DNA from: Strigamia acuminata
Taxonomy: Eukaryota > Arthropoda > Chilopoda > Geophilomorpha > Linotaeniidae
Direction: 5' to 3'
DNA length: 64,000 nucleotides
Assembly (NCBI GenBank): GCA_949358305.1
Contig: OX442314.1
Location: forward strand, 4,281,087-4,345,086
Part shown: one piece after another, positions 1-64,000 of the stretch
How positions within the stretch are numbered: the stretch's first letter is position 1
Layout: every line of letters starts with the position of its first letter
The notes under the pieces: model-generated
Told to the model about the DNA's origin: nothing
The model's database searches: none
The model's input: only the letters and a program-made list of their open reading frames with translations
Made by a program: the position numbers and the translations under genes

Positions 1-846
1 AGGGATGTGGTAAACCCCGAATTTGAGGGGTACAAGTTGCGAAGCACGGCGTTTCGTTATACCTCCGCCACCTGGACAGCGGCGCCTACCCAACAACTGC
101 GCGCCTTGACCATCCAGACGGAAGAATCGGCAGAGGATGTAGAAATGGTGATCTCGCCGACGAGCGGAGTTCCGATTCCGCCACCGATGCCTGCGGAGAT
201 ATCCCCGCAAGGACCCGCCCTGTTCGAAGTGGCGGGTAAACCAAAGCGCTTGCTGTGCCGAACGCCACCCGTCAGGTCCGTCGAGCAAACGAAGCCGACA
301 CCGCCCGGGACCTCACCGGCCCGAGCGGCGACAACGACGCAAGCCGCTATTCCCGCGGCCACCCAGAAGCCGAAGCCGGCACCGCCTCCGCCAGACTATT
401 ACGGGCGAATCATCGAAGAGTTTCCCCATCTCTCGATGACGACGGCGACCAGGAGGTTTATCCTCGCGCAGCGGGACAAAGGCAAATCAGTCTTCATCTG
501 GCTTCACAACCAGATCCGGAAGACTAGAGACCTCATCTTCCACCAGAGGTTGCTGAGAGCCCACCGTGTGCCAGTGACGCCAGCGGAAGCCAATGCCATC
601 CGGCATACGAACACCGGCTTCTCCGCCTACATCCCGAGCGTTTGGTTACACGAGAGGACGCGTGCCCCGCATGAGCCAGTTGACGGCCATGCATTATGCT
701 TCATTACGGAGCATGAGGACCCCCGAGATCGGTCCTCGGCGTTAGTAGGCGATCTACCCGCGCCACCCGGCACTCAACCGCCTGTCCCTGGAGTGAGTTA
801 CGCCCAGGTGACGGACTCAGTGTCGGGTCCCCCAGGAAAGAAGTGA
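1..846 (+). CDS. 3'-terminal ORF of an LTR retroelement (partial, unclassified)
   Basis: The frame is already open at base 1 (through codons AGG GAT GTG) and ends with TGA at 844-846, so the true start lies outside the window. The product of about 280 aa has a Pro/Ala/Thr-rich first half and a more ordered second half (about residues 130-240, starting around DYYGRIIEEFPHLS) with no cysteines grouped as a zinc knuckle and no protease, RT or integrase motif. I do not recognise the family. Its place, 25 bp before a polypurine tract and an LTR, makes it the last ORF of the element (end of a polyprotein, or an extra 3' ORF). It is strikingly GC-rich compared with the AT-rich surroundings, which argues for a foreign or recently arrived element. 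Coding status is inferred from the long open frame and the context. Confidence 0.5.
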   Translation, partial: RDVVNPEFEGYKLRSTAFRYTSATWTAAPTQQLRALTIQTEESAEDVEMVISPTSGVPIPPPMPAEISPQGPALFEVAGKPKRLLCRTPPVRSVEQTKPTPPGTSPARAATTTQAAIPAATQKPKPAPPPPDYYGRIIEEFPHLSMTTATRRFILAQRDKGKSVFIWLHNQIRKTRDLIFHQRLLRAHRVPVTPAEANAIRHTNTGFSAYIPSVWLHERTRAPHEPVDGHALCFITEHEDPRDRSSALVGDLPAPPGTQPPVPGVSYAQVTDSVSGPPGKK

Positions 847-871
847 TCGCTCAGCCCCACGGTCTGAGCTC

Positions 872-882
872 GGAGGGGGAAG
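872..882 (+). other. Polypurine tract before 3' LTR
   Basis: GGAGGGGGAAG runs directly up to the TG that opens the LTR. This is the usual place and composition of the plus-strand primer of an LTR retrotransposon. Confidence 0.65.
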
Positions 883-2004
883 TGTTGTGACCCGACTGGA
901 CCGGGGTCAACGAAGAGTTTCTCTCGTGACCTCGTTTCGGGTGTAAGGGGAGCCGCAAGCGCGTCTCCCTTCCCTCAGTGCATTGACATCTAGTCAATGG
1001 ACAGGCGTCTGCCCTGAGGGAGTGGGGATGGCTCGTCCACCCCACCATTGGGTGATTCCGGTCACCTGTCAACCCCGCTTTGTGCAACGGAATGTGCCTT
1101 GCACTGAGCGGGCAGAACCAACACAACCATCAAACGAGAAACACACGTAAACCCGTCGTCCTACAAGATCAGGCCCAAGTAAAATATACTGGGATTGACC
1201 AAGGACAAAGGACAATTTACCGTGAGTACGTTTGGTCAGTGTCAAACTCCGCAGAGTAACCTGCGAGATAAGATTACCACACTATTTTAGCACACCAGCT
1301 AGAAATAGTAAAAACCACTCCAGTTTAGCGAGTTGTGCAGACAAACGGTCGCACAAGCCTAAACTGCAGTAAAACCACGACGAGCGTTCCCGCCGCTGTG
1401 TGACCGCCGGGAGCCAGAAGAGTCCGCCGCTGTGTGATCGCCGGACACCACACAAAAACCTAGACAACAGCCCGAAGTAAGCCTTTTAACTAAGCATTCA
1501 CTCGCGCCCGACCAGCGTGAGCCCGAAGGACCAGCCAGAGACGAGCCGAGGACGCCATATTGCCACGCCGGCCCAAGACGACACCACGTTGCCACAACGA
1601 GGACGCCATCTTGGACACGACCGAGACAACAGACGACCTCGCCGATTCCAGCCAGCTTTCATCATACCTTTACCTTTCCATTTCCCTTCACCCATTCCGA
1701 TTTACCTTTTACCTACCTTTTATATATATATATATATAAGATATATCTGTACATTGTCCCACAGAATAAATCTATATTATATTTTACCTTTTATATCTGT
1801 GTAATCATTTCTTTGGGTAAACCGCTTGAGCAAAGCGGTAGTGAGTTAGTCGAATTAAGTAATCAACCCACGAGTTAGCGACGGTTAGAGTTGAGCGCGA
1901 CAATTATTACCGGTATATTAAAATATTTTGCTAATTAACACTAGCAGTACAAACCTAAAACAAAAACGCCTTCTCACCAAACCCTGGTCGTTTTTGGCCC
2001 AACA
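883..2004 (+). mobile_element. 3' LTR of GC-rich retroelement (1.12 kb)
   Basis: The sequence begins TGTTG and ends CAACA, a perfect 5 bp terminal inverted repeat of TG...CA type, straight after the polypurine tract. Inside are a (TA)n TATA-like run at about 1722-1740 and an AATAAA polyadenylation signal at about 1765, in the order expected for U3-R. The first 800 bp are GC-rich and the last 350 bp AT-rich. The 5' half of the element is outside the window, so the target duplication cannot be checked. The boundary is well supported; the superfamily (Ty3 or other) is not. Confidence 0.65.
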
Positions 2005-2171
2005 AAGATGTGTATAAGCGTCCCATTTCATTCAATTATCGTAGTTTAATATTTATTTTGAATCTAATTTCAGTTATTTTGTTATTTTTGGATCAAATAA
2101 TGGAAATTTCCGAATTTTAGTTCAAATTTTGTCGCAATTTGTGATCAAATTTTGTTGAAATTTGACGATTT

Positions 2172-3712
2172 CAAGAAAACAAATTTGACCATTTTTGAAC
2201 AAATTTGACCATTTTTGAACAAATTTGACCATTTTTGAACAAATTTGACCATTTTTGAACAAATTTGACCATTTTTGAACAAATTTGACCATTTTTGAAC
2301 AAATTTGACCATGTTTGAACAAATTTGACCATGTTTGAACAAATTTGACCATGTTTGAACAAATTTGACCATGTTTGAACAAATTTGACAATTTTTGAAC
2401 AAATTTGACAATTTTTGAACAAATTTGACAACTTTTGAACAAATTTGACAATTTCTGAACAAATTTGATAATTTTTGAACAAATTTGACAATTTTTGAAC
2501 AAATTTGACCATTTTTGAACAAATTTGACCATTTTTGAACAAATTTGAGAGATGGACTAATCGGCAGCTGTCAATCGTCAGCTGTCAGCTGTCAGCTGGC
2601 AGCTGGCAGCTGACGAATCGGATTAGCGAGATAATCCCCTAAAAACGCCAAAACTAATCGGCAGCTGTCAGCTGTCAATCGTCAGCTGCCGATTTTTAGC
2701 TGTTAGCTGCGCCGATTTTCAACCGTCAGCTGCCGATTTTTGGCGGACTAATGCGCCGATTTTCGACCGTCAGCTGCGCTGGTTTTTCACCGGCAGTTGC
2801 GCTGGTTTTTCATCGGCAGCTGCGACGTTTTTAGACCGGCAGCTGCGCTGGTTTTTCAGCGTCAGCTGCGACGTTTTTAGACCGGCAGTTGCGCTGGTTT
2901 TTCACCGGCAGCTGCGCTGGTTTTTCACCGGCAGTTGCGCTGGTTTTTCACCGGCAGCTGCGACGTTTTTAGACCGTCAGCTGCGCTGTTTTTCACCGTC
3001 AGCTGCGACGTTTTTAGACCGGCAGCTGCGCTGGTTTTTCACCGGCAGTTGCGCTGGTTTTTCATCGGCAGCTGCGACGTTTTTAGACCGGCAGCTGCGC
3101 TGGTTTTTCTACTTTTATTTCAATTTTTCCATTATATTTTCACTATAAAATTTATTCTCTCGGTCAAAAACCAGCGCAGCTGCCGGTCTAAAAACGTCGC
3201 AGCTGTCGGTGAAAAACCAGCGCAACTGCCGGTGAAAAACCAGCGCAGCTGCCGGTCTAAAAACGTCGCAGCTGCCGGTGAAAAACAGCGCAGCTGCCGG
3301 TCTAAAAACGTCGCAGCTGCCGGTGAAAAACCAGCGCAGCTGACGATTGACAGCTGACAGCTGCCGATTAGTTTTGGCGTTTTTAGCGGATTAGCGAGAT
3401 AATCCGATTCGACAGCTGCCAGCTGCCAGCTGACAGCTGACAGCTGACAGCTGCCGATTAGTCCATCCCCAAATTTGACCATTTTTGAACAAATTTGACC
3501 ATTTTTGAACAAATTTGACCATTTTTGAACAAATTTGACCATTTTTGAACAAATTTGACCATGTTTGAACAAATTTGACCATGTTTGAACAAATTTGACA
3601 ATTTTTGAACAAATTTGACAATTTTTGAACAAATTTGACAATTTTTGAACAAATTTGACAATTTTTGAACAAATTTGACAATTTTTGAACAAATTCGACA
3701 CTTTTAGATAAA
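2172..3712. repeat. Minisatellite-flanked foldback block
   Basis: Two arrays of a 20 bp unit (AAATTTGACCATTTTTGAAC) at about 2182-2550 and 3471-3705 lie in the same orientation and run through the same variants in the same order (GACC-ATTTTTG, then GACC-ATGTTTG, then GACA-ATTTTTG). Between them, 2550-3110 and 3166-3470 form a long imperfect inverted repeat built of CAGCTG-containing units (such as CCGGCAGCTGCG CTGGTTTTT), with a central AT-rich spacer of about 56 bp. Any open frame here comes from repeat periodicity, not coding. It could be a foldback element or a satellite seed. Confidence 0.75.
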
Positions 3713-3838
3713 ATTTTGTCAAAATTCTGATTTAATCACTATACATAAAAAAGTATAGTGAATCGAGATATGAACGCAATTTGCTTAAATAAAACATTCG
3801 TTAAGAATTTATTTGTCCAATATTTATTTCAAATTCCA

Positions 3839-5515
3839 TCAATCGTACATGGACTCAATTTCGTCCCTCGGAAAATCACGAAAAACATCGGCCAACATGT
3901 GTTTCGGTATCTCGGAACCGCGCACTTGAATGGTGTAACACGCCGTCTCCACTTTGGCCAGCGACTGCTTCAGCGTGCTCAACTTTCGCGTGATTTCTCG
4001 CGGACCTTGGTTGCCCACGCCTACAAAACCGTCGTAAATATTTCGCAAGAAGCCGCATAATTCGAACGGCATCTTCACTTGATCCACGCTCCCGATCGCG
4101 CTGATGCACTTGCGCATCAATTCGCCCGTCAGATCGGCAATGCCTAAAATGTAATCGGCCGGTTGGATCAGTTCGAGCACTTGGCGCCGCAGCGAATTCG
4201 ATTCGTCGTTCTCCATCGTGTCGTTTTCCTAGGAAGAAAGAAGAAAATATTTACGGTAAAAATTGTTTAGGTGCGGTCAATTTCAAATCGAAAACCCATT
4301 CTCTTGATTTTTTCTCCATTTATTTTTTAGAATTGGTGATTTTTGTATAAATAACAGTGAATCGTTTAAACAACGATCGTTTTATCGTTTAAATAACGAT
4401 CGTTTTCTTGTAAAAATCGGCAAGTTGGACAAGAAAATCATCGTTTGGTAGAAAAAAATTGGTAATTTTTAGAAAAAAAATTGGTAATTTTTAGAAAAAA
4501 AATTGGTAATTTTTAGAAAAAAAATTGGTAATTTTTAGAAAAAAAATTGGTAATTTTTAGAAAAAAAATTGGTAATTTTTAGAAAAAAAATTGGTAATTT
4601 TTAGAAAAAAATTAGTAATTTTTAGAAAAAAAATTGGTAATTTTTAGAAAATCCGCTGGGTTCGAATAAGCGCCGGGGTTCAAATAGGTGCGGGGGAAAG
4701 GTATGTCCAAGGAATCACCTTGTTCAAAGTCAAAATCCCATCCGATAATCAAGTTTTTGTAATTGGTTTCTAACAATTTGAAATTGACGTTAAATCTCAA
4801 TTCATTCTCCCTACGAATATGTTTTTCATTAATTCGTCCGTGATTTTCGGCAGCGACGGCAGAATTTTCTCTTTTTCGTAGAAATAGAACGTGATGGCCT
4901 CGACGAACTCTTGGATACCCGCAGTGTACGCGCGTGCGTACTGGTACGGACCTTCGTTGACCAATTCCAACGCAATTTGCTTCAAAAGTCCAGACTCCAG
5001 TTCCTTTAGTCGTTTCTCCGCTTCCTGTAACGTCAGTTCCTTGTCTTCTTCCCTATTTCGAATTAAATTAAAATTAATTTTGTGTTTTTCCATTTAATTT
5101 TGTGTTTTTTCATTTAATTTTGTGTTTTTTTAAATTTAATTTCGTGTTTTTTTAAATTATTTTTGTTGATATTTTTTTTTACTTTTTGATCCGGTGAAGC
5201 AAAAATATGATTCTTTTACTCTCGATCGTTACATCGCGACTGCATTTGACCAATCGCTCGTATTTATCATGTTTGGCATCCAGTTCTGATTGATAGGTGA
5301 GGAATGATTGAATTATCGGCGAATTTGTGTCGTAGTCCTGCGCTGTCATTTCTTCTTGTCCGAAATGTTTTTGTTTCTGACCGCCGCCTCTTCTCTGACC
5401 TGTCGAATCAAACGATAAAATACTCAAACTAACATATTTAACTCTCTAAAAATACTCAATAAATGTAATTACCCCTGTTTCCATCCCGCGAAAATCGTTT
5501 TTCGTGCGAAGACAT
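3839..5515 (-). CDS. tsnax: Translin-associated factor X (TRAX) gene, 4 exons
   Basis: Exons on the minus strand are 5473-5515, 5183-5399, 4815-5052 and 3839-4228; all junctions are GT-AG and the frame is continuous for 295 aa (human TRAX has 290). The start gives [15 protein letters not shown]. Hallmarks are [14 protein letters not shown] and [12 protein letters not shown] (exon 2), [19 protein letters not shown] (exon 3), [10 protein letters not shown] and [14 protein letters not shown] (exon 4). TRAX pairs with translin in the C3PO endoribonuclease, which clears cleaved RISC passenger strand and processes tRNA. The acidic residues known from the family to form the catalytic site (E-x-x-E in QEFVE, D and E in DLTGE; here E135, E138, D198, E202) are all present, so an active enzyme is expected. 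A poly(A) signal AATAAA on the minus strand lies just downstream (about 3824). The ACP7-like gene lies 208 bp upstream on the same strand. Confidence 0.92.
4440..4650. repeat. 22 bp minisatellite in TRAX intron 3
   Basis: About nine head-to-tail copies of TTGGTAATTTTTAGAAAAAAAA fill a third of the 586 bp intron between TRAX exons 3 and 4. Just upstream (4360-4410) is a short palindromic stretch, GTTTAAACAACGATCGTTT. Confidence 0.85.
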
Positions 5516-5722
5516 GACAAAACAACGAGGTAAACAAACGGCGTTATTAAAACGCTTTATGGTTATATGTTCAAATTCGCCACCAGTCGGTGCGCCAAAC
5601 AAAATTCAGCACGATATTCAAATTCCCAAACAATATTTCCAATGTTTTTATTTTAAAAATAAATAAAAAACGCTTTATTAGCAAAGTACAACGTACAAAA
5701 CACTATTTTTCTTATTTGAAAT

Positions 5723-8261
5723 TTATTTAGTCATCCAAACTGGTCTGTAACTATCCTTTCGCATCATAACTCGATCAATTATTGCTCCATTCTAAAAAAA
5801 ACAAAAAAATTAAAAAATTAAAATATAAAAATATAATTAATAATACTTTATCATTCGATATCTGTTCCCAAAACAAATTCTTAGCATCGATCACAAACAA
5901 CCGCGTGAAACCATAATCCTCGCTTCTAAAAGCGCTCCAGTCCTTTTTATCAGATTTAAATCCGTTTCGTTGACAAATTGAACCCTAAAACCAACAAATT
6001 ATTTTTAATAAAATCAAATTTATATTAAAATTTATACAAAAATTAATAATTTTACCGCAGCGCCACTAATGACATGGACGGGCGCTTTCGGATTATCATA
6101 CGGCGCTTCGTAGCTGCCATTTTGTACGGTCATGTTGAACACGGGCCAAAATCTCTCGTACGAATTCTCGTGCGCCCACAACTCCAAATCGACTCCATAT
6201 TTGTAGAAAAGCTGCTCCAATGCGTACTCTCGGATATGTGGTAAGCCCGTACGAATCTGGTAAAATATAAATTGAAAATTGAATCATTTAACTACATCGA
6301 TCAATATTTACGACGCCATCTTGTTTTGTGCAGTCATCCGAATTGTTGTTGGAACAATACATGGGCCGATGTCCCATTGTGATGATCCAGGGTCGTTTAC
6401 GTCGGTTTTCGTCGAGATTTGCTCGCTAAATAGAAAAAATGTTGTAAATTGGGAATATTTTTGGTTGGTTGTCAAGTTTTTTCTACTTTGAGGTCTTTGT
6501 CCAACCAATTGAATTGTTCCACAATTTGCGACCAGCCGAATTCGGTGGAGAAATAAAACTCAGTTGAAAATGAAATGATGTGAGCAGAGCCAATATTCCA
6601 ACTGTAATGTAAGGGAGTGGTCGTTTTTTTGTCTTTGTTAGGCATCGAGAACCGGTTTTGGTAGTTTGAAAAATTGCTGCAATCAAAACAAAATGAAATG
6701 CCGTAAATATTTAGATCAGTAATGAGATGATTCGGTCTGATCCCGTCTTTATTTTTTAGCCATGAAAGCTGCATTTTTATGCACAAAACAGCATTTTTAT
6801 GCACAAAAACAGCATTTTTATGCACAAAAACAGCATTTTTATGCACAAAAACAGCATTTTTATGCACAAAAACCGCATTTTTTTGCACAAAAACAGCATT
6901 TTTATGCACAAAAACAGCATTTTTATGCACAAAAACAGCATTTTTATGCACAAAAACAGCATTTTTATGCACAAAAACAGCATTTTTATGCACAAAAACA
7001 GCATTTTTATGCACAAAAACAGCATTTTTATGCACAAAAACAGCATTTTTATGCACAAAAACAGCATTTTTATGCACAAATCAGCATTTTTATGTGCAAA
7101 ATTGCATTATAAGTCTCAACACTTTTTTAAGATTTCGTACAGCACATCTAGCAACATTTTCAAACAAAAACTAAATTTTAACCTTTGAGGCATAAAAATT
7201 GCACTTCTAGGCATAAAAACTAGACTTTTATGCACAGGAACTGGACTTTTATGCACAAAAAATGGACTTTTATGCACAAAAAATGGACTTTTATGCACAA
7301 AAAATGGACTTTTATGCACAAAAAATGGACTTTTATGCACAAAAAATGGACTTTTATGCACAAAAAATGGACTTTTATACACAAAAAATGGACTTTTATG
7401 CACAAAAACTGGACTTTTATGTTTTTTTTTTTTCATAATTAATTTCATACTATGCAAGTTCATGATTCCCAACACAAGTCATGTAAGGCACATAGGCGGC
7501 TATGGGTTCTATTTGTCGAAAAAATTCGTCTCCAACTCTCGCATCATTCGAGCTCAAATCAAACGCAAAATCACCTTCAAAAAAAAATGTTTACATTAAA
7601 AAAAAAAAAAAAAAAAAAAATTAAGTTTTAATTTTACCAAGATGCAAAACCGCATTATAAAGTCCGAGCTGAGCCTCTTTTTGAAGCCTGGCCAAGGATT
7701 GGGCATTTGCATTTCCTAAATTGCCAAAAACTGCCAAATTTGGCGTCCAATCTCCATCGGTCCGAATGGCGGTAAAATGATAAACGGCGCTCCAGCCTGC
7801 ACGACTCCCGCAACGATAATCTGTCGAGGATTTTCGATAATATAATTAATGTGGTACATTTATTTGTTTTTTAAATTCAGTTTAATCCATCTTACAATAT
7901 ATTTTCCCCGGTTTAAGTCCGGTTAATGTGACTCGATGGATAAACACAGACCGGCGCTCAAGCCCGGAATCCATAAAAAGCTGCTCGCTTCCATCGGCCA
8001 CTTGATTCGGATGCTTCGATCCGTATTTCACAATGGATTGGTTGGTTTTCATGAATGTAACCCACGTAACTGTCACTTGATTTGGTTTAACTTTAAAAAT
8101 ATAAATGTTAAATTATTGTGATCGATAATTCATATTTTTTTTTACAGATGAATTTACGAACTTGCGTATGATAAATGGACCTGTTGCGGCTGCACTTGAA
8201 TTAATCCATCCACCGGTACAAAAACGAGCAGCAAATACAGATATGTTGGCACAAACTCCAT
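5723..8261 (-). CDS. ACP7-like: ACP7-like purple acid phosphatase, predicted catalytically impaired, 9 exons
   Basis: Exons (minus): 8165-8261 (3' edge unsure), 7896-8090, 7638-7820, 7451-7574, 6487-6676, 6312-6425, 6056-6256, 5847-5984, 5723-5791; about 436 aa, matching vertebrate ACP7 (438). The N-terminus [19 protein letters not shown] looks like a signal peptide. Then come a fibronectin-like N-domain ([26 protein letters not shown]) and the metallophosphatase domain ([37 protein letters not shown]). Family members carry a two-metal centre with ligands from GDxG, GDxxY, GNH, GHxx and HxH. Here the Asp of GDLG is Asn (7720-7722), the Tyr of GDxxY is Phe (7561-7563) and the second His of AHEH is Asn (6164-6166), while GNHE and GHRP are kept. 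The rest of the protein is well conserved with no stops, suggesting a pseudoenzyme rather than a decayed gene. Intron 1 has no canonical donor that preserves frame. Confidence 0.88.
6765..7085. repeat. 21 bp minisatellite (GCATTTTTATGCACAAAAACA) in ACP7-like intron 4
   Basis: About 15 near-perfect copies lie in the intron between the GNHE exon (7451-7574) and the next exon (6487-6676). The unit length is divisible by three and has no stops in several frames, which creates long spurious ORFs on both strands. Confidence 0.9.
7205..7420. repeat. 21 bp minisatellite (TGGACTTTTATGCACAAAAAA) in the same intron
   Basis: About ten copies, sharing the core TTTTATGCACAAAAA with the neighbouring array at 6765-7085 but with a different variable part. 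The two arrays lie about 120 bp apart and probably descend from one ancestral unit. Confidence 0.88.
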
Positions 8262-8884
8262 GATTCCATCACAGGATGATTTCAGTTTCACATAACGGCC
8301 GGTTTATTCAATTCTCAAACGGGAAAATCCCTTTTTTAAATTGGCACCGCGCCATCTTGTATCAAAATACGGCAACGCTTCGTCAACGAAGAAATGGTCT
8401 CATTTCGGGAAATGCGCAGTAATATTATACGATTTTGGTAATAAAAATGGAATATGTTTGTTGAAATTCTTTTCAGATGCTTTCACTTACGTCGAGACGT
8501 ATTAACGTGTTTTTTAAAAACTAAAATTCGTCTTTTTGATCACGTGATGGATTTCCGCCAATTAGGACCGAGCAGAATTCCAAACCTTTGTTTCCGGTTC
8601 AGTTTCATGGCCGCTGATTATCCACTGAACCGTGGACCCATTTTCGTCGGACTCGGACTCAAAAGTGATCGCAACAACCGTAAGTTTGCTGTTTCATTTA
8701 CATTTTAATAGGAAATCGTTCCGATAGGCGATAACTCATGATTCAACTTGAAACTTCGGTCAAGTGGGTATTTATTTTCTACACACGTGATGTATTACTG
8801 GGGACAATTGATTTGATTGTGGGTCCGTGATTTGATGTATCATTATGTCTATTATTTATAAAATATTTACAAGGATGGAGAAGT
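8262..8884. other. Intergenic, possible plus-strand first exon
   Basis: Upstream of the ACP7-like start. ATG at 8608 opens MAADYPLNRGPIFVGLGLKS and runs in frame to a good donor (C|GTAAGT at about 8680), so it could be a first exon of a divergent plus-strand gene. I find no downstream exon that continues it and do not recognise the peptide. Otherwise I see nothing. Confidence 0.15.
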
Positions 8885-9022
8885 TAGAATTCGATTTGTG
8901 AGCCTAAAATTCGATTTGTGGGCCTAAAATTCGATTTGTGGGCCTAAAAATCGATTTGTGGGCCTAAAAATCGATTTGTGGGTCTAAAAATCGATTTGTG
9001 GGCCTAAAATTCGATTTGTGAA
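8885..9022. repeat. 20 bp minisatellite
   Basis: Seven copies of AATTCGATTTGTGGGCCTAA with few changes, just downstream of the first secreted-protein gene. Confidence 0.85.
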
Positions 9023-9164
9023 CAGCTAAGGTGGCTAGAACAAATAAAATATAACTTTAGTATGAGAAAAGGAAAAACTAGGTTTGAGACATGATTTCTT
9101 CTTGATTTTCTTTGTGCGAACAAATTCACACAAGAATGTGTCAAGCATTTTAATCGAACATAAT

Positions 9165-12100
9165 TCAATTTTTTGATTTTTTAGCTAATTCTAGAAGTTC
9201 ATGGTAACAATTTGCAAACAACTTCATCGTTGTAGTTGTAAAGGCCGCCCTGATAAAGAAATCTAAAATGGAATTTAAAAAAATATGGTTATTACTATGG
9301 TTTCTATTTTTTTTTGATTATTTTTAGTCAATGAATTAATATTTAAAATTACATTAGGGGGTTTCATAAATGATGTGCTGAAGGTGCTGAAACGATTATG
9401 ACGATTATTCTGCTTGAAGCGATTATCATGTGACTTGCGTGGGCCAATCACATGAATAATCGCTTCAGCGTTTCAGCGCTTATTTATAATCACTGAAAAA
9501 GGAGCTTTTCATGCTTAAAACATAACATAACATAACCGGAAGTCATGTGACAGTAGTATAATCAATTGAACCTGGCGTGGGTCTTCAATAATAGAGCGAT
9601 TGTGATTATTGGAATAATCACTTCAGCGCTTTCCACGCATCATTTATGAAACCCCTTATTATTCTATTTCCACAAAAATTCTCCTGAATTTTTCCCTTGT
9701 CAGCATCTAAAGTTACAACGAAATTGAATAAATATATATGACCTAACCTACAGAAGTTGAGGTTGCTCCTGGTTCAAAAAGTGCACTAGCAGATTTCACT
9801 ATTTTTTCCTCGTTTTTTTCGTCACAAACTCTCCAGATGCGCGCAAACAGAACATCCAAAAGGAAAATGGAGAGCAAATTGCGCTTGCTGCTCTCTTTCT
9901 TGAACACCTCCTAAACAGGTAAAAGATGCAAATATTGTTTTAAAAAAAGAGAAATAAAGCTGTAAAAGGGCATACTGATTTGAATAATTTTCCACACTTC
10001 GGTGAAGCTGCGAAATCATACTCTTCTGACTTGCAGAGGTTCGGCTAAAAAATTAGGAACATAGTTGTTTGAAAAGAATATAAATGTATCTTAACTATAA
10101 ATTACTTCTGATTCTATGAACGCGTTTGCACAGCCACAGAAATACTTGCTGAACTGCAAAAATTGAAATTATTTTATAGACATACTACAGTGCAGGACAA
10201 AACTTTGGCCGAGTTGGATAAATGATTAAAAAGTAAACAATTTTCAAAATATAACCAAACTACCGTATTTTATCGATTAAGAGCCGCTGCTCTTATTCAA
10301 AAGTGCCATTTTTGGTTTGTTACATTTGTTTAATGTAACAAACGAAGTCTGAGCGTCACGAACGAAGTGTAAGTTCATCGTTCGTGAGGTTAAATACGGA
10401 AACAATATCGTACTTTTGCAAAAATAGGGTATTCAAGGTGTCTCAGCCGCGGCTACAATTCGATGGCGACTCTTAATCGGTAAAATACGGTAACAATAGA
10501 TTTTCATTTTAATCATGCTGATATAATGTTACAATAAGTATAAGAGTGATCTCTTTCTCTCAAATAAAAAATAAATAAATAAATAAGATTTTAACCTTAG
10601 AAATCTGTGACAAAACTTTGGCCTGGTCTTCAAATTTTTAACAAAAATCAAAATCAGTTTAACTTTAATACTTACTTCTTTTCCCACATTGTTTAATAAC
10701 TTCAATGCATCTTGTGTGCATTGAATCAATTAGTTTTTTTTGCAACTTTCAGCAGTGATGGGCTTCCATGCTTTTTCAATGGATACTAGCGTTGTCCTGC
10801 TGAAAAATCCACTTTGCTCGAGCCATTTCTTTTAATACTTATTGCAACATTATTTCAGCATGATTAAAATGCAAATCTATTGTTAGTTTGGTTATATCTT
10901 TAAAATTGTATACTTTTTAATCATTTATCCAACTCAACCACTGTTTTGTCCTGCACTGTATACAATCCAATTTTAATATTTTAGTTTAAATGTACCTTGC
11001 CATTGTCTTGAGGAAAATCTTTGTCACTGACTTTGCACAACACTTCACCAGTTTTTTCTTTTACATTACAATTCTTGTTTTTCTTGAAAATACAACACTG
11101 AAAAAAATTTTTGATTTTCTAAATAAATGTCATTGGAAAGTATAAATTCATGACAAAAGACAAGGTCGGATTTACAACACGTAAAACAAGCGGTTGCCCA
11201 CCAATCAGGGGCCCCGAGCAGCTGGAAAAGAATTCAAATTTCCAAAGAAATTTGAAAAAAATCTGCATTTTCAATAATTATAGACGAATTAGACTTTTTA
11301 AAATTTTACTTTTTTTTTTTGGGGGGGGGGGGGAAGGTAAAGGTCCCAAAAAAATTTTTGCTTGGCGCTTCACAAGACCTATATCCGGCCCTGACTAAAG
11401 ATTTATGCTTCCAGCTTGTGAAATGTATGGAAATGTATGGGTTGATCACCAGCTGGCGACATAATACAAAAATAGAAAGCTTATAAAATTTATATTTATT
11501 AACTATGGGGTTGGTTTTATCATGTGTACTACAACACATAATTAGATGATTATTGGTGGAGTTAGACGAAATATTACGTTGACATAAATTTTGTAGTTTA
11601 ATTTTAATTTGGTTCTAGAATTTGTAACACCATCGCATTGATGTGAGTTTGTGTCACTGCTGTTGAATTTCAATGTAAATTCCTAGGGATTTATTTCTTG
11701 AGATTTAACTTATTTAGGTTTTCTAGTAAAGAAAACTATGGTAGTTAATAGAGACTATAGAAATAACATTTTATAGTTGGAAAGTCGTTGTTTACTGATG
11801 GGAAATTCATACATTTAATACTTGGAAATGACTGTTTGGAAATGTAATATATCATGTTGTGAAAAGTTGTTTGGAAATGGTTGCATTCAGTGTTGGAAAG
11901 TCATAGCAAATTTCATGTTGTGTACAATTTGGATACGGGTGTGTAACTTTTTAAGGGTTGTAAAATTTACGAACAAAATTCGGTATTAGTACATTAAAAT
12001 TGGGAAAATTACATTTGAATTATAGTCAAGCCTCGTTATAACGAATCGCAAGAGACCCGAGAAATTTGTTTGTTATAACAAAAAATTCGTTATATTCAAG

Positions 12101-12230
12101 TTCGTTATAACATGGTTCGACCGTACTTATAGCTACTTGTGAATTATGGTATTGTGCAGAAAAGCTAACTTACACTTTCAGCTGTAGCGATAGCAACGAG
12201 AATAAGAATAAAATAATTAAAGTTGCCCAT
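9165..12230 (-). CDS. Secreted cysteine-containing protein, copy A (unrecognised family), 5 exons
   Basis: Exons (minus): 12174-12230, 10996-11073, 9976-10044, 9748-9910, 9165-9262; GT-AG junctions, phases 0,0,0,1; 154 aa. The start MGNFNYFILILVAIATAES looks like a signal peptide, so the product should be secreted. Exon 2 has NCNVKEK...EVLCKV, exon 3 has PNLCKSEEYDF and PKCGKLFKS, exon 4 has RVCDE, exon 5 has ANCYHELLELA. It is the most divergent of four tandem copies: the exon 4 cysteine in PGC of copies B-D is Ala here (PGATSTS), leaving six mature cysteines. Intron 2 has been invaded by a Tc1-like element and intron 4 by a small TIR element. No transmembrane segment other than the signal is visible. 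I do not recognise the family; the call rests on four paralogues sharing identical exon structure. Confidence 0.72.
9355..9658. mobile_element. TIR element (GGGGGTTTCATAAATGAT type), intron 4 of copy A
   Basis: Ends GGGGGTTTCATAAATGAT and ATCATTTATGAAACCCC are inverted repeats flanked by TA. It is internally palindromic (GCGATTATT...AATAATCGC) and too short to code. The same terminal motif delimits the 1.6 kb element at 45191-46791. Confidence 0.7.
10186..10960 (-). mobile_element. Degenerate Tc1-like transposon with transposase relic
   Basis: The ends TACAGTGCAGGACAAAAC and GTTTTGTCCTGCACTGTA are inverted repeats flanked by TA, typical of Tc1/mariner. The inner minus strand at about 10530-10840 reads WIFQQDNASIH, the region around the second catalytic Asp of DDE transposases, followed by a Tc1-like C-terminal helix (LIQCTQDALKLLNNVGKEV), with frameshifts between. 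It lies in intron 2 of copy A and carries a nested element at 10261-10492. Inactive. Confidence 0.7.
10261..10492. mobile_element. Nested TIR element (TACCGTATTTTA type)
   Basis: TACCGTATTTTATCGATTAA at the left matches TTAATCGGTAAAATACGGTA at the right as an inverted repeat. It interrupts the Tc1-like element. A partial relative lies at about 39800-39912. Confidence 0.65.
11285..11398. repeat. Dispersed repeat fragment with poly-G run
   Basis: A poly(T)-poly(G) run followed by AGACCTATATCCGGCCCTG. The inverted relative is at about 17265-17345 (GGGCTGGATTTAGGTCTTGT then a poly-C run). It lies in intron 1 of copy A. Confidence 0.5.
12025..12135. repeat. Fragment of a Tigger/pogo-like TIR element
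   Basis: GTCAAGCCTCGTTATAACGAAT followed by a diverged inverted part (TTCGTTATAACATGGTTCGACCGTAC). Relatives are at 13795-13860 and 16185-16372. It lies in intron 1 of copy A. Confidence 0.5.
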
Positions 12231-12289
12231 TCTGCAGTGTTAAGCGAGCAGCAAGCAGAGAAATGGTTGTTACAAATGTATAGCGTTCC

Positions 12290-12345
12290 ACCAAGTGCAG
12301 TTAGGTGTTTATATATGTTTTGCATTGGGCAATAGATGTCTAAAT
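12290..12345 (-). promoter_or_regulatory. Putative TATA promoter of copy A
   Basis: Reading the minus strand, TTGCCCAATGCAAAACATATATAAACACC lies about 70-100 bp upstream of the ATG. The motif CCAATGCAA-TATATAAACACC recurs at the same spacing before copies B and D, and in diverged form before C, which supports a core promoter (TATA box) with a CCAAT-like element. Confidence 0.5.
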
Positions 12346-12939
12346 TAGTCAACAATAACATTGCCAATAGCAGCTGCACATGGTGCAATTCAACTCTATT
12401 GTATTCAATATTAAAAATATGACTTTAGTTGACAACAAAGATTGATGTGGGAAACAGAAATTTATTTCATCAGTAGCGTTTCAAAAACCATTTTTCCAAC
12501 CTAATTTCCAATCTTTGCATTGCAAGAACTTCCAGTTTGTGCTCGAAGCACTTTTCAAACGCAATTGATTACTGCGGGGTATCCAACATCCTGGCTTTCG
12601 CAGACCACATTGGATTTTTTAGCGTTCAAAAGGGCGGCATATGCCTTGCTCGCCTCAGGTGGAAATGTATGTCGCACTGGCCCTGTGTGTTGGGTCAGGG
12701 GTCGCAACCTGCGGCTCTTTCGATACCATAATATAATATCATAATATTGAAACAAAAATGTTAGTGGCTCTTTAAAAACTGGGAAATTTTGTAAATTGTA
12801 ACTTTTGACTCTTCCGTCTCAAAAGGTTGGCTCTTCCGTCTCAAAAGGTTGCCGACCCCTGTGTTGGACACCCCTGTATTACAGCAATATACTTAGCCAA
12901 TTTTCATGTGATTTATGTAATACTTTGTTGCTTTAAACG

Positions 12940-13225
12940 TGTGAAAGGAAACCCGGATGTAATTGAGGAAACTGTTGCTACAAATGTGTTTCCTTTCACC
13001 AAGTAATGAACAAACACTGGTTCAAACAAAAACCACCATGTGTATGAGTAAATAATGTTTTTTTGTGATAAAATTGAATTTTTTCAGTCATTTTCACATT
13101 TTTACATTGGGCAATGTATGTCTGGACTGATGTCATCAGTAGGTGAAAAATAGCACTATCAATTGCACCTGCAGATGGTGCAATACAACTTTTATTGAAT
13201 TGAATTGATACAATAGTTTTAGTTT
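12940..13225 (-). pseudogene. Relic of a fifth promoter/5' region between copies A and B
   Basis: The stretch repeats, in order, the sequences that flank the starts of copies A-D (TTGCTACAAATGTGTT..CACCAAGTAATG, CATTGGGCAATGTATG, then CACCTGCAGATGGTGCAAT), but no signal-peptide exon with a start codon follows. It suggests a lost or truncated fifth gene copy. Confidence 0.4.
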
Positions 13226-13360
13226 TGTTGACAGGAGAAATTGATGGGAAACAGAAATTTATTTTATTTGTTCCTGTGAAAATTCTTTTCTTTATCTTCT
13301 TAGCTGTGCAAGTAACTTACAGTATGTCCAGTCAGTACTTTCCATAGCAAGTGCTCCATA

Positions 13361-13787
13361 GGGGCCGTCCATAAATTACGTAGCGGCTTAAGGGGGGGGG
13401 AGGGGGTTTCGAATTTTGTTACGGGTTGTTACGATGGGGGAGGGGGGGAGTTCGCAATAATGTTACGTAACTTATTTTTTTTTTGAAATTTTGAAATTCT
13501 GAAATTTTGAAATTTTTATATTTTTAAAAGCTAAAAATTTTACTTTATAAATAATTCTTTTTTGAGTTATTATTTTTTTTTTGTATAAAATTAGAGAAAA
13601 AGTCATTATTAAATAAAAATTGTATTTATATTTAGTGTGCCGTATATCAAAATTGGGGGGGGGGGTAGTTAGTTTCGTTACGTAATATTCTAGGGGGGGT
13701 TTATGGATTTGTTACGACCTTGTTACAGGGGGGGGGAGGGGGTCTAAAAGTCCAAAAATTAGCGTTACGTAATTTATGGACGGCCCC
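13361..13787. mobile_element. TIR element (GGGGCCGTCCATAAATTACG type)
   Basis: Left end GGGGCCGTCCATAAATTACG, right end CGTAATTTATGGACGGCCCC: a 20 bp perfect inverted repeat flanked by ATA. The interior is G-runs and AT-rich DNA without coding. Elements with this end are widespread in arthropods (my recollection, not checked). Confidence 0.8.
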
Positions 13788-14437
13788 ATAGTACAGTGGA
13801 GCCTCGATATAATTAATTGCAAGGGACCCAAAAAAATTGGTTTGTTATGGCTAGAATGTGTATCGTTTATTTCTCACAACACCTTACACGCGTTCAATGG
13901 AAATAAAGCAGCACTTTTGAGTGGGAGAATTATCAATAAATAGAAGAGCACATGCAACTTGTCTATAGTTCTTAAGGAGTTGCTGTTATTATAGTACAAG
14001 GAAATGGCGCATGGCTGTACCAATGGCTTAACAAAGACGGAGTGGGCTTGCACTTGTCAGTGAAAGTAGTGGCAATAGGCATGTTCAATTTCAAATTGAA
14101 AAGCCGATTCCCTCGATTCTCTAAATGAGTGATATTTTGAAGAATCGATTCTCATAATCCACGTTTGGGGTTGATTCTTTGGATTTCAACTTCTTTACGT
14201 GTCGGGCATTTTGAAATTCAATAGGTCGGTGCGATAAACTTTTTCAAAAGACTTTGAATTATATGAATATTTTCTAGTAAGGAAAAAATTTGAGAAATTT
14301 AAAGCTTTTACATTACAGTAGTTTTTATTTATTTTTTGCGTAAGAGAAGAAGGAAAAACTGGTTTAGTACACAATTTATTTTTGATTTTTTACTGCATAC
14401 ATTTTGACAGCATTTACATTGAATAATTCAATAAAAT

Positions 14438-16881
14438 TTAATCTTGTGACTGTGCTGCCAATTCTAGCACTTGCTTGCGGCAATTGTAAAGCAAATTTGC
14501 CAATTTAGGTTTAAACGTCTTTTTCGTCAGGAAGGCTAAAAGCAAAGCAAAAGAAAATGATGGGGTAGACAATAAATACCGTACTGCCTCGTATCTAAAC
14601 GCCGGCTCCTGATTAAGCGCCGGGCAAACTGAGAGCGAATAGGCAATAAAGACCGGCCTTAAATGGACGCCGGGTTTGTTTAAACGCCGGGTTTAAACGT
14701 TTTTTAAACGAATATACGGTAATTTAACGTAGGTTGGGTGGCGGCAGTTGAAAACCTTTTTTTTTCGTTAGACGCCCGGCGAGAATAATCGCCGGGCGTT
14801 GAATAAACTTGAAAAAATAAATAAGCGCCCCGGCGTTAAATCGAGGCAGTACGGTATTGCAATTTACTTAAAGCATCTGCAACACATCCTGGTTGATAAA
14901 GTGAAAGTGCTGCTTCAACCACTTTGTCTTCACTTTCAGTACAAACTTTAAACTCCCTTTCAAAAACAACATCGAAAAAGTAATCGCCGAGCAAGTTGTC
15001 CTTGCTGGTCAGTTCTGCAAACTCTTTCTAAACACAGCAAAGGCAAAAACAGTTTTTCAAACAGATATCATGTGATGTAAGGTGGTTTCATTTCAGCATA
15101 CTGATTTGAATAGTTTTCCACAGTTAGGTGCAGGTGAAAAATCATAATCTTTCGAGTCGCAAAGAGCAGGCTAAAAAATTGAAAATGCAGTAATACAAAA
15201 GGTACAGTCGTGTTAAAAAAAACTGGACCCTTACTCTAAGCTGGCTATTGAACTTTTGAGTAATTTTGTGTTTTGCTACTAGGTGAAACATCAGACATCA
15301 ACAGGTGATAATAGAGAGGTTCTGCTAGGCGTTAGATGCCTGGAAAGCCGAAACGTCATCTATGTGCTGACATCATGGAGGCAAAGCTAAGTTTCATGTT
15401 GACCGCACAGGCTTTGTTGTTTCCTACGTGTAATGGCGTGTCTAGACTTCGTTGGAGAACGTGTAAAAACAACGGCAAACGGGCGGGCAGGGCTAATTCT
15501 TCAAGTTGTTGTTGTTCCCGTTTAACCACTGGCAGAACCACAAATCCTCACAAGGCAATACAAGGCTATACAAGTATTATCACTTGTTAACCTTCCCATA
15601 GCCATGGTGGGTCAGAAAAATAAAAAAAAGTAGTAAAATAGCTGTAACTCCTTTTTTCCTGAAAATTAATTTAGGGGACCAGCTTTAATTCCTCCAAAAA
15701 TAATTTTTCTAAATTTATAACAATTAAGTTCTGATATTATTTCGATTAGGAGTAAGTTAAACTAATAATAAGAATAATATTTACAACATAAAACACCATT
15801 ACGTGAGCGCCGTACACTGTTTTGCCACTTTTTAGCACTAGGCGGTATATTGAAACGATTCTGCGCATGTGCACAATCTTAATTTTTCAGGTGCAATCGC
15901 ATTTTTTCTGGTTTGAGCACATTAAAACATTTGCTGAGGCCAGGAAAAATGCGATTGCACATGGAGAAATAAGATTCTGCACATGCGCGGAAGCATTTTA
16001 AAAGAAGGCCGATTTGACCGACCACAGCTAGCTAGGTGTGGTAGCCAGGCTTGGCTATGGGAAGGTTAATGTCTGGTGTTTCACCTAGTGGCAAAAGACA
16101 GAATTACTTACAAGTTCAATTGTCAGCATAGAGTGAGGGTCTAGTTTTTTTGAACACGACTGTACGTTCAAACAAGTTTGTTGCTACAGTTGAACCTGGT
16201 TATAACGGACCGCGAAGTAACAAATTTTTTGTTATAACAAATACATAAAAATGGCTTGGTTAGTTGGATGGCCATAGAACACCATGTTAAAAAATTTCGA
16301 TATAACGAACTTACGTTATAACAAACTAATTTTTCGCTCCCTTGTGATTCGTTATAATGAGGCTCGACTGTACTAACGATTACTTGTGATTTCATGAGGG
16401 CAGTCACACAGGTACAGAGATGCATGGCAAACTATAAAAAATTAGATTATTTCTCTACATGATTTTAATTCCCTTCAGTTTAGCTGTTTAAAGTTTATCT
16501 ATCATTATTTTCCCGGTCTATCTGTTAATACTGTTGTTAGGGTAAGACGAGAGACCGGGTCAAGATTGATGTCACTGAATCTGAATGGATTTTTATGCCA
16601 CCTGGTAGATAAACTTAAAACAGCTAAACTGAAGGGAAGTTTTTTTTTATCCACGACTGTACTTTGCCATCATCTTGAGTGAATGTCTTGTCCATGGTTT
16701 TGCATAGTGCATTGATAGACTTATCCTTAACATCACATTTCTTTGAAAAACAAAGTAGGAATAAATTAGTTAACTTAATAGGATGTGATATTTATCAAAG
16801 TCAACCTACCTGCTCGTCAGTTGCAATTGTTGTATACACAACAGACAAGATGAGAATGAAATGACAATTGAAATTAAACAT
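14438..16881 (-). CDS. Secreted cysteine-containing protein, copy B, 5 exons
   Basis: Exons (minus): 16810-16881, 16663-16740, 15102-15170, 14868-15027, 14438-14535; GT-AG, phases 0,0,0,1; 158 aa with no stops. The signal peptide is MFNFNCHFILILSVVYTTIA. Mature cysteines: KCDV and ALCK (exon 2), PALCD and NCGK (exon 3), KVCTESED and QPGC (exon 4), YNCRK (exon 5), seven in all. Exons 3 and 4 are the best conserved between copies (CGKLFKS; EFKVCTESEDKV). Intron 2 (16,662 down to 15,171) holds three TIR elements and intron 4 another, while all exons are intact, consistent with selection on the protein. TATATAAA lies about 75 bp upstream of the ATG on the minus strand. Function unknown. Confidence 0.78.
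14577..14856. mobile_element. TIR element (TACCGTACTGCCTCG type), intron 4 of copy B
   Basis: TACCGTACTGCCTCG and CGAGGCAGTACGGTA are perfect inverted ends. The interior repeats GCCGGGC/GCCCGGC and TTTAAACG. The same family occurs at 20083-20255, 28782-29205, 32887-33021 and 60130-60267. Confidence 0.8.
15203..16164. mobile_element. Tc1/mariner-like non-autonomous element in intron 2 of copy B
   Basis: TACAGTCGTGTT...CTGGACCCT at the left matches AGGGTCTAG...AACACGACTGTA at the right, with TA at both ends. The inverted repeats extend about 100 bp (GTGAAACATCAGACAT / ATGTCTGGTGTTTCAC). A second, TTAA-flanked element is nested inside (15587-16069). No transposase is left. Confidence 0.75.
15587..16069. 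mobile_element. piggyBac-like TTAA-flanked TIR element, nested
   Basis: TTAACCTTCCCATAGCC and GGCTATGGGAAGGTTAA are perfect inverted ends with TTAA at both sides, the target of piggyBac-type elements. A half copy of the same element ends at TTAA 42014-42017 (AAAAATGGGATTGCACCTGA region through TATGGGAGGGTTAA). Confidence 0.7.
16185..16372. mobile_element. Small Tigger/pogo-like TIR element in intron 2 of copy B
   Basis: TACAGTTGAACCTGGTTATAAC and GTTATAATGAGGCTCGACTGTA are imperfect inverted ends flanked by TA; 188 bp, no coding. Confidence 0.65.
16470..16642. repeat. Inverted repeat (about 30 bp arms)
   Basis: CCCTTCAGTTTAGCTGTTTA and TAAAACAGCTAAACTGAAGGG are inverted arms around about 110 bp. 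It lies against exon 2 of copy B (16663). It is probably a small TIR element. Confidence 0.6.
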
Positions 16882-17582
16882 TTTGCGCTGTGGTAGAATT
16901 AGAAAATAAAGGATTAATTACTGCAAATGTAGTAACTTCGTTCTACAGTAAGGTGTTTATATACACATTGCATTGAGCAATGAATGATGAATGTCGCACA
17001 TGGTGCAATTCGAGTTTATAAGGCGAACAATGAAACGAGGTGTGGTTTCTATTTTAAATTGTTGCGAAATAAATTAATGAAAATTATTCTCGTATTTGAC
17101 CAGACTACAGGTAAACCTTTTTACTGGCATGTCGTTATAAATGAGTACGGATTTTTTGAAGCGAGGATTGAGCCAAAACAAGCTTACAAATCGTTTTTAG
17201 ATGTCAAAAATAAAGGAAATTGGCCTAATTTCTATAAATTTTGGCAAATTTTAATAATAATATTTACTGGGCTGGATTTAGGTCTTGTGGGACTCCAAGC
17301 AAAAATTTGTTTGGCACCCTTCCCCCTCCCCCCCCCCCCCCCCCAAAAAAAAACAAAAAAGTTTAAAAAACACATTTATTATCTTTTTATATTTTTATTT
17401 ATGTGAGTGTATACGCAACATTTTCTCCGGCGGCCCAGAGCTGGTTGTTTTGCTTGTACGTAAATCCGGTTCTGAATATTCAGAAAATCAAGAAAACTCA
17501 AATGTATGGGCCGAATTTCGACATAATTATTCAAATTGCTGTCAGAGTGTGCTATTATCGCAAATTTTTTCGTGATTGCTGT
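16882..17582. other. Intergenic between copies B and C
   Basis: Holds the promoter of copy B (minus-strand TATATAAACACC at about 16950-16962) and a poly-C dispersed repeat (17265-17345). An open frame of 140 codons at 16984-17406 has no recognisable product and runs into the poly-C repeat. I see no other gene. Confidence 0.4.
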
Positions 17583-17781
17583 GACCTAAACTCTATTCCA
17601 AAAAGTAATTGAAATACTCCCATTGGTTGGGAGATTCATAACACCAGTATAAATGCATTGAAAATCTTCGCACAAGTCTACTGGAATCTGAAAACAGCAT
17701 CATATTCAATACACAACTGAACTAGAGCACCAACCAACCAATGGGAGTATTTCAATTACTTTTTGGAATAGAGTTTAGGTC
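17583..17781. mobile_element. Small TIR element with 45 bp arms
   Basis: GACCTAAACTCTATTCCAAA through CCCATTGGTTGG is repeated in inverted orientation at 17735-17781. It abuts another TIR element starting at 17782. Confidence 0.7.
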
Positions 17782-18215
17782 GATTAACTACAGGACTTCT
17801 CAACTAGCACAATATTAATTGTTAGACTGTACGGCGAGTCTGTCTTCTGATCGTAGCGCCATCCGGCCGAAACGGCACAAAATAACGTTATTTTGCGGAC
17901 AAATGGCGGACAACTGACATGACATCCCGCATTTGTATTTTTAGAGGACATTTATATTTTATGTTTAAGTTAAAAATAATGTCTGAAAATAATTTATTAC
18001 GGAGTACATTTTTAAATATTATTTTTAAATCAAACGTTAAATAAATTTGAACCTTGTTCGAACGTCCGACAAAGATGTAAATGCGGGATGTCAATTGTCT
18101 GCCATTTGCTCGCAAAAAGTTTGAGCAATGGGACGACAGATGGCGTTAGCTTAGTTTTTGTGCGGGACAACTTAGATTTCAAAAAAATGGCGGATGTGAA
18201 GTTCTGTAGTTAATC
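17782..18215. mobile_element. TIR element (GATTAACTACAGGACTTC type)
   Basis: GATTAACTACAGGACTTC and GAAGTTCTGTAGTTAATC form near-perfect inverted ends. Inner inverted pieces (ACAAATGGCGGACAACTGACAT / ATGTCAATTGTCTGCCATTTG) also pair. It is directly adjacent to the previous element. Confidence 0.65.
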
Positions 18216-18557
18216 ATCCTTGTTCCGGAGGCCAGTGAATCTGTAGACTGCAAACATAACAACTAACTCCACTTTTTAATGAACTAAACTAACTAACTAT
18301 ATGCACTAACGCCATCTATTGTGCCAAATCAACATACTGTATCACAAACAAACTCAAACTGGTTTCACAATTTACTGAATTTACTGAATTTACTGACTAG
18401 GATCCAACGATTTAGCATTCATTATAATTTTAGTCGCGTACAGGTGGCGCACAAACACACACACAAAGAAACAAACAAACATTCATGTTTTTTTTTAAAC
18501 AATTTATTCTTTATTTATTTATTCAGACTAAACATTAAGTATTTTATTCAATAAAAT

Positions 18558-19812
18558 TTAATGCTTTGGCAGTTTCGCCAATTCTAGCAGTTGCTGGAAG
18601 CAATTGGAAAGTAACTCTGCTAATTTAGGTTCAAATGTCTTTTCATGCAGGAAAGCTAAAAGAAAAACCAAGTGACGATTTAATAACAGATGGTGTACAA
18701 TAAATATTGCAGTTTACTTAAAGCATCTGCAACACATCCTGGTTGATAAATTGAAAGTGCTGCTTCAATCACTTTGTCTTCACTTTCGGTGCAAACTTTA
18801 AACTCCTTTTTGAAAAGGACATCGATAAAGTATTCGGAGAGCAAGTTCACCTTGATGTCCAGTTCTGCAAACTCTTTCTAAAGGTGGCAAAGGCAGAAAT
18901 AGTTTTCAAGCAGAAATCATGTGATAAAAGGTGCATTTCACTTTAACATACCGATTTGAATAGTTTTCCACAGTTAGGTGCAGGTGAAAAATCATAATCT
19001 TTCGCGTTGCAAAGAGCGGGCTAAAAAATTGGAAATAAAGTTTTACAAATGATACCACCGAGTTTGTTTGTCGTTAATCCTCCCGCCACAACCTAGGGTC
19101 AATTTTGATCTCCAAAAGTGTTTTTATTTTTTTTCGCGAATACTAATAAGTTTTTTTTCTTAAATTTTATGTATTTTCCTTAAATATCATGAAATAGTCA
19201 AAAAATAGAATTATTTTCACTCATTTTGGAAAAATTCTTTTGGCTTTGGGTAAAAAACGACCCGGGTTGGGTGAGTAAGGGATTTTTTTTAGGTTGATAC
19301 TGCTAGGGTTAGTACTTGTGTTTTCATGAGGGCGGTTACACAGGCACACATATATTTGCTGAACTGGAAAAATTAAGATTATTTCAAACTTGATTAAATA
19401 TGTGGCGTGCCAACCGATCAAGAGCCCCATGTGAAATTGGTTTTTTCGGATATTGGATTTTGAGTCTTTTTGAATTCTGTTTTTATTTATTTATTTATTT
19501 TAATTTGGACAAATTTTAAACTTGTGAATTTTTTTTCTGCTCTTGATCTCGATTGCACTGTATCTTATGCAATTTTGTAGTTTTGGATATATACAGTACA
19601 TTGTCATCATCATGAGGGAATATCTTCTCTATGACTTTGCACAGCGTTTTGAGAGACTTATCCATAACATCACACGTCTTTGAGATACAAAATAAGAATA
19701 AATTATTTAATAGCATAGGGTAGTTATAAAGCCAACTTACTTGCTTATCTGTTGCAGTGGTTATATAAAAAGCAGTCAGGATTAGAATGAAATGGCAATT
19801 GAAGTTAAACAT
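18558..19812 (-). CDS. Secreted cysteine-containing protein, copy C, 5 exons
   Basis: Exons (minus): 19741-19812, 19600-19677, 18952-19020, 18718-18877, 18558-18655; 158 aa, no stops. The signal peptide is MFNFNCHFILILTAFYITTA. Exon 2 TCDVMDK..TLCKVIEKIF, exon 3 PALCNAKDYDF..NCGKLFKS, exon 4 EYFIDVLFKKEFKVCTESED..QPGCVADAL, exon 5 NCFQQLLELAKL. The donor after exon 2 (GACAAT|GTACTG) is chosen by alignment to the other copies; reading through instead gives a stop 20 codons later. It is the most compact copy; intron 2 holds a small TTAA-flanked element (19074-19312). Family unknown; secretion inferred from the N-terminus. Confidence 0.78.
19074..19312. mobile_element. piggyBac-like TIR relic in intron 2 of copy C
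   Basis: TTAATCCTCCCGCCACAACC at the left and GATACTGCTAGGGTTAG at the right are diverged inverted ends (one TTAA mutated to TTAG), with inner CCCGGGTTGGGTGA. A relative at about 39956-40020 begins TTAACCCTCGCAGCCCCAAC. Confidence 0.45.
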
Positions 19813-20082
19813 TCTGCGATATGGTAATGCTAATAAGTAAAATCTAAGAAAGACTTGCTGCAAGTGTGGTGTCTTTCCACTAGAGTAGGGTGTTTATTCA
19901 AGCCGCGCATCTGGTAATGAATATATGGTGACAATTAGTGATAATTACTAGCACCTGCATGTTTGTGCAATTAAAATTTAATGAAGCTACAGAGCTGATG
20001 TTGACATTTGAAATTGTTTGGAAAAATTAAAAAATGGATTTATTAGAACAGTTATGCTTTTCTGTAAAAAGGTTTGTACAAG

Positions 20083-20255
20083 TATCGTACTGCCTCATTT
20101 ATATGCCCGGGCGTTTAATTTTTTTTTTGGGTTGACCCTCTCTCGGTAAAGTCGGTTCGAGGCGGCGCGCGGTGCAATAAACGCAGCCGAAGCCCCGGCG
20201 TTTATTTGGGCCCGGCGTTTGAATGAACCCAGGCGTTTAAATGAGGCAGTACGGT
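20083..20255. mobile_element. TIR element (TACTGCCTC family)
   Basis: ATCGTACTGCCTCATTTA and TAAATGAGGCAGTACGGT are inverted ends with GCCCGGGCGTTTAA-type interior, a short member of the family also seen at 14577. Confidence 0.75.
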
Positions 20256-20760
20256 AGTTGTTAATAAAGATGTGGGAGAAAGTAATTGACATCGTAGCCT
20301 AGCAACCCGTTCTTTCTTAGTATATTGTTTAAATCGATGCCAATAAAAATATGTAAAATAAAAAAATTTATTCGAGTGAAATCAGGTGTTAAATTACAAC
20401 TTAATGCCTTTTCCAAGTGTTCTTGATGTAAATGAATTATAATTAACAATTACAATTCATCTTTTTTGATTTTTTTATTTGTTTATTTCTTAAAACTTTT
20501 TCCAGACACTCATTTAGTGACTTCCCCTGCTGTCTGTTTTTGGCGAAGCTTTTTTCGAATGCAAGGCATACATACATGATGTGTCTTTAAAAAAAGGCAA
20601 AATTTGACACAAAAAATTCACAAATTGCCGTTTATTTTTCTGGAAAAATAGCAATTTATGCATTTATTTTCTATTTTCGGAAAATATGCATTTATACCAA
20701 TTTCGGCTTTTTATTGAATAAAAATATTTCCTATGCATTTCTGCATTTATCCGGGCCTTA

Positions 20761-21661
20761 TACAGGGTGGAACAAACATCTGTTCCCTTCAAATATTTCC
20801 TGAGCAATTGCATCTAGGCCAACTTTGATGAAGCGATCTTATAGGAAGTTGGGTGAGAGCAATCCAATGATGTTATCAAATTTGACCTTGAAGGCCATTT
20901 TCAAGGTCATTCACTTGCTAACGTCTAAACCAATCAGGTTAGAGCAAAAACGTCAATTACAAAGTTGTTGAGCACCATCAAATCAGTACTATCCAATTTA
21001 TCTTAGCCACCTGAAGTTAAATATTTTCGTTTTAAAATGAAAACAAATCAGCTGAAATAAAGTCAGCCTTTGTGACAAAAATTAATATCGACTGCAAAAG
21101 TACTGGATTTCTTTAATAAATGTATTCAAATTTGCATTATTATGCAAGCAAACAAGAAAAACCACTGTTTTTTTAATGTCTAAATTATTTTATCTTCATA
21201 AGAAGAAAAAATTTCAATTTGCTGTTGGGGTTCTTGAGGCTTACGGAGGCGCCAATGTACCTGGCTAAAGTTGGCTAATTGGGGATTAAAATTTTGATGA
21301 CCCGGACTTCCACTCGAAACAATGGACATGGGGGTATGACGACTATTTCTGGGTATTGGAGGAACCAATCATGTTACAGTGCATTGAACTTCTTGACCTT
21401 ATTTCATTTCACTTAAAAGCTGTAACTCAAAGAATAAAACTCACTTGCTGTTTAACCATTTCAAAGACTTGACTCCAAGATTTATTCCAACATTTGCTGA
21501 TTTGTTTTCCTTATTTTTTTAAAATGGCCTTCAAGGTCAAATTTGATGACATCATTGGATTGCTCTCACCCAACTTCCTATACGATCGCTTCATCAAACT
21601 TGGCCTAGATGCAATTGCTCAGGAAATATTTGAGGAGAACAGACTTTTGTTCCACCCTGTA
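20761..21661. mobile_element. CAGGGTG-type TIR element with 150 bp arms
   Basis: TACAGGGTGGAACA...TGTTCCACCCTGTA ends flanked by TA. The arms are about 150 bp long and include GACCTTGAAGGCCATTTTCAAGGTCA. Elements at 30812-31569, 45673-46430 and inside 37373-37663 share the design and inner core. No transposase is visible. Confidence 0.75.
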
Positions 21662-21890
21662 TGAAGACTAAAGACTAGATATATCACAGTTGAACAAACC
21701 TTACTTGAAAATGAGCTAACAGAAACATAAATGTTTGTCTTTTGATGCAGGATTTAAATTGCATGTCGTGCATTATTTAGTGTATGAAACGAAGGTAAAA
21801 TTGATTTAGCACAATTTATTTTTGATTTTATTCTGCTACAAATTGATAGACTAAACATCCAATAAGATTTAATCTTCTGACAGACTAACA

Positions 21891-23342
21891 TCAAGCAAGT
21901 GATTTCCATAAAAATTTACCGTTAACCTCTGGCTGTGCCGCCATTTCAAGCACTTCGTTGTAGCAATTGGAAAGTAATTTTGCCAATTTAGGTTTAAACG
22001 TCTTTTTCGACAGAAAGGCTAAAAGCAAAGCAAAAGAAAATGATGACTTAATAACAGATGGGGTAGACAATAAATATTGCAATTTACTTATAGCATCTGA
22101 AACACATCCTGGTTGATAAATTGATTCTGCGGCTTCACCCACTTTGTCTTCACTTTCAGTACAAACTTTAAATTCCTTTTTAAAAAGAACATCGACAAGA
22201 TATTCGGAGAACAAGTTCTTCTTGCTGGTTAACTTTGCATACTCTTTCTAGGCAAGGCAAAGAGAAAAGTAAGTTTTAAACCAGGGGGTACGACATTCAA
22301 CCGAATCTCCGAATCTTGAATCTTTACATTTTATAAAAATTTTGAATTTTTTGTCGAAAATTAGACAAAAGTTAAAATATTTTCGATTTTTTTTTTATTA
22401 AAATAATCATCTAAATCTTTCCGAATCCCATCCGAATCAGTTGAAAGATTCGAATCTCTGACATGCAGATTCTGATTGTCGTACCCCCTGGTTTATACAG
22501 TGGGTTTAACTTTAACATACTGATTTGAATAGTTTTCCACATTTTGGTGCAGCTGAAAAGTCATAATCTTTCGCGTCGCAAAGAGTAGGCTGAAAAATTG
22601 AAAATGATGTAGGAAAGGGACAATAAGTTTGTCGTCACTGTAATAATTACTTCTATTTTCATTAGGGCAGATACACAGTTACAGGTATGCACGCCAAACT
22701 ACAATAGTTAAGATTATATTATAGTACTTTGCTTGGTTTAATTAGTGGCGCACAAGCCTCATGTGAATATGGCGTTCCCTTGTGTAAGGTTTTGTTAAAT
22801 TTGTGAAATATTTTGATAAATTGGAAAAAAAATTGACTAATTATAAACAAATTTTGACAAATTATTGACAAATTTTGACAGATTATTGACAAATTTTGAT
22901 AAATTATTGACAAATTTTGACAAATTATTGACAAATTTTGACAGATTATTGACAAATTTTGACAAATTATTGACAAATTGGAGAAAATTTTGATGTTATT
23001 GAGAAATTTGAGAAGTTATGTTGGAAAATGTCAATTTGAAGCAGTTTAATTCTTTTGGTTGTACTAGGGGTCCCAAGTGCAGTTGATGACACTATTTTAT
23101 GCAATCTTGTGTTTTGAGTGTACTTTGCCATCGTCTTGAGGGAATGTTTTCTCGATAACTTTGCAGAGTGCATTGGCAGATTTATTCTTAACATTACACG
23201 CCTTTAAAAATCAAAAAAAGAATAAATTATTTAAAAGCATATGGCAGTTATAAAGTTAACTTACCTGCTCTTCAGTTGCAGTGGTCGTAGAAACACAAAC
23301 AACAGTCAATATGAGAATGAATTGACAATTGAAGTTGAACAT
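21891..23342 (-). CDS. Secreted cysteine-containing protein, copy D, 5 exons
   Basis: Exons (minus): 23265-23342, 23124-23201, 22521-22589, 22088-22247, 21891-22018; 170 aa, no stops. The signal peptide MFNFNCQFILILTVVCVSTTTA is followed by TEEQ, then ACNVKNK..ALCKVIEKTF (exon 2), PTLCDAKDYDF..KCGKLFKS (exon 3), EYLVDVLFKKEFKVCTESED..QPGC (exon 4) and SNCYNEVLEMA (exon 5). The C-terminus is about 10 residues longer than in copies B and C because the stop is shifted. Seven mature cysteines. A clear minus-strand TATATAAACACC sits about 75 bp upstream (23416-23427), with CCCAATGCAATG just before it. It is the first copy in transcription direction. Unknown family, possibly an extracellular helical effector or carrier; that is a guess from composition only. 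Confidence 0.8.
22800..22990. repeat. 21 bp minisatellite (TTGACAAATTTTGACAAATTA)
   Basis: About eight imperfect copies between exons 3 and 2 of copy D. The motif AAATTTTGACAA resembles the 20 bp unit of the block at 2172. Confidence 0.8.
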
Positions 23343-23394
23343 TCTGCAGTACAAAACAAGTTGCAAACAAAGAAATTCTTGTTGCAAATGTAAC

Positions 23395-23450
23395 GCCCCT
23401 ACACTACAGTAAGGTGTTTATATATGCATTGCATTGGGCAATGACTGAAT
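23395..23450 (-). promoter_or_regulatory. Putative TATA promoter of copy D
   Basis: On the minus strand, ATTGCCCAATGCAATGCATATATAAACACCTTACTGTAG precedes the ATG at 23342. Two parts of it, CCCAATGCAATG and TATATAAACACC, are shared with the other copies. Confidence 0.5.
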
Positions 23451-23619
23451 CTATGGATTAATGTCGGGAATAAATTACTATAGCACCTGCATGATGCTGC
23501 AATTCATTTACTGAAATAATAGAGCTGATGAATAAAAACGATCAACGGGATTTCATAGAAAAACAGTTTTTATAAAGTCATCCATCACATAAATTTGTTT
23601 CCAAACAATTACAACAACT

Positions 23620-23690
23620 GCTCTATTATTTTATTGCCCAATTCAATGCAATTATAAACACCTTACAGAAGTAGAGGGACACTCACTACA
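23620..23690 (+). promoter_or_regulatory. Inverted orphan copy of the cluster promoter
   Basis: The plus strand carries CTCTATTATTT, ATTGCCCAATTCAATGCAATTATAAACACC and TTACAGAAGTAGAGGGAC, matching the minus-strand promoter of copy D in order. It faces away from copy D, and no signal-peptide exon follows. It may be the remnant of a head-to-head inverted duplication. Confidence 0.4.
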
Positions 23691-24480
23691 TTTTCATCAA
23701 TTACTCCGTAAATTGGGTTTGTCATGAGAGTTTTTTGAATCCATTATGCAGAAGATATTGTTACGCGTACGGATTGTTCCGATTGTCGGTCGATCCATAG
23801 TGCGTTATTTGACTAAATTAAACGTTAAAGTTGCTAAATTTTGTCAACAGATGGCGTTGGCGTTTGGCTTGTGTCACCACCTCGTCATCTGGTTGATTGA
23901 CTTGTCTAACAGGGGTGGCAGTCATAGTTTTCCTAATGGAATTTCGCCCAGCTTTGGTCAGTTCACTCCAGGACTTCATTCGTGAATGATCTCTTCTTTA
24001 ATAAAAGTCTGATGCCGGCCAGATGATGGTCCGGCTGATGATCTCTTTTTTCTGATGTAAACATTGCTTTTGGTCACAGAAGGTTATCAATTTGTTTGTG
24101 TTAAAATTGTAAAGAGAGTTTAATTGTTTACTTGTTTGATGTAATTATAAAGTCATTTAATTACTTGAATTTATATAGATTGGAATAGTTTAGATTACTT
24201 CAGACAGCAATTGCTACGGTCTGACTTTGATTTAACTGTGAAACATTTGATTTGTTTAGTTGCGGACTTTCCTGCAGAAGAGTCCGGTTCAACAATAAAG
24301 ATTAATTTGAATTTAAAACAAACACAAGAGTCATTCTTAATTCTCTATTACGTGATCTGGACTCAGGACTCAGAAACCACATAATAATATATTTTACTTT
24401 ATTCCTTTAAATTTCTTGTATCAATTAATTGAGTATAAACAGATCACTCGTAAGACACACCATAACTTACACTTAGCTGG
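23691..24480. other. Intergenic, nothing clearly identified
   Basis: Contains a TGTTACGCGTACGG motif (23758) and an AATAAAG plus CTATTACGTGATCTGG motif (24290-24360) that are reminiscent of an LTR, but no inverted ends or target duplication can be shown. Confidence 0.2.
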
Positions 24481-24489
24481 TTATTTTAG

Positions 24490-24665
24490 ATCGGGTACAC
24501 TGGAAAAAAATATGGCTTTAGGAATTGTAAATGTTCCAAAAATTCATGTGTAAAGTTGTTGATTAAAACAAAAATTTACACTCTTTGTAAATGTGACTTC
24601 ACAAAGCTAAAAGTTCAGCTTTACATTAACTTTTCAGCAATTAAAAGATATTTAAAGCCCTATTT
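24490..24665. repeat. Duplicated segment downstream of DEG/ENaC copy 1
   Basis: ACACTGGAAAAAAATATGGC through AAAAATTCATGTG recurs at 32697-32760, about 8.2 kb away and in the same orientation, at the same place relative to DEG/ENaC copy 2. It marks the repeat unit of the tandem gene duplication. Confidence 0.6.
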
Positions 24666-24849
24666 TTTTCCAGAGGTAAAGACGCAACTACGCGTTTGTT
24701 TATACGTAGTTTCCGAATAATATGTTGATTATAGATCAAGACAATTTTCAAATTTAAGTTGAACTGTCAACATGTGAGTATTCACACATGGTTCCCTAGC
24801 AACATGTTGGTTGACTATAGATCGGTACAGTTTGTGTACAGATCGGGAC

Positions 24850-25055
24850 ATTAGTTTGTCATCAGTTTTGACATCAGTTTGTTATGAGTTTTGACATCAG
24901 TTTGTTATGAGTTTTGACATTAGTCTGTCATGAGTTTTGACATTATTTTGTCAAGAGTTTTGACATGACTTTTGACATTAGTTTTGACATAAGTTTTGAC
25001 ATTAGTTTTGACATTAGCTTGTCATGAGTTTGTCATGAGTTTTGATATGGCATTG
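24850..25055. repeat. Degenerate tandem repeat of GTTTTGACAT / GTTTGTCATGA
   Basis: About 15 short repeats mixing AGTTTTGACAT and AGTTTGT(C/T)ATG. It resembles the TTTTGAC-containing minisatellites elsewhere in the window. Confidence 0.7.
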
Positions 25056-26357
25056 TTTGTTTATATTTTTTGTTTACATAAAACTAACGAAAACGCAAGA
25101 TATTATTGACGTCCGAAGTAAATAGACAACTACTTCTGTTGATAATAAATTCTTAAAAGAATATTTATGGTGATAAATTTGCAATTTTATTTTTACTATT
25201 TTATTAAATTTATACAGGTTATGGCTGTACATACAACACTGTACTGAAGTTATATTCTTGCTATATCAACAATCACTACTCTAGTCTTTCAGTCGTCATG
25301 GAGCAATGGATGGTGCATCATCGCGCATGATTATTAAAAAATGGCCACTGTGATTACAACTCAACATCTAAGTGATATATTTTTTCAGACTTAAAATGTC
25401 ATTTGACACACTAGGTGCATTCAATAAGTCTAAAACGTATGCAAAACTCGTTTCGTGTTTGCACCTGACGTCATTCCCATTGAATAAAATGTTATTCAAT
25501 GGGAATTGGAATGACGTCACGTAGTGGTTTTAGTTTCACGTATAAATTTATTAGTTACAGCGTGATTACAATTTCAAATGAGTAGAAAACCAGTTATAAC
25601 TTTTTCAAATAAAAACGTGCAGTGAAAGTAATGACAGTCCCAATGCTAATCCCACAATGCTGCCGACATCACTTAGCAATTGTGATATTGGATATTTTTG
25701 GCTATCTATTGTAGTTTCATCGAAACTATCAGCTGGCCGAAGCTTTATAAACGTGTAAAAATTAGGTTTGAGTTTAATTTCATGCATAATAGTTTGGTAA
25801 TAAATATTTTCACAGGGTTGTTTACATTTGCAAGTTTTGAGATTGGAATTATAATTGTTAAAGTACAGGGAACGAGCACGAGTAATGTCTTGCACCGTGT
25901 TGCAAGGCGCCAAATACGGTGTTGGCATGAACGGCAATCTGAAACCAATTATAATCATTTAATCAAATGTTGTCAGCATTTTCTAAACGGAACTACAACA
26001 TTACCTGCAATTCATCCTGTGAAATAAATTGTTATGCATGCAAGAAGTTTGACACGTGAAATAGGCAGTTTTGTTTTGTTCACACGGATTGTGTTTGGTA
26101 TTTCTCTGTATGGTCTGTTTGATAACGTAAGCATGCTTTATAAATTTTGTTTTTGTAGTGCTTATACACAGTGTACCCTGTGTGGTTTGGACAACTCTGA
26201 GATCCAGAAAGTCTAAGTTTGGCAGATAAACAATCGTTTATATGGTAAATAAATGATTTGATTCAAAAACAAACATTTCGTCTACAAATTCGTCTGAGAC
26301 AAAAATTTAGACAATGTGACTGGTATCGTCTTTGCCTTGGCAGTCTGGGGACTGGTT

Positions 26358-26452
26358 ACTATGGTTTGGGACGCATACTCACTTAATAATGACAAGAGAT
26401 TCCATATTGTCGATTCCTAGTCCATTGCCTTAACCACTGGGCCACCACTACA
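26358..26452 (-). other. Degenerate tRNA-Ser-like sequence (tRNA relic or SINE head)
   Basis: The minus strand reads GTGGTGGCCCAGTGGTTAAG, matching an A box with D-loop (TGGCCCAGTGG), then GGACTAGGAATC, a variable-arm-like stem and GAGTATGCGTCCC, a weak B box (consensus GGTTCGANTCC). The acceptor stem does not pair well. It lies in intron 9 of DEG/ENaC copy 1. Not a functional tRNA by eye. Confidence 0.35.
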
Positions 26453-26639
26453 AACTATTGTTGTCTTTGAGCAGGCAGTCATGTTGATGAACAAAGTTGT
26501 GATGTCATATGTCATGTGATATCAAATTACTTGGCTTCCAGAGTAAAGTTTGAACAGGCTAATCACCAAGTGTAGTGCTACACTTGACCTTTTTACTCAA
26601 AAAATCAAAAAATGGTGTTTCAACACACAGTAAGGAATC

Positions 26640-27080
26640 CTGTGTGTTGTAACTGTTTGTAACAATGTGAGAGAGAGGTGCATTTAAATATTTGAAAGGA
26701 CCATTGCTCAGGTAATGTGAATACTTTATTTAACAACAATTTTAACAATTGTGGATTACACACTCCTACGGTCTCCTTCTGAGCGTTGCAGTGGTGAATG
26801 GGGAGGAGACAGAGTCAGCAATAGGCACGACTGCCCTTGCTGGCTCAGGCCTTTCTTAACACATTCATTTGTCTCGGCCGAGACCAAGCACTCTATCTCG
26901 TGACCTCTCTCTATGGTAGTCGTTCTTCAACTCTCTACTACTCCGCACACCACTCAGCTCCCTTCATCCCTCACTGGGTCATACCACTCCGCAAAAGAGG
27001 AATGATATTAGGGCCACTGGGCGGTGTGTGGCAGTGACGCGGGTCACCCTTGGGTGGTGCAGCGGTCACAACGAAAAGTA
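26640..27080. other. GC-richer insert in intron 9 of DEG/ENaC copy 1
   Basis: A roughly 440 bp stretch of higher GC than its surroundings (CTCCTACGGTCTCC, GGCTCAGGCC, CCACTGGGCGGTGTG). It is probably a fragment of a transposable element, but no ends are seen. Confidence 0.3.
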
Positions 27081-28384
27081 ATTGAATTATTCAAAATTGT
27101 GTATAATTATTTTTCTGCTTTGTCTAGTCTGGACATATGACATTTGACCAATTTAGAGAACGGACTCAGGATCAGACAACTTTCTGGAGCTCGATCTATG
27201 TCTGGACAACACAGGGTACACTGTTCTTAGAAGATGCAATAAAACTCTGAACGAATGCGGAGTAACAAAATCATATTTTCTTGGAGTAGGTTTTTGGTCA
27301 TTAAATCTAGCAGTTTTTAAAAATTGCAAAAACTAAAACTTTGAATGCACTCAGACGTCACCTTAGATATACGAAGAGCTAGTATAGTCGCTGCACCATA
27401 GTTTATAAACATAGGTGCTAGAATATTAACTTCATCTTCTGGATTATTTAGAAAAAACTGAAAAATATTGTAATTACCATTAATGCACTAATAGAATGTG
27501 GGTGTATTATTGACACCTAGATGTTCTAGTCATTTATTGGTATTGCTATTTATTATGAGTTTCTATGATGTCATTAATGTATGAGCGCCACCTGGTGCAC
27601 TGTGCTTTATACCGTAAAGGAACTTTAACGGAACCACTTCCGGTTTTACGCTAACTCTAACACGTCTTTTTTCTGTACATCCACTTCAATCCTTAGACAG
27701 TCATCACTATTTATTTTATCTTTAACAATCTTGTGTTCAGAACTTAGCATCAACATCCCAGGTGCAAATGCCACCTTGCATTGGCTGAACAAATTTTTTA
27801 GGAATTTAGATGAGAGATATAGTACCATTGCTTTTTAATCAACGTCTTTTCGCTTGTTGTTAACTACGGAGTATTTTTTATGAAATAAATTTACTTTAAT
27901 CTTACCCATAGATGTTGTTCACAAACTTCTGGAGGAAAAAGACGTATAAATGCAATTATGACATCTGCTGTTACATGGTGGGTTTTTTCTTTAAATAAAA
28001 ATTAAAAATAATCAATATACTTTAAAAGATCCTGTACAGTACTTGCGAAGACTAATAGCTAGGGGAGGTGATTAATTCAACATCAGCGGGTTCTGGGAAA
28101 AGCTTGGTCTGCAGGATTACCCAATCTCCAAAATGACTCTGTTTAGACCACGCATCTAGTCTGCAGACTGTTACCGTATCAGATTTTTGTTGGGCCTTCA
28201 ATAATTGAGTGGTTATGATTATTGCAATAATCAACAAATCACAATAATTGCTCATTTAATGAAACTCCTTATTATAAATGCTTGTTTTTATGCTAAATGA
28301 GGCTCACAGCAGCTTGACAATTGATAACTCATGATATGTGAAGAAAAGAATTTGTAAACATCTTGCATTGCAAGCCGGTTATAG

Positions 28385-28662
28385 TTATTTTAGCGACGCT
28401 CATTTTAGCAATTTTTACAAAAAAAGTGCCATTTTAGCGATCACGTTTTAGCGACACGATTTACCGCGACAAGCCGGCTCAAAAAAGTGGTTTGCATAAA
28501 AAAACCAGCAAGGTTAGGTTCGCGGGGGGTCAAGGGCCCCCCCCCCTTGTTAGCCCTTCTTAGGAGTTAAACCTAAGTATTAGTGCCGTTTTGTGTCGCT
28601 AAAATGACACGTTCGCAAAAATGGTGTGTCGCTAAAATGAAATCGCTAAAATGTAGTACATC
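28385..28662. mobile_element. TIR element (TTTTAGCGA arms) with poly-G/poly-C core
   Basis: ATTTTAGCGACGCTCATTTTAGC and GTCGCTAAAATGAAATCGCTAAAAT are inverted arms of repeated TTTTAGCGA. The core has GGGGGG and CCCCCCCCCC. It lies in intron 7 of DEG/ENaC copy 1. Confidence 0.55.
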
Positions 28663-28781
28663 CTTGCAAGCATGTATTACTGCAGGTACAGAAATCATTG
28701 ATCAAATTAATTTGTATAAACATGTAAAAGGAAATACTAGTTGTCTCGTTGTTTCGAAGGCATCAGAAAAGCAAAGGATGC

Positions 28782-29205
28782 TACCGTACTACCTTGAACA
28801 ATGGCCCGGGCGTTTAATTTTTTTTTCGACTCGCCCGCCAAGTGTTTATTCAAAACCAGGCAATTATTCAAGCCAGGCCTCTATCCGAAAAAAAATTTAA
28901 AATAACAAGGTATAAAAAATTTGTGGTTGTGTGCACGTTTTTTCAAATTTTTTGGAGCTATACCGCTGTATTATTGGTAGAAATGCAGCAATGAAACAAT
29001 GAAGGAGTGTTAAATAGCTCATTTCTACCGTACATTACGTGTACGTGTACGGTAGACATAAAAATTTACAATAAACCCGGCGTTTAAACACGCCCGGCGT
29101 TTATTTGAGGCAGGCGCTTATTGGTTCTTTAGCTGGTGGTTGCCAGGCGCTTAATCAAGAGCCGGCGCTTAATTGCGCCCGGCCATTTTTCAAGGCAGTA
29201 CGGTA
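28782..29205. mobile_element. TIR element (TACTGCCTC family), long member
   Basis: TACCGTACTACCTTGAA and TTTCAAGGCAGTACGGTA are inverted ends. The interior repeats GCCCGGGCGTTTAA-like pieces and has a GTACGTGTACGGTAG hairpin. It lies in intron 7 of DEG/ENaC copy 1. Confidence 0.7.
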
Positions 29206-30811
29206 TACACAATACAGAGTATAGACCTAAATTGTTGAACTGATAAGTTACCTGTGTTTACTTGTGAACAATTACCAAAAGGAAGTTGAATAAGACTGGT
29301 TGTTGTGTTTAGTATTGTTTCATATCCCAAAAAGTGCTATAAATGTAAATTCTACATCATTTCTGTTGTATTTAAAAAAAAAAATCTATTGTACATACTT
29401 TAGTGAGCGTGTCGTTAACATTAACTGTTTGATGGATATTTAGCATCTTCCAAATATCTTGCAACGACAATTTATCATTGACTAATAGCCATGGTGATAC
29501 TTCATTGCAGGTTTTGTTTGTCTGATAAATTTACTGCCGCCTCGCTTGTTCCATCTCATCACTGCGATTTTCACCACAGATTGTGACGGATGGAAACTGT
29601 ATGAAGGCCCGTTGATCTATAGTAATGATTTTTGACACAGGTTCTTCTATGTAGCAGCTTAAACGACATTGCAACAAGTATAGAGTGAATCCGACACTAA
29701 TTACAACCAGCACAATTTTAAGCTTTTTTAAAACTTTATTAGTTTCGATTTGCTCTTCACTCGCAATGACTTCTTTCTTGGTTAACTCATAGAGATGGCG
29801 AATCTTATCAATGCTTCTTATTTTGCGCATGGTTGCTACAACATAATATAAATACCAAATAATTTCAGGTAGTGAGATTACTGATAGACCGAGAAATAGT
29901 CCTAGATTGCCGCCTAAATCTGATAGTAAAGCAATAAGGTCGTAGGTGAAGCGTTCTTGATACACGGTAATTTTGTCGTTAGTTAGAGCTAAAGTCAGAG
30001 ACATTATTTTTGGATCATCTGCTTCGCCGGAATCAGTGTAGGGTGTGAAAGCCAGATGCTGACATGGAGGTCGACAAGAACAAGTAGTAATTGCATTTGT
30101 GGTGTCAATTAATTTATTGACTATGCCGTATTGATCGTGTGTAGCATTTGAACATTCACAAAGCGGTAAATTTATTTTCAGAAAAGGAAATCTTAAAAAA
30201 AAGAAAAGTGTGTGAAATTAGGATGGTTTTGTTGTGGGTGTGTATGGATTTGTGCAAAACATATTGATAATCTTGAGTGAATACGTATACAGTATATTAT
30301 ATGCTTTTTACCGGCAGGTTAGATCATTTTCTAATCTTTTGAACAAACACTTTTGGTAGCAGTCTCTGTATTCAGTTTCATTGGAGCATGCGCGTTTCGA
30401 TGAATTGAGAAATACGTACTGAAATTATACAAGTAGAAACATACTAGATCAGAGTTTCATTTTAAATGGGTTTAAATGTTACTTTGTCATAACTCAAATT
30501 TATTTTCACTGTTGTGCCAGTGGTTTCATATGTAGTGAAGAAAACTTTTCCAAAATTATGTAATGAAAATATAATCTATAAGTAAAAAAAAAAGAAGGAA
30601 ATTTATTTCTCTTCTTGCTATTGGCATGAAATTTTATAACATTACTAGGTATAAGGCTTCAGGGCAGATGTCGTGATAAAACTTTTCAAAATTGACTGTC
30701 AGTTGTTTTCCAACAAACGATTCACTAGAATTCTTAGCTAACCATAAAATGAAAAGATTATTTTACTTTTATACAGTTGAGTAATCAATAGTGAATGCAT
30801 AAGGTGTATTC

Positions 30812-31569
30812 TACAGGGTGAACAAAAAGTCTATCACTATAGTAAATATTTCTGAAAGTGCTGACAATTCATCTGATCTAATGATGGTAAAGTATTAAAG
30901 TTGGGTGGGGCAATCTTTTGGTGACCCGAAATTTGACCTTGGGATGTTCCTTCAAGGTCATTGGGAAATTATCTCGGAAACCGTTAGAGATAAACAGAAA
31001 TTTCCATTTATAAACTTGTAGAGCAACATTTGTTTAGTCTAAAAATGACGAATTCTCAAAGCTGTTGTACTAAAAATTTTTAAGAAAATTGCAATTGAAA
31101 AAGTAGACACAAGTCAAAGGATAACATGGCCAAAATGGAAAAAGTGCCAAAAACGTGCTGATTAGACGTAAAATGATCCAAAAAAATCGATTCTCCTGGT
31201 CGGAATTTGCATATCTGGCACCGTTGCAGAGATATGGGCAGAAAACTGAATTTTTTTATGACTTTCTTTTCAAAACTACTTTTTCAATTGCAATTTTCTT
31301 AAAATTTTTTGTACAAAAGATTTGAGAATTAGTCATTTTTAGACTAAACAAATGTTGCTCTACAAGTTTACAGTTGGAAATTTCTGTCTATCTCTAACGG
31401 TTTCCGAGATAATTTCCCAATGACCTTGAAGGAACATTCCAAGGTAAAATTTCGGGTCACCAACAGATTGCCCCACCCAACTTTAATAGTTTACCATCAT
31501 TAGATCAGATGAATTGTCAGCACTTTCAGAAATATTTACTATAGTGATAGACTTTTTGTTTACTCTGTA
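30812..31569. mobile_element. CAGGGTG-type TIR element in intron 2 of DEG/ENaC copy 1
   Basis: TACAGGGTGAACAAAAAGTC and GACTTTTTGTTTACTCTGTA are inverted ends with TA. The arms extend about 230 bp and include GACCTTGAAGGAACATTC and CCGTTAGAGATA. Non-coding. Confidence 0.75.
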
Positions 31570-32223
31570 TACATAGTCAACTGCGCACTACAACTGTAGT
31601 GTTTTATTTACCAAATTGAAATGCTGAGCAGATTCCGAATGCGTGATCTATTTCCTTCTGGATAAAGCTTTTGTTTGAAAATTCCTGCAGCGGTTTAAAT
31701 AATTAGTTTTTATTCTTTGTCATAGTTTTTAATTTGTCTTTACTTTCATTTTGACGTTCACTATTGCTGTCGTCAAATTGGTGGCTTTCCAAACTTCATC
31801 CATATTGTAAATTGGGCGTTCCATAAGAGTTTTCATCATGTTTATGCACTCGTATGGATTCTTTCGACCTGTTTTATCTAATTCCTTACTCTTATTCCAA
31901 AGCATGGCCAATTCTTTTGAATGGCCACCACAGATCATCAAGTATGGTAAAACGACATCGTCTGATTTTTCTATTACGTCAACAGCCGTTGGATAACTAA
32001 AGTAATGCATTACTCTGTCATATGTCTGATAAGTGAGCACGCATGAGCAAAATAAGAACAAAATAAGCCAAAAGGTGTGACGTTTGCTCCAACGTTGTTT
32101 ACTGTTAATGAAATCATCCAAACCAGTTAAACAGCAGCTCGGTTTGTTCGCATCATCTCTCATTAATTGATGAATTGTTATTCGTAGTTTTCTGTTTCTT
32201 TTTTTGGTATAGTTATTTTGCAT

Positions 32224-33483
32224 TGTGTTGGTTATTCGCGCAACAAATATTATAGAAATGACTGAGTGGTTAATAATTACGGTTTTCCAGCTTACAAATG
32301 TGTCAGTAATGTAGAAGAGATATTGTGTGCTTTCGAGCAGAGTTGGTAGTTGCAGTTTCTGCTCTTAAACTGTTATGGAGTTCAAGGTAAACTGTCATGT
32401 CTGTCAACTTGTCGTAAATATTGAGGGGTGTGGCTAGTCAACTACCGATGAGTACACACATTGTGTGTATTCATTTATAGTTTCTTAGCAACATGTGGGT
32501 TGATTATTGATTAGTACAGTGTTACGGTTTTGCAACTGTAAAAGTGGCAGTAATTACCACCAGAGCTCGCTGCACCGATGTAAATTGCGAAATTTTAACT
32601 TAAAATACAGAAATGTATCGCAATGTAAATAAATCTACAACATTTGATATTATTTAGCATTGAATCTATTTTGTAACAATAATCAGCAATGTAAAGGACA
32701 CTGGAAAAAAATATGGCTTTAGGAATTGTAAACGTTCCAAAAATTCATGTGTTTTTGTAAAGTTGTTGTATAATCAAACAAAAATTAGAAATTTAACGTT
32801 GTATTTACAAACTTCTTAAATTTCATGTATAAATTATACATTTACATTAAATTTAAGTTGCTTGTAAATGACTTGGAAAGTTAACATACCGTACCCCCCC
32901 CCCCCCTCAGTCGGGTCAGTTCGGGGCGGTGCGCTGTGCACTAAACGCTGCTGACACACTGGCATTTAAAAGAGTCTCAGCGACTATTTAAACCCAGCGG
33001 TTTATTCAAGGCAGTATGGTATGAGATTAAAAATTTAAATTTGTTAAATGTGGGGTTCTATTAATTTTAATTCAAAATTTAATTAAAATGTCATTGATGG
33101 AATTAAATGAAACAAAAAAAGTTATAAAATTCTGTAGTTCAACATTTTAATTTGGTTCTAGAATTTGTAACACGATGACATAGATGCGAGCTAGTATCAT
33201 TGCCTTCGGTTGATTTTGTCCACACTTTTGATCGAGGCTATGAATCTTGTGCATATCTTATATATGTGTGAGATTTTCATGAAAATTTAATGGATTTTCA
33301 TAGGATTGATTTTTATCTTTATTTTGTTAGTAATGATAAATGGAATTCTTAATCATACAAGTGGCAAAAGTGGATATGTATATTTAATTGTGGATAGATC
33401 ATGAATTGTAATGTGCATGCGAAGTGTGCAGACTTATAGGTATTAAGTGAGTTGTAATTGGTGCAGAAACATTAGCATCAATC
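32224..33483. other. Spacer between DEG/ENaC copies 1 and 2
   Basis: Contains a copy of the ACACTGGAAAAAAATATGGC repeat (32697-32760), a poly-C TIR element (32887-33021) and AT-rich DNA with motifs (AGCAACATGTGGGTTGATTAT) repeated at 24795, 39455 and 40205. No coding exon was found. Confidence 0.5.
32887..33021. mobile_element. TIR element (TACTGCCTC family), short, with poly-C
   Basis: TACCGTAC followed by a C run at the left, CAAGGCAGTATGGTA at the right, interior GGCGGTGCGCTGTGCACTAAACGC. Confidence 0.55.
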
Positions 33484-36400
33484 TTATGCAGTCCTAGTTT
33501 CGACAAACTGACCAACCAGATTAAGTCGAAACCAATTATAACTTTTTAAAACGTAAACTTGCAAAGAAAGTAATGACATTCCCAATGCTAATCCCACAAT
33601 GCTGCCGACATCACTTAACAATTGAGACATTGGATACTTTTGGTGTTCGGTTGTAGTCACATCGAAACTATCAGCAGGCCGAAGCTTTATAAATGTGTAG
33701 AAACGGTATTGGATTTTAGATTCATGCACAATAGTTTGGTAGTAAACATTTTCGCAGGGTTGTTTACATTTGCAAGTTTTTTGATTGGAATTGTAATTGT
33801 TGAAATACTGAGAACGGGCACGAGTAATGTCTCCCATCGTGTTGCAAGGTGGCAAACTAGATGTTGACATATATGGCAATCTGAAACAAGCAGTAGTTCA
33901 ATTCGACGGTAATGATTAGTAGATTAGAGTCAAATTTTATGAGTATTTTACAACAATACCTGCAATTTATCCTGTGAAATAAATTCTTCTGCATGCAAGC
34001 AGATTGACACATGAAATAAGCAGTTTTGTTCTGTTCACAAGGGTGGTGATTGGTATTTCTACGTATGGTCTATTTGATAACTTAGTAAGTATTACGGAGT
34101 AAAACTTTTGTTTTTGTATTTTTAATATACAATAAGTGCATTCGATCTCTTTTGCCATTAAAGTTGGCTGTTTTTAAAATTGCAAAAACTAAAACTTTGA
34201 ATGCATCCAAACGTTACCTTGGATATACGAAGAGCTAGGACAGTCATTGTACCATAGTTTATTGACATAGGTGATAAAATATTAACTTCATCTTCCGGAT
34301 TATTCAGAAAAAGCTGAAAATTATTATATCTGGTATTAGAAAAAAACTTCTTCAATCGTTAGACATTTGGAGCTTGTAGTGTTGTAAGCACAAGATTAAC
34401 TTTTTTTATGAAATAAATTCACTTTGGTCTTACCCATAGATTTTGTTCACAAACTTTTGGAGGATAAAGCTTTAAAGGTGCCATTGTTACCTCTGTTGTT
34501 ACGTGGTGCGTCTTTTCTAAAAAATAAAAATAAAATAAAAAACAGTGAAAAATTAATTTAACTCTTAAGTTTTTTAACTCTATGGTGCCGTACGTTTTCT
34601 CTAGTAGTGGCCCAACACTGGTCGGTACTGTACCCTTATACCATGTTCACACAAACGGATCGAGTTTGACTGGATCTGATCCGCCCGATCAGATCCAACT
34701 GAACAGTCCCAATATTCACTGTGATGGAGTTGTGTTCACATCCAAATGTGATGCGCAACAATGGAATGCCACAGACTGCTGACATTATTTAATGAATTCC
34801 AATCCGAATTCAATTGTCGAATCAAGTTGTGGGAACTCGATTGACGAACGGTGTTGTTGGGCCCACAAATCTAGATCTTTGAACGGAGTTCAGTGTTCAC
34901 AACAATCTTGGATCTATACTCTGGTTCGACTCAAGAGTATGCCTTTCTAAGAGCCGCATCACTGGTGTAGTGATCCAAAAATGTAGACCCAAACACCATA
35001 ACAAACATGAGTTTTTCACTCATATGTTCATAAAACCTTATTTAATAAGTTTAATAAGTATAATAAGTATAAAATAATCAAAATTATATCAACTTAAATG
35101 GTAATAACAATCACAAATCATAATAAAAATAAAAACTACTTTTCCTAGTGGTAGTAATAAAACTTGAGTTAGGAGTAATGCGGCTCTTAGAAGGGTATAC
35201 TCTTGAGTCGAACCAGAGTATAGATCTGCAACTTCGGATGAGATCCAAAAGCGTAGTGTGAACATGGTATAAGTTAACACAATGTTGTCTTTTCTCGCAT
35301 TGGCAACTTGCATCACCTGATGGTGTGTTTTTGCCAAGCTGAGGCCTCGAACGACTTATGGGATTTGCAGTGCTTTATGGAATTGTTCACAATGCCACAG
35401 GAATTTGTCACAAGTTTTGATCAAGATCGTGTAATTGTGTTCTGTTGAAAAAAAAGTTTTCTGTGTAAATTACCTGTTTTTACTAGTGAACAATGACCAA
35501 AAGGCAGTGGAATAAGACTTTTTGTTATATTTAGTACAGTTTCATAACCAACAAAGTGCTATAAATAAAAATTAGATACATTATAAGCTTACTTTGAATA
35601 GTTATTGTTATATCCATGTACACCTATGGACAAAAAAATCTTCACTTACTGTCAGTCGCATTTAAACTTTCTGTTGCCCCCAGAAGAAGTAGACTGCTCT
35701 AGCCGCCGGTGGCAGAAAAATGAACTGCTCATTTGGAGCTGAAGCAGCCTGACAGCATATGAAGATTTTTTGTTTGTAGGTGTACAATCTAGGTCATAAA
35801 AATTGTCGCTGTTTTCCATGCTAGGCCTAGGGAAAAGGCGACAATTTTTACGACCGGATTGTACCTTAGTCAGCTTGTTGTTAACCTGAAGTGTTCGATG
35901 GATATTAAGTGCCTTCCAAATATCTTCCAATGACAAGTTCTTGTTGACCAATTGCCACGGTGATATGTCATTGCAAGTTCTGTTTGTCTGCTTAAGTAAC
36001 TGCTTTCTGGCTTGTTCCGTCTGGTCACTGCGATTTTCACCACAGATTGTAGCGGATGGGAACTCTATGTACCGCCGTTGATCTATGGTGATGATTTTTG
36101 ATACAGGTTCTTCCATGTAGTAATTTAAACGAACTTGCAACAAGTATAGAGTGAATCCTGCACTAATTACAAACAGCAGCAACTTAAGCTTTCTTAAAAC
36201 TCCGTTAGTTTCGACTTGCTCTTCACGTGCAATGACTTTTCTCTTGGATATCTCATAGAGACGGCGAATCTTATCGATGTTTCTTGTTTTGCGCACGGTT
36301 GTTGCAATACAATATAAATACCAAGTGATTTCGGGTAATGAGGTTATCGATAGACCGAGAAATAGCCCCAGATTGCCCCCTAAATCTGATAGCAGAGCAA

Positions 36401-39263
36401 TAACATCGTAGGTGAACCGTTCTTGATAGACGGTGATTTTCTCATTGGTTAGTGCTAAAGTCACAGAAAGTGTGTTTTGATCATTCGCTATGCCGGAATC
36501 AGTGTAGGGAGTAAAAGCTAGGTGCTGACATGGAGGTCGACAAGCACAAGTAGTAATTGCTTCTGTGGTGTCAATTATTCTATTGACTATGCCGTATTGA
36601 TTGTGCATAGCATTTGAACATTCACAAAGTGGTAAATTCATCTTCAGAAAAGGAAATCTACAGGTTAGATTGTTTTCTAATTTTTTGAACAAGCAATTTT
36701 GGTAGCAATCTGTGTAGTCCTCTTCATCCGAGCACGGGCGTTTCGATGAATTGAGAAATACGTACTGAAATTTAAAGCAGATTAAGAATAGATGTTTCGT
36801 TTTAATCAAGTTTAAATCTTACCTTGTCATAGCTCAAATTTATTTTAGCTATTCTACCAATGAGTTTACGAAGCGTAAAGTAAATTTTTCCAAATTCATA
36901 CAACGTTAACATAATCTAGAAATAAATATAATATAATACGATATGTAATATTATGGCCTGTTATTTTATAAATACTACTAGGTATGACGTTCGAGGGCAG
37001 ATGTCTTGATGAAACTTTTCAAAATTGACCGTTAGTATTTTTCCAACAAACGATTTACTCGAACTCTTATCTAACCACAGTGGAAAGATTATTTTATTTT
37101 TAGTCGGTTGAATAATTGATGAAGTTATAAAGGGTGTTCACAAAGTTTTTATAGACGTGTTTATTTAATTTATTGGTTGCTTTGTCAGGAACGCACACAA
37201 TTTACTAACAATAGGTAATCGATTGCAATGTCTGTACATCTAATGCAATTCTGGAGTTTTGATCTACTTTTATGTGTCACTACACAAGTGAAATGGCTCG
37301 GCCAATGGGAGAAACACCAAACTTGTAGTGAGCCAGAGTAAAGAGTAATTTAATGACTTGTGTCTGCTTTAGGAAATTGCAATTTTCTTAAAAAAATTTA
37401 GTACAAAAAATTTGAGTAGTAGTTATTTTTAGACTAAATAAATGTTGCTCTACAAGTTTACAATTGGAAATTTCTGTCTATTTCTAACGGTTTCCAAGAT
37501 AATTTTCCAATGACCTTGAAGGAACATCCCAAGGTCAAATTTCAGGTCACCAAAAGATTGCCTCACTCAAATTTAATACTTTGCCATCATTAGATTAGAT
37601 GCATTGTCAGCACTTTCAGAAATATTTAGTAGAGAACCAGACTTTTCTTCCACCCTGTATAGAAATTTATTAACTACAGTGTAGGCTGCGTAGCCCGGAC
37701 ATAGCACCAACCGGACAGCTGTGTGGTCCGGACAGTTTGGAGGGCCTGATTTGGTCCTACCCAATACCCAGCAATATAAAATCTCCTCTGTCATCCGGAC
37801 ATTCCCTAGACCGGACAAGTTTCTGGGTCCGGGCTACGCAGCCTACACTGTAATTGAAAAAAAAAATACTACCGGTATACAGTATACTTTGTTACCGGTA
37901 TATAGAAGTTTCAAAGTTTCTGACTTTTTTTTAATTTTAACAAAACTTTAAAATTGTCTGGAGACTTTGGGAACACCCTGTATAATTAATTGCACCCAAT
38001 ATCTCAGTGGCAAACGCAAACATTTTAATAAAGATATTGGGTGAGATTGGGTAAGTTATTTACCAAATTGAAATGCCGAGCACATTCCAAATGGGTTATC
38101 AATTTCCTTCTGGACAAAGCTTTTGTTTGAATATCCCTGCAGAGGTTGAAATCATTAGTTTTTATTCTTTACAATAATTTTTTCTTTTTGCTTTTACCTT
38201 CATTTTAATAGTAGGTGCATTCCAAAACGCAGTGTTAGGCGTTTTAAGCGTTTTCGTTCCGTGTCGTTTTATGGTCGTTTTAGGCCTGTTTAGGAATGTC
38301 AAAACAAAATTTTTTTTTGCCCTTGTTTTAGCAAAATTTGTATTACCTTAGTAACATCAGTTTTGGAAATATTTATCTGTTTACAAAATCAATTTATAAA
38401 ATATTCGAATTCTGACTAATTTTATTTATTTGTGGGCGGAAAATGGCTAGGTTTTTAACAGCCGACGAATTCACATCAACAATCGCGCCAAAATCCAAGC
38501 ACCGTCGATTTTTTGACAATTAACACGTGTTGACAAAAATAAATAAAGTTTTTTAAAACTTCGAATATTTTATAACAAATAAATAAATATATATTTCCAC
38601 AAAAATTTCCATAAAAATGAAAATCGAACGATGGCAGCCCTAACACCCAAATCGTGTCTGCTAAAACGTGTTTTGATACACGTTTTCGTTTCAGCCGTGT
38701 TAGCGCCACAGACACGGAATTTTTCCGGATGTGACGTCATTATTGCTAACACGACACGGCTGAAACGGCTGAAACGGGAGTTTTGGAATGCACCTACTGA
38801 CTACTTCTGGCGTCAAATTGGTTGCTTTCCAAACATCATCCATGTTGTAAATTGGGCGTGCCATAAGAGTTTTGATCATGTTTAGGCAATCCAATGGATT
38901 AGTTAGACCTGTTTTATCTAATTTATCACTCTTATACCAAAGTTTGGCCAATTCTTTTGTATGTCCACCACAGATCATCAAGTATGGTAAAACGATTTCG
39001 TCTGATTTTTCTATTACGTCAACAGCCGTAGGATAACTTAGGTAATGCATTACTCTATCGTATGTCTGATAAGTGAGCATGAATGTGCAAAATATGAACA
39101 AAAAAAGCCACAAGGCGTGGTGCTTGTTTAAACGTCGTTTACTGTTAATGAAATTATCCAAACCAAATAAACCACAGCTCGGTTTGTTCGTATCATCTCT
39201 CAGTAATTGATTAATTCTGAGACGTAGTTTACTACTTCTTCTCGTGATATAGTTATTTAGCAT
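33484..39263 (-). CDS. Two-domain DEG/ENaC channel, copy 2 (exon 1 interrupted by a TIR element)
   Basis: Exons (minus): 38198-39263 (holding the insertion 38211-38797), 38064-38136, 36979-37070, 36823-36915, 35865-36764, 35474-35558, 34434-34516, 34218-34313, 33960-34069, 33484-33880. Without the insertion the product is about 802 aa. Rough positions: cytosolic N-terminus 1-49, TM1a 50-66, post-TM1 LPYLMIC 92-98, cysteines including CACRPPC 319-325, TM2a 366-399 with pore triplet GLS 383-385 and PEI after it, linker 400-440 (Lys/Arg/Glu-rich), TM1b 441-457, FPSATIC about 479-485, CKCKQPC 707-713, TM2b 754-782 with GMS 771-773. DEG/ENaC subunits normally have one TM1-ectodomain-TM2 unit of 450-650 aa and form trimeric Na+ channels. 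Here two units are fused in one chain. The exon spanning TM2a-linker-TM1b is unbroken. Copies 1 and 3 have an intron inside this exon that copy 2 lacks. If exon 1 cannot be spliced around the insertion, the gene is dead. Confidence 0.8.
34636..35272. mobile_element. TIR element (TTATACCATGTTCACAC) in intron 7 of DEG/ENaC copy 2
   Basis: TTATACCATGTTCACAC and GTGTGAACATGGTATAA are perfect inverted ends, and GATCC-rich inner parts also pair. 637 bp. A hAT-like MITE is possible, but no 8 bp target duplication was confirmed. Confidence 0.7.
37127..37984. mobile_element. Composite of nested TIR elements in intron 2 of DEG/ENaC copy 2
   Basis: The outer ends TATAAAGGGTGTTCACAAAG and TTTGGGAACACCCTGTATA are diverged inverted repeats. 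Inside are a half element of the CAGGGTG family (37373-37663, matching the right arm of the 30812 element) and a complete small element at 37675-37852. Confidence 0.6.
37675..37852. mobile_element. Small Tc1-like TIR element
   Basis: TACAGTGTAGGCTGCGTAGC and GCTACGCAGCCTACACTGTA are perfect inverted ends with TA, and CCCGGAC/GTCCGGG continues the arms. 178 bp; nested in the composite at 37127. Confidence 0.8.
38211..38797. mobile_element. TIR element inserted in exon 1 of DEG/ENaC copy 2
   Basis: GTAGGTGCATTCCAAAAC and GTTTTGGAATGCACCTAC are perfect 18 bp inverted ends. Removing 586 bp gives an exon of 480 nt, exactly the length in copy 1. Reading into it from exon 1 meets a stop, and no AG acceptor before the remaining 13 exon bases would allow it to act as an intron. 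A shorter relative with ends TAGCTGCATTCCAAAA lies at 51124-51263. Confidence 0.8.
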
Positions 39264-41249
39264 TGTTTTGGTTAAATTAGGAGTAATGGACCCAGTGGTT
39301 AATAATTACATTTATCCAGTTGACAAATTTGATGGCAGCCAACCTTGTCTAATACTGTAACACAAACTTGTGATCTTTAAATCTGTTTTATAGAGTTGAG
39401 TTGGTAGCTGCAGTGTCTGTATGAACTGTCTGCAATACTCTGGTTAGAGTTTCCTAGCAACATGTGGGTTGATTATAGTGTTTTGAAATTTTCAAGTTAC
39501 GTGAGCTGTAATAGATTGTCTCCTATAATCAACCAGATTATAGGTCAGTGCTGTTTTCAATTTGCTGATTATTAGTCAGGCTGTATTGGAGCTATTTGGA
39601 AAATTGTGAGTTGAATTATTAATAGTGTGAAAGGGAAAAGCGAGGAAAACCGATGAGGACTTTTGGAATCTTGCGGAGTAAATTTCAGTGTGAGAGTTGA
39701 ATCATTTTTCACTTTACGGGTGACGTTGGGACTGCGATTTCATTAATCTTCTCACAACTGGAGATGAAAAAATTTTCCCAAATCGTTTAATAACTAATCA
39801 CCGTATTTTACTGATTAAGTGTCGCCCTCGGATTGTAGTCGCGGCTGAGACTCCAAAAATACTGTATTTTTGCAAAAGTACGGTATCGTTCCCGTATTGA
39901 ACCTCACGAACGATGGACGTATGCTTGGTGAAACAAAAACTTGCAATTTTGAATTCCTTAACCCTCGCAGCCCCAACTTAAAAAAAATCACCCAACTCGG
40001 GTCATTTTTGACCCCAAGCCAAAATTTTTTTTTCAAAAATGAGTGAAAATGATTTTATTCTCTGAGTATTTCATGTTTCTGAAGAAATTTTAGCAATTCG
40101 GTATTTGTGCGCCTTATTCAAACAATTTCTGCTCTTAAACTGTAGCTGAGTTTAAGGTAAATTGTCAACAGGTGCCTATTGATTGATAGTTTTCTAGCAA
40201 TACTAGTATGTTGGTTGATTACAGGTCTGCGCAAATTTTAATTTGCAGCTTAGAATACAAGTCTGTACAAATTACAATGCACTGCTTATTAGTCAGGCGG
40301 TAGCAGAGTTGAGTAGAAAATTGACAGTTGAATTATTAATCGTGACAGGGAAAAGTGAGAAAAACCGATAAGGACTTTTGGTGCTTGGAAAAGTGAATTT
40401 CAATACATGCATTCAAATATTTTTACTTTAATGAATAAATACTTTTATTTTTTCAATTAGCAATAAGACAATTTAACCCTTCTAACCATAACATGGATCT
40501 TTTTGTGACATCATTTGTAAAAAATCATTATTTTCATATGAAATAATTTTTTTTAATCTGATTTTTGCTGACTATTTCTTTGAAACATCACTAGACACTA
40601 CGTCACAATTGAAATTTTTTAATATTTTTATTTTGTCTGTAATTTGAAACCAAAAATTAACTGGGTGAAAAAAGACCCATCTTAGGAGTTTAAAGGACAT
40701 AAACCCAATGTTGTGTGTTCGTGAAACATATACAAAATGAACGTAAATGTTTGTATATTTTATTTAATTTTGCCATTAGGAAAAGGAATGAATGTTACAT
40801 TATTAAAAGTACAAGTGCATTTGACTTTGTGTGCAGACGTAAAGGACAGAAATCACTTATGATTTGCATGTGCAAAGTACTGCTGTTCTGTTATAAGAAA
40901 AATCCACAGTTGAATAACTTGCAACTTATACAATCCTTTTAAAAGCAAGAAGATAGGCACAAAAGAGAAAACATTTTAATTTTTATTGTAACAATTAGTC
41001 TGTGCAAAAATTGTAATGGTGAACAAACATTTGGAACAATCCAATGTAGAATTAATGAAACATTTAATTGCCTACAATAGACCATTAGATAATTATGACA
41101 TAATGCAGTTTGGCTCCGCCCACAAAAACAAAACTACAAATTAACAATGTTAAAATGTTATTTTGCATTGGTTTTTTTCACAAAGGCGGGTGGGGCAACC
41201 ATTGTTATGATCACATGATCGGATCACCTGACCGCATTTTTCCAAAGGT
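39264..41249. other. Spacer between DEG/ENaC copies 2 and 3
   Basis: AT-rich, with fragments of known repeats: a half TACCGTATTTTA element (about 39800-39912), a TTAACCCTCGCAGCCCCAAC piggyBac-like end (39956-40020), and motifs also found upstream of copy 1 (AACATGTGGGTTGATTATAG at 39460). No gene recognised. Confidence 0.45.
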
Positions 41250-44200
41250 CTATTTGAAAAATCGACCAGCCAGATTGTGTCGAAGCCATTTATAACCTTT
41301 TAAAATATCAATGTGCAAAGAAAGTAATGACATTCCCAACGTTAATCCTACAATGCTTCCGATATCGCTTAACAACTGAGATGTTGGATATTTCTTTCCT
41401 TCTACTGTGGTCTGTATGAAACTATCAGCCATTAGAAACAGCATGTACGTGTGAAACTTTAATATGATATTATTTCCATGCATAATAAATTGGTAAAAAA
41501 TATGTTCACAAGGTCGTTTACATTTACATTGTTTTTGATTTATGTTGGAGTTATTCAAATATGTGAAATGGGCTCCAGTAACGTCTTCCGTTGTGTTGCA
41601 AGCTGGCAAATTAGATGTTGCCATGTATGGTAATCTGAAATAAGTAGGCTTACTGTACTGCAAACAAACCGATTTATAAATACTCCTGATTAATTTTGTT
41701 TGTAATCCACACTTATTATGAGCACATAAAACATGTCCTTAAAAATGGGATTGCACCTGACAAACTAAGATTTTGCACATGCACATAAGCAGTTCAGAGT
41801 ATCGCCTAGTGCTAAAAAGTGACAAAAAATGTGTACCCTTCTCTCGTAAAGGTGTCATCTGTAAATGTTATACTCCGTATTATTTTATTAGAGATGGAAA
41901 AAATATTAAATCTTTGGAGGAATTTAAGTTGGTCTCCAAATTAATTTTCAGAAAACAGTTAGTTATTTTACTACTTTTGTTATTTCCCTGACTTCCCCTA
42001 GACTATGGGAGGGTTAAAGGTCATTAGAAGAGAAATAAAAAATTTCTCTAATCTGTTTGAAATAATCTTAAAAAAGGTTATAGAATATTTTTTTCTGCAA
42101 CACTTAGTGGTTTCTCATGATCAAACCGTGTTTTAACCATTTGAACAAGGGAATCATTTTGTGCAATGCATTCTGGGATTTCATGTCATTGATGACGTCA
42201 TTACTAAACACTGAGGTAAACAAATATCATGTGTTCATTGTTTCTCAATAACACTTGTTACCGCACATTTTACTCATTTGTTATTACACAGTACTGTGCA
42301 GCTGTGGAATGCCAGAATTCATCAAAAAGTAACAAATTTTTTTATTTCTGTAACTAAAAATTTTGCTTTAACCTCAACTTTGTAGCTAAAATTATCGATA
42401 TTGTATAGCTAAAAACAGATGCAGTTAAAACATGCAGTTAAAACATGCAAATCACTAACGCATAAAAACATGTTAAAATAGCGAATTTGTGCTTGAATTC
42501 ACCTGCTTGTTTGTCGTCGATGACGTATAAATAACGCCACCTAGTATTTATAATTTTTTGAAAAGTGTCATGGCAGAATAATTACTGCTAGGTTAGAAGT
42601 TTAACTGCTTTTTTTCATACGCTGTACGATTAACAGTTAAAAATATTACATAACCTTTTTTCAGTTTATTTTAAAAAGATTAGAGAAATTTTTTATTTCT
42701 ATTCCTATGACCTGGTGTGAACTCTCTTTTACAAGTAGTTTAAAAAGGAATTGGATTACAATCAAATTTTAAAAGATAGTTTTGTAACAGCTTCTAAATA
42801 CCTGCAGTTGATCTTTCGAAATAAACGGTTTTGTCTGCAAGCAGTTTTACACATGAAATAAGTGGTTTTGTTTTTTTCGCAGGGGTTATGTTTGGTATTT
42901 CTACGTAAGGTCTATTTTATGAAATAAAGACAAGCGTGGTTTTTGAATTTTTTAAAATAGGTTTTGTCATACCCATTGGTGTATTCAGAGTTAGAAGAGT
43001 TTGTAAAAACTACAAATTTAAAACTTTGAATGCACTTAACATTTTGGCACCTTAAATGTTCGAATAGATATCGTAGTACTTCCACCATAGTTTGTCATCA
43101 TTGGTGCTAAAATATTAACTTCGTCTTTTGGATCATTTAGAAAAAACTGAAGGATTTTTATTGTTATTGAAATATGTGTCGAGTAAACAAGGGACTAGAA
43201 AGAACTACCGTCTTCCACCGACCGTGGTGTTGTATTCGAATATAATCCCACCGTAGGGTTGTATTCGAATACAACACTATCGTCTCATATTTATCCAATA
43301 TCATGTAAGTTTGTCAAAAAAGTAAAATAGATTTGTATACTGTAGGTTTTAAATATTTTTATAAAAATTTGAAAAGAACACCATGGTTCTGTATTCAAAA
43401 ACAATACAAATCTTAATATAATACCATGGTGGTATATTCGAATATAACACCGTGGTGTTATAGCTGAAGTGGTGTTATATTCGAATTTTTGCTCAATGTT
43501 TACAAAATTGCCATTTCTAGCATAATTCAAATACAACACATGATGTTATTTTCGGTGGAAAACAGTAGTTGTTGGTTAATTGGTTTTATAATTGATTAGT
43601 TTCGTGACTATGGAAATGCATGTATACTAAATTAGACTAGTACAACAAAGGTTATGGGCCTACACCGATTAATGACATTAAGGAAATTACTGTGAGTGGT
43701 CTGCACGTGATTATGATGCATAAATCGCCGAAATTTTGATATTTTTTGGGCCAATTACAAGTTGGATTGTCTCTCTCCTGTGTTTTTGTTGCGCACATCT
43801 TGGAAAGAACGTCATGGCGGTCAAGTTGGACAATTCGATGGCGTATGTTGAGAAATTAAATGGGAGAAATTACCCAACATGGGAATTCTGAGTTCAAGTG
43901 CTGCTCAGAGCAAATAACGTTTGGAGTGCAGTTGAAACAAGTAAACCAATTAAAATCATAACCGAGTCTGAGGCCGATTTTAAGATGCGTAAAGATGCGT
44001 GGAGTGTCAAGGATGTTGAAGCACTCAATTATATTTTACAAATGATTGATGCAGCCCAGTTATAACACGTTTTGAACAAGGAGACGGCAAAGCAGGCCTG
44101 GGACGCACTGAAGGCGGAGAACCAGGGCGAGCTGGAGGAACTCAAAGTTTGAAAGCGTGTGGAGATTGGACACATCAAAATGAAATCAAATGAAACGATA

Positions 44201-47200
44201 TCGGTATATTTGGATCGGATGATTTCGATTGCAGAGGAATTAAACTCGATAGGATCACCCATTGCAGAGGCAGAGTTGTGTGCTCACATTTTACAGGGAC
44301 TCACCACAAGTTATGCTGCGGTGGTCACTAGCTGCGACGTAATAGGGCGCAGTACTTTGAAATTACCGACGCTACGACGGGCGCTGCTGGCTGAGGAGTT
44401 GAGGAAGACATCACTCTCACCCGCAGTGGAAGTTGGAGCAGAAAGTGCTTCTTGGATTGGTGGATTTGCGAGAGGCAACGAACGTGGATTTACCGGGTCG
44501 CGGACCAGCCGCGGTGGAGGAAGTGGTCGCCCCGGACCTAAGTGCTGGAACTGTGGCCGAATTGGGCACCGATATTCCGAATGTCGTCAACTTGATGATC
44601 CAGCGAAGGTTGCCGATAATCGCGTACGCGGTCGTGGGCAATTTCGCAGACGAGGGCGAGGACCGAACCAGCGAGCAAATGCTGTGACATCGGAACAGCC
44701 TGACGACCTTTCATACGTGGTCGATTATGCCATGAATGTGCAGGAAAACTTTAATCAAGTAATGAGTGAATCGAATTCAAATGATAGAGATATGAAAGAG
44801 GAATTCACCTGGTACATAGACTCAGGTGCATCATCTCATATGGCCAATAATGTGAAGTGTTTTAGTGAATTGCAAATAGTGCCTGGTAAGAAAGTGATAT
44901 TAGCTGATGGACGTCAGGAACAGTGCTACTTTATTTTTTGATAAAGGAAAAACGTCGGATAATTAAGTTGAGTGAAGTAAATTAGGTACCTTCATTGAAA
45001 ACTAATTTACTTTCGGTGGGACGAATTGTGGAATTGGGTTATATTGTGAGTTTTCATGATGGGATTTGTGACGTTAATTTGAAAAGTAGACAGATGATTT
45101 TTAGAGCGTTTAAATTCCGAGGGTTATACATATAAAGTGGACAATCACTCAAATATTTCATCTGCGGGATTGACGACGACTAAGAGACAATAGGGGGTTT
45201 CATTATATGAATGATTTTGCAATTTTGTGATTTTGCATTAATTACAAAATCATTATTTTTTGATGCCTCTAAAAATGGGATTACATTGAATTAACCCAGT
45301 CAATTTTGCAATTGTGTGATCTGGACAACTTTGTGATTTTTGAGTATTGCCATGTGATATCTGTTCTACCAATCACATTCACATTCACTAAAGTACAAGA
45401 GAGTAAAAACACAAAATCCCAAAAACATCTAAAAGGTAGTTTTTGTGATTTTGATAAGAAGTGATTTTGAGGCTTGTGAAACTCAAAACAAAATGGAGGC
45501 ATCCAAGCTCTATCTAAGTGGCCAACTTGTATCCTTGTATATCATCAATATGCTGATGCATCCATGACTGTATAACAGCTAGGAAACTCAATTAATGGCT
45601 CTTGTGCAATCTGTGAAACTTATATTTATTAAAATGTACTTTTTTAAAAAAAATTTTGTTCTATCACACAAATACAGGGTGAGTCAAAAGTCTGGAAACA
45701 CCTTTTTTTCTTGAAAATAACCGAAGATACATCAATTCTATTGATGTAGGCATATAGGAAGTTGATGGTGGGCTATCCAGTGGTGATCTTAAATTTGTCC
45801 CGGAAGGTCATCTTCAAGGTTATTCACTTTCTAACTTTTAAACCGTTTAAGATACAGCAAAATTTCCAATTACAAAGTTGTAGAGCACCATCAAATTAGT
45901 ATTATCCAACTTATCTTAGTCACTTTAAGTAAAATGGTTTTTTTTAAAAAATGAAAACAAATCAGCAAATTGAAATTTTTTATTCCTATAAAAATAAAAT
46001 AATTTAGACATTAAAAAAAGACAGTGGTTTTACTTGTGTACTTACATAATAATGCAGATTTGAATATATTTATTGAAGAAATTCAGTACTTTTGCAGTAA
46101 AAATTTAAGTTTTGTTACAATGGCTGGCTTTACTTCAGCTGATTTGTTTTCATTTTAAAATGAAAACATTTAAATTAAGATGTCTAAGATAAGTTGGATA
46201 GTACTAATTCGATCGTGTTCTACAACTCTGTAATTGGAAATTTTGCTGTATCTTAAACGGTTTAAAAGTTAGAAAGTGAATGACCTTGAAGATGACCTTC
46301 TGGGTCAAATTTATGGTCACCACTGAATAGCCTACCATTGACTTCCTATATGACCACATCAATAGAATTGACATATCTTTGGTCATTTGCAAGAAAAAAA
46401 AGTGTTTCCAGACTTTTGACTCACCCTGTACAGTAAGCTAGAACTAGTTATTTTGCATCACATTTTAAAATTGGTTAGATATAACTAAAACCCAATATGG
46501 TGGATGAGTCATGTGACTATTTAAATAATTGCAAAATTGCAAAATCATGATATTGTTTTTGCAACTAATTGTTAATCACAATTTGTGATGACAACTTGGA
46601 TTGAGTTTGGCTGCTGCCATTTTGCCAAAATATCAAAACTATCTTTGATTTTGTGATTGTGTATTTTTTCTGTTTTGTGTTTTTGCAATTATGCACACAA
46701 TTGGTGGAACTGATATCATGTGACAAATTCAAAAGTGCAAAATTGCTAAAGTAGCAAAATTGCAAAATTGCTTAATTAATGAAACCCCCTAATTACCTTT
46801 GATTGAGAATAATCACAAATCAGTACCAAATATTCCGGGATTGCCAATTACTTTATGGCATAAAAGATTGGCTCATTTAGGATTTAAATCGATTCACGCA
46901 ATAGTCAGCGAAGGACTGGTTAAGGGTATGCGACTAAATGTAAACAAGAATCCCGGAATATGTGATAAGTGCGTAGTTTCGAAGAAAACTCGTGACCCAT
47001 TCTCTTCAACTCAACATATTACAGCCACTGGACCATTTCAAATGGTTCATGTGGACTTATGTGGACCTATGAAAAGTGCATCTACTTTGGGGAATAGATA
47101 TATTTTTACAATTGTGGATGACTTTTCGCGTGCAATTTTCACAGAAATCCGAGACAACCAAAGAATTTCTTAACTATTTGCAACTCTACGAACCCACATA

Positions 47201-50200
47201 TGGCCGATCTTTACGAAAAGTGAGGTCAGACAATGGCACTGAATTTCTGGGTTCCAAATTTAAAAATTTGTTGCATGAGCGAGGAATTAACCACCAATTA
47301 ACTGTTCCTTACTCGCCTCAACAAAATGGCGCTGCCGAGCGCCCAAACAGGAAGTTACTTGATGCGGCTAGGACACTGTTACTGGATGCAAATTTGCCTA
47401 TTCGATTTTGGCAAAATGCGGTGGAAGTTGCCGCATACTATTGTAACAGATCCCGAATGAGACGTTTTAAAGATGAGACACTTATTGAGAGATTTACTGG
47501 ACATAAACCAAACATTGCAAACATGCGCCTTTTTGAGTGTCTTGCTTACACCTGGTTTCCGGCTCAGGAAAGGACCAAGTTCGACCTCCGAGCGAGGAGA
47601 GCAATTTTTATTGGTTATTCATTTCAATCGGCGGGTTGGCGGTTCTTTGACTCCAGCAGGAATAAATATTTTGTTGCACGTGACGCCAAGTTTGATGAGC
47701 AAACTCAGGGATCAAAGCTGTTATTGAAGGAATCAAGCGACGCATTGGACCGAACCGAGCCGAATCCATCATTGGAGAGTTGTGGATGAGGAAGTTTTAG
47801 TGGAGTTCAATGATCTACCTTCCCAACCCCCACAGCCTCCTCCACCTAATATTATGTAACCGAGCGCAGCACGACCGGTACGACGCAATCCAGTAAGGAC
47901 ATGTAGATTACCTGCCCATCCCACTCCATATGATGTGACGGATTGGCGCCGACACCGTAGAGTCAGGTTTTCATCTGGGGATATACACACGGCACGTCTA
48001 AACAAAGTTGAAATGGCAGATGATGTGATCGTGCCGAGGAATTATAAGCAAGCTATGGCATCAGCGCAAGCAGACAAATGGCAGAAAGCCATGGAATCGG
48101 AACTGAAGTCTCAGCGGGAACAGGACACTTGGGACATAGTTGACTGTCCTATTGGAAAGAAAGTTGTCGGATCTCGCTGGATTTATTTGCTTAAGACCAA
48201 TCAGAAGAGAAATATTCTAAAATAGCCCAAGGTTATAATGTTTTCAAGGGCGTGGATTATGATGAGTCGTACTCCCCCGTGGTGCGAATTGCGACAATAC
48301 GCATTTTAATGTGTGAAAATCGGATGATTTTACGTGTAAATTACAATTTTTAATTGATTTGTATTGTTGAATTATATTTCCATTTTTACTTGTGAATTTT
48401 GATATTGAATTTATGATTTTATTTGATTTGTGTATGTTATATTTTCATATTACAATGTGTTTTATCTCCACTTAAAATGTTTATCAATTTATTATAATAT
48501 GTTTTCAATTTCCATTTAAAAGGGTTTAACTTGTTCTCTTATCAACCGGAATGTTAGTTGCTAATCTGTTAAAGAATGTTATAATCTTCTAAATTGTGAC
48601 ACGCTCGTCATTGGTCCTTTGAGCGCGTCATTTGCATTTTGCCATCTTGTAAATGCTTGTGATTGGTTCTCCGAACTTATCATTTGCATCACCTTTTATC
48701 ATTTGAATTGAATAAATCTTAGTGTACTTTTTTACCTTAAACTGTGTGATCGTGCTTCCTTTATACTCCGACGCCATATTGGAACTTCAACAGAAACATC
48801 ATTTGTATCCAGAGAACTTTGGAAATTAATTGGTAAACTTCGAATAACTTTTTATTTACTTCAAGTTTAACATAATGGCATTGGCTGCCTGACACGGATT
48901 AAGAATGCGACATTGTGACATCGAAACAGCATATTTACATGCACTACTCAAAGGGACGGTTTTTATGGAATTATCCGAGGGCATTGACCTCGGTCCGGAC
49001 AAGGTGAAACTACTAAAGAAAGCCATATATGGCCTTTCTCAGGCTGGCCAAGCATGGCACATCACACTGGAAAAGGAATTACTAAAGTCAGGATTTGTGA
49101 AACATCCAACCGAACAATGTGTACATTTGTATTTTCTGGGAACGTCAATAATGATTTTAGCAACTTATGTCGACGACTTACTAACGTTGGACAATGACCC
49201 AAAGTTGCTGAGTAAGTTAATGACAAAGTTTCGTCAGCGTATTCGAGTCATTGATCTGGGGAAGATTGAAACCTTAGTAGGCATTCACATTGATCAAGAC
49301 TTGAATAAAAGTACAATTACATTGGATCAAACCAAGCATATTAGAGAGTTAGGCGAACACTTTGGACTTACTGGGTCGAGAACATTTAAAACATCAATGG
49401 ACCCATCTCAGAGATTAGAACTTCCGGGTTATCCCTTGAGACCTGATGCCAAAGATAAGCCTTATCGGGAACTGATGGGAGCATTACTCTACTTAGCTCA
49501 AGGACCTAGACCCGATATTGCATTTCCGGTCCCCTTCTTGTCTCAATGGCTCAACCAACCCTGTGAAGGACATTGGATCTCTGTGAAACGGATTTTGAGG
49601 TATTTACTGGGTACAGCGAATTACAGACTCACTTATATTGGGACGAAGGTGGACTTAACCACATATACAGATGCTTCTTGGAACACATGTGGCAAAGACT
49701 CTAAATCATTTGCCGGGTTTGTGAGATTGTTGAATAACACTGCAATTACGTGGCAAGCCAAAAAGCAAAGCTTGGTTTGCTTATCGACTTGTGAAGCAGA
49801 ATTTACAGCCATGATTGAGGCTAGTAAGGAACTTAAATGGATCCGAAACATAACCGAGGATATGCGAATCAACCCGCCATAGATTTGAAAAAAAATTTTA
49901 ACTTTTATGCGAGAACGGAAAATTTTAATCGAAGAGTTTCATTTGTGCGACAGGACTTGGAGAAGGGATTTTATGAGCTGACATATATATCAACGGACAG
50001 AATGTTGGCTGATATGATGACTAAAGCGATAGGGCCCGAAAAGTTGAAACACGCATGTGAACAAATTGGATTAGTTGACTTTACAGAAAGTTTGAAGAAT
50101 TAGAAATTGCGAATTATGATAAATCCAATATGTTGGTTAATTGGTTTTATAATTGATTAGTTTCGTAACTATGGAAATGCATGTATACTAAATTAGACTA

Positions 50201-53200
50201 GTACAACAGTAGTACATTTTATATAGATTCTAAACCCTTTTCGGCCCAGAGAATCCACTCATTCTTATTAGCTGTTTGTTTTGCTAGGTGACCATACCAA
50301 CCAATCAAGCTCTCTAATTAGAGCCATTTTTTAATATAGGAATAAGTTGTCAGGATTTTTCAGATGCAATTTCAGATGTACTGTAATTTGCTTGCTGAGT
50401 ACTATGAGCAATTAAAGTTAATGCTTTTCTGGGCAGATAGAGTTCACTAAATCTTCTCTATACTTTATAACTCAAATGGGATCAAATTAATCACCCCCAT
50501 CTTTGAATCATTTTATCCCCAACAATGTCTTAGTCCCCAACTAAAAAGGCAGTGGCTACGTTCATGTCCAACGTGAACGTATTATTTTGATGACATGCTG
50601 TGATTGACTGAGACCCATTGATGTCAATTCGTTCCCTCGACGTAAGGTTTCTCAAATTTGATGTTCTCGAGGTTTTAGCTTCTCTTTTGTCAGGTAAGAA
50701 TGCGTACTGCCAGAGGAACTGTACCCATGGGTTAGAAACACCATTGTGGCAGCCTATCAATAGCTAAGAGAGCATGGTGTTCACAATAAAAATAAAAATA
50801 AGAATTGAGCTAAAGTTGGCAGCAATTGGGATAAATATGTTGGGATATGAAACCTTTATTAGGAAGGGAGATTTTAAGTCATTTTGTTGGTTCATTTGAT
50901 AAAGTTCTCAGGCATTTAAACCGTAAAAAGATGAGTGATCCCACGTCATGCCTCTGACCAGTTTTAGACTTCTAAACTAAAGGTTCATTTTTCCCGCCCT
51001 TTTTTTTTCCCCGGGAAACGGGAAATTTTAATTCAATTTCCCGGGAATTCAACAAAATTAGGTATTTTTACACTAAAAACAAAAAAAAACGTTGAAAACA
51101 CAAAAAAAAAACACTGAAAACACTAGCTGCATTCCAAAACTAAAATATTTTGGGTTTTACTACAATTTTAAACCCAAAATGGCATCATTTCCTGCTTAAA
51201 CCCATGTCAAAACTTAAAATACACTTAAACTAAAATTGTTATTTTAATTTTTGAATGCAGCTACTGAAAACAAAAAAAACACTAAATACACTAAAACAAA
51301 TTAAAATGACACAATAGCCTTCCCTCTAAATTGGTCCCATATTTTATGACCAATGTTTTGGATGCCAAAGTCAATTCTTTTTGGTCCAAATTCAAATCTA
51401 GAGTTTTTAAAAATTTAAGCAAAGATACACCATCCTTATTCCTGCGCTCCTTAATTCGAACCAATAATGGTCCAAGCAATTCTGCTGAAATTGCATTGTT
51501 GTTAGTTTGCAAAGAATCTATTGTAGTCTATTGCAAACGACAAGAATATGAAGCGAACACGACGAGAAAAACGACGGGAATGCAAAGCAAATGCAACGGA
51601 AAAAACGACGAGAAATCGACGGGAATGGGAAGCAAATACGAAGTGAATGTGACGGAAAACGACGGGAATGTGAAGCGAATGCAACAGGAAAAACGACGAG
51701 AAATCGACGGGAATGGGAAGCGAATGCCACGGAAAAACGACAGAAATGCAAAGCGAACGCGACGTGTAAGCGACGTAGTCGTAAATGCTGTTAGGTTATA
51801 ATATTTACTAAAGACATTGTACGTATTATTGTATCGTATTATCAAGCAACTACGATTGCTAATTGTTCCTTCTGTATATATGTCACTTGTATTTATACTT
51901 TGCGTTACAAGCATTTGCAGTGTTTACATTTGATATGTATAACTTCTATATTGCGCCTATAGGTGGCACTTGTATACCTTTGGATCACGTGATTAGACAG
52001 ATTAAACTTAGACTTTCACCTGCACACACCTGTCTCTTCTTTCCTATGTTTTGGGTTTTCCACACCACTGCAAAGCTGGGCTTTTGCTAATGATTTGTAC
52101 CACAAATCAACAAGGTTATGGGCCCAACAACGTGGGAAAACCCTGGAAAACCATTTGAAGTCATTTTCAACAAGTTGGAGCCAATTAGAGGTGAAGAAAG
52201 AAATTCCCTCTAATTTATTCAAAATGGCGGCGCCCACAACTGAGGATGACAACTTGTGTTTTTGCCGAGATTCCGTGGATTTCCAAGAAGCAGAGAGTCA
52301 CTAAACAACACAGGAACACTATTTGGGGTTTGAAAGATATTAAACCCATTAATTATTCGTTTTTTTGTTTCCGAATTTTGGATTTTGGACGTTTTTCCGT
52401 GCTACGAGGCGAAGCACGCATCGGCGAAGTGTCGATATTTACGCAAAGTGAACGTTTTCTTCGAGTGTTACACGAGGACATTAATTCTCGACAACCACAC
52501 GTGAAGTGTGAACGAGAAAGAAGAAAGGAGACGGAAAACAAGCGGATTTTTGTGACAAAACGACACCTGATCTGATGAACGAGATTTTCGACGCGGAAAA
52601 GACATCAAAACGAGGCGAAATCAACAATACAGCTTTAAGAAGACTAGAACTTTTGTTTATTTCGAATATTGCTTTGAATACTATTAGTTATTTAAGTTTA
52701 TTAGCTTAGTACTGTGTTAGGATTTACTAACTTAACTATAAGAGCGAACTAACATCACAACTTTGCACCTTGTTGTGATAAACCAGTACTGAAAGTGTTT
52801 TTGAGGAAAACATTGTGTGTATTCAACGTTTTTCAAGTGGTGGACACTTATTTCAACCATGGAAACGGATAAACCAGAGAGGAAAATCACCTTGCTGAAC
52901 AGAGAGAACTATGATTCCTGGAAACAACAGATAAAAGTACTGTTAATGCATCATGGTTGTTGGGGTTTCACCGATGGAACTGAGGAGGCGTTGGCACCGG
53001 GGGCGTCATGGCGTGATCGCTCAGATTACAAACTGCGGAAAGGACGTGCCTTCAGCCTAATTTACTACTCGATTGAAGACCAATATCATGAGCTGCTTAA
53101 CGGGATCGAAGACGCGAAAAAGGCGTGGAATACGCTGCAAACCAACTTTGAACCAGTTTCCAGAGCGCGGATCATTCGTTTGTTGGACGAATTCTTCAGT

Positions 53201-56200
53201 TTAAAATATGACCCGGCAACGGAAACAATTGGGATTTTTGCAGCAAAGATACGAAACGCCGCAAAGAAATTGGCCGACGTGAAACACAAGTTGGAGGACT
53301 TATATCAAGCTTTCCAGTTGATTCGGTATTTACCTCAACAATACCAATCAATCGTTCAAAGTATCTACAGATGGGAAGACATAAACTTTACATTAGAGAA
53401 GGTCGAGGCCGAATTGGTGGCAGAAGAGGGCAGACTTGCACAACAGAGACGGGATTCGGGTCAGGGACAGATAATAGATGCTTTCAGCACTGGACCAAGC
53501 AATTCCAACACAAAGAGCGCTGAAAACACGCCGAAATCTCAACAGCAGCAGGGAAACAATAGCCAAAACAGTCGTGGATACGGAGGCGGACAAAAGGGCG
53601 GCCGATCAAACTATAGAGGCGGCAAAAATTTCAGAAATTTTTGTGGAAACACGACCGGATCATCGGGACGGGGGCCGTGTTTTCGCTGCAATCAACCAGG
53701 CCATTGGGCGAGAGATTGCACGACGCAATTGCCACCAAATAGCAGCCTAAATACCAACACAATGGAAGAATTGGATGCGAATATGATGAATGTCGGTTTC
53801 CTAACCGAATTGGACAAAGAAGAAATGCTGCAGTGCAGCACAGCAAATAACTGTTGGATTTACGACACCGGGGCAACAGGGCATTTCTGTAAAGAAAAGG
53901 ACCAGTTCTTTAACTTCAAACAAACCACGGGGACCATTAGCCAAGCGGATAAGAAGACATTAATCCAAATCCAAGGCGTCGGCGACGTCTGCGTGATGTG
54001 CGTCGTGGGACAAGAAACAATTCCGATTACTTTAAAGAAAGTTTATTACGCACCGGATTTGAGGAGAAATTTGATGTCGGGACCGTGTATAGATGAAGCA
54101 AGATGCAAGGTCGCAATTGGCTCTGGAATAGTGAAGATTTATGATCCACAGTGGAAACGACAGTTAATGCAAGCAGTGAAAAAGGACAGGCTGTATTACC
54201 TTCAAACAAGTGATCAGAAACCAGATTTCGACAAGTTGAGACAAAAACAGAACAATAAAGCCAATGTTGGCGAGCAACAAAACCAATCACCGGCTGGATC
54301 AACGAAAAATGCATCAAGTCCAGAAGAGGCTAGGCTTTGGCACGAGAGATTGGGACACATCCATTTTCCCAGTGTCCAACAAATGAGCAAAACACAAGCG
54401 GTAATTGGATTACCAGTGCTAGATGTCCCAATCACACAGTGTGATGTCTGCACATTGGCGAAAAAGAAGTCGGTTTCGCACAAATCAATACCTGGAATTA
54501 GATCGAAACAGCCACTAGAATTACTGCACATGGATGTATGCGGGGCTTTTGGGACAGCAACGCTCTCAGGAAATAGATATTTCCTGACCATCACAGATGA
54601 TTATTCGCGTTACTCAACAGTGTATCTAATGAAGAAAAAGGATGAGGTATTCGAGATATTTCAGAAGCATGTGAAACGAATAGAACGATTGCTCGGAAAG
54701 TCGGTTCTAGCAATTCGAACGGACAATGGGATGGAGTTTTGTTCCAACAAGTTCGGGGAGTACCTTGAGGGACAAGGAATTGCACACGAGAGAACCAACG
54801 CATACACACCTCAGCAGAATGGAGTTTCTGAGAGGCTTAACCAGACTTTGGCGAATGGAATGCGCGCACTCGTCTATGACGCGTAATTGGAACATCGTTT
54901 TTGGGGCGAAGCAATCCTAACATTCAACTATCTCCGAAATAGGATTGCCAAACTAAATTCAGATAAAACACCAATGGAACTGTATTATGGCCGTAAGCCG
55001 TCGCTTCGACACTTGAGGAAGTTTGGGAGTTTATGTTTCGTGCAAAAGAAAATTCGAGATGGGAAAATAGACAATAAGGGACTGCACGGAATTATGCTTG
55101 GCTATTCCCGGATAACAAAAGGATACAGGGTCTGGCTGCCAGAATTTTCCAAAGTGATCGAGACCAATGACGTTAAGTTTGTAGAAAGCAGACGCGGAGT
55201 TGAAGGCGTGCTGGGCCTACCAGAGAAATATACAACGTATATCGACAACCTAGAAGACAACTTGGATGATAACATCGATCGTCAATACTATTCGGATGAT
55301 GATGTAAGACCACCGCTACCTCCGCCGCAACCTATTGTGAAGAAAGAGGAAGAAGAATTTCCTCAACTGAAATTGAAGTTCAGATTACCGGATGAAAAGC
55401 TTCGACCCAAACCAAACATACAGCTGAAGCAGGGGTAAAACCGCAGGGCATTTTACCGCAGCCATGTCTTATGAATCCAATACCTACGATACCTGATCTT
55501 GTCTGGAAGAAGACAGAAAAGACAAGACCAACTGGACAGAGAGATATTGAGTACACCATCGAGGGATACGACAAACCAAGATTGCGTTCGATACCAGAAG
55601 TCAAACGTTACTGCAGGGACCACAATCTCCGTGTTCCTGAACATCTTTTCGAGGACAAGAGAAAGAAGAAGCCATCGGAATCGAATACAACAGCAGACTA
55701 TTCAGACGCAGATATAGACGAATTAACCCTTGACTTTGAAGCCAATCACCTCGAAGTTCACATTCCTACACGCTTTGAGCAGATTGCTAACTTGCCACAA
55801 AAAGGAGAGTGGAATCAAGCGATGTCTGACGAGATCGACACTATGCACGAACGCGACGTTTGGGAGTTGGTTCCACCGCCACCCGATACTAAAGTGATTG
55901 GATGTAGGTGGATCTACACAATCAAGCTGAATGAAAAGGAAGAGATAGCCCGATATAAAGCGAGACTTGTCACGCAAGGTTTTTCGCAAATCTACGGCGA
56001 GTCTTATGAAGAGACTTTCTCGCCTGTGGTCGACTTCTCCATTGTACGCTTTATGTTTACGCTGCTAGTGTGCATGTTAAAGTGGTCCTATATCCAGGCT
56101 GATGTCAAGTGCGCTTATCTCTACGCAAAGCTGCACAAAACCATATATATGCGCCAACCCAAGGGATTTATTTGCAAAGGGAAGGAAAACTACGTATGCA

Positions 56201-59200
56201 AACTCCTTCGAGCAATATACGGTCTACACCAATCAGGCCGAGAATGGGGAATCGAATTGGAGGACACTTTGTTAAAACTTGGATTGGAGCATGTCAACTG
56301 GTGTAATTGCGTTTACAAGTTCGGAAGCGTGGCATACTTAATTGTGTATGTCGACGACCTCGTTGTTTTCGGCAGACAGTACGAGGATGCCATGAACGTC
56401 CTGAATATGGTCAAAACGCAATTTGATCTCGTGATTTTGGGAAAAACGAAGAAGTTGCTGGGAGTGGAATTCCATCCACATAATCAACAGATGGTGTTAC
56501 ATCAAAGGACTTATATAAATAAGGTCCTGCTCAAGTTCAAAAACCATCTGGAATTAGTCAAGATTAGATCGCAGCCGATGACGAAATCGACTGTTCTCAC
56601 AAAGAAGCAGTGCCCAACCACGATAGATGACTTTAAACAAATGGAGGGAATCCCTTACAGGAACCTACTTGGGTGTCTGGCCTTCATCGCTTCGAGAACC
56701 AGACCAGACATTACGTACGCAGTTAATATACTGAGTCAGTTCCAATCCAATCCGGGGTGGGACCACTGGATCGTCCTACTGGACCTACTCAGCTATGTTA
56801 GAACCACCAAGAACTTAGGACTGATGCTTTTCCCAAATAATCAAATTGAGATCATTGGATACAGCGACTCCGATTATGCTAATAATCGAGACGATCGGAT
56901 CTCCATTGGAGGGACTTTAATAACTCTTGGCGGCGCACCAATTTATTGGAGAACTTTTAAACAACGAAATGTGACGCTGTCCACTATGGAAGCCGAATAT
57001 GTGGCCCTTACCGAAACAGTGAAGGACTATATTTGGATCGTCCGAGTCCTACACGAGATCGTCCCTAAACTTGCAGATCACTTTTACCATCGTGTTCTTT
57101 GCGATAACATTTCGGCAGTAGATTTCACCAAGTCGAATATCGAAAATCGCAAAACTAAACACATCGATATAAGATATCATTTCATCCGAGAGCTTGTTAG
57201 GAGAGACAACCTCCAGATCTCACACGTTGGGACGAAATATAATTTTGCAGACATTTTTACTAAGTCCGTCGACAAGGTTGACCTTTTGCATTTTTGTAAT
57301 CTTTTCCTTGTTGACATTTGTCCGTTGAGCGCTTGATTATACGAGGGGGCCGATTGTTAGGTTATAATATTTACTAAAGACATTGTACGTATTATTGTAT
57401 CGTATTATCAAGCAACAACGATTGCTAATTGTTCCTTCTGTATATATGTCACTTGTATTTATACTTTGCGTTACAAGCATTTGCAGTGTTTACATTTGAT
57501 ATGTATAACTTCTATATTGCGCCTATAGGTGGCACTTGTATACCTTTGGATCACGTGATTAGACAGATTAAACTCACTCTATGTTTAGACTTTCACCTGC
57601 ACACACCTGTCTCTTCTTTCCTATGTTTTGGGTTTTCCACACCACTGCAAAGCTGGGCTTTTGCTAATGATTTGTACCACAAATCAACAAATGCAACGTC
57701 CAAGCGCATATTTCACGTACATGTACGTGTCGGGAAAACCCGGGAAATTCAACCAAATTTCCCGGGAAACGGTAATTCAAAAATTGCAAAAATTCCCAGG
57801 AATTCCCGCCCGGGAATGAACCTTTATTCTAAACCGGATGTTTAGAAAGTCTCATGTAACGGTCATGTCTGTCTGTCTGTCTGTCAACAACGATTCCGCA
57901 AAATCTACCGCAGCTAGAGCCAAACGGACAACGACATTAAATCGAGCATATCTATATTAGTCTCCTATGGTATTTTCAGATTTCTCCGACCTCCGGTTGA
58001 ATTAATAAACCGGTTTTAGTGCACTTTTAGCTGTGTATTTCATGAAAATTATGGAAATGACGTCATCATGACGACGTCATTTCCGTAATTTTCATGGAAT
58101 AGACTTGGGACAGACGGAAAACGGAAAACGAGAAACGGGAAATTATAACGACGGAAATGCGAAGCTAGTGAAACGTTCGTTGTATGCGATTGGTTTACAT
58201 CCCGGCATCGGCGTATTACGCGCATTTGGCGGCGTTCTGGGCGAAGAAGCTTTTGAATGATTTAATTGCAAAATTGTTGTTTTGTGTCATTAATTTATTA
58301 TTATTATTTTTTTAATTAGGGGCAGCGTTTAGAAGTCTCATGTGTAATGCTTCCCTGCATTACAAATGTTTACTTGTTTGTCTTTCCATTTCGTCCATGC
58401 TTCTGGGGTTGGGGTGCCTCAATCTATGATGCCAAATCATGCGTGTAGGCGCTCTAGCTGCACACGCAACTTCTCCCCTTGACCCCTCGCAATATGTTGC
58501 CGACAGTAAGAACTTGTCGTCCACTCGCTGCGCCGTCATCACTTTATTCCCAGCAGCGTCAAGTACGCTTGCGCAGTTTTTCGTAAATCTGACCTCCAGT
58601 CTGGCGTCCACGATTTTAGGAACGGATAATAAATTGGTTTGCAATGTCGGAACGTATAAAACGTTATTTAGACATAATCTATTCACCATCTCATTTTCCT
58701 TTATGACCAATTCTCCACGTCCTGGCAACCCCGCTTCGACTTCTCGGCTAGCCAGTCCTACATTTTGTGGATACGGCTCAAATGTGTAAAAAGCTTCTTT
58801 GTTTGACACCATGTGGCTCGTCGCACCCGAATCAATTAGCCACTCTTCTTCTCTTTCTTGCGCCGTCACAGCATTGGCGCGCTCGTCCCCTCGACTTCTC
58901 GGCTTCACCCACGCTCCAAACGAATATTCGCGTGGCTTGGTTGATGGATACGCCTCGCAACGTGCGCTGTGTTCGGTTGGCTTCTTTTCTCCTCGCCATC
59001 TCTCGAATGTTTTCGTTCCACCACCCACTCGTGTTTGTGCGTTCGCGTTTCCCGTCGACCCATCTCTTCCTTTATCCTTGGACCAGCAGTCCCTGACAAA
59101 ATGCCCATTTTTGTGACAATTATAACATTCCATTCCAGTTTTTCCTTTCGGTCGCGCCCTGTAGACATTTTCAGATCCTTGTCCGCTTTTCTTTTTGTTA

Positions 59201-62200
59201 CGTAGTCTTTCTTTCGCCCGAAGCATCGTTTGTGCGTCCATCATCAACAATTGTTTTTCTTCCCTTCAAAAATCCTGACGTTGTGCTCGAATTCGTAAGC
59301 GACCATTTCTTGGTTCGAATAAACCTTCCTAAGCTCTGCTCTCTTTGCTCCTATCGCTTCGGCTCTGTTCACGTATTCATCCACGGTCTCTTTTTCCTGC
59401 ATCTTTAACTTTGCCAATTCAATTCCACACCTGACTATTTTGTAGTTATTCTTCGGCCCCATGTCGGCTTCAATCTTCTCCCACAAGCTCTTTGCACTTG
59501 TCTCGGTGCAGTACCGTATCGCTTGCTCTGCCGAAAGTGAAATCACCAAAACGTTCATGGCCTCGTTATCTCTCTTCTCCCAATCTTCCTAAATAGCTTG
59601 CATTTGAGCATAAGTTGCCTGTCCCGGTTGTGCCATCTCCAGTTCCGCTTGCTCGATCGATGTTTTCCACAAGCATTTCATTTTTAGCATCGTCCTCACG
59701 CGCATCTTCCATAGGAAATAATTCCGCTCTGTCAGCCTCTCTATCGCCGTTGAAGTTGAAGAGATATTCACGACCGTCGCCGCCATTTTCTCTCGAACAA
59801 ATGCGTGCAAAAGAACGTACGAATTACTCTCTCTTGTCAATTCCACTTATTTATACTTGCGCTTCACTGCTACAGCCCGATTTTTTCAACCGTCCTCTGC
59901 TACCACTTGTTGGTTCATTTGATAAAGTTCTCAGGCATTTAAACGGTAAAAAAATGACTGATTTGCTTTAATCGACCATTTTGGTACAACTCGTTGTCAA
60001 AAACAACCTCTTGCGCGCAACAAAGCTTATTTCACAGAGTGATTAACAATCGCGCAATTAGTAATTACTTTGATGTTAAAATTCACTCACAATCGTTTGG
60101 TGGAAAATGAGTCAAAGATGTGGGGTGATTACCATTCTGCCTCATATTAACGCCGGGTTAAAACAGGTGTCGGGCCCGAATAAGCAAAGGGCTTCAAATA
60201 GACGTCGAGTGGTCGAGTCAGGAAAAATAATGAACACGCCCTGGCATTTATTTGAGGCAGTATGGTAAATCAGTCAATTTAATTGTTATTAGATTGGTTA
60301 GATAAATAATTTTTGTGAATCATTAATTTTACTTTAATCATACCCATATATGTTGATTGCAAACTTCTGGAGGATAAAGTCCTATCAACGACATTTTAAG
60401 TTCTGCTGATAGATAGTTTGATTTTTCTAAAGAAATTTAAAAAATCTATATCAATATATCTATCAACACCTCTAAATATGCAAGACTCCAGAAAAGCTAG
60501 GGTAGTGGTTCAAACACTTTCGCATGCTAAACCCTTTAGCTAGTGGTGCATTGCCAGTAGTAATATACCAAGCATGATCAATGATTGTCGGATCTTGCGG
60601 TCTGATCGTAACTGGATCTTGTTGTAAAAGAACAGGTGTGGAAGCGAATATACAAAATGGCCAAGATCGTGTGGTTCTTTAAGTGTTCCTGTCTCGTAAT
60701 TTGCCACTATGCGCGCTGGGAACAAGTAGGCCACACGGTCTAAAATAATTACATTAGCGCAACAAGCGGATTTTTATTCGAGTCATTATTTAATGACGTA
60801 ATTTACAGGCCCGATTACGGGTTGCCATTTGGTGGATTTCGGCTAAACTTTGCAAGTTCTTAGGGATAGCCTGAGAGGGCGCTAGAAAATTGTTACGCGC
60901 CTGAACCTCGCAGTAAGACAGCGGGCTCAAACGTGTAGTTCTAGCATTTAAATGGCAATTTCTCTCACTTGAAGAGATGAGTTGCTAAACTCTCTCACTA
61001 GTCAGCGCTGTGCTAATTATGCACATGACGGCTGGACTGATCAACTCATTAGATGGGGAAAACTTTAAAGTTTACTTGCTTAACAAAGCAAGCAGGAGTG
61101 ATCAGATGAGTTTTGAACAGTAAGTAGTGAACATGGCTCTAACATGGCTTAGTGGACCAGCACACTCAGTGCTTGGTCCCAATAGCTCAAACCCACTTCA
61201 GAATAAATAACATTGATTATCATTTCATACTTTTCTCATAATTTAGGTTTATAATTTAAGTGTACTATGTATACTATGTTTGAATTGAATAAAACCATTT
61301 GTAATAACTCCCAGAATAAATAAGGTTTGATTTGAAATTGAACTAAAAGTCTTTCTAATTTATTTCACCTCAGGATTCTCAAGGTCTCTCGTCATTAAAT
61401 AATGATAAGTTGTTATGCGTGTTTAAATTCCCCAACTCACACGTAACAATATTTATAACATACATTTATAACACGTGTTTTCAGCGCCACTTGGTTACAA
61501 GTTTTGTTACTGGAACACTTCTCAAGTCAATATAAAAACTGGAGTTGTTAGAAATAAGCGGAGACGTGCGTGTTCTAGGGAAATGAGATGCTGAGGTGCG
61601 GAGAAGCCAACTTTCAGCAGGAGCTTTGAATGATAGCGAATGACGTGCAACAGGAAGTTGGCGAAAAGTGTCATAAATTATGCTAAAGTGTCCTTTGTTC
61701 CCTTGAATATTGATATGTAAACCCCAAAAAGTTACAATAAACTTGTTCCTTCTTCAAAAAAGACATGTTTTATTTCGCTCATCTAGAAAGTTAGAAAATT
61801 AGTAAATTTACAGTTTTCACTCAAAATTAATCAAAATCGACTTTGCGAATCTTCAAATTCAAAGCTAAGGGAGTCACTTCTATACCTGTTTTCTTACAAC
61901 GTTGTATGGATTTAAATGCAACAACTAATCAAACACGAGGTGTATTTTTTGTACGGGACACAACTTTCTCACATACATTACCTGTCTTCACTTGTGAACA
62001 ATTACCAAAAGGCAGCTGGATAAGACTTGTTGTTATGTTTAGTATAGTTTCATAACCAAAAATGTGCTATAAATATAAATTAAACACAAAATACCATGTA
62101 TGGTAATTGTTTTGTTTTATCCATATACCTTGGAAAACTTGTCGTTAACTTGAAGTGTTGAATGGATGTTAAGAGTCTTCCAAACATCATCCATAGACAA

Positions 62201-64000
62201 TTGATTGCCGACTAATTTCCAGGGTGGCATGTCATTGCAGGTATTGTTTGTCTGGTTAAGAAACTGCAATCTGGCTTGTTCCATTTTATCACTAAGGTTT
62301 TCACCACAAAGTGTGACACAAGGAAATTCCGTGTGACGACGTTGAACTATGGTAACAACCTGTGACACAGGTTCTTCCATGTAGTAGCTTAAGCGATATT
62401 GCAACAAGTATAAAGTCAATCCTGTGCTAATTACAACTAGCACAAACTTAAGCTTTCTTAAAACTCTGTTAGTTTCACTTTCAATTTGCTCTTCCGTTGC
62501 AATTATTTCTTTTTTGCATTTCTCATAAAGATGGCGAATCTCATCAACATTCCTTTTGCGGTTTGTTACAATCCAATGTAAATACCAAGTGATTTCAGGC
62601 AATGAGAGCAACGATAGACCCAGAAACAGGCCCAAATTGCCTCCTAAATCTGACAGTAAGGCAATAATGTCGTAGATGTAGCGTTCTTCATACACGTTCA
62701 TATTCTCATTCGTTAGTTCAAAAGTTAAGGTCATTATTTTTTTACTATCTGCTTCACCTGAATCTGTGTATGGTGTAAAAACTACTTGCTGACATGGACG
62801 GCGACACGAACAAGAAGAAATTGGATCTGTGGTGTCAATCAATTTACTTATGACGCCGTATTGATCGTTTACAGCATTTGAACATTCACAAAGTGGTAAA
62901 TTTATCTTCATGAAAGGCAATCTTATAAAAAGAAAATGACATTCAATTAGGATTGTATCGTAATCCTAGCAGTGTCGACTCACAATATTAAGATTAGGAT
63001 AAGCACTTAGATCAACCCGATTTTTGGCCATTGTTCTATTCAGTCCTTTGGTGGCTGTTTGACCGGATGTGACCAATATTGTCAATTTGGGTCATCTGCC
63101 AAATGTGCAGGCATTACATTCTGTATTCTTCGGTGCTTTGTGACTTATGGGGTTGTATACAGTATGTAGTGGCTGGCATTTTGTGGGATTGTTTCCAATG
63201 CCACACACCACATGGCTTATGACCGGGCTTGGTGCCTTGGGTGGAAAACCAAATGCAACAAAAGATTTTACCTGCAGGTCAGTTTGTTTTCCAAGCACTT
63301 TTGGTAGCAATTTCTGAATTCGTTTTCATCGGAGCATGGAACTTTTGACGAGTTGAGAAATACATACTAAAATTAAAAATCCGTCTAGAATTAGATGTTA
63401 CTTTTAATCAAGTTCTTGTTACTTTGTCATAACCCAAATTCATGTTAATTGTTGCACCACCGGCTTTATACCTCTTGACGAGGAATTTTCCAAAATTGTG
63501 TAATGTCAACATAATCTAAGCAAAAAAAAAGAGAATTATCATAATTGTGTTGTCAATTACCATGTTTACATGTAACCACTTATCCAGATAAGTGAAAATG
63601 CGAATATTACTTTTGTAGAAAACTGCATGCGTTTACAAAGAATGAGTTTTCTAACAAATGTGATGTCATATGACGTGTTTAACTCTGTGTTAAACTTGCC
63701 ATTGATCATCTACAATGCACTTCGCAGAAACAACATGTCACAGCATTGTTGTGACGTCAGCTTTTCTAGATAAGTAATGATTGGGTGTTTACATTGCAAA
63801 TGGCAATGCGCAAAACAACCAAAATCAACCTCAAACAATTAGATTTTAGTTTTCCAGATAATTTTGAGTTTTCTGGAAAACTGATTTGTTTACGTGATCA
63901 GTTTTCCAGAAAAGTAAATTTCGCATTTTCACTTATCTGGATAAGTGAGTACATGTAAACATGGTAATTGACATGTACTTTTTTCTTAATATTACCCAGT
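41250..64000 (-). CDS. Two-domain DEG/ENaC channel, copy 3 (5' end beyond window)
   Basis: Exons (minus): 63996-64000 (last 5 nt of exon 3, donor GG|GTAATA), 63423-63515, 63272-63366, 62129-62921, 61982-62066, 60344-60426, 43051-43146, 42802-42911, 41250-41634. Every junction is GT-AG, phases match copies 1 and 2, and no stop is present, so this is the best candidate for a working gene. Domain 1 end: PLCECSNAVNDQYG, CSCRRPCQQ, TM2 IIALLSDLGGNLGLFLGLS. The linker is slightly longer (KKEIIATEEQIESETNR). Domain 2: TM1 LKFVLVVISTGLTLYLLQ, FPCVTLCGEN, cysteine-rich exon 10 (NPCEKNK..FMCKTACRQ), CKCKRPCEHIFYQ, TM2 LLSDIGSIVGLTLGMSLLSL. Exon 5 lacks four codons relative to copy 1, in frame. Exons 1 and 2 should lie past 64000. 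Intron 8 (43147-60343, 17.2 kb) has absorbed three Copia elements and others. Confidence 0.85.
41740..42017. mobile_element. Half copy of the piggyBac-like element, intron 10 of DEG/ENaC copy 3
   Basis: GGGATTGCACCTGACAAACTAAGATTTTGCACATGC and the right end CTATGGGAGGGTTAA match the element at 15587-16069; the left end is missing. Confidence 0.45.
42018..42713. mobile_element. TIR element with 35 bp arms, intron 10 of DEG/ENaC copy 3
   Basis: AGGTCATTAGAAGAGAAATAAAAAATTTCTCTAATC is repeated inverted at 42677-42713 (GATTAGAGAAATTTTTTATTTCTATTCCTATGACCT). It begins directly at the TTAA end of the preceding fragment. Confidence 0.65.
43203..43566. mobile_element. TIR-like element rich in GTTGTATTCGAATA
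   Basis: CTACCGTCTTCCACCGA and TCGGTGGAAAACAGTAG are diverged inverted ends. The interior repeats (G)TGTT(G/A)TATTCGAATA at least six times in both orientations. Copia-1 inserted next to or within its right end. Confidence 0.5.
44159..44941 (+). pseudogene. Copia-1 Gag C-terminus and protease start
   Basis: Contains the Gag capsid end, a zinc knuckle CWNCGRIGHRYSEC (CX2CX4HX4C) preceded by Gly/Arg-rich sequence, and the protease active site WYIDSGASSHM. Upstream Gag (43814-44158) has stops. Downstream the frame is broken before the 1.6 kb TIR insertion. Confidence 0.8.
45191..46791. mobile_element. 1.6 kb TIR element inserted in Copia-1
   Basis: TA-GGGGGTTTCATTA and TAATGAAACCCCC-TA ends, duplicated TA. 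The interior is repetitive (GATTTTGCAATT/ AATTGCAAAAT) with no transposase, and carries another nested element at 45673-46430. It splits Copia-1 between the protease and integrase regions. Same end type as 9355-9658. Confidence 0.75.
45673..46430. mobile_element. CAGGGTG-type TIR element, doubly nested
   Basis: TACAGGGTGAGTCAAAAGTC and GACTTTTGACTCACCCTGTA are perfect inverted ends with TA. The arms continue (TGGAAACACC; GACCTTCTGGGTCAAATTTATGG). It is the third level of nesting: inside the 1.6 kb element, inside Copia-1, inside a DEG/ENaC intron. Confidence 0.82.
46799..47789 (+). pseudogene. Copia-1 integrase, frameshifted
   Basis: A first frame (46799-47173) has the pre-integrase motif LWHKRLAHLGF, the CDKC pair and HVDLCGPM with the first catalytic Asp. 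A second frame (47076-47789) has VRSDNGTEF and PYSPQQNGAAERPNRKLL with the second Asp and the Glu. One frameshift at about 47140-47160 separates them. Confidence 0.8.
47935..48225 (+). pseudogene. Copia-1 reverse transcriptase N-terminus
   Basis: WQKAMESELKSQREQDTWDI and VGSRWIYLLKTN match the start of Copia RT. The frame then shifts; the motif YDESYSPVVRIATIR follows at about 48255-48305 before the solo LTR. Confidence 0.75.
48312..48872. mobile_element. Solo LTR inserted in Copia-1 RT
   Basis: 561 bp starting TGTGAAAATCGG and ending CAAGTTTAACA, flanked by a 5 bp direct duplication TAATG (48307-48311 and 48873-48877). It contains AATAAA near 48708 and no coding. The RT frame resumes right after it. 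Confidence 0.75.
48903..50103 (+). pseudogene. Copia-1 reverse transcriptase and RNase H
   Basis: Main frame 48905-49882: DIETAYLHALLKGTVFME, KKAIYGLSQAGQAW, catalytic YVDD at about 49168-49179, then RNase H with TYTDASW and STCEAEFTA. A frameshift near 49850 leads to the C-terminus (STDRMLADMMTKAIGPEKL) in 49837-50103. The long open frames suggest a moderately young element. Confidence 0.85.
50209..50883. other. Repeat-derived spacer, possible RT scrap on minus strand
   Basis: The minus strand at about 50533-50605 reads LDMNVATAFLVGD, resembling the Copia RT motif MDVKTAFLNGDL, but its surroundings do not continue the domain. Nothing else recognised. Confidence 0.3.
50884..50940. repeat. 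Repeat shared with the Copia-3 LTR region
   Basis: TGTTGGTTCATTTGATAAAG through ATGAGTGAT matches 59908-59965 in the same orientation with few differences. It may be an LTR piece of Copia-3. Confidence 0.5.
51124..51263. mobile_element. Small TIR element (TAGCTGCATTCCAAAA)
   Basis: TAGCTGCATTCCAAAACTAAAAT and ATTTTAATTTTTGAATGCAGCTA are inverted ends. The ends resemble those of the element disrupting DEG/ENaC copy 2 exon 1 (38211). Confidence 0.65.
51535..51785. repeat. Purine-rich degenerate tandem array (GACGGGAATGxxAAGCGAA)
   Basis: Repeats of CGACGGGAATG(G/T)(G/A)AAGCGAATGCAACGGAAAAACGACGAGAAAT, period about 55 bp with inner half units. It gives open frames on both strands that are not credible proteins. 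Its last unit contains the Copia-2 target site AATGC. Confidence 0.65.
52859..54886 (+). pseudogene. Copia-2 Gag-protease-integrase part, ends in a premature stop
   Basis: The start METDKPERKITLLNRENYD is chosen because it fits Copia Gag N-termini; an in-frame ATG 42 bp upstream is less likely. Gag (about 1-270), zinc knuckle CFRCNQPGHWARDC (about 53677-53718), protease WIYDTGATGHF (about 53856-53888), pre-integrase LWHERLGH, CDVC, integrase core HMDVCGAF, RTDNGMEF, TPQQNGVSERLNQ. TAA at 54884-54886 interrupts the frame; the same frame continues directly after it (HRFWGEAILTFNYLRN) to 55438. Confidence 0.88.
54887..55438 (+). pseudogene. Copia-2 integrase C-terminal part
   Basis: Same frame as the upstream part, separated only by the stop at 54884-54886. 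It contains the integrase tail (PMELYYGRKPSLRHLRKFGS, LGYSRITKGYRVWLPE) and an acidic/proline spacer. The frame closes at 55436-55438 through a one-base indel near 55400-55440. Confidence 0.82.
55441..57336 (+). pseudogene. Copia-2 reverse transcriptase and RNase H
   Basis: In a shifted frame relative to integrase. RT: GCRWIYTIKLNEKEEIARYK, TFSPVVDFSIVRFM, QADVKCAYLYAKLHKTIYM, YGLHQSGREWGIEL, catalytic YVDD at about 56347-56358. RNase H: GYSDSDYANNRDD, STMEAEYVALTE, NRKTKHIDIRYHFIRE. It ends TGA at 57334-57336, shortly before the polypurine tract. The domain is complete and uninterrupted. Confidence 0.88.
57865..58330. other. Spacer with TGACGTCA hairpin
   Basis: A short (GTCT)n run at 57869-57883 and a palindrome at about 58040-58098 (AAATTATGGAAATGACGTCA / TGACGTCATTTCCGTAATTTT) containing CRE-like TGACGTCA. 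Unassigned repeat remnants; no gene. Confidence 0.4.
58360..59930 (-). mobile_element. Copia-3 fragment: Gag, protease, pre-integrase; rest missing
   Basis: On the minus strand a primer-binding site AGTGGTAGCAGAGGAC lies just inside the LTR edge TGTTGG (about 59908), then Gag begins about 59785 (MAATVVNISSTSTAIERL). One stop (about 59590) and one frameshift (about 59245) occur in Gag. The second frame (58360-59250) has the zinc knuckle CYNCHKNGHFVRDC, protease WLIDSGATSHM and pre-integrase WHHRLRHPNP, then ends; integrase, RT and RNase H are absent. Of a different Copia lineage from Copia-1 and -2 (different PBS type). Confidence 0.82.
59908..59965. repeat. Copia-3 5' LTR edge (partial)
   Basis: TGTTGGTTCATTTGATAAAG through GACTGAT, matching 50884-50940. 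As the inner edge of a minus-strand 5' LTR it should extend rightward; the outer end is not recognisable. Confidence 0.45.
60130..60267. mobile_element. TIR element (TACTGCCTC family)
   Basis: TACCATTCTGCCTCATAT and ATTTGAGGCAGTATGGTA inverted ends, interior GCCGGG/GGGCCC pieces. It lies in intron 8 of DEG/ENaC copy 3, close to exon 8. Confidence 0.65.
60427..61981. other. Intron 7 of DEG/ENaC copy 3
   Basis: 1.56 kb, several times longer than the gene's typical short introns. It holds a pair of inverted motifs TTATTTAATGACG (60787) and CGTCATTAAATAA (61391) that may bound a 0.6 kb TIR element. No exon was found. Confidence 0.4.
63551..63973. mobile_element. TIR element with 55 bp arms in intron 3 of DEG/ENaC copy 3
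   Basis: TGTCAATTACCATGTTTACATG..CCACTTATCCAGATAAGTGAAAATGCGAA is repeated inverted at 63918-63973. The centre carries further pairing TTTTCCAGA/TCTGGAAAA. It accounts for most of this 480 bp intron (63-70 bp in copies 1 and 2). Confidence 0.82.

Follow-up and report, generated by a model that had tools for sequence, protein, structure and literature searches.

Channels of the DEG/ENaC family, which are Na+-permeable and amiloride-sensitive, are textbook trimers of single-domain subunits. An HG motif before TM1 is a feature of these channels that varies within the family, and an acidic residue at position 18' (E18' of ASICs) characterizes a subfamily rather than the family as a whole. Among solved channels, the nearest in sequence to the genes described here is PDPNaC1, which, according to those parts of its description available to us, comes from antennal neurons of the centipede Scolopendra, has a sensory role, and forms a homotrimer with a single domain in each chain of 421 aa (PMC12714832). 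Fusion of subunits has been accomplished by engineering: the accessible portion of one study reports that trimeric ASIC1a concatemers give currents (PMC5449180). These are joined tail to head, as are the domains described below, but they are man-made and consist of three ASIC1a units, and thus of a complete trimer. A report of a natural DEG/ENaC concatemer was not found in the literature searched, which included the available parts of PMC12714832, PMC9822975, PMC7067487, PMC7738191, PMC10556566 and PMC5449180.

Here, we analyze a window of 64 kb from the genome of the centipede Strigamia acuminata, in which, unlike in PDPNaC1, DEG/ENaC genes are predicted to encode chains of two domains. A sequence-only reading of this window had proposed such chains and had stated that no natural DEG/ENaC concatemer is known to be described; the literature searched yielded no counterexample, but unannotated cases are present in the databases, among proteins of Strigamia maritima and, apparently with three units, of decapods.

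Gene Structure in the Window

Three tandem genes lie head to tail on the minus strand of the window, with exons modelled from splice borders and reading frame. Gene 3 is not wholly contained in the window, as its exons 1-3 (C1:4345928-4346425, 4345792-4345864 and 4345082-4345173; locus L042) are found beyond the window end, at C1:4345082-4346425. Each gene contains a fused exon, at 29399-30191 in gene 2, 35865-36764 in gene 1 and 62129-62921 in gene 3. Its first part encodes the C-terminal region of one ASC domain, including TM2; a linker follows, and the last part encodes TM1 of another such domain together with the post-TM1 motif. The ends given for these exons in the sequence-only reading were exact, with AG/GT borders on the minus strand, and the exons for TM1 of domain 1 (D1) and for the C-terminal part of domain 2 (D2), with its CKC..PC motif and TM2, were located where they had been expected. 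The fused exon had also been described as unbroken, which is true of genes 1 and 3, but not of gene 2, where an in-frame TAA (29531-29533) falls into D2.

Gene 3 is an intact frame of 11 exons and 800 aa, without an internal stop and with GT-AG borders at every intron. In the window, its D1 is continued by exons 4 (63423-63515; phase 0) and 5 (63272-63366) and by the cysteine-rich end and TM2 in exon 6 (62129-62921), an open frame matched by Pfam ASC in two stretches with 74.6 bits. The linker within exon 6 comprises 37 residues, none of them Met (62456-62566, computed from the exon coordinates and a 28-copy alignment). The remainder of D2 follows in exons 7 (61982-62066), 8 (60344-60426), 9 (43051-43146), 10 (42802-42911) and 11 (41250-41634), the last of which encodes a CKCKRPC motif, TM2 of D2 and the stop. 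Exon 9 is preceded by the 17-kb intron 8. This intron harbors copia-like retrotransposon frames (44153-50103 and 52805-57336 on the plus strand, 58360-59588 on the minus strand) for gag, integrase and reverse transcriptase/RNase H, recognized by eye and partly open over hundreds of codons.

Gene 2 (25605-32223) also has 11 exons, with GT-AG borders at all introns, matching phases throughout, and 782 codons when both the final stop and the TAA are counted. Its exons 1-5 (31744-32223, 31612-31684, 30646-30737, 30483-30575 and 30312-30418) are followed by the fused exon 6, exons 7-10 (29252-29336, 27906-27988, 27362-27457 and 26005-26114) and exon 11 (25605-25938), whose end comes earlier than that of its counterparts in genes 1 and 3. 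The exons of gene 1 (33484-39263) correspond to these, except that exons 5 and 6 are merged into a single fused exon (35865-36764). The intervening intron is exactly missing from gene 1 and present in gene 2 (30192-30311) and gene 3 (62922-63271). The other exons of gene 1 are exon 1 with TM1 of D1 (38797-39263), exons 2-4 (38064-38136, 36979-37070 and 36823-36915), exons 7-10 (35474-35558, 34434-34516, 34218-34313 and 33960-34069) and exon 11 with the stop (33484-33880). Near its 3' end, exon 1 is interrupted by a transposon-like element (38210-38798), which a repeat search delineated by its 48-nt inverted arms, 73% complementary to each other. With this insert in gene 1 and the in-frame TAA in gene 2, two of the three window copies are probably broken.

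Elsewhere in the window, exons resembling those of the translin family (TSNAX-like) and of purple acid phosphatases were recognized by eye at 3839-5445 and 6032-6559 on the minus strand, and short-period tandem repeats at 2122-3731 and 6472-7478 leave several frames open on both strands.

Two DEG/ENaC Domains in One Frame

Both halves of the chain match the Pfam ASC profile (PF00858; length 455) above its curated cut-off of 23.6 bits, which disposes of the concern that one of them might not be DEG/ENaC. The best match to D1, in gene 2, spans profile positions 5-455 and scores 109.6 bits over D1 and the start of D2, the sequence having been taken up to the stop; D2 alone, in gene 1, scores 73.4 bits over positions 26-449. 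In gene 3, D1 (402 aa) and D2 (361 aa) are homologous to each other, being 24% identical across 258 alignment columns (E = 3e-15), and contain 15 and 13 cysteines, respectively. The four most hydrophobic windows of this chain (residues 50-68, 369-387, 441-459 and 766-784) coincide with the four expected transmembrane segments, of which only the last exceeds the usual hydrophobicity threshold of 1.6. Taken together, the ASC spans and the hydrophobicity profile predict for each domain the layout of TM1, a large cysteine-rich extracellular domain (ECD) and TM2. At the gene level, the introns of the first half have phases 0,1,0,0,2, and this series recurs in the second. Thus, as judged from the sequence, the genes very probably encode a single chain of two DEG/ENaC domains. 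While members of the family have one domain per chain, each frame here holds two, and we treat this as a variant within DEG/ENaC, not as grounds for exclusion from the family.

The linker was compared among the 30 matches most similar to gene 3, a non-random set from which two were dropped as identical to others. In the 28 distinct copies it is nearly fixed in length, with 37 residues in 24 copies and 35 in four, and contains no stop codon; it is likely cytoplasmic. A methionine that could serve as an internal start is absent from the linker in 18 copies, genes 1 and 3 included, and present in 10, which rules out that translation begins there in every copy. For 26 of these copies, arranged as 13 disjoint pairs and including the broken gene 2 with its in-frame stop (L015), pooled dN/dS was 0.47 in the D1 ECD, 0.22 in D1 TM2, 0.64 in the linker, 0.56 in D2 TM1 and 0.49 in the D2 ECD. 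The linker is hence the least constrained of these regions (four flanking regions, 0.22-0.56), but a dN/dS below 1 and a pN lower than pS (Fisher p = 0.005) support translation through it, under weaker constraint.

The two domains were also compared for residues of the pore. The G-x-S selectivity motif in TM2, for which one row was read by eye, is found in D1 in 25 of 30 rows, with GLA in four and GLL in one, and in D2 in all five copies examined. At position 18' (GLSxxSxPE), D1 is acidic in every one of the 30 rows, two of which are duplicates, with Glu in 27 and Asp in three, whereas an acidic residue at 18' is absent from D2 in five of five copies examined; in D2 of gene 3, the next position, 19', is occupied by Asp. 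In the window copies, the HG motif before TM1 was not found for either domain, and for D2 this means that its role in the pore may differ.

A Large Family in the Strigamia Genome

How widespread is the fused arrangement? Searches that used gene 3 exon 6 and a divergent copy on contig C6 as queries yielded at least 182 stretches in the S. acuminata genome that cross the linker, located on contigs C1 (95), C6 (58), C8 (11), C4 (6), C3 (4), C11 (4), C9 (3) and C32 (1). At least 176 of them are without a stop, and six contain one. As the searches scored the best 145, 150, 150 and 142 candidates, 182 is a lower bound, which includes some near-identical duplicates; the census retained 127 of 146 and 95 of 142 rows, leaving out fragments and most C1 rows already listed. 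The recurrence of the TM2-linker-TM1 fusion at this many loci excludes a chance arrangement.

The flanking exons were traced for 83 of the 146 rows, namely the close, linker-spanning copies on C1 and C8, leaving aside the unplaced C32 copy, fragments and divergent rows, with the help of 91 of 150 and 93 of 151 rows from two further searches. In 75 of these 83 copies, the fused exon is preceded by a match to exon 1 and followed by one to exon 11, both on its own strand, no more than 40 kb away and with nothing in between; five of the others have only the upstream exon, two only the downstream exon, and one neither. Not once among the 83 does a fused exon directly follow another, as would be expected of genes with two domains each. 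For seven exon-1 matches, the next match is exon 11 and a fused exon is missing from the list, owing either to fragments that had been left out or to single-domain genes. The order of the three exons is unchanged in the two divergent copies whose flanks were traced, one on C6 and one on C11 (L039 and L040), which are 27% and 28% identical to gene 3.

Some fused exons have identical search scores (C6:2863751, C6:2938076 and C3:11014287; C4:3023093, 3036458 and 3049807, the latter set spaced about 13.35 kb apart) and either were duplicated recently or are duplicates of the assembly. At C3:33897500-33902500 (L041) lies a fused exon that is more divergent and has a longer linker, and its D1 falls outside the other centipede D1 sequences in the tree. 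A single-domain paralogue is located on C5 (L043); its intron at CR|LPF is in phase 2, its first long exon ends in phase 0, and its stop comes just after TM2, the ends having been read by eye.

Relatives in Other Species

Three unnamed predicted proteins of S. maritima, T1JEH2 (P0001), T1IYF0 (P0002) and T1JEG4 (P0003), contain the same TM2-linker-TM1 stretch, with 49-53% identity. T1JEH2 has its N-terminal piece repeated and lacks TM2 of D2, and the other two are partial; as all three span the linker, the fusion is present in a second species. A structure prediction for T1JEH2 gave no reliable fold (pLDDT 35.7). Among sequences in the PDB, the chain encoded by exons 2-11 of gene 1 is best matched, in its domain 1, by PDPNaC1 (9jf7; E = 1.6e-16) and BRTNaC1 (8ymr; E = 5.8e-14), which belong to the ASC family like that domain.

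Predicted decapod proteins of about 1,000 aa, from Cherax (P0004), Homarus (P0005), Petrolisthes (P0009), Penaeus (P0016) and Halocaridina (P0017-19), appear to go one unit further. Together with eleven unnamed proteins (P0004-P0021 in all; crayfish, lobster, crab and shrimps), they apparently contain three DEG/ENaC units, as judged by eye in the alignment, with a short extracellular part in the middle unit; a Pfam scan of seven chains of this set gave one or two ASC stretches in five and four in two. Identity to the centipede chain is about 20%, and the decapod and centipede chains may or may not share a common origin.

Discussion

What can be deduced about the channel that such a chain would form? 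In the arrangement we favor, the whole frame would be transcribed and translated, and the two domains, joined tail to head, would be neighbors inside one trimer, with a linker of 35-37 residues providing sufficient reach from TM2 of one subunit to TM1 of the next. Each chain would then fill two adjacent places of a trimeric cation channel, and a separate single-domain subunit would take the third. With two domains per chain, such a 2+1 trimer of one chain and one single-domain subunit is the likeliest complex, to which we would give an even chance or slightly less. Its pore would be asymmetric. In the part of the ASIC1a concatemer study available to us, every one of the three E18' residues contributes to Na+ selectivity (PMC5449180). 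As the mixed pore would be short of at least one of its three acidic 18' residues, we predict a weak selectivity for Na+ over K+.

A partner subunit would be unnecessary if three two-domain chains came together in paired trimeric pores, one of three D1 and one of three D2, tied by the linkers. That 75 of the 83 close copies have their D1 and D2 exons together and correctly ordered is compatible with this, as are the G-x-S motifs and the similar constraint in both domains. However, a pore built from D2 only looks poor, given the missing acidic 18' residue (5/5) and HG motif, and the decapod chain apparently ends at three units, which fits one pore per three domains; we therefore consider paired trimers unlikely. 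The same difference at 18', acidic in all D1 rows and in none of the five D2 copies, could mean that D1 forms the pore, as a homotrimer or with other subunits, while D2 is a tethered side domain or is cleaved off after translation; the low conservation of the linker, the least conserved stretch, agrees with this. As D2 nevertheless retains two TM-like segments, its G-x-S motif and a dN/dS similar to that of D1, we find this reading a little more doubtful still.

The fused frame might also be a genomic matter only, split into two ordinary subunits by an internal promoter, by alternative polyadenylation or by an internal start. A linker Met for the latter is available in 10 of 28 copies, but missing from the remaining 18, no copy has a stop in the linker, and the nearly fixed linker length with a pooled dN/dS below 1 is at odds with a split, making it distinctly improbable. 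Finally, the damage to window genes 1 and 2 and the stops in six of 182 fused stretches might suggest an artefact of the assembly or of the gene models, or else an array of decaying pseudogenes, but with 176 of 182 stretches open, the same fusion in proteins of a second species and a pooled dN/dS below 1, this is strongly disfavored.

For the origin of the favored two-domain chain, the simplest scenario would be the tandem duplication of a six-exon gene with subsequent loss of the spacer, in which the last exon of the first copy and the first exon of the second copy would have become exon 6. The large arrays with their many diverged copies, together with the centipede antennal channel PDPNaC1 as the nearest solved relative, suggest that the family constitutes a sensory receptor repertoire. 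With at least 182 loci, this repertoire would be a large one, and a description of it was not found in the accessible parts of the literature searched.

With a natural chain of two domains, the threefold symmetry of the trimer is broken in a fixed way, and a question becomes testable, namely how such a chain fills a three-fold pore. The chain parallels the emergence, in another fold, of cation channels with two and four domains. The decapod chains, with their apparent three units, fit a linkage that follows the trimer, and might offer structural studies a complete concatemer of natural origin. By comparison with insect odorant receptors, which have a co-receptor in common, a broader scenario can be sketched, albeit tentatively and as one we hold to be rather less likely than otherwise. 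Covalent joining of DEG/ENaC subunits might be an arthropod sensory-receptor strategy, realized in geophilomorphs by at least 176 open two-domain chains with a shared single-domain co-subunit in a 2+1 arrangement, and in decapods by a three-unit chain that forms a complete trimer with non-equivalent pore positions. In the two- and four-domain TPC and Nav/Cav channels, pore subunits became covalently joined by internal duplication, as is proposed for the chains described here, but their fold is unrelated and their symmetry tetrameric.
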